Shown: positions 1 to 64,000 of the stretch, in pieces
How the letters are laid out: each line of letters opens with the position of its first letter
Position numbering within the stretch: the first letter of the stretch is position 1
From: Polytrichum commune
Taxonomy: Eukaryota; Streptophyta; Polytrichopsida; Polytrichales; Polytrichaceae
DNA length: 64,000 nt
Direction of reading: 5' to 3'
Assembly (NCBI GenBank): GCA_950295325.1
Contig: OX485806.1
Location: 49,347,169 to 49,411,168, forward strand
Notes under the pieces: generated by a model
Told to the model about the DNA's origin: nothing
The model's input: only the letters and a program-made list of their open reading frames with translations
Databases searched by the model: none
Translations under genes and position numbers: made by a program

Positions 1-693
1 GCCGAAGGGGTTGGACCTAACAAAAAATGGTATGCTACCGGCGTGGAGCACGAGCCTTCTAAGGTAGGGGGCTAGCCTATCGACCAAAAATGTGTCTTGC
101 CTATCGCCGGTCCAAGTGTCCGGGAAGATGACGTTGCCCGGGGGGTTCAAGACGCTCTTGGTGGGGTTGTCGTCGATGAAGACGGTGTTATCTGGAGTCG
201 GCCACCACCCGTGCGGCGTCCCTTGCAGACGGGGGACGCCTCGCCAGAGTCTCGAGCGGAGGACCTTGAGGAACTGTTGTCCTCCGCCCCGACCGCCAAA
301 CTTGGGCACCGGTTGACCTTTCTCGTCGAGCAGCTCGTCGCAGTCCTCTTGGCCGAGGACGAGGCAAGGGCTCGGGAGATCGTGGAACAAGAAGTGCATG
401 ATGGGCTCGGTGTTCTCCATGACCATGGAGCTCCACACAATGACGTGAGCGAACTCGGCCACCTCGCGAAGGAAGTCACGCAAGCCGGGACGGGCGCGGA
501 CAGCCTTGCGGTTAATGAGGGTGTCGAGCTCGCCGTCGTAGTCCCTTTGGTCGGGGTGACGAAAGGGACGCGTGGGGATCCTTGGGATGTGTTGGGTGTG
601 ACACAACACCCCGTTGAGGTCAAAAACGATGAAAGGTTTGTTCCGGGTGGGAGGTCCACTGGTCGAGGGGTTGCGACCAATCTCCAGGGGGTC
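1..693 (-). CDS. HAD/FCP1-like phosphatase domain exon (partial, runs off left edge)
   Basis: Read on the minus strand from a splice acceptor (CATCACAG at the right end) the frame stays open to base 1, with no ATG. The translation shows HAD-superfamily landmarks in order: a strand followed by DLNGVL (motif I, near KPFIVFDLNGVL), VIVWSSM (motif II Ser), and DNTVFIDDNP (motif III/IV acidic pair). The layout resembles the FCP1/NLI-interacting-factor phosphatases, which act on phosphoprotein substrates. The second Asp of the usual DxD in motif I is Asn here, so activity is uncertain. Phase 0 at its start matches a possible GT donor at 1311 just inside the end of the neighbouring exon, so I infer it is the 3' exon of the same ParB-like gene. 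It could instead be a separate gene. Confidence 0.72.
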
Positions 694-825
694 CTGTGAT
701 GAACAACTCGACTAGTTTAATTCTATGATCCAATAATGAAATTTTGCGTAGAAAATGAAGACGGTGCATTATGGGGAAAGACGAGGAACTGAGGAGAGTG
801 CAAGGAAAATGTGCTCAAGGGCACA

Positions 826-981
826 CTTGCGAACGAGCGTTCGTGAATGAAGGCTACCGGGGCGGTGCGCATCATTTACGAGCGCTCGTTCGTGAGCGCG
901 GCTACACGTACATTTACGAGCGGTCGTTCGCGAATGAGGTGGACAGTGGGTCGCAGCCTTTCACGAACGAGCGTTCGCGAA
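826..981. repeat. Cluster of four variant 22-bp palindromes
   Basis: Sites lie at 826-847, 875-896, 913-934 and 960-981. The consensus is half-site TTTACGAACG, two variable bases, then the reverse complement of the half-site. Here the central dinucleotides are ag, ct, gt and ag. These four are the most degenerate of the family (GAGCG for GAACG in two, TCGCGAA for TCGTAAA in two), but both arms remain recognisable. Confidence 0.85.
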
Positions 982-1262
982 TGAGGTGGGTATGCAAGAA
1001 TCAACATAATCTCATCAACATATACAACATACGAGAAGGGGTCGAGGGCAGAGAATTTGAAGCAACGCGATGCAGATAACATAGGCTCATATATTAATCC
1101 CTTGAATATTTACATTTCTCACGTGATAGTCTATCACATTTTCCTAAGGCAAAATGATGCTGTGTCCTACAAAATTGTTCGGCCCTAAGGGGGACCGCTG
1201 AAGAGGGCTCTCGCAAGGCCACTGGATGTCGATGAAGAGAAAAACATCGCGATGTTAGAGAG

Positions 1263-1284
1263 GTTACGAACGCGCGTTCGTAAA
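1263..1284. repeat. 22-bp palindrome in putative intron
   Basis: Centre cg, arms GTTACGAACG and CGTTCGTAAA. It lies 28 bp downstream (minus-strand sense) of the putative GTAAC donor, in line with the placement near donors seen in the other introns of this gene. Confidence 0.85.
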
Positions 1285-1296
1285 AAAATGGTATTC

Positions 1297-2745
1297 TCAG
1301 AGGAGAGTTACCTCGTCATCGGGGGGAGGGGCAGCGGCGGTGGACCGAGCAGCAGGTCCCTCCTCAACGATTAATGAACGCGCGTTCGTAACCTCCATAG
1401 CTACAGCCGCCTCTGTCTCCATGGCCTCTGCCTCACGCTCCGGTTGAGAGGCCTGTGTCGCCTGGATGCGCAGCGCGTCTTCTTCCTCGGCGCCTAGGTC
1501 GAGCGCGTCCATCCTGACATCCTCCATCCACGCCGCATGGGTTTCTTCCACGTCCATCCCATGCACCCCTGGTGCGTCATTGGGGCTCCCCTGCGTGTCC
1601 TCCACAATGACCATGTCAGTGTGTCGCGCAGAGTCATCGCCATGTCTGTCTACTACCCTGGGGACGACGGTGAAAGACAACGCATCGGTGTATGAGGGCA
1701 GTCCTACCCTTGAAGGGGGAGGGGTGAGGACTGGAGGACCTGAAGATTCACGAACGCGCGTTCGTAAAACCTCGTCCTCCTGGATGGCCGCCGCCACAGC
1801 ATCGTGGGAGGTGGTTGAGGGAACCTCTGGTGGCGGAGGAGTGCCAACAAGCGTAGGGTGGGGCGCCTGTTGGCGGGAAGGCCCTCCGGTGAACATGCCC
1901 GGTGGAGGGGATTGGGAGGGGTATCCTCCAGGGAAGGGGTAGGCCGGCTGGGGGGGCACCGAGAAGCTCTGCATACGCTGGAGCATGGCGAGGATGGCGT
2001 CCGTCTTCTCGTTCAACTGCCTCAGCTCCTCCTGAATTGCGAACATTTTCTTGGCATTCTCCTCTGCCGCCTTCGCCATGTCCTCCTTCATATTTTGCTC
2101 GAGCTTGGCGTTAAGCTCGGCGACGGACAATGCCTCCTCTTTGACCCTCTTGTTTTTGTCAAAGTCTACCCCCAGCTCGACCATGATCTCCATGTCGCCC
2201 TCGTCCTCATCGGAGACCTCGATGATTGCCCCCGGAGGCAGCTCCACGTAGGGGGTCTTCTTCATCCTCCGCCTCGTGTTGCGGTACTGGTCCAACGTCG
2301 GTCGGGACCGTTGGTCCAGAAGGTCGAGGTTCTCCATCTTGGGAACCACGATCGGCCTGGGCGACACGGATGTCGAGCATCCCCCGGGAGTGCCGAATGC
2401 CTCCGCTCTAGACGTTCTCGCGGGGAGGACATCTTGGGTTGTCCCCGCCGACGACCCCGTGTATCCACCCGGAGTCCCTTGCACGTCGGATGGATTTCCC
2501 GATAGCGCCAAAATGCGGAGAGGAGTGACGTCCAAGGATCGGAGGATCGCCTCGACGTTGTAGGAGGGCGCGGGCTCGTCGTCGTCCGTCTCCATGGCGG
2601 GCATGCCTTCGTCGACGGGCATGTTGATGTCTGTGCTCGGGAGGGACATGTCCTCCAGGTCCATCGTGGAGGCCTTCGCCCTGTGCACGTGGAAGTCCTC
2701 CTCGTCGATGGCTTCAATGAAGCTGTTGACGACCAGCCCCAGCAT
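1297..2745 (-). CDS. Proline-rich/coiled-coil exon of the ParB-like gene
   Basis: The exon begins at a CTCAG acceptor and reads openly for about 480 codons to a TGA at 1297-1299; a GTAAC donor at 1311 could instead splice it to the HAD exon in phase 0. The product is acidic at the start, has an EELRQLNEKTDAIL-type coiled coil in the middle, and a Pro/Gly/Ser-rich low-complexity tail. I recognise no catalytic domain. Two 22-bp palindromes lie inside the reading frame and are translated as TNARS- and RTRVRE-type peptides. Base composition is much more GC-rich than the surrounding noncoding DNA, which supports a real coding exon. Confidence 0.7.
   Translation of the reverse strand: MLGLVVNSFIEAIDEEDFHVHRAKASTMDLEDMSLPSTDINMPVDEGMPAMETDDDEPAPSYNVEAILRSLDVTPLRILALSGNPSDVQGTPGGYTGSSAGTTQDVLPARTSRAEAFGTPGGCSTSVSPRPIVVPKMENLDLLDQRSRPTLDQYRNTRRRMKKTPYVELPPGAIIEVSDEDEGDMEIMVELGVDFDKNKRVKEEALSVAELNAKLEQNMKEDMAKAAEENAKKMFAIQEELRQLNEKTDAILAMLQRMQSFSVPPQPAYPFPGGYPSQSPPPGMFTGGPSRQQAPHPTLVGTPPPPEVPSTTSHDAVAAAIQEDEVLRTRVRESSGPPVLTPPPSRVGLPSYTDALSFTVVPRVVDRHGDDSARHTDMVIVEDTQGSPNDAPGVHGMDVEETHAAWMEDVRMDALDLGAEEEDALRIQATQASQPEREAEAMETEAAVAMEVTNARSLIVEEGPAARSTAAAPPPDDEVTLL
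1371..1392. repeat. 22-bp palindrome within coding sequence
   Basis: Arms TTAATGAACG and CGTTCGTAAC with centre cg. It is read in frame by the proline-rich exon as VTNARSL without disturbing the frame. This mutation-weakened copy lies near the C-terminal end of the exon. Confidence 0.85.
1747..1768. repeat. 22-bp palindrome within coding sequence
   Basis: Arms TTCACGAACG and CGTTCGTAAA, centre cg, in frame as LRTRVRE. It is a second exonic copy in the same open reading frame, so the palindrome is tolerated in translated sequence. Confidence 0.85.
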
Positions 2746-2886
2746 CTGAGATTCAAGCAAATACGTTAGAATATACGAACGTGCGTTCGTAAACATCAAC
2801 GACGAGAAACAATGTCATCAAAACCCAAGACAAATTGAGGTGAACTTTACGAACGAGCGTTCGTAAATATTAGTTGGAGAGCTTAC
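2746..2886 (-). other. Intron with two palindromes
   Basis: On the minus strand the intron starts GTAAGC after a Met codon and ends CTTGAATCTCAG. The 22-bp palindromes at 2846-2867 (centre ag) and 2772-2793 (centre tg) take up about a third of its 141 bp. The reading frame is open on both sides. Confidence 0.75.
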
Positions 2887-3048
2887 CATCGCAGCGTACA
2901 TGAACTTGCTGCCGCCACAAACGTTGTACAGGGTCTCTCCGCTTATTGCCACGCTCTGCAAAACGGAGACGTAGAACTCCAACCTGAGTTCCATCGTCGG
3001 GAAGACAGTGTACAAGGTCTCCTGCAGCAGATCCTTGGGAGGGGGATG
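2887..3048 (-). CDS. 3' part of an exon split by the gypsy element
   Basis: Minus-strand codons between the retrotransposon target duplication and a GTAAGC donor read LQETLYTVFPTMELRLEFYV and onward to CGGSKFMYAAM. Removing 3049-10103 and one copy of GGATG joins this frame without a shift to the 10104-11272 segment. That is the strongest evidence that the two pieces were one exon. The amphipathic helical sequence has no family I recognise. Confidence 0.7.
3044..3048. repeat. Target-site duplication GGATG (left)
   Basis: Identical to 10104-10108 immediately beyond the 3' LTR. A 5-bp duplication is normal for Ty3/gypsy integrases. Confidence 0.92.
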
Positions 3049-4024
3049 TGTCGCGCACCTCTCCATGAGGAGTGCCCGAAACACCATGGGCACAAGGGGG
3101 ACCCCGGAGTGACACCCGGGACTTGTGGCGCCGTTGGTGAGAGGGCCCAAGTGATCCTAGTGTGGGTGAGGGCCCCGGGCGTTGGGAACGCCTCCCACCC
3201 ACAAAGACTAGGAGGCATGAGGGTGAGGCCATGAGCTATGCGTAGCTCATGGCGTGGTGATTCTAGAATGCTCAAGATCACCTCAATCGGAGGTGTGAGC
3301 TAGGAGTTATGGCCATTTGAGTGGGGTGCTGTCCCGGGACAGCGCCCTGGTACAGCAGTGCCTGGGAGTGATTCCCGGGACTGCCAAGGTTCAAACAGGC
3401 ATAACTTCCTCATGACTTGCCCGAATGGGGCAAGCGAGGAGTCCATCGGCATCTACGTGAAGCGTAGATGAGGATGGAGTGGTTGGTTGTTATGATCAGA
3501 TATCATACAAGGAAGTCATGATGGTCTGAAGCTGCTGGGGGGGTTCTAGGCCCAGCAGCTAAGGGAAAATGTCCACTTGGCCCCAACTCTTGGTAGAGAG
3601 ACAAGAGGTTGGTTGGCGGTGGGGTAGGGGCTCCGTGTAGAGTCATAGAGGCTTATATGGGTGAGGTGGTGTGGCCTCACCCACCCGAGGCCGAACGGCA
3701 AGGCCTCCATGGGCTTTGGCCTATTGTGAGGCCATAGTTGCCTAGTATGCTTCGGGTTGTTGTAGTGTTGCTCCGGCAACGCGATGATCAACATAGGATT
3801 GGACTTCCATGGATGGAAGTCCACATTGGGGAAATGGGTTACCGATTAAGGGGTGAGTCCCGAAAGCAAAGTAGGAGGGTTGGTTCCCTCCTATGAACTA
3901 TTGGTCCGGGGTTAGAGGAGCTAACCATTAGCATGGCGGTATGCGAAGGGTTAGCCACTCGTAACCTTTGCTAGAATTGAAAATTGGCAAGATGGTCAAG
4001 GGGGGGCTAGCAAGGGTTGCGACA
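3049..4024 (+). repeat. 5' LTR
   Basis: 976 bp, TG...CA ends with short inverted termini TGTCGC/GCGACA. Within it, GGCTTATATGGGTGAGG near 3650 is the best TATA-like promoter candidate and is kept in all family members here. Several short open frames on the minus strand of this LTR recur wherever the LTR recurs; they reflect repeat identity, not genes. Confidence 0.95.
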
Positions 4025-4026
4025 CT

Positions 4027-4038
4027 TGGTATCAGAGC
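4027..4038 (+). promoter_or_regulatory. Primer-binding site, initiator Met-tRNA type
   Basis: TGGTATCAGAGC starts two bases after the 5' LTR. This is the standard plant initiator-tRNA primer site, where first-strand synthesis would start. Confidence 0.93.
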
Positions 4039-4679
4039 AGGGTTCCAATATTTAAGCTAGCACTTTGAGGGAAACATGGCTATCAAACCTGAGGGTTATT
4101 ATGGTGAGCCCGGGGTTTCCAAAAGGTTGTGAGGCTCAAATTGGAACAAAGATCATGTGTAAATGGAATTTGACCATACCATTAGTTCTAACGACAATGG
4201 TGGGCATGATGGTAGATTGAGTAAGGAAAATGGAGGAGTGCTTTGAAAAGGGCTCCCGCAAACCTCAACAAACATTTGGGGCCTAGAATACCAAAAGCAC
4301 CCAAAACCTTGGAGGGTATTAATGTTGGATTGGAATTTCAATTCGAGATGCTTTGAAGGTTCGGATGTTGAAATGAACTTGATGCTAATGAGGCACCCGG
4401 GGCCTCTTAAGGCCTATGTGCGCTATTCAAACGCACAAATGAAGGATACACCTAAAACGGACGAGCTTTTTAAGAAATGCATCGTTTTAGGTGGGGTTTT
4501 AAAAGCGGGTGGTGGATGCCTTGTTTAAGTCCCTAAGGCTTCTTGAGGACATGGTGGGGACCATCAAGTTTGCAAGAGCATTGAAGCCGATGGTCCCAAA
4601 GAGAAGTTGGCGGCGCATCACCACAAGTGGCTTTAGCCAAAGTAGGTCCCAAAGAAATGAGTGCAAATTGTTTGGTCCA

Positions 4680-5020
4680 TTTTACTTAGGCAAAACATAT
4701 TGGTGCCGCAGACGGAATGTTGAAAGGTGGCTTTATGCTTCCAAAGCAAATCATACTTGTGCCGCGGACGGAATGTTGGGAGGTGGGTTTGTCCTACCAA
4801 GGCAATTCATGTTTGTGCCATGGACGGAGTGTGAGAAGGTGGCTTTGTGCTACCAAGGCAAAACATGTTTGTTTTGCGGACAAATTATGAGAAATTGGTT
4901 TTGTGGCACCAAACCAATTTGTCCCGCGGACGAAATGTTTAAAGTTGGCTTTGCGGACCAAGCCAAGCCAAGTTGCCGAGGACCAAATGTTGGACGATGG
5001 CTTTGTGGCCAAGGCTAGTA
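4680..5020 (+). repeat. Degenerate ~60-bp tandem repeat in the gag region
   Basis: About six imperfect units containing GCGGACGGAATGTT and GGTGGCTTTGTG-like segments run in series inside the retrotransposon. The reading frame is broken between units. They look like expansion of a short gag segment after coding constraint was lost. Confidence 0.6.
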
Positions 5021-5142
5021 GCCTTAAGCCGAGGCCAAGTATTTTGTACCTTGAGGCTCAAATGAATGGGAGAAATGTCTCATGTGTTGACAAAGAGGCT
5101 ATTACTCCTTCTTGAGCCCAAAACTCACAAGGGAGTTGGGGC

Positions 5143-8100
5143 TTGCCGATTGATAGAGAAAGCAAGCCCACCAAGGTGCGGTTTGGAAAGGGCGAACCGC
5201 ATGAGACAAAGGAGGCCGCGATGCATGTAACCTTTCAATGTGGGACATTGGATTTTTGTCAAAATTTCACACCATGTGAAATAGATGAAATGCATGTCAT
5301 TGTGAAGGCCGCCTACGTTGAAACTCACATGATAGATGTGAGGTGCAAGCCGGTGAGCTTGCGGTGCATTATGATGGGTCATAATGGCAAAGAATTGAGG
5401 TTCAAATTGACAAGGACTCCTATGTTAGGAGGACCCAAGTTGAATTTGGTCTTAATGGACCAAATGAAAAATAGAAAACATAATGGTCGTGGTTCAATTG
5501 GAGCAACTCCAAGGAATGTATGGGGAGGCTAGGAAAGATGGGCCTCCTCCAAACCACATTGGTGGGATGTTGGTGAGATACAAGGATGTATTCACCAATG
5601 TGTTGCCCAAAAAAATTACCGCCAAGAAGTGAAAAATAACTTTGCTCAACGAGAGATTGAGTTCTTCAGGTATGTGGTGACAAAGGAAGTTGGTGGACGA
5701 ACATGAAGAATGTCAAGGCAATCCAAAAAGAGAATTGGCCCTTGACTCAAGAAAATGGCTTAGGTCATTTGTTGGCCTAGCCAACTACTACCACCACTTC
5801 ATTCATGGTTTTGCTAAGGTTGCTAGAACCTTAGTCAACATGTTGGAAAAAAATGGCTATCCCCAAGAGTGGGATGAGCCTTGTCACCAAGCCTTTGGGG
5901 AGCTCAAGAGTAAGTTCTCTTCACAAGATGTGGTTAAGTTTCCGGGTTTTCATGAGCATGTTGAGGTGCACATGAAGGCGAAGGACTTTACCATTGGCGG
6001 ATGTTGATCCAAGATGGATGACCATTGCTTATGGGAGCATTAAGCTCCATGGTTGTAGAAGCTTATCGAACTTGTGCAAGAAATGGCTATCCCAAGAGTG
6101 GGATGAGCCTTGCCACCAAGTCTTTGAGGAGCTTAAGACCAAGTTCCTCTTTACCACCCGTGTTCAAGTTCGCGGAGCTTGAAAAACCTTTTGAGGTGCA
6201 TACGGGGGGTGAGTGACTTTACCATTGGCGGCTGTTGATGCAAGATGGATGGCCATTGCATATGAGAGCATGAAGCTCGATGGTTCGACTTGTGAAAGAA
6301 ATGGCTATCCCAAGAGTGGGATGATGTTTGTCACGAGTCTTTGGGGAGCTTAAGACCAAGTTCTCTTCGCCGCCCGTGCTCAAGTTCGCGGAGCTTGACA
6401 AACCTTTTGAGGGGTGCATACGGGGGTGAATGACTTTGCCAATGATGGATTGTTAATGTAAGATGGATGGCCATTGCATATGCGAGCATGAAGCTCGATG
6501 GTTGTCAAAGAAGACAACCAACTCATGACAAAGAATTTCTTTGCCGTAGTGCATTGCTTGAAGATGTGGCGACACTAGTTGGGGTCGCACAAAGTAAAGG
6601 TCTACATGGACAATGTGTCCTAAAAGTATTTTGACATACAAGCGCAAGTGACCGCCAAGTCATTGCGTTGGCATGATAGCTTGGCACTTATGAAGGTGGA
6701 TCTAATCCACAAACCGGACCGTGGAAATGTGGTGCCGGATGCGCGAAGTAGACCAGAAGAGTTCCAAGCAATGAGAACCATCCAAAACTTGTGGCTAATG
6801 TGTGCGGCGAAGGAAACTTGTGATGCAAGATACGGGAGGGGTAAATTAATTACCCCAAAGCACAAAAGCTTTTAGGTGAGCTTCGCAAGAGCAAGGTGCT
6901 CAAAGAGGTTTAGTTGGTGGACGGATTGTTCAAGTGCAAACAAAGTCGGGTATTGGTGCCACAAGGCAAGTTGAGGCTATCGGTTTTGAAGGAAAAATGT
7001 GATAGCCCTATTGCCGGCCATAGAGGAGAAAGAAAAAAAAACCGCCATAGAATGGTGTCATGGAGGTACCATTGGCGGTGCATAAAGGAAGATATAGCCC
7101 ACTTTGTGAAGGCTTGAATCAAGGTTCAAATGAACCGAGCCTCTTACCAAAAGCAAGGCGGTTTCTTGCAACCGTTGCCTATCCCGTCGGCGCCATGGCA
7201 TAGTATGTGCATGGACTTGATCACAACTTTGCCGGAGTCACATGGGTATGATGCCATCTTGTTGATGGTAGAGCGGTTTGTCAAGTTGGCACACATGGTG
7301 CTGATTGTGGGAGCCACCACCGCGTTGAAGACCGCATAGCCTTTTCTCAAAGGATGGTTGAGGCACCACGGGTTGCCAAGAGTGATTGTGTGGGATCAAG
7401 ATCCAAAGTTCACAAGTGCATTTTCAATGCATTTCTCTAAGGAGGTCGGAAGGAAACTAAGGTTTAGCACGGCCTTGCATTCCTAAATGGATGGGAAACG
7501 GAGCGTGTGAATGGAGTCTTGAAGCAATACTTGAGGAACTTGGTGGGGGCGGACCAAGGAGATTGGGCGGACTATGTGGGTCGAGCGGAGTGTAATTGCA
7601 ATGTAGCCACGCACTTGGCTACCAAGGGGTGGTCTTTCGTGGTGGCTTATGGAGTGGATGCGCTCCAACCTATTAACCTAGCTCTCGAGGGGGCACATTC
7701 AACACTAGAGTTCAACCAAGATGGTGAGGACTTGGCCAAGAATGTAAACAAGTCTTGGAGATGACCAAGTTGTTGGTGGAGAAAGCCCGAATGTGCTACG
7801 AAGTGCAAGTCAATGCCGGAAGACGCGAAGTGGAGAATGAGGTGGGCCAAAATATGTTGTTGAATGTGAAAAACTTCACTTAGCCGGAAGGCCTCACTCC
7901 AAAGGTCATGTCCAAAATTGGAGCTTCATTTCCCATTGTGGAACAAGTGTTCAAGGACATGTATAAGTTGGAATTACCGCCCGAGATCAAAGTGCATCCA
8001 ACATTTCATGTCTCATTCCTAAAGCCATTTCAGGACGACACCTTGTGGCCCAATTACAAGCAAGTGATTAGGCCACCTCCCGACCTTGTGGATGTCATTT

Positions 8101-8300
8101 GGAACATGAGGTAGGAGGGCATCATCAAGTGTAGGAAGCCCAAGTGAAAAAGAAAGAAAATGAACAAAGGAGTACTTGGTGAAATGGTGAGGATACCATG
8201 AGAAAGAAGCCGTTTGGGTAGCGGCAAGAGACATGATGAACGGCAAGGAATTGGTAAAGCACTTTGAAGAAATTAAGGCTAGACATTTCAATAAAATGAA
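5143..8300 (+). pseudogene. Degenerate gypsy pol: protease remnant, RNase H, integrase, chromodomain; RT core missing
   Basis: Pieces appear in correct order but in different frames. 5143-5532 resembles the region around the aspartic protease. Near 5640 a short stretch from the end of RT (EIEFFRYVVTKE) follows directly, so the RT palm with its YxDD is deleted. 5755-6005 has RSFVGLANYYHHFIHGF and the RNase H lead-in; this last block is imperfectly triplicated (about 5850, 6080, 6300). The integrase spans about 6960-7770, with MDLITTLPES, a DQDPKFTS aspartate and, after a frameshift, TERVNG. Its zinc finger has lost cysteines. HPTFHVSFLKPF (near 8000) and an EYLVKW...GYHEKEAVW chromodomain-like segment with TGG changed to TGA (near 8180) close the array and mark it as a chromovirus. 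Confidence 0.88.
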
Positions 8301-9115
8301 GCGTAGGCATTGATGAGGACATCAATCTCCTTTAGTGGGGGAGAGACGCTAGTAGCACACTTAGCTTCGAGGCTAATTGCTCCACAACATTAACTTGTTC
8401 TTTGGCTTGAGGGAATAAAGTCCAAACTTTAGTGGTGCAAAGAGAAAAGTATGAGATGAGGTCCTAGTCTTGTACTTGTGCTTGGTTAATGGAAGAGGGG
8501 AAATAGATATGCCAAACTAGGTTGGGTAAGCCGAGTAATTGGGGGCCATGGCTTCGAGGGGCCTTGGATAAAACCAAGAAACTTCTTAGTTGTGGGCTTG
8601 TCCGGGCGGGGACAAGGTGATGGCGCGTGCTCATAAAAGTGCTACCCGCGAGCTAACGAGAGTTGGCGCATGGGAGTCATGAACCCATGTCTCGAAAGAG
8701 CAAAGTGGGAACCGAGTCGGGCGGGACTTGGCATCACCCCCGTGCGATCGAGGCGTGGCTTAACAATGGAAAGCCATCTCGGAGTTGCAACCGAGACAAC
8801 TTAGTGGAAGCGTTGAGGTCTCGCCTAGATGTGTCACGTTAGGCTAGTGGAGCCTAATGGGGGAGGCCCCAAAGGAGGGGCAACCCAAGTGAGTCCCAAA
8901 GTAGGTGGGTCTAGTGTAGGTTAGGTCCTTGGAGGAGAGATCCAAGGTCGCTAACAGACCACCTAGGAACGACACCTTTGGGACTATGCCAAATTTGAAG
9001 ATGCATTGTGGGGGTCGCGCCCTAAGGTAAACACAATGCCGCACCATAGAGGATGGCAACTTGAGAATTGGTGTGCCGACTACGAGTATAGTCGATGAGG
9101 GCATCGACTCCGTTT

Positions 9116-9127
9116 GGTGGGGGTGAG
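9116..9127 (+). promoter_or_regulatory. Polypurine tract
   Basis: GGTGGGGGTGAG abuts the 3' LTR and is the expected plus-strand primer. It is purine-rich with one T interruption on each side. Confidence 0.65.
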
Positions 9128-10103
9128 TGTCGCGCACCTCTCCATGAGGAGTGCCCGAAACACCATGGGCACAAGGGGGACCCCGGAGTGACACCCGGGA
9201 CTTGTGGCGCCGTTGGTGAGAGGGCCCAAGTGATCCTAGTGTGGGTGAGGGCCCCGGGCGTTGGGAACGCCTCCCACCCACAAAGACTAGGAGGCATGAG
9301 GGTGAGGCCATGAGCTATGCGTAGCTCATGGCGTGGTGATTCTAGAATGCTCAAGATCACCTCAATCGGAGGTGTGAGCTAGGAGTTATGGCCATTTGAG
9401 TGGGGTGCTGTCCCGGGACAGCGCCCTGGTACAGCAGTGCCTGGGAGTGATTCCCGGGACTGCCAAGGTTCAAACAGGCATAACTTCCTCATGACTTGCC
9501 CGAATGGGGCAAGCGAGGAGTCCATCGGCATCTACGTGAAGCGTAGATGAGGATGGAGTGGTTGGTTGTTATGATCAGATATCATACAAGGAAGTCATGA
9601 TGGTCTGAAGCTGCTGGGGGGGTTCTAGGCCCAGCAGCTAAGGGAAAATGTCCACTTGGCCCCAACTCTTGGTAGAGAGACAAGAGGTTGGTTGGCGGTG
9701 GGGTAGGGGCTCCGTGTAGAGTCATAGAGGCTTATATGGGTGAGGTGGTGTGGCCTCACCCACCCGAGGCCGAACGGCAAGGCCTCCATGGGCTTTGGCC
9801 TATTGTGAGGCCATAGTTGCCTAGTATGCTTCGGGTTGTTGTAGTGTTGCTCCGGCAACGCGATGATCAACATAGGATTGGACTTCCATTGATGGAAGTC
9901 CACATTGGGGAAATGGGTTACCGATTAAGGGGTGAGTCCCGAAAGCAAAGTAGGAGGGTTGGTTCCCTCCTATGAACTATTGGTCCGGGGTTAGAGGAGC
10001 TAACCATTAGCATGGCGGTATGCGAAGGGTTAGCCACTCGTAACCTTTGCTAGAATTGAAAATTGGCAAGATGGTCAAGGGGGGGCTAGCAAGGGTTGCG
10101 ACA
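9128..10103 (+). repeat. 3' LTR
   Basis: 976 bp and essentially identical to the 5' LTR, with one mismatch seen at 9890. It is followed at once by the right-hand target duplication. Confidence 0.95.
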
Positions 10104-11272
10104 GGATGGGGGATGCTGTAGATCTTCTTGAACGTAGTGTTCGCCTTGACAGGGGCTCGCCCATTCCGAAGCGCGTTGTACGTCAAGAAGACGAGGCTGA
10201 CCGCCCCCACCTATTTGTTTCCCGTGGCCTCGTTGATGGTCACGATCCCTTCCGTCTTGGCGGGCACGTAAGTGCTGTGGAAGATGCTGTACTCGAATTT
10301 GATCATCTTCTCGTACAGGTCGACTACAGCAGAGAGCTTTTCCTGCTCCACTATCCACAGCCAAACGTGAGGCTCCCTCATGTCCGGAGACTTGTGCTCC
10401 TTGAACTTGGCCATGAAGGGGTCGTAGAAAGGTATGTCCTTCCCCCCCTGCCTCGACGCACCGGGAATCCCCCTGAAATCGATCAGGGCAAATGGGCACC
10501 CCCGTCGATCCTCCCTCACCTCGGCCCTGCTCATGGTCCGGTCCCACTTGGAAAATGTCACCCTCTCCACTCCGGTTGTCACCAAACAAAATCTGGCCAC
10601 TCCTTCGAATGTGGCCAACCTCTTCCGCGCCAAAAAGCTTCTGTATTGCTCCACCTCCTGGGGATCCGTCTCGGTTTTCTTTGTCCTCTTGTTCCCCTTC
10701 TGCTTCAAAATGGAGGCGTGCTCCTTGACAAGACAACGCATTGAGGGTCCGGAGATGTTGTAGTCGACCTTGAACATCTTCCAGCTGGCCCAATTAATGT
10801 CCCCGTCGGCTAGGATGAGTGCGTACTCTGGTATTAGGGTGCTCAACTCCCTCATTGCAGCAGTCTTCAGCTTGCGGTGTTCGCACCATTCTTTGATGGA
10901 ATACGTGTCGGGCTTGTGTCTTGGCCTCTTCAAAAATATCTTCGGGTATGGGATGGTTCTTCCCACTGTGTTCCCAAGAAGATGCACCGCGCACCTCTGC
11001 AACTCGGACTCTGTTAACCCTTGAAGGGACCTGAAGAACTCCCTCAGTAGTGGAGGGGCCTCCCCGGTCTTCTCCGCGCTGTACTTCTCCTCGGTGTCGG
11101 GGTTGACCAGATCGCCCGAGCTGTGCGCATCAAAAAATTGTGTCCACAACTCCCAAGTGTCCATGTTGCAACAGATGAGGCGGAGCTCACCCTTGAGCTC
11201 CAGGACAAACTTGGTTGTTGTAGACTTCATGTCGATGGAGGAGAACTTGTCCACCATCGCGTCGCAGAATGC
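10104..11272 (-). pseudogene. Main part of the split exon of the ParB-like gene, with an in-frame TAG
   Basis: It begins at a CTGCAG acceptor (minus strand) and reads about 390 codons, mostly helical, charged sequence with several Trp (CNMDTWELWTQFFDAH, EHASILKQKGNKRTKKTE, EPHVWLWIVEQEK). The frame is interrupted by one TAG at 10211-10213 and then continues in the same frame (GAVSLVFLTYNALRNG) to the retrotransposon target site. I do not recognise the domain. The TAG and the element insertion both argue that this allele no longer makes the full protein. Confidence 0.65.
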
Positions 11273-11393
11273 CTGCAGCAAGAAAGACATCAGTAACGCA
11301 CAAAATACGAACGCACGTTCGTAAATTTGAATGTCAAAGAACTTGAAATTTTGAATGTCAAAGATATTTACGAACGTTCGTTCGTAAACTCAC
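11273..11393 (-). other. Intron with two palindromes
   Basis: The minus-strand donor GTGAG is followed immediately by a palindrome (11367-11388, centre tt). A second lies at 11304-11325 (centre ca), and the intron ends TTGCTGCAG. The two sites make up about 36% of this 121-bp intron. The GTGAG donor leads straight into the palindrome arm. Confidence 0.8.
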
Positions 11394-12688
11394 CTTCCAT
11401 TGTGGAGACGGCGTCTTCGTGTTCTCCCTTTCTTTAGGGGGGCACCCGTGGGCGACCCAGACGTCCCTTGCAGCCACTATGTTGGCTGCCCACGACGCCT
11501 CGAAGGCCTTGATCTTGTTGCCAGAGTTGAGGAAGGTGGATATCTTCCGCAGTTTGTCCCAATCGTCCGACCACACCAAGAACGCCTTCCAGTAGCGCAA
11601 GTCCTCCTTCAGCTCATGCTGGAAGTTGTCGTCCTTGAGAATTATCTGGGACGCCTTTAAGCTGTGTTGGCCATCTATGATCCAGAACTCTCCATTCTGG
11701 ATCCGTGGCCAGTCCTTCTCCGTCGGACGGGATGTCAGCCCTTTCGGCATGACGCAGACGGTATGCCTGTCCCACTTGACGTTGTTCATTAGATTATTTA
11801 TCTGCCACTTCACACCACCGCTTTCGCGAGAGCGAACCACCCATTTGTTGGGGGACATCTCGCACTTGAAACAGTCCACGTTGAATGTGAAGTGGCGTCC
11901 CATGGGCCAGCAATCCTTCGAGTAGTTGTTGAAGTCTCGAAGGATCCTCATGGCCTTCACAGCGTCAGGGTTCTCACCCTTTTTCAAGGGGGTGGGCATT
12001 ACGACAGGCAAGGTCACCTCTGCGGTCTCCGTTACTCCCGATTTCTCCATCTCCTCCTTTGTCCTCTTCGATGGCGTGGAGTGTCTACTGGGGCCCTCCG
12101 TCGCCCTGCTAGCGGAAGGCACAGGCCTGGGTGCACTTCTAGATCTACTGCCCCTGATGTGGATGGTTTCTTGGGGCTCGTCTTCTTCTTGTTTGCCTCA
12201 GTGACCACACTGTTGTATTTGGAGATGTTCAATGCAAGGGCGGTCAATTTCCTTGCCGTCCAGTATGGGCTCAACGCATATTTGGAGAAGAGGCCGTCCA
12301 GGTCGAAGTGTTTGGCATCTTCCGCTACGTTATTGGTGGCGTATTGGTAGGAGAAGGTATTTTTCTGAAAATGCAACAAGAGGTTGATATGATCCTTCTT
12401 GTTCTTCATGTCCAGAATTACATACTCCCCCTGGGCCTCTATGGACTCTATCTCCCACGTCTTCATTTGAACCCACTGTTCGGGCTGGTCCGGTCTTGTC
12501 TCCAGCTCGTAGGTGAAGCGCATGCAGAAGAGGTCGTCCCCGATCTTCTCTGGCAGTGCCGTCCACTCCCCCATGAAGTCTTCCTTGGGGACATAGTTGT
12601 CGTTGCCGTTATCGTCTAACACCGACTCTGGGAGGCCATCGACCTTCACCGCGAACATCTCAATGGCACTTCTGCTTGATCTTGCCAT
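11394..12688 (-). pseudogene. 5' exon of the ParB-like (DGQHS) gene, with a frameshift
   Basis: ATG at 12688 directly follows a TTGCAG acceptor, so an untranslated upstream exon is likely. Residues 1 to about 175 form an unrecognised domain (EDFMGEWTALPEKIGDDLFC). A lysine/serine-rich linker follows, where the frame shifts between about 12160 and 12122. The second half (open to 11394) has a ParB-like signature: CVMPKGLTSRP, then FWIIDGQHSLKASQII, then RKISTFLNSGNKIKAFEASW. The DGQHx motif is typical of ParB/DGQHR-type nucleotide-binding nuclease-like folds, which bind DNA or CTP in bacteria. The biochemical role here is unknown. The shift may be a mutation or a missed small intron. Confidence 0.7.
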
Positions 12689-12716
12689 CTGCAATAGAAT
12701 ATAAACAATTAGTGAC

Positions 12717-12738
12717 TTTACGAACGAACGTTCGTAAG
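12717..12738. repeat. 22-bp palindrome upstream of the ParB-like start codon
   Basis: Centre aa. It lies about 30 bp upstream (minus-strand sense) of the ATG exon, in the inferred 5' intron. Confidence 0.9.
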
Positions 12739-12799
12739 TGACATGCATATCCCACAGACTACGCAGTGTTAATGCGTTTTTGCAATTGATGTAATTATA

Positions 12800-13072
12800 T
12801 TTACGAACGTTCGTTCGTAAATGAGGGGTTGCAAGATCATATAAATTTTTAGTATTGAGTTTACGAACGAGCGTTCGTAAATGAGGGGTTGCAAGATCAT
12901 ATAAATTTTTAGTATTGAGTTTACGAACGAGCGTTCGTAAAAGATATGAAGATCAAAGAGACTACTCGTCATGAATGTGTTTGTAATATATTTGGTTATT
13001 TTTACGAACGATCGTTCGTAAAAGATATGGGTTTTATAGATTTGGATTCATTTACGAACGTGCGTTCGTAAG
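12800..13072. repeat. Palindrome cluster including three ~60-bp tandem units
   Basis: Palindromes at 12800-12821 (tt), 12860-12881 (ag), 12920-12941 (ag), 13001-13022 (at) and 13051-13072 (tg). Units starting at 12800 and 12860 are 60-bp tandem copies whose non-palindromic part is identical while the centre differs (tt versus ag). The third palindrome begins a partial unit. Confidence 0.9.
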
Positions 13073-13233
13073 TATGTCCATTTGGTCTATCTTTTCGGAC
13101 ATTTGGTTGATTTATCTTTCGTAAGTACATGTGATTTGTCTTATTGGTGTTCGCAAAATTATATTTGTTCTTTAGATATTCATAGAGGTTCATATTAAAG
13201 TTAAGGTTCCTTCTGAGTGATATTTTGAGTATA

Positions 13234-13408
13234 TTTACGAACGTGCGTTCGTAAATATAGATCATTTCAAAGAACGTGGAGTGCGTATTTACGAACGCAC
13301 GTTCGTAAATGGAGGTTCGGTATGCAGTGTATGTCCATTTACGAACGAGCGTTCGTAAATGGAGGTGGGTATGCAGTGTATGTCCATTTACGAACGAGCG
13401 TTCATAAA
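13234..13408. repeat. Palindrome cluster with ~50-bp tandem units
   Basis: Palindromes at 13234-13255 (tg), 13288-13309 (ca), 13338-13359 (ag) and 13387-13408 (ag, one arm mutated to TTCATAAA). The last three are spaced 49-50 bp apart with the shared spacer AATGGAGGT...GCAGTGTATGTCC. Confidence 0.88.
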
Positions 13409-13859
13409 TGTGATGGTTTTGGGATCCCCTGTCCGTACATATATGTATTCGTATATATACGTATATGTATATAACTCACTTATTAGCTACTCTGCTTGCA
13501 GCCGTGCCTGCAAAATTTTGGTCAGAATGATGCAAATCTTCAATCATAAAGCAATTGAGATGCATAATGAGATGCAGAATGAAACATGAAGAAGAAAGTG
13601 ATAATTCACATTGCATGTAACAAAAGAAATTGAATTCAAGAAGCAACATTTTCAGAATGTAAGAGGAGTTGGAAAGGATAACAAATTACATTGAAATGTT
13701 GCACACTTCAAACCCTGCTTCTTCTCTCTCTGAAAATCCCAGAAATCCTCACAACTGCACACTCAATTGCCTTTCAAATGCACACTCAGATTACTCTCTA
13801 ATGTAGACCTCAAGCCTTCACAGCTTATATACAAACCCTAGTATACTCCGATGTACACA

Positions 13860-14200
13860 AAACTCACAACCTTGTAGCTCTCAAGCTTCTGAACTCTTAA
13901 GCAAACCCTTAACTCTCAAGCTTCCCTAAACTCTCAAGCTTCACTTCCGAAGCTTCCCTAAACTCTCAAGCTTCAACTCCGAAGCTTCCTTAAACTCTTA
14001 AGCTTCTAAAGATCACCCTCAAGCTCTCAATCCGAAACTTTGAAGCTTTCCTACTCAAGCTCTCAAGCTTTTGAAACTCACAAACTCTCACACTGAAAGC
14101 TTTCACAAACTCACAAGCTTTCACAATGAAAGCTTTCACAAACTCAAAAGCTTTCACACAAGCTTTCAATCTGAAATCTCTCAAAACTTGCAACAAAACT
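13860..14200. repeat. Degenerate CTCAAGCTT-type simple repeat
   Basis: Irregular reiteration of AAGCTT, ACTCTCAAGCTTC and AAGCTTTCACAAACTCA. It gives artefactual minus-strand open frames rich in KAF/SL repeats. Confidence 0.75.
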
Positions 14201-14369
14201 AATTTAAAACTTCAAGACTAAAAAAAGCAAGAGCTTCGCTCTCTAAGCGCTCCGCTCCTCCTCTCCTCGAAATGACAAATGAGGAGAAGAGGAAGGGGCG
14301 CGGGGAGGTAGGTACGCTGCTAGGGTTTCCCAGCACCTGCCACGTGGCACAACTCCACTGGCTAGGGCT

Positions 14370-14452
14370 GGGAGGGAGATGGGATGGGATGGTATGGGAG
14401 GTGATGGGAAGGGATGGGATGGGATGGGATGGGATGGGAGATGGGAGATGGT
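14370..14452. repeat. GGGAT/GGGATG microsatellite
   Basis: Runs of GGGATGGGATGGGATG with variant TATGGGAGGTGATGG units. Confidence 0.85.
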
Positions 14453-15000
14453 TGTATATTGGAACCCTTCATGTTATTCTCATGCTTTGACATATTTATA
14501 TGTAATGGACGCGTTTAGGGCATTAACTTGAAAAGCTTAGTTCAAATACATGAATTTTACTCGTTTTATTTCCTTAGTAACTCTACATTTGGATTCCTTG
14601 TAAACATATTTTAGGAAAATATGCTCAGTTAATTCGTAATAAACAATGCATGTCATTTCCTAGGTTGTCAATGTAGAATCCACCCCCAAAGATATGTATA
14701 TGGTGTTTTAAAATATAGTTTATGTAAGAGCTAGATATCTTTCAATTAATTCGATGGTTCCTCAAATAAATATTACATGCAAAAAAGAATTCATAATAAT
14801 ATGAGATTGCGTAGAGTTGCTATACGATAGGATGTCAATTCAAGTTCCAATATTAGGTGTTAGCTTGAACTAATGCATTTCTGGAGTGGTCAACTATTTT
14901 GCTAGCATCAACTACGAGCTTGCGATGAATGAAGTTAGTGCAATTACAAGGGTTTTTGAGGAGTCAATATTATTTGTGTGTGTAATGTATCCTAGTAACA

Positions 15001-15095
15001 ATCTAAAACCTAAACCCAAATACCACATACACAACTTTCACAAACCCTAAACCCCTAAACCCTACCCCCAAACCCTAACCCTAAACCCTACATCC
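15001..15095. repeat. Interstitial telomere-like tract
   Basis: About ten imperfect CCCTAAA, CCCTAA and CCCCTAAA units. The plant-type (Arabidopsis-type) repeat supports a plant genome. The tract is short, degenerate and flanked by ordinary sequence on both sides, so it is not a chromosome end. Confidence 0.75.
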
Positions 15096-16069
15096 CTGTA
15101 TCTTTTTATCTTACCAACCTTTCTTATATGTGGCCATGTTGTTTTCTGAGGGCAGGTCAAATTGGTCTACCAATGTTGGTTGGATGGAGAATGCTTAATT
15201 CCGTTCATAACAACTATAATAATTGATAATGATGCCAATTGTCATTTTCACATTCCAAATTAATAGATTTGAGATAAAACTTTGGTTTAGGTGATAAGTG
15301 AAATTTCAAATATTCTCACTTTCACCTTAATAGTTCTGAGTGAAATTTCATCACACAATCCACGATCTTATTATAATAACATGCATGTCTTAAGACTTCA
15401 ATTTATATCAACACTTTAAGCTATGATGATGCACATCTTTCTCATAGGATGCAAAACATATATTAATTGTAAGTACATACTATTGTATGCACCATTCCAA
15501 ATTAATAGTGCATTTCCCCAAACCCTAAAAGTCTATTTCCAATAGGACCTCAACTCATTTAATCATGTGTCAACTTAAACTAACAATCGAACAATGCATT
15601 CAACTATAAATATCACCAATGATCTAATAAACATTTAACCAATGTGTATCCGTACCCTTACAACAAGTGGACGAAAATTCAATTTCCAATAGGACGTCAT
15701 ACACATAATAATTGTAACTATGATTCAACGATACGGTAGCTAGTATGGTTTCAAGTCTCAATGATCATTACGCTATCATACTATGCAGCATTACAAATTG
15801 ATTAATCCTTCCTACTCATGCCATTTTAATTCCTTATTTTCACATCTAGATACCATTTGAAAGAAGACCTAACTTACATATATTATTAGGTATAATTAGT
15901 TCATAGTGTCCTCAATCTACCCTAGTGCAAGCCATTATGGATTAACCCGATTTTTTAATTGTATTTATGCACTTGGTGACCATATTACGGTCATTTTTTC
16001 ATGTGAAACATATGATACCTATAATTTTAGGGGCGTCCGCAACATGTTTCTTAGCCACTCTGACCTCAT

Positions 16070-16073
16070 TGTG

Positions 16074-16116
<43 letters not shown>
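16070..16116. repeat. (GT)n/(AT)n microsatellite
   Basis: GT repeats grade into AT repeats. A second (AT)n tract lies at about 16230-16255. Confidence 0.9.
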
Positions 16117-16643
16117 CTATGACTTTGACATTCATAACTTTATTAGGCATCAATTGTCAATTAACTTGGACTTCATACCTTAGTCGCAAATCATTAAATA
16201 TTCAATGTTAACCATCTCCATATTTAGACATTATGTATATATATATATATATATGTATATACATATATTTCGATGAGACCTTGGTCACAACTAAGGTGTG
16301 CAACCGATTTATATATTTTCAATATGTTGGCGTGCATGCAAGGCATGTTCCATACATGACAGTGCTATTTATATAATTCCGCATGGATGGAATGGGAGAT
16401 TGTTAGGTCAAAGAAGGCGGCGGGAATCCGCTTTTTAAAGAGCATCCAAGGGATTTTGAACCAGCGGGGTGAAGTACTTAAAGCTCTTCCCCCCACAACA
16501 AAGCTCTTTTCAGCGGCACATGCAAGTGTGCGCTCTACAGACCTCACCGAACGCGCTAAAGCCATTTCGTGTGCGCCAACCCTACACCACCCAGGTACAG
16601 TACAGGCTGTACCTACCGCATATACCGCCGTAAATACCGGAAC

Positions 16644-16665
16644 TTTACGAACGCACGTTCGTAAA
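16644..16665. repeat. 22-bp palindrome, left of tandem array
   Basis: Centre ca, perfect outer arms TTTACGAACG and CGTTCGTAAA. Confidence 0.9.
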
Positions 16666-16717
16666 GATGAAGAGCTTCAGGTTTAGACAAACGATTCGGA
16701 CCTGGACATGGCAAGGA

Positions 16718-17275
16718 TTTACGAACGCGCGTTCGTAAATTCCACATGAGAGCATGTTCTGGATTGAGCTACTCATATGGATAGTCACATGCACGTAATC
16801 CATCTCAGTTATTTACGAACGTGCATTCGTAAATATGCCTTCGAGGATCATACATACATATTTGACCCGTATCTATTGGTACCTGATGGTCGGTAATTTT
16901 ACGAACGTGCGTTCGTAAATCCCACAGGAGATCATGTTTTGGATTGAGCTACTCATGGATAGTCACATGCACATCATCCATGGCATTTATTTACGAACGT
17001 GCGTTGATAAATATGCCTTCGAGGTTCATACATACATATTTGACCCTTGTCTATTGGTATCTGATGGTCGGTAATTTACGAACGTGCGTTCGTAAATCCC
17101 ACATGAGAGCATGTTCTGGATTGAGGTACTCATATGGTTAGTCACATGCACTTAATCCATGACAGTCATTTATGAACGTGCGTTCGTAAATATGCCTTCG
17201 AGGATCATACATACTTATTTGACCCGTATCTATTGGTACCTGATGGTCGGGAATTTACGAACGTTCGTTCGTAAA
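16718..17275. repeat. ~178-bp tandem array, two palindromes per unit
   Basis: Palindromes at 16718-16739 (cg), 16812-16833 (tg), 16898-16919 (tg), 16990-17011 (tg), 17075-17096 (tg), 17169-17190 (tg) and 17254-17275 (tt) alternate between two spacers. One contains GCATGTTCTGGATTGAG, the other ATGCCTTCGAGGATCATAC. Like-to-like spacing is 177-180 bp, giving three units. The palindromes are better conserved than the spacers only in part: three of the seven have one or two arm substitutions. Confidence 0.9.
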
Positions 17276-17341
17276 TACATGTCATTATTGTCTACGCATC
17301 CAGCAACACATCTTCATTCATGCACATCAGTATGGCAGTAA

Positions 17342-17447
17342 TTTACGAACACAGAATAGCAAGAAAAATATGCTCATCGCTCGTCCGTGAAGGATGTGAA
17401 GGATGTGAACACGGGGTCGCACCCATTTACGAACGTCCGTTCGTAAA
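17342..17447. repeat. Palindrome half-site and one full 22-bp palindrome
   Basis: A lone left arm (TTTACGAACA) sits at about 17343; a complete palindrome with centre tc is at 17426-17447. Confidence 0.8.
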
Positions 17448-17706
17448 TGGGTAGGTACGCAAAAGTCAACATAATCAAATTCACAATATGGAGGTGCTCA
17501 GTGTTCAAAATATTGTTGGAGTTGATTCAGGCATCATCTGCAGATTTACTAATTTTGTACGTATGGACAAGTGTTCTCTTGTGAGAGTATATCGCGCAGG
17601 TTCCTAAGTCAACATGGTACTTTGACCTACAAAACCGATATTCCTCAGGGTGCTCTCATTTGAGGGATCTCGAAGGCCGCCGGATGTACATGGAGAAGTT
17701 ACTGAG

Positions 17707-17728
17707 GTCACGTACGCGCGTTCGTAAA
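17707..17728. repeat. Last (rightmost) 22-bp palindrome
   Basis: Centre cg, left arm degraded (GTCACGTACG), right arm CGTTCGTAAA intact. I found none in the remaining 46 kb. The flanking sequence (AACAGCAGGGCCCTCCT) resembles minus-strand sequence near 1345, suggesting a second decayed copy of the end of the ParB-like gene region at 17.6-17.85 kb. Confidence 0.75.
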
Positions 17729-18050
17729 TGCATGTGGCGTTCTCGAATTTCTGATCTCGTCGTCGGTTGTATGGAGACATGCGCTGGTCCGAACAGCAGG
17801 GCCCTCCTGGACGACTAACGAGTGTTCTCCTCTTTGTCCATGTATTGTTTACATTAGTGAACAACCTAGACGTATGCTTAAAACATTTTTTTGGGACGCG
17901 CGTTCATCTTTGTGCGTGAGGTTCTCCAATGGTGCACCAAAATTTGTTTGTCAATTTTGGGCCATTTATCTCCACATATATTTTATCCTCTCTTGTATGC
18001 ATTGCGGTGGTGGTTGCGTTGATCATTTCCTGGTGGTTGGTCTAGACTGT

Positions 18051-21000
18051 ATGGCGTTGCATGTGGGTGATAGTTCATTGGAGTTGTCGACGTATGCATC
18101 GTCATCCGATGCTGAATGTGAACTGTCTTCCCCGTCGGCAGATAGTATTGGTGTGCCAAACGTGAGGGGGGTGTTTGTGGATACATCCTCCCATGAATCT
18201 TTGGAAGTCCACGAACAATCTCTCCATTCCGGAGATGACCACGATGACATTCCGTTGTGTGCCGGTTTCGGGAGGGAGCAATGGGTTGGCCTTGATGTCG
18301 TTCTAGTCAACGAGGTTGGTGTCCCGGTGGCAGATGGCATATGTAGAAACTCCAATCCCCGTGATTGTGTCGATGCCAACGCCCTAGGTCTCGATGATGT
18401 TGGCGTGTGCATCTTGAACTCTTTGCTTCCGGTAGAGGTCCCGGTGACATGGAGATTTTCCTTGCGTCGATGGCCGCTTCGTCAAGTTCTACATGAGGAA
18501 GTGAGTTTGTGGGATCATGAGCGGTGGCATAAGCAAACACAATTAGCTTTGTTGGCCACAACACGTCCTCGCAAAGGCCTCCGTAGATATGATTCAAACC
18601 GTGTGCCTCGCGGAGATAAGGAGTGTCGACGGGATCGGCTTTTGGGGGACGAATCTATCCGTCTAGTGTCCGGCAAGGATTGTTGCGCGAGGAAATGTTG
18701 CCAATTTTTCCCGCGGGAGAAAATTAGATCTCTGCGTCAAGGGATGTGGCTTGCGGATTTTCGTATGAGGTCGGCTAAGAAACTCGAGGTCCACAGAAAT
18801 TTGCACCTTGATACCCATGGGCATAAGGTGGTGACACTTGAGAATGTTGATGTGTGTTGTACAGCGTGGTATACCATCCACGCCGTCTCCAAGGCTGACT
18901 TTTATAGGTTTTGAAAGTATTCATCGTTGGGTTGCCGCTCTCGATTTCATGGCAACTTGGGCACAAAGAAACCTAGGGAGGCTACATTGCAAGCGTCCGC
19001 GACACTATCCACCATCATAGTGCCATTGGCCGATGCAATGCCCCACAAAACGAGGACATTGTCGTCAGGGGAGAAGGTTGTTCAAATGGTGGTGCCCACG
19101 GGCACAAAATGGAAGAACATCTTAACGGACATCAATGAAGTGGGTTGCATAGCGGGATGTGGGCCCATTTCTTTGTCCAAGTTGAGTGTGATTAAAAACC
19201 AGCAGTTTGCGGAATACATTCTGAAAAGACCCGGGGACAAGTTCGCTAGATGTACGACGTGTGAAAAATACAAAGGTCTTCGAGACGCCCACCCCATAGG
19301 CACTGAATCTCATTCCAGACACCAGAAAAAATATATTGAACATGTCAACAATCAAGAGGCACACCGTCAAGATTACTATAAGAATCGTGCTCTATCCATA
19401 ATAAGGCCCACAGAGGTTCTAACAGTCATCCATGATAAAATGGACCACGCCAAAACCGCATGCCCTTGTTATGCACGCAAAATAAAGGCCACGGATGGTC
19501 TCTTCAAGTTGCCCGTAGCTGTCACAGGTTTGTATGAAATCACAACTACGTGTTTAAAGTCTATCCAATTTTCTTGGGTGTGTTTGGCAAATGTCCAACT
19601 CCATACATCCGTTTAGTGGTTATTTGATTATTTTGGTCACGCATCGTTTGTTTTTTCCAGGTATGATTGCCCACGGCCATGGGGACGTAAAGTATGCCCA
19701 TTATGGTTTGGACTTTTACCCTGGGGATGCTAACCACACGGTGGGTTCATTTGCAAAACTGTTGCGCGATCTTGAGAAGCCACCGGTACATTTTTCCCGT
19801 GCACTTTTTGATGGTTGTGGAACCACATCCCTTTATGAGGCAGTGCTTGCGGGGAAGGAGGTTTGTATGTCGTCATTGCCAGAACCACCCGGAGAGCCCA
19901 TTTGTGCAAAACCATTGCCTCCAACTCTCCACGTTCAACTTGATAATTGTACGAAGGACAACAAATGTCGATACGTATTTTGTTTTTGGTCATTGCTCGT
20001 GGCGAAAGGAATCTTCAAGGAGGTGTTTGTGTCTTTCTTGATGGTGGGACATACACACGACGACATTGATGCATCATTTGGACGGTGGAGCATGAAGTTG
20101 CATGAAGAAGATTTTCCAACCATACCTCTTCTTATGAAATCGTATATGGATTTGGACCATATGCCAGTAATTCCGCACTTGATTGAGGAAGTACCAGATT
20201 TCAAGGCCTTCATCAAGCCATACATGTTGAAGGGAGGGGACCGTTTGGTGGGGCATACCAAAGCACAACAATTCCGATTTTATATGAGGGACGATGGTCT
20301 CCCGGCCATGCAATTCAAGCTTTTGTGCACATCTCCTAATTGGGGCCCGGATGATGGTATACTCGTATGGCGTCAAGACAATGATGGAAAATGTTTGGTC
20401 CCGGATGGGGAACCAAAGCCTTGCAAACCCGAACCCATGAGGAATGGGCCGGAAATCATCAAAGGCATATCCGGATTCATTGAATATTGGAAAGAGTTGT
20501 GCGAGGAGGACATCACAAGACGTGTTAGAGATACCCATGAACCGTTGATCGCGTATTGGGATCGCATTCGCTCAGCCTTGATGACACTTGGTGGCGACAC
20601 CCGTACGACTTTGACACAAGGATTTTGGCCACAAAGTCGTTTGACGGTTGTCGAGTCCGATACTATGTTTTTCAGCAATGGAGACGTTCGTGAAGAGTTC
20701 GCAATGGACGAGCATTACGTTGGCCCTGCCCGCAATCGACCGGCACCGTCGTTTCGTGTAGGTGTTGATTGCCATGAAGGGTATTTGGTCCTCGTACGAG
20801 CAGGGGATGAGGAGCATCCCAAGCCAATTTGGTTGGTAAAAGCATTGTCTTCACCCAATTTTGTTCGAACTAGCCCCAACTTTCGTCAAATTGAGGTGGA
20901 ATATTGTCGTCCAAGCACTAAAGACCACAACGTGCTCCGCACTTATTTAGGTTGGGACACCAAAAAGAATTTTAAGTGGACAGTGGACTCAGCGTACACA

Positions 21001-21180
21001 CCGGTTTGGATAAACACGGATACTATACTTTGTGCTTGGAAGCCGCGCAAAGGTTCCAACACAGAAGCAATGACCATCCCCCAAAAACATATAGATTTTG
21101 CCAAAGACAACTTGGCACGTATTGCAGCTGCGGAAAATGACGCCGAGAATGGATATGAAGCGGAAGATGGAGTTGGGTAA
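18051..21180 (+). pseudogene. DUF7869-like transposase-type gene, one in-frame TGA
   Basis: ATG at 18051 is the first Met after likely intronic or leader sequence; the frame is open upstream to 17874. The N-terminal 150 residues are acidic and variable. A CCARKCCQFF cysteine motif near 18683 and an HGNLGTKK segment near 18950 follow. The frame is interrupted only by TGA at 18912-18914. An intron 19528-19660 (GT...CCAG) restores the TGMIAHGHGD reading. The last exon has LDNCTKDNK and FLMVGHTHDDIDASFGR, the conserved acidic/His pattern of the plant and animal DUF7869 family, thought to be an RNase-H-fold transposase-like domain. It ends at TAA 21178-21180. No terminal repeats were found for it. 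Confidence 0.72.
19528..19660 (+). other. Intron of the DUF7869-like gene
   Basis: Donor CACAG|GTTTGT, acceptor TTTTTTCCAG|GTATG. Splicing joins VTG to MIAHGHGD in phase; the unspliced frame stops within the intron. Confidence 0.75.
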
Positions 21181-21583
21181 ACATAACATAGGTGAAAGTT
21201 AACGGCGGGAAAAAACATTAGTGCTTAGTAGTCTTGGTTTTTAATAGACTTAGTAGACTTGTCACACTCCATTGTGGTATACGTTTGGGATGTGCCATCC
21301 AAAACCATAAGAACCTTACTTATAGGATGCGCACCCCAAACTCTATAATGACATAAACCATTTGTTTTTTAGATTCGCTTGTTATTTTCCACATGGAGTT
21401 CACGTTTTCATTATAATTGCAATTTTCTATTTTTAGTATTAGGAATATTCTTTACGTGCGAATTTTTAAATTGTCATGTTCTTGATGTTCCCAACATTCC
21501 ATATGCCCACAATATTGGCATCCCAAACTATGGGCATATTTTATTTTGAGACTTTCAAAAGTCTCCGATTAACGAATATAGTG
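21181..21583. other. Junction between the DUF7869-like gene and element 1, no gene
   Basis: AT-rich sequence. The minus-strand transposase homology of element 1 stops abruptly at about 21.6 kb, so a deletion or insertion breakpoint lies here. I could not find an inverted terminal repeat. Confidence 0.5.
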
Positions 21584-23020
21584 TTATTTGTTTTCTTGCA
21601 TATAAGGCCAACTGCTATGACCTCTCAGTCCGGTGATGCTGTCAATGATCCCCCCTCGCCCAATGCGCTTGAAGGAAGTGACTGTGTTTCGAATACTCGG
21701 GGTGCTGAGGTGTTGGTACCTATCCATGACAAACTTCATGGACTCCAGGTCCATAACTTTATTGGGATCAGATCCCGTGCGTAGAAGATACTTGGCCAGG
21801 AACTCTTTACTTGCAGCCAATGCAATGGCAGAGTTGGTGGCGGTGGGAGTCCTCTCAACCTCTCTACCAATGAGATCATGAATTTCGACCTTAGACTCTC
21901 TACATACACCTTGCGAAACGGGGTGATGGTGATGACCCATATGGATGCATGCACGGGTCATGTCACCTTTGCCAAGAACATAGTACATCTTAGCTTGGCA
22001 AGTATCAAGACAGTAGGGTGGTGTTTTACAGACCTTACAAACGAGAGATGACCCAGCTGGAGGATCAGCTCCTGCGGAGAAGGGTGAGGCGGTACAGCCT
22101 TCCCATTCGGTCTCATTGATGGTAGTGGCCCGATTGGGGCGGTTGAGGTAATCACAACCCTCGTTATTACAACGTAGATGGCCAACACAACATGAAAACC
22201 GGAAGGTCAAGCCGAGATCATTGGTAATGTTAGACGTCTTTGTCCTACACCAAGCATGACCGTCGAAACGTTTGTCCATTCCGAACATGAATCTAGCATG
22301 GGAATGGGGAGCATCAGCTCCCAGAGGAGGGAACTCAAAGATGACGTCGCCGTCAAAAACAGAAGGGATGAACTCAACCTTCTCATGCCTAACAGATTCA
22401 TAATCAATACTCTTGAGGATGTTCTTGGACCCTGGTCGGGTTGCAAGCAACTTCAAGTGGTGGACAACACTGGGACGATCTATAGACACACCTGGGTGAA
22501 CTGGGGGTCTGGAAGTAGATGGTTGACTTACAGTAGGCGAGTGTGGAATCCTGGGAGGATTGATGAAGGGTTGATCCTGCGATGGAGGTGGGGTAAGTGA
22601 GGCAAAGTCAGAGGCAGGTGGCACATCATCATCAGAGTCATCGCTGAGATAGGTAACCTCTTGGATGTCGGGCTCCTTCTTGACCATCGCCAGAAGAGGA
22701 GCCTGCGTGGTGGACGTGAGGGACACGCCTGGTGTTAGCAACACAGTTGTGGTGGCCATCTCCGACTCGGTGACGCCTATGGCCTTGTATGTTCCAGGGA
22801 GCAAGAACCAAACTCTACCATCGTTAATGCGAAAGGACATCTGAAGGACAGTGTGACTCAAGTCACCGTTGTCATTAAAGACCTCTTCCTCAACATGAAT
22901 TGAGTCTGGGTGGAATCTAAACCTCAAACTAAGGAATGACTCTGCGACTTTGGCTAGACCATCATCTCCTAGAGGGATCATAAGGGGGATGGAATGGTGC
23001 AGTGCTCGGATGGTGGCCAT
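21584..23020 (-). pseudogene. Mutator-like transposase, N-terminal half only (copy 1)
   Basis: ATG at 23020 (MATIRALHHS) opens 478 codons without a stop. It starts with a small all-beta-looking region, then an acidic SDDSDDD patch after a sumoylation-like VKKEPD. It continues with a FLYWCH/WRKY-GCM1-like zinc-binding segment (GHLRCNNEGCDYLNRPNR...NETEWEG), a CKVCKTPPYC knuckle and a helical block ending at TAA 21584-21586. Copy 2 at 58.9-63.9 kb continues into the catalytic core and SWIM finger; here that part is absent. The fragment would be DNA-binding but not catalytic. Confidence 0.78.
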
Positions 23021-23250
23021 TGTAGAAGGAATGTAAATGCGAGTTGGCCAAACGGGCAATGGACTTAAGCTGAGCAGAAAGTGGGCTGTGTATATAGTGA
23101 TGTGATGAGCAGGCCATGGCAAGAGGGAATATGTGAAAGACGGCGGAGACTTGGATTAGTAGTGGAATAATAAGCCGACTCATGATAGCAACATGATTAA
23201 GAACTAAAAATGCACTGTAGCAATTACTTAAGTTAGTCATGATCATATGC

Positions 23251-23372
23251 CAATCCAATGTACATATATTAAGAAAAAACATGAGGTTGAATGCCGAGTG
23301 CCGTAATTATAAATACACCAGAGACCACGTGAACCATTTAGTGGATGTAAAGGACATTATAATATATATATA
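23251..23372. repeat. Direct repeat flanking a minisatellite (left copy)
   Basis: About 120 bp with CGAGTGCCGTAATTATAAAT and GAGACCACGTGAACCATTTA, repeated at 23801-23922 with few changes. TAATTATAAATACAC is TATA-like. Confidence 0.85.
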
Positions 23373-23427
23373 GGCAAATATATAGGGCATGTAGGATTAC
23401 AGTGTACTACAATAAAGCTATATCAAA

Positions 23428-23790
23428 CTAATCCCACCCCAAGCCTAGCCTAAATCCTCTCTGGCCTCACTAATTGAACCTGAAAAGAGCGTATCGAGGC
23501 CGAGACTAGGAATTCCAGACATCAAAATCAAAATCTATCCCTTACTAATCCCACCCAAGCCTAGCCCAAACCCTCTCTGGCCTCACTGATTGAACCTGAA
23601 AGGAGCGTATCGGGGCCGAGACTAGGAATTCCATAAATCAAAATCAAAATCTATCCCTTACTAATCCCACCCAAGCCTAGCCTAAACCCTCTCTGGCCTC
23701 ACTAATTGAACCTGAAAATAGCGTATCGGGGCCGAGACAAGGAATTCCAGAAATCAAAATCAAAATCTATCCCTGACTAATCCCTCCCTG
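23428..23790. repeat. ~116-bp minisatellite, about three units
   Basis: Unit starts CTAATCCCACCC near 23428, 23545, 23661 and (partial) 23776. Each unit carries ATCGGGGCCGAGAC, the same GTCTCGGCCCC core found on the other strand in the intron minisatellites of the methyltransferase gene. Confidence 0.88.
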
Positions 23791-23800
23791 ACCTACTAGC

Positions 23801-23922
23801 CATTCCAATATAGATATATTAAGAACAAACATGAGGCTGAAAGGCGAGTGCCGTAATTATAAATACACTAGAGACCACGTGAACCATTTAGTGGATGTAA
23901 GGGACATTATAATATATATTGG
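23801..23922. repeat. Direct repeat flanking a minisatellite (right copy)
   Basis: Matches 23251-23372. Together the two copies bracket the 116-bp array. Confidence 0.85.
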
Positions 23923-24022
23923 CAAATAAGGTCATAAGAATAACGGCCGCCACGAATATTGTGGAGTGCATGATAGTAGCTATGCAATAATAAATTCTAA
24001 ACACTAGAATGCTACATTCTGA

Positions 24023-24469
24023 TTAGCGACGAAGACGCTTATGGGGACCTTTGCCATTTTTGTCACCGTCATGTTTATGACAATGGTCAATCCCTAAACT
24101 ATGAACTGCAGTGCATCCTTCGCAACCCAGTCCCTGACCTTTGGGACGTGGGGCACTCCTTAATAGAGATCTAGAGTAAGTGCCCGGTTTAATAATCCCT
24201 ACTCTAGAATAGGCATGAGTCTGTAAAGTAGATTTGTCCTCTATCAGCATTGCAACATCCTCTTGCGAAGATGGAGTCCGTGCATGTGGACTCTGAACCA
24301 TGACGGCCGGAGTAACTGAGTAGTCATGTGGGACGATCGCCGGAGTCAACTGAGCAATCTTCATGTTGTTGACGTCTGCAGAACCATCGATGGACAACGT
24401 GGTGTGAATTTGAGATGAACTAGGGGCACGTAAAGGAGCAAGGCTTGGGAAACTTGAGTCAGTACCCAT
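24023..24469 (-). CDS. Small conserved cargo protein with basic C-terminus (copy 1)
   Basis: ATG at 24469 (MGTDSSFPSLAP) gives about 148 residues. The N-terminal two-thirds are Ser/Thr/Pro-rich. LIEDKSTLQTHAYSRVG and IKPGTYSRSL are the best conserved blocks, then GCTAVHSLGIDHCH, a possible Cys/His metal site, and a terminal KGPHKRLRR that looks like a nuclear localisation signal. The copy at 57057-57479 is alignable end to end and both are free of stops, so this is a real gene rather than chance. I know no family for it. It is transcribed divergently from the methyltransferase gene. Confidence 0.72.
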   Translation of the reverse strand: MGTDSSFPSLAPLRAPSSSQIHTTLSIDGSADVNNMKIAQLTPAIVPHDYSVTPAVMVQSPHARTPSSQEDVAMLIEDKSTLQTHAYSRVGIIKPGTYSRSLLRSAPRPKGQGLGCEGCTAVHSLGIDHCHKHDGDKNGKGPHKRLRR

Positions 24470-24908
24470 TGGAGAAGAATATGATGAGATGACATGATGG
24501 AATGGGTACAAGTAATCGGATATTATATACACCAAGGGTAAACACCAATACCCGAATATTTGACAACTTGTTAGATCAATACATAGTCAATATTTATTTA
24601 TGGAAATGCTGGACAATTTGTTTCATGTAGGAATAGAATGTAAGACAACAATAGTCAATCCTTTAGCACCACCAAATATCTGACATGGCAAGATTGGAAT
24701 ATGTAAAAGAGGTTTTAGCGGCGCCTTTTGTAGTGTACTAATGCAGTGTGGATTAACCGAGGGATTATTTAAGAAGCCTCAGATTAATTATCTAAAACCA
24801 ATGAGAACATAATTATCCAAAATGTGAACATAATGATGGCGCAAAGATGTAAATTATGACAGACTTGACAATGATATATAAGAACTGTTTGCTTCGGTAT
24901 TGTTAGAT
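24470..24908. promoter_or_regulatory. Shared divergent promoter (copy 1)
   Basis: 439 bp between two oppositely oriented ATGs. TATATAAG at 24875-24882 faces the methyltransferase gene; GTATATAATA (minus, about 24521-24531) faces the small gene. CCACCAAATATCTGACATGG at 24669-24688 is identical in the copy-2 promoter (56852-56871, reverse complement), followed by a conserved TTTAGCG-CGCC-TTTT block. These are candidate regulatory sites. Confidence 0.65.
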
Positions 24909-25739
24909 ATGAACACTAGGTCGAGAGCGAGAGCAGATCGAGAAGTTAGAAGGAATATTGAAAAACAGAGGCGTATTGAGAGAAGGCAAAGGTTCGAATC
25001 ACGAGAGAGCATAGGGACGCCGTACAACTTGCGGACAACAATGGGTAGACGAGGGCTTAATTCTGCTAGGGGCACAGGTAGAGGTTCCAAAGGAGAAAAA
25101 ACGTTTGATGTCTCAACGGTAGCTCCCATCATTTTATTTCCTGTATTGGAGGAAGAGAACCAAGTTGACAAAGGGGGCAGTGAGGTGTTGATTATCTGCA
25201 AGCCTAATGCCATTTTTTTTATGTGTATTCACGGTAATTAGAATAGTTGACAAACATTAACTTCCATCGGCTCCTTTATATTGTATTTTATCTTTGGTGT
25301 GGGATTGTGAATTGGGTTTGGGTTGGGCATCTGGAACAACGACTTATGCAGACACAGCTTCAACCTGGGGCAGCCTCAAGTGCCTCCACATCAGATGAGA
25401 GTGAGGAGCAGGTTTGTAAAGATTGGACTCAATTGGTGATTTTTAGGGCTATTGGTGTAGGATTAGGTAGCTTTGCAAAGCTAACGCTGTCTCAGGCCAA
25501 CTTCATAGCTAATGAGCACAGGACATATACACTTGACACACCCTAGGAGAATTTGATTGCGGCGCTGATGTGGGTGATCTTCGAGAAGCCAGCATGGACA
25601 ATGAAGAGCAACACTTTGGGGAAGAGGTAGGTTGTCCCACCCATAAATAATTGAATGTAAATTTTTGGTGTGAATTGAAATATTATGGAACCTATACTCG
25701 GAACCTATATTCTGGAACCTATACTCGGCGAAGGTGAGG

Positions 25740-26640
25740 GTGAGGGTTGAGGGTTGAGCTTATGGGTGCGGGTGAACGGCTTTAGGGATGGCGGACCAAA
25801 GAACGGAATTTGACAACGTGGGGGCCGAGACTAAGGACCGGGTACTGTACTTCCATTGATTTGAGTCTCAGGGTGGGTGAGGGAAGAAGGGATTCTGGTA
25901 GGGGGTAGATGTGTCAAGTTTTGATTTTTCTAAAAATCTGAGACTGAAATGTAGGACTCATAAAAGGTGTTTTGGCCTCGACACACATTTTTTGGGGTCT
26001 AATATGTTAGTGAGTTTGATATGACTATGAGGTTGACTTGGGGTTGAGGGAATATGGTTCGGGGGTTAGGAGTTGATATGTGACTGAATTTGATTTGAGT
26101 CTCAGGGTGGGTGAAGGAAGAGGGGATTCTGGTAGGGGGTAGATGTGTCAAATTTTGAATTTTCTAAAAATCTGAGATTGAAATGTAGGACTCATAAAAG
26201 GTGTCTCGGCCCCGACACACATTTTTTGGGGTTTATTATGTTAGTGAGTTTGATATGACTATGAAGTTGACTTGGGGTTGAGGGAATCTGGTTCAGGGGT
26301 TAGGAGTTGATATGTGACTGAATTTGATTTGAGTCTCAGGGTGGGTGAGGGAAGAGGGGATTCTGGTAGTGGATAGATGTGTCAAGTTTTGATTTTTCTA
26401 AAAATCTGAAATTGAAATGTAGGACTCATATAAGGTGTCTCGGCCCCGACACACATTTTTTGGGGTTTAATATGTTAGTGAGTTTGATATGACTATGAGG
26501 TTGACTTGGGGTTGAGGGAATATGGTTCGTGGGTTAGGAGTTGATATGTGACTAAATTTGATTTGAGTCCAAGGGTGGCTGGGGGTTGAGGGAAATCTGG
26601 TAGGTGGTTAGGTGGTAGTGTTGATTTTCAATTGATCGAG
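25740..26640. repeat. ~240-bp minisatellite in intron 3 (copy 1)
   Basis: Three-plus units built from TTTGATTTGAGTCTCAGGGT, GGTGTCTCGGCCCCGACACA and TTGACTTGGGGTTGAGGGAA. The matching intron of copy 2 is also an array, but of a different consensus. Confidence 0.88.
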
Positions 26641-29600
26641 GTGAATATATGGATCTGCTAAAAGCGTTTATGTGTACTGCCGAGGAAGTGATTCTTATTT
26701 TCTTAAAAATAAAATTTCTAAATTGTAGGTACATGCTGCATCTTCGCCACCTTCTACACAAGTATCAGAAAGAATGCAGCCAGATTTGGAAATCCTTGAG
26801 GACGGGCTTGAGGGAGAGGAAGATATTCTTGGGGATGATGCTCAATTTATGGCTGATAAGGATGAGATTCGGACTCGGCAGAAACTTAACTCAGTGTCCA
26901 CGATCACAAGCTTGAGATTGCAACCCGTCAGTTTCTCGCGATTTTGTATTCCTTTGTGCAGAATGCTTGCAATGCCAATGGTAAGGACAACTCTATCATC
27001 CGATCTTGCTAAGCTCGAGCAAGAGTTTGTTCATGGATATAGGGAGGGCGCTTCAGTTTTTTATGTCACAACCACCAATGAAGACGGTAAGACACAAGAA
27101 GTGTTAGAAGCTGATAAAGCTTCTTGGGGTCCTATTGGAACGCCAAAAACGACGTTTTCAACACGTTCCTCCTATCAGATCCAAATTTGGCACACTTAAC
27201 AAATATAATGATTTTTGTGTGTGACGGAAACCATAGGCGTCAAGCATGGTTAAATCACATTGACAGACTTCACCGAACTGAGGAGTCTTGGCATTATTTG
27301 GTGGACTTGATTCTCCTTGAAATAAATGGGAAAGTTGGACTTGTTATGCAAATCATGCACAACATTAACAAGTAATACATTTTCTTTTCATATGCATTCT
27401 ATCATATTCATTTCGAGCAAATTTTCACTTATTTTCATTTCAATAATCTAATATCTTTCACTTGATTTTGATTTTAGACATACCGAGGACTCGCACGTGA
27501 AGACCAACATTGTCCATACCATGTTCAGGATTTAGAAATATGGTCTGATGTCAATTGATCAGTTTAGTGACCTTTTGAGTCATGCAGATTTCAAAAGATG
27601 TAAGAAGTCACAAAAATGACTTGGTATTCGTTGCCATTAAATGTGTTTACAAACTTCACATTTCAGGTGATTTGTTAGTTTGATTTCACATTTTTTTTAA
27701 GTCATGAATAATGATTTTCTATTGATCGCAACCGGCTAATTTCGTGAATCTTCAAATCTTGTTTTCATTTTCTTATGACATTTTGGTTTATGTATTCTTG
27801 TTCTCTCTTTGTGCAGCACGAAGTGGGTCTCGCTGCGGACGATGGTGTACGTCAGCTTGTGGAGCAAACAAAAGGAGAAGTCTCCCCTGCTGACAAGGCG
27901 GCTGCAATGAATGCCGCAATTGAGAAGAAAGTTGTGGCACTTCGCATCAAGATGGGAAAACTTGTTGTTGTGGCTAACCCGGAGCTTACCGACGGTTGGC
28001 TTTGTGAGGTAGGTACCCTACACCTTTGGCCATATCAATTTGTTCAGCTTATCCTTGAGAAGATGACTCAGGAACTCACAAACCCTCTGTCACACAGATC
28101 GAGCGACATTACACCCTAAACTCACTCTCACCGGAACTCAACTTAGAGAAGCTCCAGCTCATTGCAACTTCTAGGGCGTCTCCCGCATTCAAAATAAAAT
28201 GGCTAGAATACTTTAATTCATCTGCTTCCACTCGCGAGGCCCGCAGGCTACCTCCCAAGCCCATCAACGAAGAGAGATTGGCAAATTTCCTGGCTAAAGC
28301 AAGTTTTTGGGCAGGAGTAAGTCTACTGATTTCATGAATTTTCAATTATTTGAGTTTCTCGTTGGCATATCTTTTATCTACATCACATTCTAAATTTCAT
28401 TGACGCAATCGTGCATTTGCTATTTTGCTTATGCAATTCGTGCAGCTAATGCTTATTGTCTTGGTTACTAGATTTCTGAGCAGGCCAGTATTGTTTTTGA
28501 CGAGACCATGCATCAAGACCGACTTCCAATCAACATGAATCTTGCCAGTGAGCCAATGTTGTTGCCCGCGTATATCGAAGACTGTCGCATGAAGTTATAG
28601 GACCATGCGTTCAACACATATTTCAAAAGACACGATTCCTTCAAGAAAGGTGACGACTTTGTTGGATTTGACGGATCTGACCTAGTTGTCCGCAGAGTTC
28701 TTTTTAGGTACGTCTCAAATCTTGAAGTAATTCTCATTAATTTCAATAATTGTTTCAGTTGATATTATGTGACTTGCTACTTCAGGAATTCAAGAATTTA
28801 ATGTTATGTGCTATGTCGTAACCCAGGTACTTTAAGTACGAGCTTTTGGCGAAAGATGCTATTTCCAAAGAAGACCTTCCTGTATTCTTGACCACATGGC
28901 TTGATAGATCAAATTTAGCGTGCATGTTCTCAGCTCATCAACAATGCACGTGGACAACTTCTCACCTTGCCGGCGGTGCCTGGTATCTTGATTGCGCTGC
29001 AAGTTTTACGCCTGCTTTTGAGACTGAGCTCAGAAAGTCAAGGGAGGATGTAGGTGATTCTGGAATTGAAATGTTGGACTTACAGGCCATTGAAGATGAG
29101 AATGAGAGGGCAAAGGCAATGAAACGACGCATCGAAGAGGACCGAAAGAAAGCGCTGAGGGTCAAAGAGGCTGAGGAGAGAGCTGATCAAAAAGAGCGAG
29201 AGAAGCTACAAAAGTCACTAGAGAAGTCCACCAAGAAGGGCAAAAGGAAAATGAACCCCCCTCCAGAGCCAGAAGGTAAGAGTCCCGTTGCTCCTAGTCC
29301 AACATATGAATATGGCTCTCATGCTCCAACATTTTCTAGAGGAACAAAACGCGATTCCTCCTACGAGCAGTTGAATCAAATTCCTATTTTGACACCGGTG
29401 GAGGAGCTTGAGATCCAACTTGAAGAGCTCATTCTCAACTCCTCAATGGAGGACATTATTGGGGGTGACACGGGTGAATTCACCCCTTCCTACAACGAGT
29501 TGAAAAGATTCATGCTTAAGGTACTGCCCTTCCATAATGTTGTCATCACAGGTTGGGCTTCACATTTATGCACTTCAATATGGTCCACATTTATCATTAA

Positions 29601-29699
29601 GTAGTTACTGCCTTTCATATCTCAGCAATCGGAACCGAAACATGGATAGAGTACCTGTGATTCATATGTAGAGTAGCAAAACTACATGAGGGTACAAAA

Positions 29700-31180
29700 A
29701 TGTGTAATGAAATTTGAGTCCAAGTACAAGGTTTCGGACCTGATATTTAAGTTTCAGTCCAAGTAATCTGATTTGAGTTTAAGGATAAGTGTGGGTTTGG
29801 TAGAATCTGGTAGGGGGTAAGGGTGTCATTTTCGAATTCAGTTAGTAATCTGAAATTGAAATGTAGGTCTCAGGAAGACTGTGGGTTGAGGGAATCTGGT
29901 TCGGGGGTTAGGAGTTGATATTTGACTGATTATGATTTGAGTCTAAGGGTGGGTGAGGGAAGAGGGAAATCTGGTAGGGGGTAGAAGTGTCAAGTTTTGG
30001 TTTTTCTAGAAATTTGAAATTGAAATGTAGGACTCATAAAAGGTGTCTCGGCCCCGACACACTCTTTTTGGGGTCTAATATGTTAGTGAGTTTGCTATGA
30101 CTGTGAGCTTGACTGTGGGTTGAGGGAATCTAGTTCGGGAGTTAGGAGTTGATATGTGACTGAATTTGATTTGAGTCTAAGGGTGGCAGGGGGTTGAGGG
30201 AAATCTGGTAGGGGGTAGAAGTGTCAAGTTTTGATTTTTCTAAAAATCTGAAATTGAAATGTAGGATTCATATAAGGTGTCTCGGCCCCGATACACATTT
30301 TTTGGGGTCTAATATGTTAGTGAGTTTGATATGACTGTGGGTTGAGGGAATCTGGTTAGGGGGTTGGGAGTTGATATTTGACTGAATTTGATTTGAGTCT
30401 AAGGGTGGCTGGGGGTTGAGGAAAATCTGGTAGGGGGTATAAGTGTCATGTTTTGATTTTTCTAAAAATTTGAAATTAAAATGTAGGACTCATAAAAGGT
30501 GTCTCGGCCCCGACACACTCTTTTTGGGGTCTAATATGTTAGTGAGTTTGATATGACTATGAGGTTGACTTGGGGTTGAGGGAATCTAGTTCGGGGGTTA
30601 GGAGTTGATATGTGACTGAATTTGATTTGAGTCTAAGGGTGGCTGGGGGTTGAGGGAAATCTGGTAGGGGGTAGAAGTGTCAAGTTTTGATTTTTCTAGA
30701 AATTTGAAATTGAAATGTAGGACTCATAAAAGGTGTCTTGGCCCCGATACACATTTTTTGGGGTCTAACATGTTAGTGAGTTTGATATGACTGTGAGCTT
30801 GACTGTGGGTTGAGGGAATCTGGTTAGGAATTAGGAGTTGATATTTGACTGAATTTGATTTGAGTCTAAGGGTGGCTGGGGGTTGAGGAAAATCTGGTAG
30901 GGGATTAAGAGTTGATATTTTAACTGAATTTGATTTGAGTCTGAGGGTAGGTGGGGGTTTAGGGAATCTGGTAGGGGGTAGGGTGTTATTATTTAGTTTT
31001 GGTTTTAATCTGAAATTGAAATGTACGTCTCAGAAAGCTTGTCTCTTTTTGGCCTTTGATATTTGAGTGACTTTGATATGTCTGTGAGGGTATGTGGGGG
31101 TTGAGGGGAACCTTGTAGGGGGTTCGTTGTTTGATATTTGAGTGAATTTGATTTCAGTCTGGTAGGTGGTTAAGGGTTTT
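29700..31180. repeat. Long minisatellite in intron 9 (copy 1)
   Basis: About seven irregular units of the same sequence family as the intron-3 array (GGTGTCTCGGCCCCGACACA and GGGTGGCTGGGGGTTGAGG), spacing roughly 160-240 bp. It separates the coiled-coil exon from the methyltransferase exons. Confidence 0.88.
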
Positions 31181-32801
31181 CCTATTAAACTTGGTTTTTA
31201 ATTTTGAGTCAAGTATAAGGGTCCGAAACCTGGTTTTTAAGTTTGAGTCCAAGTTAGGAATCAGTCTCATTCCTATATTTCATTATGAATGTTTTTTTCG
31301 GTCCTTTGATTGTGCAGCACTCAAAAAACAAAGCCCGGCACTACAAGGGTTCTCCGGAGGACCATCCCTGTTTGGACTTGATTCTTGCAGATATACCGGA
31401 AGGTCTTCCTGTTCCTGGCATATTAGACCCACCGTCGTCCATTCCCGCTTGGAATCAAGAATCGAAAGAGTGGTTACAACCACTCTTTGACTTTGCCGAC
31501 GAACATCTGCACGACGACGGGGCAATTATTTTGTTTCACCCTTTTCGCATGAGTACGAAGTCCAATATTCTTGGATATTGCAAATCGTATGGTTTTGCAA
31601 TTCGGAAAGAGTGGTGGGGAATGAACCACCTTCATCTCACATCCCCAATAAATCCAGCATCAACTGTAAGATAAAGCTTATGTCTTCTTGTTGATCACCG
31701 CATTCAGTTTCAATTTAATCCTTGAGGTAGTTCTGAGTGTAGACCCACCTAAGTATTATACTCACGTTGTTGTGTTGTTTACTTTGTAAAGTAATATTGT
31801 TCTTTATGTCTGGTACATTGTAGACCATGAGGTTCGGTATTTCATTGGCGGTCAGGAGCGTGCCGGGTTCACCTGCATCGAAGTTTTCATTTCGCCATGT
31901 CCCTGCATTGGATCCTTATGGGGTGGATGTTGCACGGGATGATATTCTCCAGAACTTGGTCTCTCATGAGGACCAGCTAACTAATGGATCCACACCATGG
32001 CGAGGGCCTCGTGAAAAGTCCATGTTTCTAATGCAAATGCTAATTGAAGCATGTAGCTCCCCATGGGATATTATTCTAGACTGCACGGTAGCGACCGGTA
32101 TGTCTTTGTAATCTTCCATTTTAGTTGGTTAATCGTTAATATTGTTTTGGTCTACAAAATTCATAGTTGTTTTTGTACTAAGTATTTTTCAACTTCTTTA
32201 TTTGCAGGATCTTCCATTCATGCATGCCGCAATGTGCACCGTCACATTGTGGCATTAGACGCTGATGTTGATATTTTTGAGGCCTTACTTGCTCCATTGA
32301 TTATCTCTAGAGCAGCCTCTGAAGTCACTCTTGAAGACCGTGTCACCAGTTTAGAGGATCCTGAGGGTGAAGATATCCCCGTAGAGAGGATTGTGAAAAG
32401 ATCTCGGTTTACTAAGTGAGTAAGGTCCACAAATTCTCTTACCTCTGTTATGTTTTTTACTGTCATTTCTTATAAAGTTGAGTTATGAACATGGTACCAT
32501 TGGCATTTGCAGATGCGATAAATTGAGCTATCCTATTCACCGGCCTTTTTTTTGTGACCCTAAATTCTATCCCAGCCCTCCAAAGTCTTGGCAACTTCCT
32601 ACATATGCAAATGGTATTGCTAATCAACTAGCTGGAGGTTCTTATCAGACTTTTACATCTAAATATCATCCGGGAAGAGTTTTAGAGTTTTTGGATATAG
32701 AAGCTTTAGAATCTGATGGTCAGGCCTCCTCTGATGCAGATATTAGTGATTCTAGAATGTCTTCATCATCAGGTGATCACAGTGATTCGGATCTGATGTA
32801 A

Positions 32802-33815
32802 TAGCTTCATGTGAATGTCTGTGTACTATTTAATATACCATTTTTTCTTCCGTTGGTTTTTCAGTTTGTGCACTCATTCCGCATGGAATTCATTGTATGT
32901 GTATCACTTTCGGAGTTTTTGGGATTGCATATATGAAATTGCATATTTAAGTTAACTTTTGACTTCGTTTTTTTTTATATTGTTCAAAATATTTTCTAAC
33001 ACCACTTGGTTACTTGTTAATGTTTGAATTTATGATTAATTGGATTGTTCATCACTTAATTCCATAATCGGCCTATTAATTCATACCCTTCTTTTTTAAA
33101 TTTAAGGGTTTCCACTCTTCTTCTATTATCGTTTTCATACATTTTTTTAATGATTGCTTGCGATTTTAGGCGAATGCTGGTTTGAATAAATGACCCTAAA
33201 CCATTACTGTCACCTCATGAAACTTGGCATTCAAGTGTCTTTACTAATATCTCTGCATGAGTATGTTCAACAATGATATGAGGTGCACACCTATATTACA
33301 CAATGGTCTACAAGTTGATTAAAGTGTACACCAACGACACTAAACTCTAAACATAAAACCCCTAGGCCTTGTCCAAAGCGGCCATGCCAAGACCGAACAT
33401 GAAATCTAAGCCATTGGGCATGTCGAGACCCAAATTGAAACCAATAATTCGATTTCAAATTTATGGAGTCAGGTTGAATGTAACTAAACATGAAACCCAA
33501 ACATGGCATGCCTACATTCAACCTGAAACCATAAACTTGACCTCAAATCAAACAACAAACCCCAAGGCCAGCAGACCTCGGATCCGAGGCCTTTTGCAAA
33601 GTAGCCCCTCCACTTGAAATGCCGAGACCCACCCAGAAACCACCAACTTTATACACAATCAGAATTTAGGGGCTCAAGCCATGAGGCCTGGGATCCGAGG
33701 CGTTCTCCAAGTGGGACTTAGTCCACCTCAAATGACAACCTGTAACCATCCGAAACCCATTCCCAACCTACAAACCTTATAAGAAAAGGTGCAAGCAAAT
33801 ACAATATAGGTTCCT
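32802..33815. other. 3' flank of the methyltransferase gene, no further gene
   Basis: AT-rich, with CATGAAACC/CCGAGACC-like short repeats around 33.4-33.75 kb. No domain-like frame on either strand. Confidence 0.5.
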
Positions 33816-33992
33816 CCACCACGGATATAGGTTCTTTTTGGCAATAAATTTGGGAAATATGCTTGAAATATGTGCAAAATCCACGGTCATAAGGGTCCTA
33901 ACTTTCGAACAATAGAGTTTTAAATTAACATTTTCTGCTCACGAGATCTGCTCACCGCTTACCGCTCACATCGTAGCATTCCTGCTAGTGGT
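33816..33992. repeat. Conserved right terminus of element 1
   Basis: CCACGGATATAGG, CCACGGTCATAAGG and CTCACCGCTTACCGCTCA match, in order and opposite orientation, the outer end of element 2 (45728-45893). The outermost shared sequence is of the type GCTCAC....TAGC.TT.CC. This is the best candidate for a transposon end. The mate at the transposase side was not found in the window. Confidence 0.6.
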
Positions 33993-35270
33993 TGGAGAGA
34001 ACTCTTTCATGGAGAAGGGGTTTTCAAAAATAGTGGGAAGGAGAGGTTGAGAGGGATGAAGCCTCCCGTGCAAAGATCTGTTGTTGGATTGCGAGTGCAA
34101 ATGTTGGATTAGTGAAGGAGAGATGCCATGCAGGAGAGGGGCATCGCTTCCCTAGTGGGAGCTCACAACGAACTCCACAAACCATTCTTGAGACTCGAGG
34201 TCGTGCAAGGATGCAGTTGGAGGGAAGAAGCAAAGTCCCGGTAGCTAGGAAGGAGCAATGCTCACACCGAAAACTTCGGAGTGGACACCCAGGTAATCTA
34301 CCTCAGCACCCAATGCAGAGGGAGGATAAATGTAGCTGTTGTTCTCAGGGTGTTTGAATGTAGTCGGTTCGAGGCGGGGACTTAACCGTTCTAGTAACAA
34401 AGCTTTGGATTGAGGGGGATTCTTGTTGGGAGAAGTTGGAAATTCGCTCTTGTCAAGATTTGAGGTTCCTCGAGCAAGCTGGAGGAGTGTCTGCAGGTCG
34501 GTGAGGAATGGGCAGCAGGGTGAAGTCGACAACGTGGATGGTAGCCACTGAGTGGAGTGTCGATCCGGTTGACCCCGTGCCCTGTAATGAGAGGAGAATG
34601 CTGGCAACTTAGGCTGCTGATTGACCTGAATGGCCCTGCCGCTGCGAAGGTTCGAAGTGCGGAAATTTTCAACAGCAACAAAAAAACATTCTGCATGATA
34701 ATAGGTGATTGCACCAGGCGAGTACTGCACCAGTGTTACCTTGGCACAAACATTTTTCCGAGTATTTCGCAGGAGCCTGCTTCTTGATTCTGGAGGTTTC
34801 GGCAGCAGCAAATATATATTTAAAAGGCAACCTTCACCTGATCTTCGTTGAGGTGGAAGTACTTGAAGGCGGTAAGTACACCGGTGTTGTAGGAGGGAAA
34901 ATGATTAGAAAAGGGTGTGCAGGCTAAGTTGGGACCTTGCTGGATCAAAGGCAGGGCATTCTGTGAGCTTGGCAGTGAGCAGTGGAGGGTCAGACTTGAC
35001 AATGGGACTTGCTGGGTTGAAGGTCGGGGAGCCGAGATGAAGCAGAAGGCTAGGGGAACGAGCTGTAAGGGAAGGAAGTACAATGGACCAGCACAGGGGA
35101 CATCCCACGGAGTGTGAGATTAGCTAAGTCAAAGGACAGAGGATTAAGTACCAGTTAGTTGTGTGGCTGTGTGATTAGGGCTTAGGAGTGATTGAGTGGC
35201 AAACACAATTTAAAGTGTTGTCGAGGTCACCTTCAACCCTGAGCCTTAGATGGTGTAACTCGCTGCTGAA
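33993..35270. other. Unassigned sequence
   Basis: One 188-codon minus-strand frame (34811-34245) is open but shows no motif and biased composition. I do not call it a gene. Confidence 0.4.
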
Positions 35271-35763
35271 CCGGTGTGGGAACACGCGAACACCAAAATA
35301 TCCGGATTGGCATTTTTAAGTGCCTAATCCGGTTTTGTCCGGATGACCCTAGTATCGTCTAGGGATTCTGTGAAGTGTAGGAGGTTTAGAACTCTCCGTA
35401 CCCGCTTATCTTCTACTCCTTAGCTGAATTTCCGGAAACCCCGGTTTCCGAACTTTCGGTATTTTGGGCTCTCTTCTTCTTCCGGAGTTTGCCTTTCCGG
35501 ATTGCACCTTTAGGTCCTAATTATAATACTTACTCGCCCCTCTGATCCAGATTTACCCCTCTACGTTATACCCTCTAGAATAGGTGGTTTCTTCCTGTGA
35601 AGACGTCCCTTATAAGATTGGGATCTGGATATTCCCTCACAACCAATCCGGATTGGCCAAATCCGTCTTAGCATGTCACACAGGGAGTTCCGGATTATAT
35701 CTTAGGACCACAACGACCGGAGTATTCCGGATTCCAACCGGAGATCTGACTCGACGGGATAAG

Positions 35764-36232
35764 TGGGTGATCCGTACCATTTTCCGGATTGTCCCGCCCA
35801 CAAGCGGTGAGACCTCTTCAGTAGATCAAATTGGCGCAAGTCCGGATCCCTTCCGAATCTTTGCCCAGTCCTCCCCACGGCTATCTCACCTAGGCGTTAC
35901 CCAGACATCTGGAACAATGAGGTTCCCTTCCCACTACACTTCGGAGATGGCCTCCAACCCGGAATCCTAATTGTTCCGGTCCTCCCCTCCTCTTTCTGAC
36001 GGATCGATCCGGCTACCACTTCCTGGGACTCTATTCAATCTGAGCTAACTGGGTGATCCGTACTACTTTCCGGATTGGTCCGTCTAAGGGCGGTGGGACC
36101 TCTGCAGAAGCTCGGATGGCGCAAGTCCGGATCCCTTCCGGATCTCACCCAATCCTCCCAGCGGCTATCCCACCTAGACGTTACTCAACCATCCAGAATA
36201 GTGAGGTTTCCTTCCCACTACACACAGAGAGG
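35764..36232. repeat. ~180-bp direct repeat pair
   Basis: 35764-35945 and 36051-36232 both begin TGGGTGATCCGTAC and contain GCGCAAGTCCGGATCCCTTC, with about 80% identity by eye and a spacing of about 287 bp. Confidence 0.8.
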
Positions 36233-36667
36233 ATCCGCAAGGTAATAACTAGGTCTGATCCGGGTCTCCTCTCCTATGCCCTATCCGGAACTCCTATCCC
36301 CTCATGCTTTCCCTCCTCCGCTAACAATCTCAGAATCATTCATACGAAAAATCAAGCAAGGACAGTCAAGGAGTGAGAGATCAAAAGAATTTATTAGAGT
36401 AGGAGCAATCAAAATACAACAATGGAGAAGGAACCCTTCTCCAACTCCTTATTCAGCCTTAAGAAGAGGCCCAAAATCCCTAACCTGAGGGCGGCCGCCG
36501 CTACGAAAAAAACCCTAACTGCATCCGTTCTCCCGGTTTTCCCGGATCAAGATCCGGATTTTTCGCTGACAAAACCCAAGGGAGAATTTTATTCCTCATC
36601 TTCAAAAACTCCTAAGTCCTATCTTCCTACCTCTATTTTGCCTAACTAATCTAACTACTATCCTAAG

Positions 36668-38718
36668 CTAAGAAGAGTGGTGCTTCTTCTGAGCTGCTCC
36701 CTCCTTTGAATGGTTGCCGAGTCCACTGACAGTGGATGATCCCCCTCCCGGCGATGCCTTCTGTAGCCGCGTGAGCATCCTCCTCATGTTCGGAGAAGGG
36801 GCAATCTCATCCTCTGAGTCCGCTGCTTTCTCGGTCCGCGGTGTTCCGGATCCTGGTGTTCCGGAAACTATACTACCCTTCCGGACGCTCCGGATCGGGG
36901 AAGGATTGCTTCCGGTGCGCTGTTCCGGATTATGTCCGCCCGAGATCGAGGCAGTCCGTGGATCCCTATTGGAAGTCGCCCTCGAGGGTGGCGGAGGGAA
37001 TGGGCTAACCATTTGGCAGTCCGGAGGAGACGACAGCGAGGCCTGGGTCATAGGGGTCTTGCCCCTGCTCGGAATTGCCTCTCGATCCGAAGTCTGGTGC
37101 CTTATCGGCGTCCTAGCCCTGTCCGGAGTCCGGGACAGATCCGAAGTCCGCGGGACAGGGGACTGGCCTCGTCCGGATCTAACAGACCCGGTGCTCTTCC
37201 GCCTCACCTAGGGAGAGCGGATCCTTTCTGGAGCTCTTCCGGAACTAGCAGGCCGAGAGCCGCCTCCTTGCTGGCTGGGTCCTGCAGACGTTGGCGGATT
37301 CTGGACCAGGGCGACTTCACCAACCACCTCGTAGAGGGTTCCGGTTGGAGACCCAGGCGGACCCGGATAGAGTACCCGCCGGGGTGTTCCGCTTGGCGGA
37401 ACCACCTTCTGGATTTCCGCCAGGAGATCCTTCATCGTCCGTGAGTATTTCACGAGGATGGGGAGGGTCTGCCTAGCGGAAGCGGGTTTCCGGACTCCAT
37501 CATCCGGTCGTAGAGATGCGCCTTGTTGACAATCTCTGCCGGATGCCCCACCAGCTCCCGGATCCGACTGAAGACCACTACCTGCTCTGCGTGGTACTTT
37601 CGGATCTCGTCGCTCTTCTGACTCAGCTCCTGAGTCATGGCCGCTACCTGCGCGGTGAGGTGAGCATTCTCCGTCTTGGCTTGCTCGAGCTCCTTCCTAT
37701 CTGCCCTCTTTGCCAACTCCCAAAGAATATTTCCGGGTCCGCAGTCGTCCAGGGCCTGGTTCGCTCCTCGGACGATGTGTTCCAGCCGGTAGTACTGGTT
37801 CTGCAGGTCCTCCATCCCCTCCTGGACCCGCTTGAAAGGATTTTCCGGAAAATCCCAAGCGGAGAGATCCACATTCCGCCAAGTGGTCTCCCGGCTGGGT
37901 CCTGGGTCCGGATGATGATGAGGGGGAGGAGAGATTGGCCTTTGGAGGGTCGGCGGCGGGCTTCCGGGTGAAGAGGGAGGTGCTTCCGAAATGATGGGGT
38001 CGCTGGAGGTCTCCATCTCGAGGTCTCCGGCTTCCGGATGGAGCTTGTAGGTGACCTCGTCCGCCGCTATCGTCAGTAGGTCCTCTTCTTCGGCCGTGAT
38101 GCAGTCGAAGTGCTGATAGAGGTGCAAAATGAAGGGGAAGAGGAAGGAGGGTTTCCGGCCTATATGGGGGAGGGCCCGCCCTACTATCTCTTAAATTATC
38201 AGCCCCCAATTCATAGGCCGGACTCCGGACATAGCTCCGAATAGGGTGTTAGCCATGGTAAGGCTAATCCGCTTCGGCTTGTCCGGGTTAAGGATGGGCA
38301 GGAGGAACTCTAACACCCTCCGCTCCCTAAGGTTTCGGTAGTTTCCGGGGTGAAAGTCGTCCTTTGGGTCCGCGTCCCCTCTAAACTTTCCGGCGAACAG
38401 GCCATCGCGGCAGCCGGCCCATCCCTCCGTAATTCCCCTTGGAAACCCGTAGACCCTATTTCAAACATCCGGAGTCCAACTATCCCGATCCGTCCTCTTG
38501 GTTTCTAACCACTGATTCCCTCTCTCGAACTTGAATTCTCGGAGGGTATCTTCCGCTCGGAGGTTCCAGGGTTTGGCGAGCAACCCCGCGCAACCCATAA
38601 CCCGGAGATCCTCCGCTAGCTCTTACAACTCCCCGTCCTCCCTCGGAATTGCAGGGATGAGGGCTTTGAGCAGAACCGGGATGGGTTCCCTCCGATCCTC
38701 TTCCCGTGCTTCCGGCAT
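36668..38718 (-). pseudogene. Gag-like retroelement gene, broken
   Basis: ATG at 38718 (MPEAREEDRREP) starts a frame with three stops (38623-38625, 38461-38463, 38191-38193) that otherwise continues to 37450. The middle reads FHPGNYRNLRERRVLEFLLP, TMANTLFGAMSG and ITAEEEDLLTIAADEVTYKL, a helical block resembling the structural proteins of plant retroelements. A coiled coil (ELEQAKTENAHLTAQVAAM) follows. After a frameshift near 37.46 kb a Ser/Pro/Arg-rich tail (37453-36668, one stop) completes it. The family assignment is by general appearance only; no protease or polymerase is present. Confidence 0.55.
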
Positions 38719-39345
38719 TTTCCGGCTTTCGGTCTCAACCACGGAAATTCTCTCCCCTCCGGATTCCCTCTCTTCCACTCAACTACTACGGAGTCCCGGC
38801 AAGCCAACTGTCGGTGACTGGAAATTACGGAGTCCCAGCAATCCAACTGCTGGCGGCTCGAAAAAAAAACAGCCTTGCCACTTGTTCTCTCAACAATTTT
38901 TCTTCTTGCAAAAAGTGGGGAGGAGAAGGAAGGGACCCTTAGATATCCTTCCTCCCTCTTCTTTCTCCTGTTACCGTTAGTGTTTAACGAAAAACGGTTG
39001 CCAACCGTTTTCCGACGGTTTTCCCCCAACCGTCATAAATCCGTTGTAACCGCCACTTCCGGGCCGTTGGTTAATCTTGGCGCAACCGTTATTTGGTCCA
39101 GACCAGCGGTCCGGACCATGATCAAATGGTCACCCTAATCCAATTTGACGGACCGGTAATAATACTCATTTTTATCCTATTTATCGTGCGAGGCGGATTT
39201 AGAATGCCCTATTCCCTAGTACAATTAATTTAACCTAAGAGACCCTATCATCCTCACACAAGTAGGGTAAAATACGGAAAATGGATCCGTATTTCCGTAT
39301 TTCCGTCGAATATTGGACTCCCACAACCGGTTTACATGGAAGTGA

Positions 39346-41261
39346 GTCCCACCAAAATTAGACCATTTTTGGTTTCCTTTTTTGTGAAGGTAGTTGCTTG
39401 CATACTAATATTGATTTCCTAGATTTGTAACACATTGCTTTAGTGCTCCTTTGAATTCTCAAGGAGTAATTGCCCTAAGTTTGCAAGGTTATGTTCCCCT
39501 AAATCCTAATGTCGAGGTTAAGTGTCATAGAGACATTCCATTCTTGTAAACCATATCTTTCATGGTTTGAATACTTAGCCCTGTTCCTATCTTCTCAAAT
39601 ATTCCAAGATTGCGTTAATAAAAGAGCATGTGGCTTTGATACATCTCAAGCATACTTCCTCACTAACGCAATTTGATTAGAAAGTATTTGTTTATGTAAA
39701 TTTGCGTATTTCAATCATTCATCAAGTATATGTTACTTTCATCACAGTCTTTAATCACTACTCAACATTTTACATTTGTATGTTTGAAATCACAATTGTC
39801 AATGTCTCTCTTATATTCTTTTCATGATATTCTTATCTATCTCCAATCCTTGATGATTTGAGATCTTAATTGAGTATGGTGATGTGGATCCTCTTGGTGT
39901 TTTTTCCTAGATGCCCGTTGATTATGCTCCTGTCGTCATTTGTTATTTAGAACGGTCCTTGATTCTGCCGGTGCTTGAGTATTCTTCTGTAAGTGTATTA
40001 TCCTACTTTTCTTCTTCCCAGTTTCATGCAATTTGTCGGAGCTCTATTTTTGTATTTTTCTTTTGATATTTGTGGAATCTTCTTCCTCTCTTGTGTTGAC
40101 TCCGATTTCCGGTCCTGTTGATGTTTTCTCTTTGGTGGCTTATGTTTCCCACTTATCACTTTAGCTTCTGTCTCAATTGCCAAAGTAACTGGTTCAAATA
40201 TTGATTCAGGTCTTATGTCCAATATTTGGTTCTAGCTCATTTCCATTTCCGAGTTAATCATGTCTTTCTGAGTTCTCCGAATCTCATGAATTGCTTAAGT
40301 GTAGGAGTGCAATTTCATAAACATTTTTTTTTTTCCGAAAAAAAATGTTGTAAGTGTTCAAATATTGTTTGAGTTTGAGTTTTGCAATTATCCTTAGCTC
40401 AAACTAAATGGCCTTAGGAATTACTCTTTTTTGCCCGATCCAATCGGCTCTGAAATAAACTCGTCTCAATGTCCGGAATTACCTTTTCAGGTTTTACTTT
40501 TCATTTCTATCTTTGTTTTGTTCGAGTGGTTTCCCACTTTCCTATCTTTCTAATTTCCAAGGCTTGAGTGGTTTCCCACGTTACTATCTTTCTAAACTCC
40601 AAGTTTTGAGTGGTTTCCCACGTTACCAAGCTCTTGTTGACACTTCACGTTAATTGTATCCGCGGCAAATGAAGTGTAATAAGGCCTCCTAGTGCCCTCT
40701 TATATATAGTCTTTCAAATCTACCAATTGTCTAATTTCAACAAATATTGGTCTCGGCTATAATTAGCATTGTGTGAGCCCAAAATGGTGCCTACATGTGT
40801 TCTTAAGTCTTTTGAGACCATTAGAAGTTATGTTTTAATGTTTTATTGATTATTCACAAAAATATAAAAAAGAGTGAAGCTTGAAGGAAGTTATGTTTAA
40901 GCATTAGGCTTGTGTGGAGTGGATTGATTAGAAGATTAGTAGTGTGAGGAAGCTCCTTAGTTGGTGAGCATAGTAGGTAGAGAACCAAGGATAGTTCCTT
41001 GAGTTAAATGTTTGAATTAGGATCTATGTTGTTCATTTGAAGGACAAAGGCTTAGAAGATAAGATGAGAGCCTACAAAGTAGGGGAGGATAACGAAGGCT
41101 TATCTTGAGCCTTGAGGGTGCTCACCTCCTCAAACGCAGTATATAAGCCCTCATTCTTCCCTCTCTCTTCCTCTTTCCTTCGTGCTCCTTGGCACCCAAC
41201 GTGTTATAAGTGTGGGTGTATAGGAAGCAAGATAGGAGCACGTGTGTGTGCATGGGTTTAA
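39346..41261. other. AT-rich gap without a gene
   Basis: No convincing frame. AGTATATAAGCCC at about 41138-41150 is TATA-like and lies about 110 bp before a solo LTR. A short three-fold GAGTGGTTTCCCAC repeat lies at about 40520-40622. Confidence 0.5.
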
Positions 41262-42234
41262 TGTCGCGCACCTCTCCATGAGGAGTGCCCGAAACACCAT
41301 GGGCACAAGGGGGACCCCGGAGTGACACCCGGGACTTGTGGCGCCGTTGGTGAGAGGGCCCAAGTGATCCTAGTGTGGGTGAGGTCCTCGGGCGTTGGGA
41401 ACGCCTCCCATCCACGAAGACTAGGAGGCACAAGGGTAAGGCCATGAGTTATGCGTAGCTCATGGCGTGGTGATTCTAGAAAGCTCAAGAACACCTCAAT
41501 CGGAGGTGTGAGCTAGGAGTTATGGCCATTTGAGTGGGGCGCTGTCCCGGGACAGCGCCCTGGTACAGCAGTGCCTGGGAGTGATTCCCGGGACTGCCAA
41601 GGTTCAAACAGGCATAACTTCCTCAAGACTTGCTCAAATGGAGCAAGTGAGGAGTCCATCGGCATCTACGTGAAGCGTAGATGAAGATAGAGTGGTTGGT
41701 TGTTATGATCAGACATCATACAAGGAAGTTATGATGGTCTGAAGCTGCTGGGGGGGTTCTAGGCCCAGCAGCTAAAGGAAAATGTCCACTTGGCCCCAAC
41801 TCTTGGTAGAGAGACAAGAGGTTGGTTGACGGTGGGTAGGGGCCCCGCGTGAAGTCCTAGAGGCTTATATGGGTGAGGTGGTGTGGCCTCACCCACCCGA
41901 GGCCGAACGGCAAGGCCTCCATGGGCATTGGCCCATTGTGAGGCCATATTTGCCTATATGGTTCGGGTTGTTGTAGTGTTGCTCCGGCAACGCGATGATC
42001 AACATGGAATTGGACTTCCATGGACGGAAGTCCACACCTAGGAATGGGTTACCGATTAAGGGGTGAGTCCCGAAAGCAAAGTAGGAGGGTTGGTTCCCTC
42101 CTATGAACTATAAGGTCCGGGGTAGGAGGAGCTAACCATTAGCATGGCGGAATGCGAATGGTTAGCGCTCGTAACCTTTGCTAAAAATTAAAAATTGGCA
42201 AGATTATCAAGGGGGCTTAGCAAGGGTTGCGACA
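41262..42234 (+). repeat. Solo LTR of the gypsy family, plus strand
   Basis: 973 bp, TGTCGC...GCGACA. Target duplication TTTAA at 41257-41261 and 42235-42239. It differs from the 3049 LTR by many substitutions and small indels, so it is an older insertion reduced by LTR-LTR recombination. Confidence 0.93.
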
Positions 42235-42589
42235 TTTAAGGTGGAGAGCCAAGATTGGTTAGCCTTGAGGTGGGCTTGACCTCTTGTTAGTAGTAGCTTG
42301 GGTTTGAAGAATTTAGACTTTAGTTTATAGCCTTTAATTTGTAGTACTTGGATTTATATAATGATTTGAAATTACAAAGTTTTATGGATGAAATATTGAG
42401 CATTGAAATATCGTTGTGAAGTGCAAAAATTATATTTATAGAGGAGCAATTAGTTTCATGGTAAGATAATTATAAAAAGGCCGAATGGGATCAACAAAAT
42501 TGCTGGAACTAGGTAGTAGAGTTACTGGACCGAAGAGGGTCGTGAAGGCTTAGTCTGCTGGTCTCGGGTAGGCTTGCAGAGCTGCTGGT

Positions 42590-43270
42590 TCGAAGAGAGC
42601 AGCTGGACGGGTTGAGTTGAGTCTGCTGTCTGGTTCAAGTTAGCTACTGTTTTAGTTAGGCTGGAAGCCACGTCATTTGGACAGGCTCAGCTAATCAGCT
42701 GCATGGTTTAAGTGAGCTATTGTTTTACTTAGGCTGGGAAGCCACGGCAGTGGACAGGTCCAACTAATCAGCTGTTTGGTTTTAAGTTAGCTATTGTTTT
42801 ACTTAGGCTGGGAAACCACGCTAGTTGGACAGGCTCAGCTAATCAGCTGCATGGTTTAAGTGAGCTACTGTTTTACTTAGGTTGGGAAGCCACGTCAGTT
42901 GGACAGGCTCAGCTAATCAGCTGCATGGTTTAAGTGAGCTACTGTTTTACTGAGGCTGGGAAGCCACGGCAGTGGACAGGTCCAACTAATCAGCTGTTTG
43001 GTTTTGAGTTAGCTACTGTTTTACTTAGGCTGGGAAGCCACGGCAGTGGACAGGTCCAGCTAATCAGCTGTTTGGTTTTAAGTTAGCTACTGTTTTACTT
43101 AGGTTGGAAAGCCTCGGCGGCTGGGTAGGTTAAACTAATCAGTTGTCTGGTTTAAGTGGGTTGCCGTCTTACTTAGGCTGGGAGACCACAGCAGTTGAAA
43201 GGGTTAAAACTAATCAGCTGGCTGGTTTAAATTCGTTGCTGGTCTTGGGAGACCACGGCAGTTGGAAGGG
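42590..43270. repeat. 74-bp tandem array
   Basis: The GCTGGGAA/GTTGGAAA landmark recurs at 42733, 42807, 42881, 42955, 43029, 43103 and 43177, exactly 74 bp apart, with a diverged unit on each side. Units contain CAGCTAATCAGCTG, itself a palindrome. Confidence 0.93.
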
Positions 43271-45005
43271 GTGAACTAATTAGCCGAGTTTAATCTTTAG
43301 CTAGTTTCGTGGGGTAGTGGATCGAGTCAGATTAATTGGTTCAACTAATAATTTAATAACTCCATGAAAATGTTGAAATTGGGAAGGAGTGGTGAAGGCT
43401 CGTGAAGGGAAGACCACGATAAGTGATACAAGTATTTTTTAATACTTAAGCTTATGTACTTCATGGAACCAACATGCGAGGGTTCATGTAACAGTGAGGA
43501 ATCAACGGCAAAGACTCGATTCACAAGAGGAAAATCTTTGAAGGCATGTGTGGCAAAGGCGGCCGGGTGGACGTTGGAGAAAGCTAAGGATGTAACCTTA
43601 CTCGACATCAAGGAATATAAAATGACATGATGTGGGTTAAGTCGGAAGTCATTAAGTCGTGTACATTCCAATGGTATATTGGAATTATACATTGAAATAC
43701 TAAGGAGGGAGTTACTACGTGTCATCCCAACATTTCACACTCGGGCTAAGACGAAACCAAGGGTGGGGAACTTTGGGTGACACACTATATCTTTAAATAT
43801 CCTGAATTCAAAAGTCTTTAATCTAAATGCTAGAAATCTACCATCCTTAAGCTGTACTAACTAGGTACATCTCCTTCAGTTGAAAGTTCATCATAATCCT
43901 ATTCATCCATTGAATTAAACATGTGTCCTAATAGAAGGGTGTCCCTTCGACTCTCAGTCCGTTCCCGAGTTATTCCTGAGCCGCTCCCGCTCTCGGCCCA
44001 TTCCCAAGATGTTCCCGGTATGCTCCCGATGATCCTCCCCGTTCCTGGGGCGTTCTCGGTTCTCTCATACGTTCCCGGTTCTCTTGGCCCGTCCCCGAGC
44101 CGCTACCGCTCTCAGCTCGTGCCAGCCCTTGGTCACTTCAGTTGGTTCCTCAGTCGTGGTCCTTAACATGTCTCCCCCTTCACCCTCAATGCCCATCCTT
44201 GCAGGCCCTTCACTCCTGTCTCTCAATTCCTTTCGCTCGGCCGTGGTCACGCCCTTGGCCTCTCCGTCGTTCTTGATACCGCAGCCGGTGTGGGGTGCGA
44301 GCCTAAGTGGCTTCTCAAGTGTTGGCATTGTAGGTTCCTTCAATCGATAGGTAGCTTAGGTTAGTGAGGTGTATGCCCAAGTAGAGGTTAAGCATTAAGT
44401 GACCAACTTAGGATAGCTCATTGTGGTAGGGTTTAGGGCTTAAATGTGATGTGGGAGATTTAATTAGTAAGGGTATTGGGGAATACTCACAAGGGTAAGG
44501 AGCATTTCTAAATGCTTGTGACCTTGGAACCTTTTGAATAAAATTGTGTGCTTGATATTTATATTGTGAGAAATTTGGTACTGATTTACAACGGTGAAGT
44601 AAGGTCATCCAAGTGCATGTAAGCCATAGGCTTCCACACGGACTACGACACATAAGGGTGGAGGTTTAGGGCTCACACACGTTGTTGGATTCTCATCCAT
44701 CTGAATTTTATTTAGCATGTGTTCTTATAAACGGAAAAATGCCCATGCCTTTTCATTTTCCCAGACTAGTTGTGCCTTCAACCGTCACGAATCAGTCGTT
44801 CCCACTGGCTGTCCACGATCCTAAAATGAGCCATGTTCTCACTGGTCTTCCAAGCTCTTAAATTGTGCCCCGTTCTCACTGGTCTCCTTGGCATTCTCAT
44901 CTTCCTCCTACCACTTCCAGGGTTTCCTCGTCCTCTCTTTGCCTTCTTGCTGCTTTGGTGAAGGTTGCTCGGTGCCTCTACAGAAGTCCACATCTTACCA
45001 TCGGT
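43271..45005. other. Unassigned sequence
   Basis: No gene recognised. A GTTCCCGG/CTCTCGG-rich stretch at 43940-44120 is low-complexity, and its open frames on both strands look like shadows of that bias. Confidence 0.45.
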
Positions 45006-45727
45006 CACCGATTAAGGAGCGGGTCGCAAATGCAAGTGTAGGAGGGTTGGTCCCCCTCCTATGAACTAAGAGGTCTATTGTATGGGAGCTAATCATTAGC
45101 ATGGCGGAATGCGGAGGGTGAGCGCTTGTGACTATTGCTAGAATTCAATAATAACCAAGTTAGTTAAGGGACCTTAGCAAGGGGTGCAACAATTAAGTAA
45201 CCCAAAGCACGAAGGCTTCTAGGTGAGCTTTGCAAGGGCAAAATGCTCAAAGAGGTCAAGTTAGTGGACATATTGCTCAAGTATAAGCAAAGTTGGGTGT
45301 ATGTACCACAAGGCAAGTTGAGGCTATTGGTTTTTAAGGAAAAATACCATAATTCCATTGCCGGCCATGGAGGAAAAAAAACCATCATAGAATGGTGTTA
45401 AAGAGGTATCATTGGTCATGCATGAAGGAGGACATAGCCTACTTTCTAAAGGCTTGGGTGGATGCCAAGTGAACCAAACCTCTTCCCAAAGGCAATTTGG
45501 CCTCTTGCAACCTTTGCCTATCCCGTTGGTGCCATGGCATGGTATGTGCATGGACTTCAACACAAGTTTGCCGGAGTCACAATGGTATGATGCCATCTTG
45601 GTGATGGTAGATTGGTTTGCCAAGTTGGCACACATGGTGCCGATTGTGGGAACCGCAACCACGTTGGAGATCGAATAGCCTTTTCTCAAAGGATTGTCGT
45701 GATTGTGTCATATCAAGATCCAAAGTT
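45006..45727 (+). mobile_element. Truncated gypsy fragment: LTR 3' end joined to the integrase region
   Basis: 45006-45191 matches the last about 190 bp of the LTR family (ending GTGCAACA). It is joined directly to sequence matching 6848-7420 of the complete element: CCCAAAGCAC, ATTGCCGGCCATGGAGG, and the integrase segment PIPLVPWHGMCMDFNTSLPE. Everything between the LTR and the integrase is deleted. It ends abruptly at 45727, where element 2 begins. Confidence 0.85.
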
Positions 45728-45900
45728 GGGAAAAGCTATTTAGTGAGCGATGAGCGGTGAGCGGTGAGCGGTAACTTTTCTGTAATTTTGGAAATGGTTG
45801 TCAACTGAATCATATCCTATGACCGCGGTTTTGATAATTGTTTTGAATATAATACAATATTTTAGGGAAAAAATCATGCCTATATCTGTGGTTCAGGTTT
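45728..45900. repeat. Conserved left terminus of element 2
   Basis: The outer end GGGAAAAGCTATTTAGTGAG is followed by three GAGCGGT(G) units, then CTATGACCGCGG and CCTATATCTGTGG. These are the reverse complement, in order, of the right terminus of element 1. No 9-bp target duplication could be tested because the other end is missing. Confidence 0.6.
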
Positions 45901-46192
45901 AGGGGTTAATTTCAGACTGCGAGGGTGTAATTATTATAATACAAAATAAGTAGTGCAATTTTTTAATTCTTCCATTATTCTTCCATTATTTATTTTTTTA
46001 GGATTTATTCTTCCATTCTTCTTCCAGTCTATTTTCTTATTTTTTGTAATTCTTAAAAATGTATTGATATTTTATATTTTTCAACTTTAATTTTTTGGTT
46101 TAGTTATTCCCGTTATACCCGCACTAAAAGGACACTGAACAATCAAATGCAAAAATATATTATTATGTAGGCAATAAGACACAAAATTCTAG

Positions 46193-49100
46193 CTAAGTCA
46201 TATAATCAAAATCACAATTATCAGATAATGCTACAAAGACTTTAGAATCTGTACTATCTGCATCTGAGGAGCCTTCATCCTCATACTCAATAGCTTCTAA
46301 ATCAACATACTCTATACCTCTTAGCATCAAATTCTTAAGTCTAAATGTACGATATGAACCTTCCGCTAATTCATTGGCAACGTCATTTGCGTATGAAGGG
46401 AGTTGCCAGGACTTTGGAGGACTTGGATAAAACGTAGGGTCACAGAAGAAAGGGCGGTGACTAGGATAGTTCATTGCTCCATATCTGCAAATTCCAAAAG
46501 TACCATGTTTAGGACTCGATATTAGATACAATGACGCTCAAAAGTAAAACAAATGTATGAGAGAATGTTCAACAAACTCACTTACTGAATCGAGACTTCT
46601 TCACAATTCTCGGGACCACAAGTACATCGCCCTCCGGGTCCTCACTAGTTGCCGTTGCTCCAGAAGTGACCTCATGAGCAACACTCGAACGAATCAAGGG
46701 TTTAAGCAAGGCATGGAAGATGGCCTCATCAGCCTCTAATGCCACGATGTGACGCTGGACGTTGCGGGACGCAGGGATGGAAAAACCTACAATAAAAAGA
46801 ATGACAATAAAATTAGTGTGCTCTCTGTGGAACTAAAAATAAATAGTTAAAAATGTGAGTTGGCAGATTGAATTAACATACCCGTAGCAGCAGTGCAGTC
46901 TAAAACAACATCCCCAGGAGAGGAAGAACTTTGAATTAACATCTGCATTAAAAGAGTAGACTTTTCTCTTGGACCTCGCCACGGCGTGGGTCCATTCATG
47001 AGCTGATCATCACGAGAGACGAGGTTCTGTAGAATATCATCTCTTGATACATCTACCCCGTGTCGGTCAAGAGCGGGGACAGGCTGAAATGAGAAATTGG
47101 AAGCAGGTTTGCCAGGCATGGTCCTCACTACCAATGTAATCCCGAAACGCATAGTCTGCCATGGTCCAGAATTAATGAGTTCAATATACAAAACAAAGTA
47201 GTTCAGAACTCCACATCAGCCAATGAGATTCCAAGACCTATGGATTGAGTTAGGGTCCAGCCATTGCAAGCAACACTTGTCAACTGAGAACAATGAACCA
47301 AAAATATGAGAAAACCATTATGTAGCATTCGTCTCAAACAATGTTTTAAAATTGTTAGAAAATAAATAGTAAATTAAATTAGAGAATTAACTTACAGTGA
47401 CATTCTGGTTAATCGGGGACGTCAGATGAAGGCGGTTCATACCCCACCACTCCTTCTGAACTTGAAAACCGAAACACTCGCAATATCCAAGAATCATGGC
47501 TTTTGTAGTCATTCGAAAAGGGTGAAATAAAATGATGGCCCCATCATCATGCAAATGGTTATCTGCAAAATCAAAGATTGGCTGAAGCCACTCGCGAGTT
47601 TTTTTATTCCAGGCAGGAATCGACGTTGGTGGATTGGAGATCCCTGGAACGGGCAAGCCCTGCGGGATATCAGCAAGTATCAAGTCCAAACAGGGCTGGA
47701 CACCGGTAGTCCCCTTATACAATCGAACTTTGCCAGTGGAATACTGCTCAGTTTACAAACACACCCAGAAATTAGTACATCTACATCTATTGGTCCATTT
47801 TTTGGCAATCAGGAACGAGTCCCACTACCCAAGTAGCTAATACACCTAATACCCCTCCCAGTAGCTATCTCGGCACGGAGACACCCAAATGAAGTTCAAT
47901 CTAACTGCCTCACATATGATTCAGACCCCTACATTCTAACTTACAAACATGCAAACTAAGCTTAATCAGACCATTTCTAACCATTTCAGACCACCTAAGA
48001 CCCCTAATTTATAACTCACAAACCTGCAAACTAAGCTTAATATGACAATTTCTAACCACCTAATACCCCTCCTAGTAGCTATCTCGGCACGGAGACACCC
48101 AAATGAAGTTCAATCTAACTGCCTCACATATGATTTAGACCCCTAATCTCTAACTCATAAACATGCAAACTAAGCTTAATATGACCAGTTCAGACCATTT
48201 CAGACCACCTAAGACCCCTAATTCATAACTCACAAACCTGCAAACTAAGCTTAATATCACCATCCCTAACCACCTAATACCCCTCCCAGTAGCTATGACG
48301 GCACCGAGACACCCAAATGAATTTCATTCTAACTGCCTCACATTTGATTCAGACCCCTACTTTCTAACTTACAAACCTGCAAACTAAGCTTAATCAGACC
48401 ATTTCTAACCACCTAATACCCCTCACCTAATAACTCATTTTACTACTTGAATTTCTGTATGGCTATTATGAACCATATCCCAACTGTCGCAACCTTTGCT
48501 AGTTTTCCTTCACTTAGCTTGACCGCCTTTCCAACCTAGCAAGTGCCACGAGCGCTAACCTGCACATCCCACGCACATGCATGGTTAGCTCCCAAAACCG
48601 CGGACTTCAAGCTCATGGCTAGGTCACCAAACCCTCCTACACATGCATTCGGGACTCTCCCCTTAGTAGGTAGCCAATGGCTAAGGTGGATTTCCATCCA
48701 TGGAAGTCCACTCTTGAGTTGATCATCGTGTTGCCAAAACAACACTACAACTACCCGGAGCACATTGCCAAGTATGCTCCGGGGGGGTCGGTCGGCTAAG
48801 CCGCCTCACCCATATAAGCCTCTAGGACTTTGGGCGGGGCCCCTACCCCACCATCAAGTATCCTTTTGTCTCTCTACAAGGGTTGGGGCCAAGTGGACAT
48901 TTTCCCTTAGCCACTGGGGCTAGAACCCCCCCAGCAGCTTCAGACCACCATAACTTCTACATATGATGTCTAATGCTATTAAGAAACCACTCTATCGTCA
49001 CCTACGCTTTGCAAAGATGCCGATGAACCCCTCACTTGCCTCATTCGGGCAAGTATTGAGGAAGTTATGGCTCTTCAAACCTTGGCAGTCCCGGGCACCA

Positions 49101-52100
49101 CTCCCAGGTCACTGCTGTCCCAGGGTGTTGTCCCGGGATAGCGCCCCACTCAAATGGCCATATCTCCTAGCTAGCACCTCCGATTGAGGTGTTCCTTAGC
49201 ATTCTAGAATTCCACCGCCATAAGCTACTCATAACTTATGGCCTTACCCTCATGACTCTTAGTCCCCGTGGGTGAGAGGTGTTCTCAACGCCTGGGGCCC
49301 TCACCCATGCTAAGAGTACTTGGGCCCTCTCACCAATGGCGCCACAAGTCCCGGGTGTCACTCCGGGGTCCCCCTTGTGCCCATGGTGTTGCGGGCACTC
49401 CTCATGGAGAGGTGCGCGACACCAACCATATACAAATCTTGTATAAGGTATGCATGCCTATAATGGACACTTCTAACTTCACGTGCACTTCTGGCTGCTG
49501 GATGGGATTAGAAATTGTCTCATCCAGTTAGCATTTGTGTATCATGAAGATTGTTGTTCCATGTGTTAAAATCAGAGCTGAGATGCAAAAATTATAAGAG
49601 GTAAAAAAGAAGATTCTTCTTTCGCTTAAAATGATCACGTCGCTTAAATTATAATATGAAAATAAAAATCGTTAATGTTGGCATAACAAATAAAAGAAAA
49701 AATACCTTAATCATGAATCTTTTTAAGTCCTTGTAATAAGAGGTATAGTCATCTGAGCTACCGCCAAGGACTTCCATCATGGAGGCATTGAGAATGAGCT
49801 CGTCAATCTGGCTTTCGTTCTCCTCTCCCAAATTAAAAACAGTACTCAACTGGTCGTATGAAGAATCCCGCTTTGTACCTCGGGAAAAAATAGGAGCTTG
49901 AGATCCAAAATCATTAGTCGGGCTTGGAGAAACAAGACTTCTACCTTCTGGCTCAGAATGGGGGTTCATCTTCTTTTTCCCCCTCATGCAAATCTTCTCC
50001 AATGACTTCTAAAGTTTTTCCATATCTTTCTGTGCCGCTTTCTCCTCTACTTCCTTTACTCTAAGCGCCTTCTTCCTATCCTCTTCAAGACGTCGCGAGA
50101 GGGCCTTTGCCCTCTCATGCTCGTCTTCTATGCCCTGTAAGTCAACCATCTCAACACCAGATTCTCCAATTGCCTCCCTTGACATCCTAAGTTCAGTTTC
50201 AAAAGAAGGAGTGAAACTAGGAGCACAGTCAAGGTACCAACCACCTCCTGTGAGATGTGAGGTTGACCATGTACGCTGTTGATTTGCTGAGAACATGCAC
50301 GTTGAGTTAGACCTGACCAGCCATGCAGAGAGAAATACGGGGAGATCTTCTTTTGTTATTGCTCCTTTTGCAAGGAGCTCGTACTTGAAATACCTGCGGG
50401 TAAGACACAACTCATCATTATATACCTTGCAATGGAAATAATTGTCATGTGAAAAACCAAAACACTATGCCAAATATAAGAGAGTACTAGTAGTTAAAGG
50501 AGAAAACGCACCGAAAGAGTACTCTTCGCACAATTAAGTCAGTCCCGTTAAATCCCACAAATTCGAGAGTTTTGTTAAAAGCCTTCTGCCCTCGGAAGAA
50601 GGTGGGAAACGTATTGTCCCATAATTTCATTCTACAGTCCTCGATGTATGCAGCCAAGGTCAAGGGCTCGCTGGGTATATCAAAGTTGATAGCCAGTCTG
50701 TCTTGGCGCAAAGTGTCTTCAAAGATAATGGAAGCCTGATCGGATATCTGTAAAAATAGAGTGAGCAAGGCCGAGAGCAAGAATGAGAACAAAACTTATT
50801 CATATATTGAAATCAGAGTGAGCAAGACCAAGAGAAAGGCCGAATTAATGTAAGTGCTCAAATCAGGTCACACATAACTAAAGGGTACATAGGGGGATAT
50901 GTACTCACTCCTTCCCAAAAAAATGCCTTGGATACGAATGCCTGCAATTTCTCCTCGTTGGTGGGCTTGGTTGGCAGTTTGCGGGCCTCACGGGTTGATG
51001 CAGAGGAATTGAAATATTCCAACCATTTGATTTTAGAAGCGGGTGATGCTTTTGCAATAGCGATCAACTGCAATTTCTCTAAGTTGAGCTCCGGTGTAAT
51101 TGAGTTAAGAGTATAGTGACGCGCAATCTGTGAACCATAGAGCAATATATTAGAATCATGGAGTTCATTGAATTACTTGAGGAATGAAAAATGGGTCTTA
51201 AAGTAGTGGGCATACCTCTCGAAGCCATCCATCTGTCAACTCTGGGTTTGCCACACAAACTAGTTTTGACATTTTCTTATGAAGTGCCTCGGCTCTCTTT
51301 GAAGCAGCTACCTTCATGGCAGCTGCTTTCTCAGCAGCACACACCTCTCCATCCGTTTGTTCAACAAGTTGACGAACACCCTCATCTGCAGCTTGTGCCA
51401 GTTCGTGCTGCAAAAGGATTACCTTAGTTAGTTTGTCATCAAGATGGTGAATTGGATCAAGAGCAGTATAATGTTGAAATAGATAACAAGAAGGTAAGAC
51501 GTATGCATATGAAATTTTGACATCCAGAGCTAGTGTAGAAACTATATCTCGGTCCCGAGATTCAACAATTGATATATGGCCAAAACAAAAAGTAACACAG
51601 GCGGTCTTTATACGTGAGCAGAGCAACTTAGTCTAATAACCCAAATTTCCCACTTCCAGCCAAACGGAAACAGAAAGAATAAAAATAAAATAGAGATCAT
51701 ACCTGGAATATGAAGTTCATAAAAACATGTAGATTTAATGAATACCACGTCTTCTTCCTATTTTGAGAATTCTTGCACCTTTTAATGTCCGCTGGAGTCA
51801 ATATGTCTTGGTACTGTTCGAGCGGCAGAAGTCCATATTTCTGCACCCTAAATAGAGTGTGAACTGTGTTGGTCTTGACGTGAGAGTCTTCAGTATGTCT
51901 ATAATCAACAATCATAGAGTAAAGATTAGCACATCATAATATTTGTAGATTCAAAGTAGTGTACATAGATGAAAACATTACATAATGAAAACTTACTTGT
52001 TGATGTTATGCATAACTTGCATAACAACATCAATTTTTCCCTTCGTGTCAAGTAGGATGCTATCCACCGAACAATGCCAAGCCTCTTCGGTTTTGTGAAG

Positions 52101-55100
52101 TCTTTGAATATGATTGAGCCAAGCCTGCCGCCTATGGTTCCCGTCACAAACAAAAAACATCAAATTCTTAAAATTTGCTAACTCCGGAATGGACTGAAGA
52201 AAGGAATTGAATTCTTCATTTTTGGCACTCCAACTGGGACCCCACGATGTCTTATGCGCTTCAGTCACCTCATGTGTTTTGCCTTCTTCATCCGTTATTG
52301 TGACATAAAATACTGAGGCACCCTCTCTATACCCATGGACAAACTCCTGCTCCAATTTAGCAAGATCACTTGAGAGAGTTGGCCTCACCATAGGCATGGC
52401 CAACATTCTGCACAAGGGAATATGGAACCTTGACGACCTCAGGGGTTGGACTCTCAGTCGAAAAATCGTGGCAACGGAATTAAGTTTCTGTCGAGTCCTA
52501 ATATCATCTTCATCACCTTCATATGGATCTCTATCTCCAAGCCCCTCTTCAACTTCATCTTGCCCCTCTTCAGAATTTTCCATAGAAACCTGAGAAACAC
52601 CAGGAACAATATCCTTTGCGTTGTTCTCAACTTGCAGGTTCGATACTTTCTATGTGTAAACAAGTTATACAGCGTATAACAATATTTCATTGAAAATCGG
52701 GTTGGCATTGCTAATATATCGCACAATGTATACCATACATGCAAACCAAGCTTAATATGACCATTTCAGACCACCTAAGACCCCTAATTTCTAACTCAGA
52801 AACTTGCAAACTAAGCTTAATATGACAATTTCTAACCACCTAAGACCCCTCCTTGCAGCTGTCTCAGGACCGAGACACCCAAATGAAGTTCTATCTAACT
52901 GCCTCACATATGATTCAGACCCCTACTTTCTAACTCACAAACATGCAAACTAAGCTTAATATGACCATTTCATACTACCTAAGACCCCTAATTTCTAACT
53001 CACAAACCTGCAAACTAAGCTTAATATGACAATTTCTAACCACCTAAGACCCCTCCTTGCAGCTGTCTCGGGACCGTGACACCCAAATGAGGTTCTATCT
53101 AACTGCCTCACATATGATTCAGACCCCTACTTTCTAACTCACAAACATGCAAACTAAGCTTAATATGACCATTTCAGACCACCTAAGACCCCTAATTTCT
53201 AACTCACAAACTTGCAAACTAAGCTTAATATGACAATTTCTAACCACCTAATACCCCTCCTTGCAGCTGTCTCGGTCTCGAGACACTCATACTCACAACT
53301 AGGAAATCATTTCAGACCTATCTATCCTCATATCAGAATACACTTTTTACACACAAATTTGTTCCAAAAAAGTGTCTCGGTCCCGAGACACTCATACTCA
53401 CAACTCAAAGAAAAAGAAAGCTGAAGAACGAAACGAAACGAAACGAACCGCACCGCCTCGCCTGGCCCGCGCCCGCTCTAGCTTCTTGTCCTTCTCCGTC
53501 TTTTTCTTTCTTTAAGGATGCCTGGTGGTTTTGAAGCAATGGTTATGGGTTCGCCTCTCCGCTCACACAGACTTCGCCGCCTACAGACTTCGCCGCTCAC
53601 ATAGGTTTCTCCGCTCACAAGTATCACAACTCACATGTATCACAACTAACATATTTCACAACTCAAAGAGGCCGGTCCCTCACAAATCTCACAGGTACTA
53701 CGACGACACAACAACTCTCTCACAAAAGTAACAACAAATTTAGGGTCCAGGTGCTTGCTTGTGAAACCAACAACGAAAATGGAACCTCCACTACTACGGA
53801 GTCAAAGCTGGTTTAGGGAAGCAAGGGGAGCCCTAAACCACAAGCCACTCTAACCCTAAAGGGCCTAAACCACAAGCCAACAAGGCATAGTCTCCAACTA
53901 TGCATAGTATTAAAATCCTTACCTAAAATATATATATTTGGTCGGCTGCCCGCCGTGAAATTTTTTCTCAATCGGCAATTTGCCGTGGATACTCAAGGGG
54001 AGGTTGCCGAAATGCCGGCATTTTATTTTTCTAATCGGCCCCTTTCCGTCAACCTTCATTTTTCTTCCGGAACCGCTGCCTAAACTTTCCAATTGCATTC
54101 GGAAATTCTCAAAATCAACCGGGTAGCTCGTAACTAACTGCCGGCACTACCCGTTCATTGCTCCTAGTAGCTATCTCGGCACCGAGACACCCAAATGAAG
54201 TTCAATCTAATTACCCCACATATGATTCAGACCCCTAATCTCTAACTCACAAACATGCAAACTAAGCTTAATGTGACCATTTCAGACCATTTCAGACCAC
54301 CTAAGACCCCTAATTTCTAACTCAGAAACATGCAAACTAAACTTAATATGACGATTTCTAACCACTTAATACCCCTCCTAGTACCTATCTTGGCACTGAG
54401 ACACCCAAATGAAGTTCAATATAACTGCCTTACATATGATTCAGACCCCTACTATCTAACTAAGTAACATGCAAACTAAGCTTAATCGGACCATTCCAGA
54501 CCATTTCAGACCACCTAAGACCCCTAATTTCTAACTCAAAAACATGCAAACTAAGCTTAATATGACCATTTCTAACCACCTAATACCCCTCCTTGCAGCT
54601 GTCTCGGGACCGAGACACCCAAATGAAGTTCAATCTAACTGCCCCACATATGATTCACACCCCTAATCTCTAACTCACAAACATGCAAACTAAGCTTAAT
54701 CAGACCATTTCTAACCACCTAATACCCCTCCTTGCAGCTGTCTCCGGACCGAGACACCCGAATAAAGTTAAATCTAACTGCCCCACATATGATTCACACC
54801 CCTAATCTCTAACTCAGAAACATGCAAACTAAGCTTAATCAGACCATTTCTAACCACCTAATACCCCTCCTTGCAGCTGTCTCGGGACCGAGACACCCAA
54901 ATGAAGTTCAATGTAACTGCCTCACATATGATTCAGACCCCTACTATCTAACTAAGTAACATGCAAACTAAGCTTAATATGACTATTTCGGACCATTTCA
55001 AACCACCTAAGACCCCTAATCTCTAACTCAGAAACATGCAAACTAAGCTTAATGAAACCATTTCAGACCACCTCATACCCCTCCCAGTAGCTATCTCGGG

Positions 55101-56672
55101 ACCGAGACACCCAAATGAAGTTCAATCTAACTGTCCCACATATGATTCAGACCCCTAATATCTAACTAAGTAACATGCAAAGTAAGCTTAATCGGACCAT
55201 TCCAGACCATTTCAGACCACCTAAGACCCCTAATCTCTAACTCAAAACCATCACTAACCACCTAATACCCCTCCCAGTAGCTATCTCGGGACCGAGACAC
55301 CCAAATGAAGTTCAATCTAACTGCCCCACATATGATTCAGACCCTACTATCTAACTAAGTAACATGCAAACTAAGCTTAATCGGACCATTCCAGACCATT
55401 TCAGACCACCTAAGACCCCTAATCTCTAACTCAGAAACATGCAAACTAAGCTTAATGAGACCATTTCAGACCACCTCATACCCCTCCCATTAGCTATCTC
55501 GGGATCGAGACACCCACATGAAGTTCAATCTAACTGCCCCACATTTGATTCAGACCCCTACTTTCTAAGTAAGAAACACGCATACTAAGCTTAATATGAC
55601 AATTTCAGACCATTTCATAACCCCTCCGAGTAGCTATCTCGGGACCGAGACACCCACATGAATTTCAATCTAACTGCCTCACATATGATTCAGACCCCTA
55701 AATTCTAACTTGGAAACATGCAAAGTAAGCTTACTTCGCCCATTTCAGACCACCGAATTGACTTGGATTCCTCAAATGTCCCCCTCGGCACCGATATGGA
55801 TAAACAAGCTCAGAAAGTCTCTCTCGGGTCTAATAGTACAATTTTAGGTCACACCTTCGATCTTCGAACCCTACGGGGTGTGGGAATGTGGGAAACCCTA
55901 CCTCTTCCCCGAAGTGCCTCTCCTCATTATCCATGCTCCCTTCACAAAGATCTACCACATGAGCATTGCGATCAAATTCTCCTAGGTTTAAATCAGCAAC
56001 CTCAACGTCCCCATCGAAATCTCCAAGGCTCTGTTAAGTGGATATGTCCTGTCCTCATTAGCTAAGAAGTTGGCCTAATAAATTGTTGGCATTTGAAATA
56101 AACATTACCCTAAACCCAAAATCCTAAAAGTCACCAATTGAAAACATTCTTCACAAACATGCTGCTCACTATGATCTGATGTTGAGGCACTCGAGGCTAC
56201 CCCAGGTTGAAGTTGTGTCTGCGTCATTCCCTGTTCCAGATGCCCAAGCCAAATCCTAGTTACATTCCATCACCAAAGATAAAAAAACTACATAAAGGGA
56301 AGTAAATGGGTCTCAATTGTTCTAACTATCCGTGAGAGTGGTTAACATTACGATTGCAAAGAAAATAATATCATTAGGAATGCAGATAAACAACACCTCA
56401 CTGCCTCCTTTGTCAACTTGGTTGTCTTCCTCTGATATAGGAAATAAAACGATGGGAGCTACCGCTGCGACATCAAACGTGTTTTCCCCTTTTGAACCTC
56501 TACCTGTACCCCTGGAAGAATTAACCCCTCTTCTACCCATTGTTGTCCGCAAGTTGTACGGCATTTCTAAGCTCTCTCTTGATTCTAACCTTTGCCTTCT
56601 CTCAATACGCCTCTGTTTTTCAATAGTCCTCCTAACTTCTTGATCTGCTCTCGCTCTCAACCTAGTGATCAT
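46193..56672 (-). CDS. ParB-like/DNA methyltransferase fusion gene, copy 2 (13 exons, one premature TAG)
   Basis: Exons in order: 56672-56397, 56218-56170, 55981-55902, 52649-51997, 51898-51703, 51407-51216, 51127-50909, 50747-50512, 50393-49706, 47743-47396, 47155-46882, 46786-46582, 46484-46193; 3,708 nt in phase, about 1,235 residues. Basic N-terminus (~1-90); ParB-like domain with DGNHRR at ~303; conserved helical middle (~350-630); coiled coil (~700-770); methyltransferase ~864-1140 with DLILADIP (~888), GAIILFHPF, and GDVVLDCTAATG then IVALEAD (~1061-1090). The order motif IV before motif I is that of beta-type N6A/N4C DNA methyltransferases. Motif IV is ADIP instead of D/N/S-P-P-Y/W. 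The only defect I find is TAG at 50009-50011 (Gln in copy 1). Predicted nuclear; target base unknown. Confidence 0.82.
47840..48480. repeat. Minisatellite in intron 9 (copy 2)
   Basis: Units combine GTAGCTATCTCGGCACGGAG, GCAAACTAAGCTTAATATGA and CACCTAATACCCCTCC, spaced about 190-210 bp. The consensus belongs to the copy-2 family, not that of copy 1. Confidence 0.88.
48485..49421 (-). repeat. Solo LTR of the gypsy family, minus strand, in intron 9
   Basis: 937 bp with target duplication CCAAC at 48480-48484 and 49422-49426. The most diverged of the full-length solo LTRs here. It sits between the minisatellite and the coiled-coil exon and so lengthens the intron without touching coding sequence. 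Confidence 0.92.
52740..55740. repeat. Long minisatellite in intron 3 (copy 2), with an interruption
   Basis: More than ten irregular units with GCAAACTAAGCTTAATATGA, CAGCTGTCTCGGGACCGAGA and CACATATGATTCAGACCCCT. From about 53400 to 54160 the array is interrupted by unrelated sequence containing a (GAAAC)n run, CCGCTCAC repeats and GC-rich DNA. Confidence 0.9.
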
Positions 56673-57056
56673 CTCTACCAACACTGAATCAGACAGATCT
56701 TATATATCATTGTCTAGTCTGTCATAATTAACATCCATGCGCAATCATTTGATTTAGAAAATTAATCTACGGTTTCTTAAATTAATGCAGGGTTAATCCT
56801 CACTGCAATAATACACTTAAAAAGGCGGCGCTAAAGTCTAATCAAGATATGCCATGTCAGATATTTGGTGGCTATTGTGGTAGTACATTCTAATCCTTGA
56901 TGAAACAGCTTGTCCTGAATTTTCATAAATAAATGTTGATTATTAATTGATGTAACAAGTTCTCATAGATTCGGGCATTGGTGTCTACCCTAGGTGTATA
57001 TATTACCCGATTACTTGTACCCATTCCTTCATGTCATCTCATCATATTCTTCTCCA
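56673..57056. promoter_or_regulatory. Shared divergent promoter (copy 2)
   Basis: 384 bp between the two ATGs. TATA-like boxes face outward: CTTATATATCAT at 56699-56710 (methyltransferase side) and TGTATATATTA at 56995-57005 (small-gene side). It carries the same 20-base block as copy 1 at 56852-56871 and an adjacent GGCGGCGCTAAAG block. Confidence 0.65.
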
Positions 57057-57479
57057 ATGGGTACGGACTCAAGTCTCCCACGCCTTGCTCCTTTAGGTTC
57101 TCCTAGTTCATCTCAAATTCATACCACATTGTCCATCGATGGTTTTGCAGACGTCAACAACATGAAGATTGCCAACCCACCTGACTGCTCAGTTACTCCG
57201 GCGTTTGTGGTTCACACTCCACATCCACAGACTCCATCTTTGCATGCAGATGATGCAACGTTGATAGAGGACAAGTCTACTTTACAGACTCATGCCTATT
57301 CTAGAGTAGGTGTTATTAAACCGGGCACGTACTCTAGATCTCTACATCCCCCACGTCCCAAACGACAGAAACTCGGTTCAGCAGGATGCACTGCAGTTCA
57401 TAGTTTAGGGTTGGACCATTGTCATAACAATGACGGTGACAATAATGGCAAAGGGCCCCATAAGCGTCTTCGTCGTTAA
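57057..57479 (+). CDS. Small conserved cargo protein with basic C-terminus (copy 2)
   Basis: ATG at 57057 (MGTDSSLPRLAP), about 140 residues to TAA at 57477-57479, no defect. LIEDKSTLQTHAYSRVG and KPGTYSRSL match copy 1 exactly or nearly so. It shares GCTAVHSLGLDHCH and the terminal KGPHKRLRR with copy 1. The PRPKRQKLG segment adds a second basic cluster. The C-terminal basic tail suggests a nuclear, perhaps DNA-binding, accessory protein of the element. Upstream in-frame codons (MYILPDYLYP) overlap the TATA region and are unlikely to be translated. Confidence 0.72.
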   Translation: MGTDSSLPRLAPLGSPSSSQIHTTLSIDGFADVNNMKIANPPDCSVTPAFVVHTPHPQTPSLHADDATLIEDKSTLQTHAYSRVGVIKPGTYSRSLHPPRPKRQKLGSAGCTAVHSLGLDHCHNNDGDNNGKGPHKRLRR

Positions 57480-57862
57480 TCACAATGTAGCATTCTAATG
57501 TTTGGAAATTTTTATTCCATAGCTACTATCATGTTTAGAATGTATGCATGTTATTGGATTCTACTATTTGAAAACATGTAAACATAACAACTTATGTATA
57601 TGATACGACCACATCTATAGCTTTATTTATATTGGACTACTATTTTAAAATAGATATTGGTTTCTTACATATCTCGGACCTACATCTAAAATTGGTTTTT
57701 CAGCCGTCTTTCTGCTTACTCTGCATGACTCTCTATTAACTTCTGAAATTCCGCTTATTGTGACATAAATTGCCAGTTTGCACTGTAATTTCTTGCCTGT
57801 TATATATTCATGCCATTTTAATGTTCAGAGTACTTGTTTTGTTCAAAGTTTTGTGGAATACT
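57480..57862. other. AT-rich spacer between small gene and transposase, no gene
   Basis: Contains no open frame of note. It ends at the transposase start codon, which is part of the LTR target duplication. Confidence 0.5.
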
Positions 57863-57867
57863 ATGGC

Positions 57868-58917
57868 TGTCGCGCACCTCTCCATGAGGAGTGTCCAAAA
57901 CACCATGGGCACAAGGGGGACCCTGGAGTGACACCCGGCATTTGTGGCGCCGTTGGTGTGTCGCGCACCGCTCCATGAGGAGTGCCCGAAACACCATGGG
58001 CACAAGGGGGACCCCGGAGTGACACCCGGGACTTGTGGCGCCGTTGGTGAGAGGGCCCAAGTGATCCTAGTGTGGGTGAGGGCCCTGGGCGTTGGGAACG
58101 CCTCCCACCCACGAAGACTAGGAGGCATGAGGGTAAGGCCATGAGCTACGCGTAGTTCATGGCGTGGTGATTCTAGAATGCTCAAGATCACCTCAAGCGG
58201 AGGTGTGAGCTAGGAGTTATGGCCATTTGAGTGGGGCGCTGTCCCGGGACAGCGCCCTGGTACAGCAGTGCCTGGGAGTGATTCCCGGAACTGCCAAGGT
58301 TCAAACAGGCATAACTTCCTCAAGACTTGCCCGAATGGGGCAAGTGAGGAGTCCATCGGCATCTACGTGAAGCGTACATAAAGATGGAGTGGTTGGTTGT
58401 TATGATCAGACATTTTACAAGGAAGTTATGATGGTATGAAGCTGCTGGGGGAGTTCTAGGAAAATGTCCACTTGGCCCCAACTCTTGGTAGAGAGACAAG
58501 AGGTCTCATGATGGTGGGGTAGGGGCCCCGCGGAGAGTCCTAGAGGCTTATATGGGTGAGGTGGTGTGGCCTCACCCACCCGAGGCCGAACGGCACGGCC
58601 TCCATGGGCTTTGGCCCATTGTGAGGCCATAGTTGCCTAGTATGCTTTGGGTTGTTGTAGTGTTGCTCCGGCAATGCGATGATCAACATAAGATGGGACT
58701 TCCATGGATGGAAATCCACATCTAAGAATGGGTTACCGATTAAGGGGTGAGTCCCGAAAGCAAAGTAGGAGGGTTGGTTCCCAACCTATGAACTATATGG
58801 TCCGGGGTAGGAGGAGCTAACCATTAGCATGGCGGAATACGAATGGTTAGCGCTCGTAACCTTTGCTAGAATTGAAAATTGGCAAGATTGTCAAGGGGGC
58901 TAGCAAAGGTTGCGACA
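57868..58917 (+). repeat. Solo LTR at the transposase start codon, with its first 90 bp duplicated
   Basis: Target duplication ATGGC at 57863-57867 and 58918-58922. The LTR proper is 57958-58917. It is preceded by 57868-57957, a diverged copy of its own first 90 bp (TGTCGCGCACC to GCGCCGTTGGTG), all inside the same target duplication. The duplicated bases are the ATG and the start of the second codon of the transposase. Confidence 0.9.
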
Positions 58918-61900
58918 ATGGCCCTGCTTCATGCTGAACATCATTCTGTTCCGGTCCTCTTTGCATTAGGTGAAGACGGTCATGCTATAGTCACTTGTAC
59001 AGCGGTGAAGGTTTATTTTGATTCCTTTATCGAATTAACCTAATATAAGTGGTAAATAGACTTTAGATAGTAAATATGAGGTCGGTTAGGTAAGTTGGGA
59101 GTTAGAAACTAGCCTAGTAAGTAAATCCTAATAGGACAAGCATTAACGGAATATTATAGGACTATGTGAGGATTGACTTAGCTAGGGCAAGATTTAAGTG
59201 GTTGGTAAGGCTAAGATTGACTTAGCTAAGGGCTAAATCCAAAGTGACTACGCGACAACGGGTTAAAGGAGTGGAGCAAAACAACGTGGACTAGATGGAT
59301 GCACGTTTGACCAAGCCGATTCGCTTCGACGAGAGAAGATCCAAGTTGACAAGTGTCTTTGGGCACTACTAAGTCAAAATGGATCTAAGCGGATCCAATG
59401 CGAGGGTAGACGTGGCAAGACGGAATACCACGGAGTGTCTACCTCGACCACCTATTTAAGAGGCGTCGAAACTCCATCAAGCATTACCACTATTCCACTT
59501 CATCGGTCTCGGGCCCTTAGAGCCTCAACCTTCTCAACGCTTAGTTATTTATCTCGCCAACTTAGGTGTCCCCGACTTCTATTAGTAGTTAGTAGTTAGT
59601 AGTTAGTAGGGGGAGTGGTTGTACTCCTTGAGAAGGAGTAAGTGTTTCTATCTTTCAAATAAAATATTCTCTTATAGTTTTATTAGTATTTTCCTCTTTG
59701 TATGACATTCACATTCCTCACCTCTTCTTTACTTGTTAGTGAAGCAACCTTAGTTTATATAGAATGAAAATTAGTTAGCAACTTGAATCATATAGGACAG
59801 CGTACTTTAGAGGCTTGCCACGTCTTACTAATAAATCTGATTTCAATTTATTTTATATGCATAGATAGATAATAAAATTGTCTTTCCAAAAAAATTAGTT
59901 TCATGCACATCTAAAATTCTGTCTAGAAGTTATAAGTGTTTCCGTGAGACAGCTCCTGATGTAGCACTGCTGACTTTGAAGCTTCACCCCGGTTAGCTGG
60001 TTGGGCCATTTTCTACAAGTTTTATATTTCTAGGTAGGACTTGAAGTTATCTATCCTTGCGTCCTAATCTTGCGTAAAACTAAAACGTTGTCCAAAAGTT
60101 ATGAGGGTTTCCGTGAGGCAGCTCATATATTTCTTCTTTCTTCATATTCCTTTTTGATTAGTTAGAAGTTTTATTAGCATTTGGTATTCTTTGCATTGAT
60201 TTTTAGTAGTTTAGCTACATTAAAAGGGTCTAGGTTGCCTATTCCAAGGTAACTAAGCTTAAGTTGGACTAATCGGATACTTAAGAGGCTAACTATTATC
60301 TTTTCTCTCAAAAAGACTTTCGAATCTTATAAAATGTATTTGTGAACGAAAAGTAAGCACGACTCAACCCTTTGGCTTGGAAACCAAGGGGGTTGCGTAC
60401 TTTACCTCACAACAGCATTAAGTTTGAGGTTTCAGTATCGTGATGTCACTATCTTTGTCGAAGAAGAAGTTTTTGACGATCAAACCGGTCTACTTTCACA
60501 TGCAGTTTGTCAAACTAGAGGAGAAAATGACGTCGGTTCGTTCTGGTTGCTAAAGCCTGGAAAATATCGTGTATATGGAGTCTCAGAGTCTATGTTAGAG
60601 TGTTCGACTGAACTTCTAACACCTAAGGAGTCGTCCACTGTTAGCATTGAGAGACCGGTGCTGTCTAGGGTCAAAATTGAGCCCGGTCTAGAAACAATTT
60701 ATAAGTTGAGTGATGATTCCGACGGCGATGTTGAAGTTCTAAGATCAGAGAGTAAGCTTCATTGTCTCCACAAGTAGTTCACAAGGAAACAACTCCTCCT
60801 GTTGGTCCGTCTCGTAATCCTGGTCAGTCCAAGGTTGTGTCAAGTCTTGTTGTCAGTATCATTCATTCATTGATGCGCCTTGGAGCTCGTAAGCGGTCCA
60901 AAAGTGTGTTGTCTCGAATTAACTTTGATGCAATTAGACTCTAGCAGGTTGATTACCTTCCCCCTCGATACGATGGGGACGTTATCTTCAAATTTCCACC
61001 TTTAGGTGACCATGGCCAAAATACAAAGGCCAAGCAGCTTCCTGGAATGGATAGAAGGTACGATGGCCATGCTTGGTCTCGCACGATTACAAACATTATT
61101 CAGAATGATCTGAAACTTTTGTTTCATACATCTTCTTGTTTGGGCCACCTCCGTTGCGACAATCATGCCTGTGAGTATCTTCAGTGAGACCACGGGACTT
61201 CCAAAGTAAATGAAACAGAGTGGGAAGGATTATCTGAGAAAATGTTTGAAGTGGGGTCCAAGCCTCCCACTGGTTCAACCGTTGTTTGCAAATCCTGTAA
61301 CGTCCCTCCCACTTGTGTTGTTGTCTGCCCTTCCAAGATCTACTATGTTACTGCGACACCTCACATGACGAGGGCTTGTGTGCATTTGGGATCTTACGAC
61401 CATCCCGTCAAGTCAGGTGATCATCGGGACTTCATCGATTTGACAGACAACTTGATTGGGGAGCAAATCGAACGCACCCCATCAACCACTCGCTCAGCTA
61501 TTGTGCTTGAAACTGCAAAGGAAGTACTGGGCCCACTCCTCCTTGCTAAAGAAGGTGAACCATAGAAGATCTTGGAGTTGGACGAGCTGCAAGTTATTTT
61601 CGATCGGTGTAAGCACCTCACCTCACCCAACATTCGTAACGTAGTCACCACGTTCAAGACTATCCGTCGCTTTGGAGTCATGGACAGTATTACCAAGTTA
61701 CACGGTGCTAGCAATTGGAAGTTCGTGCAACATAATAGGTTTCCAGGGCAAGGAGCGGACATGGACAAGGTCTTTGTCTTCAAGATGTCTGAAGTTGGAC
61801 CGGGCAGCAGAGTCGACCTGGTCAAACGAATGCAGTCCAGTGGTGATCTAGAGAACTCTTGGATAATGTTTGACCATGTCAAACGTGTCAGGTCGTGGAC

Positions 61901-63927
61901 GACAATGGCTTGCCATGTGTACGATTCCACATATTGCCGTGTCATGACCATCGCAGTATGCGACATGCAGTCTGAAGATGTTGCAGCCCAGTCAGTCGTA
62001 TGGAAGAACCTGAACGCTCTCATGGCTCAACATGGAGTAGACAAAGTAAATTTTAAAGGTTTCATAGCCAACAGTGCCCAAGCCAACTGGAATGCTGTTC
62101 GAATCATATACGGAAGTGGAGATGCGTCTGAGAAGATGGTGGACAGAGAGAGGACTTGTCTTTTCCATTGGACGCAGTCCTTGGAGAAACATACCAAGGC
62201 CGATATCCGTCAAGACCTGCAATATCAGCATCGAATACTATGCCAGCAATACAAGAATGCAAAATCGATGGCGGAGGCCGAGACAAAGTATCTGGCAATT
62301 CGGGCATGGTGGATGTCATCCGGTGCAGCAACTGAACAAGCTCTACCTCGACTGGAGCTCTGGCTGCCTTCTGGCATTTCCGTTACCGCCAATGGGGTGG
62401 ATTTATGGAGTTGGTAAGTCTATACTTGCCTATATATTTCCTCTATAGTTCAATCTTTATAGTTCAACTACATTGATTCCACCATTATTTTAATTTCAGA
62501 CTGTATTCTCATTGCAGGATCTAAGTGAAGATGAATTAGCGGAAATGCTATCCTGTAACCTTGCTGAATCTATTCATAACAAGTGGAAGCAGTAATCTGG
62601 CGATCGAGGCAGCGACCTTTATGTGGCAACAGTCGATGACTTCGTGCGTGCTTTCATGCAGTGCTCAGCATATTCCCAATTCCTGAAGGGAGAGAACCCT
62701 GGAACTGGACCGTCGAAGGAGGAATTGAAGCTGAGGCGTGCTCAAAGGTCAGTTGCAAAAACAAGAAACTCGAAACCGTTGCATGAGGCCATCTTGTGAA
62801 TGCCTGGCGGTGACGAGTGGTGTACCAGGACTCCCCACCTCGAAGGGGAAGAGGTATTTGTTTCTCTAAAGCGTAAACCAGATATTGTGTTCGGTGACGA
62901 ACGTGAATCTCACAGGCCAGACAAGATCAGTATATCCCGACCACGCGTCCAAACCAGATCTGCCCGACTGAACGATTCTCCACCTCCTGCGACAACTCCA
63001 CATTCTCCCACAACTACAAATGAAGGGCAACCACAACTTCCAACACATGACGCTCCGCAGCAGGTGGATCGATACCACGTCACCGCAATTGAGGAGATAT
63101 TATGCAATCCTGCCCAATGGCACATCGCACGGCTGCCTAAGATATCTGCGAAGGCTTGCTTTGCTCTACAAGCAATCACCAAGAAGAAGTGCGTCGCTCG
63201 GATTGTACAAGACGGGAAGAGCACCGCTGCACCTAACTACTCGGGCCTCATGGACAACTATCGGAAGAAGAGATTGGACCCTCAAGACTTCTTTTTCTGC
63301 AGTGACGACATTGAGAGATGCATTAAGGGTACAAAAAGGAGATGGGTGGTCTCAGTCCCGAACGTTCCGGAGGTATGGCCGGTTAAGTTGGGGACCAACT
63401 TAACCTGCAAAGAGATCATCTCTTTAGAAAACGCATGATTTAGACTGCCCCAGCGGAAGGAGATGACACCTTCCAAACTTTTTCAGGACCACCCGTTACC
63501 TTTGGACTTAGCAAGCTACACGACTCCTGCATATCCGGATGAGTTTCCCATCCGCCATTCAGGGAAGTTGATTAGGCGCAACAAAAAGGCCCCGTCAACA
63601 AAACACGCCAATAATTGTGCCTCGGCCCTATCACTGAATGCCAAAGTGCACAATTTGTGCATGCTTCCAGCCCCTGCCTTAGGATGCATTGTCTCATTGG
63701 ATTCCGGCACGCCCCCAAAGGTTCAGCAATACTACTTGACGATTTCGCATCTGCCAGCATGCACTTGTCCTAACTTCAAGGATATGGCGACTAAAGCAAT
63801 TGGAAAACGGGGTCAATGGGCCAACTGTAAGCATTTGTACTATTTATTTACTGTAGTCTGTGGTTTGGACTCAGAATCAGACATGTTCATTCATGCAACT
63901 AGTTTTAGCTTCAACGAAGTGAAGTGA
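58918..63927 (+). pseudogene. Mutator-like transposase with SWIM zinc finger (copy 2), multiply disrupted
   Basis: MALLHAEHHSVPVL starts at 58918; a 1.4-kb insertion (59004-60411) interrupts codon ~29, and the frame resumes at 60412 (ALSLRFQYRDV). A frameshift near 60.76 kb and stops at 60942, 61185, 61563, 62593, 62797 and 63436 follow. Domains: FLYWCH-like GHLRCDNHACEYL, CKSCNVPPTC knuckle, MULE core with YDSTYCRVMTIAVCD and FIANSAQANWNAVRIIYGSG, then CLFHWTQSLEKH. An intron lies at about 62414-62517, then a nuclear, Pro-rich linker and the SWIM finger CTCPNF...NCKHLYYLF near 63770-63845. TGA at 63925 is the likely natural end. Relatives as I remember them have Asp where IANSAQ has Asn (62070-62072). 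Confidence 0.85.
59004..60411 (+). mobile_element. 1.4-kb LTR-like insertion in the transposase gene
   Basis: Bounded by ACAGC at 58999-59003 and 60412-60416. Removing it with one ACAGC gives an uninterrupted reading TCTALSLRFQY that matches copy 1. It has CCTATTTAAGAGGC (about 59451, TATA-like), an AATAAAATATTC poly(A)-type signal near 59661, and a (GTAGTTA)n run at 59582-59607. Size and layout fit a solo LTR of another family, though its ends (GGTGAAGG...CTCACA) are not a clean TG...CA. Confidence 0.75.
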
Positions 63928-64000
63928 GTTTTGGAAGGTGGGTTACTGAAGTACCTTGACTCTTAGAGTTTTCTGTTTCTTTAAATAAACATATGTATGC
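63928..64000. other. 3' flank of the transposase
   Basis: Short AT-rich tail; AATAAACATATG near 63985 could be a polyadenylation signal. The element terminus lies beyond the window. Confidence 0.4.

What the first reader, a model, noticed from the sequence alone, without database searches (positions are those of the whole stretch)
24909..56672. Transposon-borne ParB-like/DNA methyltransferase fusion in a plant genome
Two diverged copies of a 13-exon gene encode a ParB-like domain (CDGNHRRQAW), coiled coils, and a permuted beta-type DNA amino-methyltransferase (DLILADIP, then LFHPF, then VLDCTAATG and IVALEAD). ParB-methylase fusions are familiar in bacterial and phage genomes. I know of no described plant transposon cargo of this kind. 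An element that methylates DNA (6mA or 4mC) could mark its own copies, counter host silencing, or guide integration. The domain reading is from motifs; the function is inference.
Basis: partly seen in the sequence, partly recalled or inferred. Interest (0 to 1): 0.92.

Follow-up and report, generated by a model that had tools for sequence, protein, structure and literature searches.

The report
Plant transposons' protein–palindrome self-recognition system
A large family of jumping genes in a plant, probably a moss, carries a gene for a ParB-like plus methyltransferase-fold protein, and most of the copies examined also carry palindromic DNA sites of a type peculiar to their sub-family, largely in that gene's introns, which suggests that the protein recognises its own element's DNA.

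Summary
In detail: copy 2 is a 13-exon gene for 1255 residues with one in-frame stop; copy 1 is broken. The methyltransferase (MTase) fold is supported by Pfam, CcrM/HpyAVI profile matches and a modest AlphaFold model. But motif IV is mostly D-x-P-E/D, not DPPY/F/W, so catalysis is doubtful. The ParB call rests on motifs only: no library matched and AlphaFold failed. ParB-MTase fusions in algal transposons are already in print (PMC12477816), so the fusion is a known kind. Beyond it: 28 of 33 copies examined carry palindromes whose type goes with the sub-family (GTGTCTCGGNNCCGAGACAC; GGTTTCGGNNCCGAAACC; TGCTCGGNNCCGAATG; others), largely in otherwise unrelated intron arrays. Site type follows the ParB-exon tree (7 changes against 17 shuffled). 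Genome-wide, the 16-base form of the window's site occurs 1310 times, its reversed control 0. A second window gene with a DGQH box sits among another palindrome (3737 against 0). The architecture parallels Arabidopsis VANC anti-silencing. I infer that the protein binds its own family's palindromes and marks or de-silences those copies. Binding, methylation and anti-silencing are untested.

The parts
46193..56672 (-). Copy 2 of the ParB-like/MTase gene, 13 exons (56672-56397, 56218-56159, 56030-55902, 52649-51997, 51898-51703, 51407-51216, 51127-50909, 50747-50512, 50393-49706, 47743-47396, 47155-46882, 46786-46582, 46484-46193); one in-frame stop in exon 9
51997..52649 (-). Exon 4: ParB-like box (CDGNHRRQAW)
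46582..47743 (-). Exons 10-12: permuted beta-type MTase-fold domain, motif IV DIPQ, motif I DCTAATG
24909..32801 (+). Copy 1 of the gene, decayed (ParB exon in two frames)
52734..55758 (.). Intron 3 arrays of copy 2; 7 exact TCTCGGNNCCGAGA sites
51547..51560 (.). Single exact site in intron 5, outside the listed tandem arrays
47843..48411 (.). Intron 9 array of copy 2 with decayed sites (one or more mismatches)
25800..26608 (.). Copy 1 intron array with imperfect sites GTGTCTCGGCCCCGACACAC
29744..31121 (.). Copy 1 intron 9 array, same imperfect site type
23427..23795 (.). 116-bp array beside copy 1's transposase-like gene, TATCGGGGCCGAGA sites
24026..24526 (-). Divergent small ORF beside copy 1
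57000..57476 (+). Divergent small ORF beside copy 2
21587..23155 (-). Transposase-like ORF divergent from copy 1 (no Pfam family at its cut-off; MATIRAL start near 23026)
58912..63924 (+). Transposase-like gene pieces divergent from copy 2 (no Pfam match; SWIM-like C-terminus read by eye)
10211..12688 (-). Second gene with a DGQH box (DGQHS), of a different family; palindromes in its intron and leader
827..17727 (.). 29 palindromes TTACGAACGNNCGTTCGTAA (up to 2 mismatches) around the second gene

Best explanation
These are large transposons whose accessory gene, transcribed away from the transposase-like gene, encodes a protein with a ParB-like N-terminal domain and a CcrM-like MTase-fold C-terminal domain. 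The protein most likely recognises, as a dimer, palindromic sites planted many times in the element's own introns and leader, and acts on the DNA or chromatin of copies that carry the same site type. Shown: gene structure, MTase fold, purifying selection, and the association of site type with ParB lineage. Inferred: that this protein binds the sites; that the ParB-like part sets specificity; and that the outcome is anti-silencing or self-marking of the element, as with VANC in Arabidopsis, perhaps by loading and spreading as bacterial ParB does from parS. Chemical methylation is the least certain step, because motif IV is non-canonical.
For: Sites exceed chance: 22 (one mismatch allowed) against 0.04 expected in the window; 14 of 23 segments hold 5-23 exact copies of one palindrome against a shuffle maximum of 1-2; 1310 exact genomic sites against 0 for the reversed control. 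Site type differs between sub-families; no exact cross-type match was seen in 33 copies, apart from mixing of the related A and Ah types in 5 loci. Labels on the ParB-exon tree need 7 changes (least possible 6), shuffled mean 17, 0 of 200 as low. Outside a 28-bp window round the site, the 15 pairs of six A-type array units share words of only 8-12 nt, against 6-14 in shuffles, so the site rather than the array is what persists. In types A and B both halves carry the same letters in the exact sites. In copy 2 all 8 exact sites are intronic; exons are 3768 of 10480 nt. In L017 and L018 most exons from 4 to 8 are copy-2-like and exons 10-12 (13 in L017) copy-1-like, yet intron 9 holds exact A-type sites. 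VANC targets are likewise tandem-repeated motifs in introns and upstream regions that differ between related elements (PMC5735166, abstract and section 9).
Against: No binding, expression or methylation data. The ParB assignment has no profile or structural support. 5 of 33 copies showed no site (L019-021, L037, L039; 10 or 4.6 kb read). Types Ah and C have unlike halves, so they are imperfect palindromes; copy 1 is one of them, and 9 of 23 segments held at most 2 exact palindromes of one kind. The site is clearly the best-kept stretch in only 3 of 18 arrays (L016, L026, L030), although the pooled mismatch rate is about half (69/2351 against 1539/28078). Near-copies cluster on any tree, and many inner branches are weak. 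Of the first 50 genomic sites listed, 13 lie in a cluster without a listed ParB exon and 1 is alone. In L017 exon 7 is copy-1-like, and intron 9 of both L017 and L018 also holds one non-A site; the two may be one event, and linkage also explains them.
Confidence: 0.55

Rival explanations
1. Active self-methylation: the protein writes 6mA or 4mC on the element.
For: MTase fold and aspartate-led motif I kept; dN/dS 0.09-0.36 on MTase exon 10.
Against: Motif IV is D-led (D-x-P-E/D/K) in 34, Q-led in 9, N-led in 1 and E-led in 1 of the 45 relatives (of 92) where my pattern found it; none has DPP plus an aromatic, and one has an aromatic at all (QFPY). The first glycine of motif I is A, S or T in several families.
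Confidence: 0.3
2. The palindromes are transposase or replication sites, and the accessory protein has another job.
For: A transposase-like gene lies in the same element; arrays also occur in the leader.
Against: In copy 2 the exact sites sit inside introns of the accessory gene; no element ends were found, so this is not excluded.
Confidence: 0.25
3. The palindromes are passengers of satellite-like intron arrays, with no function.
For: They lie in tandem arrays; in most arrays the site is not clearly more conserved than the rest of the unit.
Against: Unrelated arrays of different period carry the same site; an isolated site exists (51547); site type follows the ParB tree; reversed-control pattern 0.
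Confidence: 0.1
4. Host silencing proteins recognise the CG-rich palindromes.
For: Type A, B and C cores contain CGG and CCG.
Against: Sites differ by transposon lineage inside one host genome, which favours an element-encoded partner.
Confidence: 0.08

Closest known systems
ParB-like/DNA-MTase accessory protein of Sola1-1_Ec32 in Ectocarpus, with green and red algal reports cited there (PMC12477816; abstract, passages and part of the reference list seen)
   Same: ParB-like plus N4/N6 MTase domains in one protein, giant DNA transposon, strand opposite to the transposase; self-modification is proposed there too.
   Different: That paper's main text contains no 'palindrom'; its protein was not compared with this one by sequence here. 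Iyer 2011 and Petroll 2025, cited there, are not held and were not read.
VANC proteins of Arabidopsis VANDAL elements (PMC5735166 abstract and section 9; PMC10398659 passages)
   Same: Element-encoded accessory protein; target motifs in tandem repeats in introns and upstream regions; targets diverge between related elements.
   Different: No DUF1985 or DUF287 match here; targets here are long palindromes rather than YAGTATTAY; the protein has an MTase fold.
Bacterial ParB-parS (recalled, no call)
   Same: Box resembling ParB's GERR box; long palindromic sites in clusters.
   Different: No profile or fold support; no ParA noticed (not searched for); CTP binding untested.
CcrM / M1.HpyAVI / MboIIA beta-class MTases
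   Same: Fold and permuted motif order.
   Different: Motif IV not DPPY.

Membership tests
Beta-class amino-MTase (PF01555) | Pfam match above curated cut-off | tested here: met
   Whole copy 2 protein 29.4 bits; domains of copy 2 34.4 and L022 37.4, the other 3 of 5 scanned below it, 22.1-25.3; cut-off 26.7
Beta-class amino-MTase (PF01555) | Permuted order, IV before X-I | tested here: met
   Profile positions 15-232 align to CcrM 30-253
Beta-class amino-MTase (PF01555) | Catalytic motif IV (D/N/S)PP(Y/F/W) | tested here: not met
   0 of the 45 of 92 relatives in which it was found; so filed as an MTase-fold relative, not as an active MTase
Beta-class amino-MTase (PF01555) | SAM motif I DxFxGxG | tested here: inconclusive
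   D and last G kept; first G varies
ParB/Srx-like | Profile match (Pfam, PHROGs, PDB sequences) | tested here: inconclusive
   No match
ParB/Srx-like | Fold | tested here: inconclusive
   AlphaFold pLDDT 41.4
ParB/Srx-like | (D/E)GNHR box conserved across sub-families | tested here: met
   G, N, H invariant in 15 of 15 rows; R nearly so
ParB/Srx-like | CTP binding and clamp loading | not testable with these tools
   needs biochemistry
VANC | DUF1985/DUF287 domains | tested here: not met
   Pfam scan of the whole spliced copy 2 protein lists only N6_N4_Mtase; works-like claim only
VANC | Lineage-specific target motifs in tandem repeats of own noncoding DNA | tested here: met
   (motifs only; binding untested)
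VANC | Loss of DNA methylation on expression | not testable with these tools
   needs plants and bisulfite sequencing

The most novel reading that the evidence does not exclude
Plant transposons run a parS-ParB-like self-recognition system: an element-encoded ParB-like clamp loads at lineage-specific palindromes in the element's introns, spreads, and uses a repurposed MTase-fold domain to block or reverse host silencing. It would have arisen independently of VANC, and in at least two unrelated element families of one genome (the second with TTACGAACGNNCGTTCGTAA).
Probability: 0.3. Interest if true: 0.95.

Novelty: new variant of a known kind. Interest (0 to 1): 0.8.

Why it matters
VANC is the only element-encoded, sequence-specific anti-silencing system that I know of with lineage-specific tandem targets (recall). 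A second, unrelated protein with the same target logic, in over a thousand natural sites and several specificities, would make protein-site coevolution of selfish DNA directly testable. It would give ParB-MTase accessory proteins of algae and plants a concrete target, and could supply long-palindrome DNA binders for epigenome editing.

Tried and rejected
Full-length search of copy 2 against the protein database: 7994 candidates scored, nothing at E<=1; domain profiles then found Ceratodon purpureus KC19_5G032000 and many unnamed, mostly short frames. ParB exon AlphaFold: useless. Viral contigs: 35 pattern matches, no relative. Second gene against the ParB and MTase profiles: no significant match, hhalign probability 3.5 and 0.1, so I do not call it a ParB-MTase gene; only the DG(N/Q)H box aligns. 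Element termini: not found. Rfam: none. The transposase superfamily was not settled: no Pfam family reached its cut-off in these ORFs. Papers: I saw the listings of searches, and parts of three papers; no listed title or abstract start describes palindromic sites beside such genes. The library lacks most subscription papers.

Full report
WHAT IS THERE. The window lies in a 408-Mb unnamed eukaryotic genome, G000:C4:49347169-49411168. Two inverted, diverged copies of one gene align exon by exon. Copy 2 splices into 13 exons with 12 GT-AG introns (borders chosen by me to keep the frame), giving 1255 residues with one stop in exon 9. Copy 1 is decayed. A small ORF and a transposase-like gene run the other way from the same leader in both copies. 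Of 6 fetched loci with a transposase-like hit, 4 (L013, L023, L033, L038) fit that divergent layout and 2 (L014, L027) do not. The ParB exon scored at 150 places, from 1221 candidates, on all seven large contigs. dN/dS was 0.05-0.36 for the ParB exon and 0.09-0.36 for MTase exon 10 in the pairs where dS was computable. A near relative of the MTase part is annotated in the moss Ceratodon purpureus (P0001, 66% identity over 70% of the query); that the host is a moss is inference.

THE SITES. TCTCGGNNCCGAGA (one mismatch allowed) occurs 22 times in the window, all between 23608 and 55650, against 0.04 expected. I fetched 31 loci, L009-L039, chosen by hand for spread of identity from the 150 listed places, 10 kb or about 4.6 kb each. 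Of the 33 copies (31 plus two in the window) I labelled 15 type A (GTGTCTCGGNNCCGAGACAC), 3 Ah (one half-site TGTCGG), 4 B (TTTCGG or GTTCGG halves), 4 C (GCTCGG with ATTCGG halves), 1 D (TGCGTTAACGCA and TGGGTCGANCGACCCA), 1 E (GGGTGYCG halves) and 5 none in the part read. L009 was labelled A on 2 exact sites. Types A, B and D are true palindromes; Ah and C have unlike halves. Between A/Ah, B, C, D, E and the second gene's type F no exact cross-type match was seen; A and Ah mix in 5 loci. On the ParB-exon tree all seven labels need 7 changes, the least being 6; shuffled mean 17, 0 of 200 as low. Many inner branches are weak, some branches are long, and near-copies inflate such tests.

WHY THE SITE AND NOT THE ARRAY. 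Array periods differ (106 to 396 bp among the 23 units found). I compared 15 of those units, 105 pairs, outside a 28-bp window round the site: only one pair (copy 1 with L024, the same array) shares a word longer than 12 nt. Within arrays the pooled mismatch rate is 69/2351 in the site and 1539/28078 elsewhere, but in only 3 of 18 arrays is the site clearly the best-kept stretch. Genome-wide, TGTCTCGGNNCCGAGACA has 1310 exact places and its reversed control none. Of the first 50 listed, 36 lie within 10 kb of a ParB exon, 13 in one cluster at C1:468.6-471.9 kb without one, and 1 alone (counted by eye).

A SECOND CASE. The gene at 12688-10211 (-) has a DGQHS box (weak matches only: GmrSD_N 0.063, DGQHR 0.58). 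It scored at 139 places (1055 candidates), 85-100% identical, many with a 511-residue open frame. TTACGAACGNNCGTTCGTAA occurs 29 times around it in the window with up to 2 mismatches and 3737 times exactly in the genome, reversed control 0. Of the first 100 listed, 65 lie within 10 kb of an exon, 31 in one cluster without, and 4 scattered (counted by eye). It is not shown to be related to the ParB-MTase gene.

MECHANISM. The anatomy matches VANC of VANDAL elements: targets in tandem repeats in introns of accessory genes and upstream of the transposase, diverging between relatives (PMC5735166 section 9). In L017 and L018 most exons from 4 to 8 are copy-2-like (exon 7 of L017 is not; exon 9 of L018 is even) and the later exons found are copy-1-like, yet intron 9 holds exact type A sites, 1 in L017 and 2 in L018, beside one non-A site each. 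Site type thus goes with the ParB side; linkage is an alternative. I infer self-recognition by the ParB-like part and an effect on the element's own chromatin.

PRIOR ART. The fusion in transposons is in print (PMC12477816, passages). I found no report of the palindromes in the listings of searches, which cover open-licence papers only.

Noticed in passing
10211-12688 (-) and 827-17727: Multi-copy gene family, 85-100% alike at the 139 places scored, with its own 20-bp palindrome (3737 exact genomic sites); possibly paired with the DUF7869 gene at 19558-21177 (+), a search that did not complete.
   Followed up: partly
3035-4000, 9114-10061, 41248-42193, 57868-58878: About 1-kb dispersed repeat, four direct copies plus an inverted one at 48683-49434 inside intron 9 of copy 2; an exact palindrome GGGCGCTGTCCCGGGACAGCGCCC is counted 4 times in the window.
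   Followed up: no
L017, L018; window copies 1 and 2: Mosaic elements: copies 1 and 2 are about 88% alike in the leader and exon 1 region, yet exon 10 has dS near 1.8, so sub-families seem to recombine.
   Followed up: partly
L023: Two different palindromes in two different arrays of one element.
   Followed up: no
G000:C1:468609-471945 and G000:C1:640865-646098: Dense clusters of type-A and type-F sites without a listed ParB-like or DGQH exon nearby.
   Followed up: no
5681-6004: Retroelement fragment (RT_RNaseH_2, 1.8e-5, below Pfam's cut-off).
   Followed up: no
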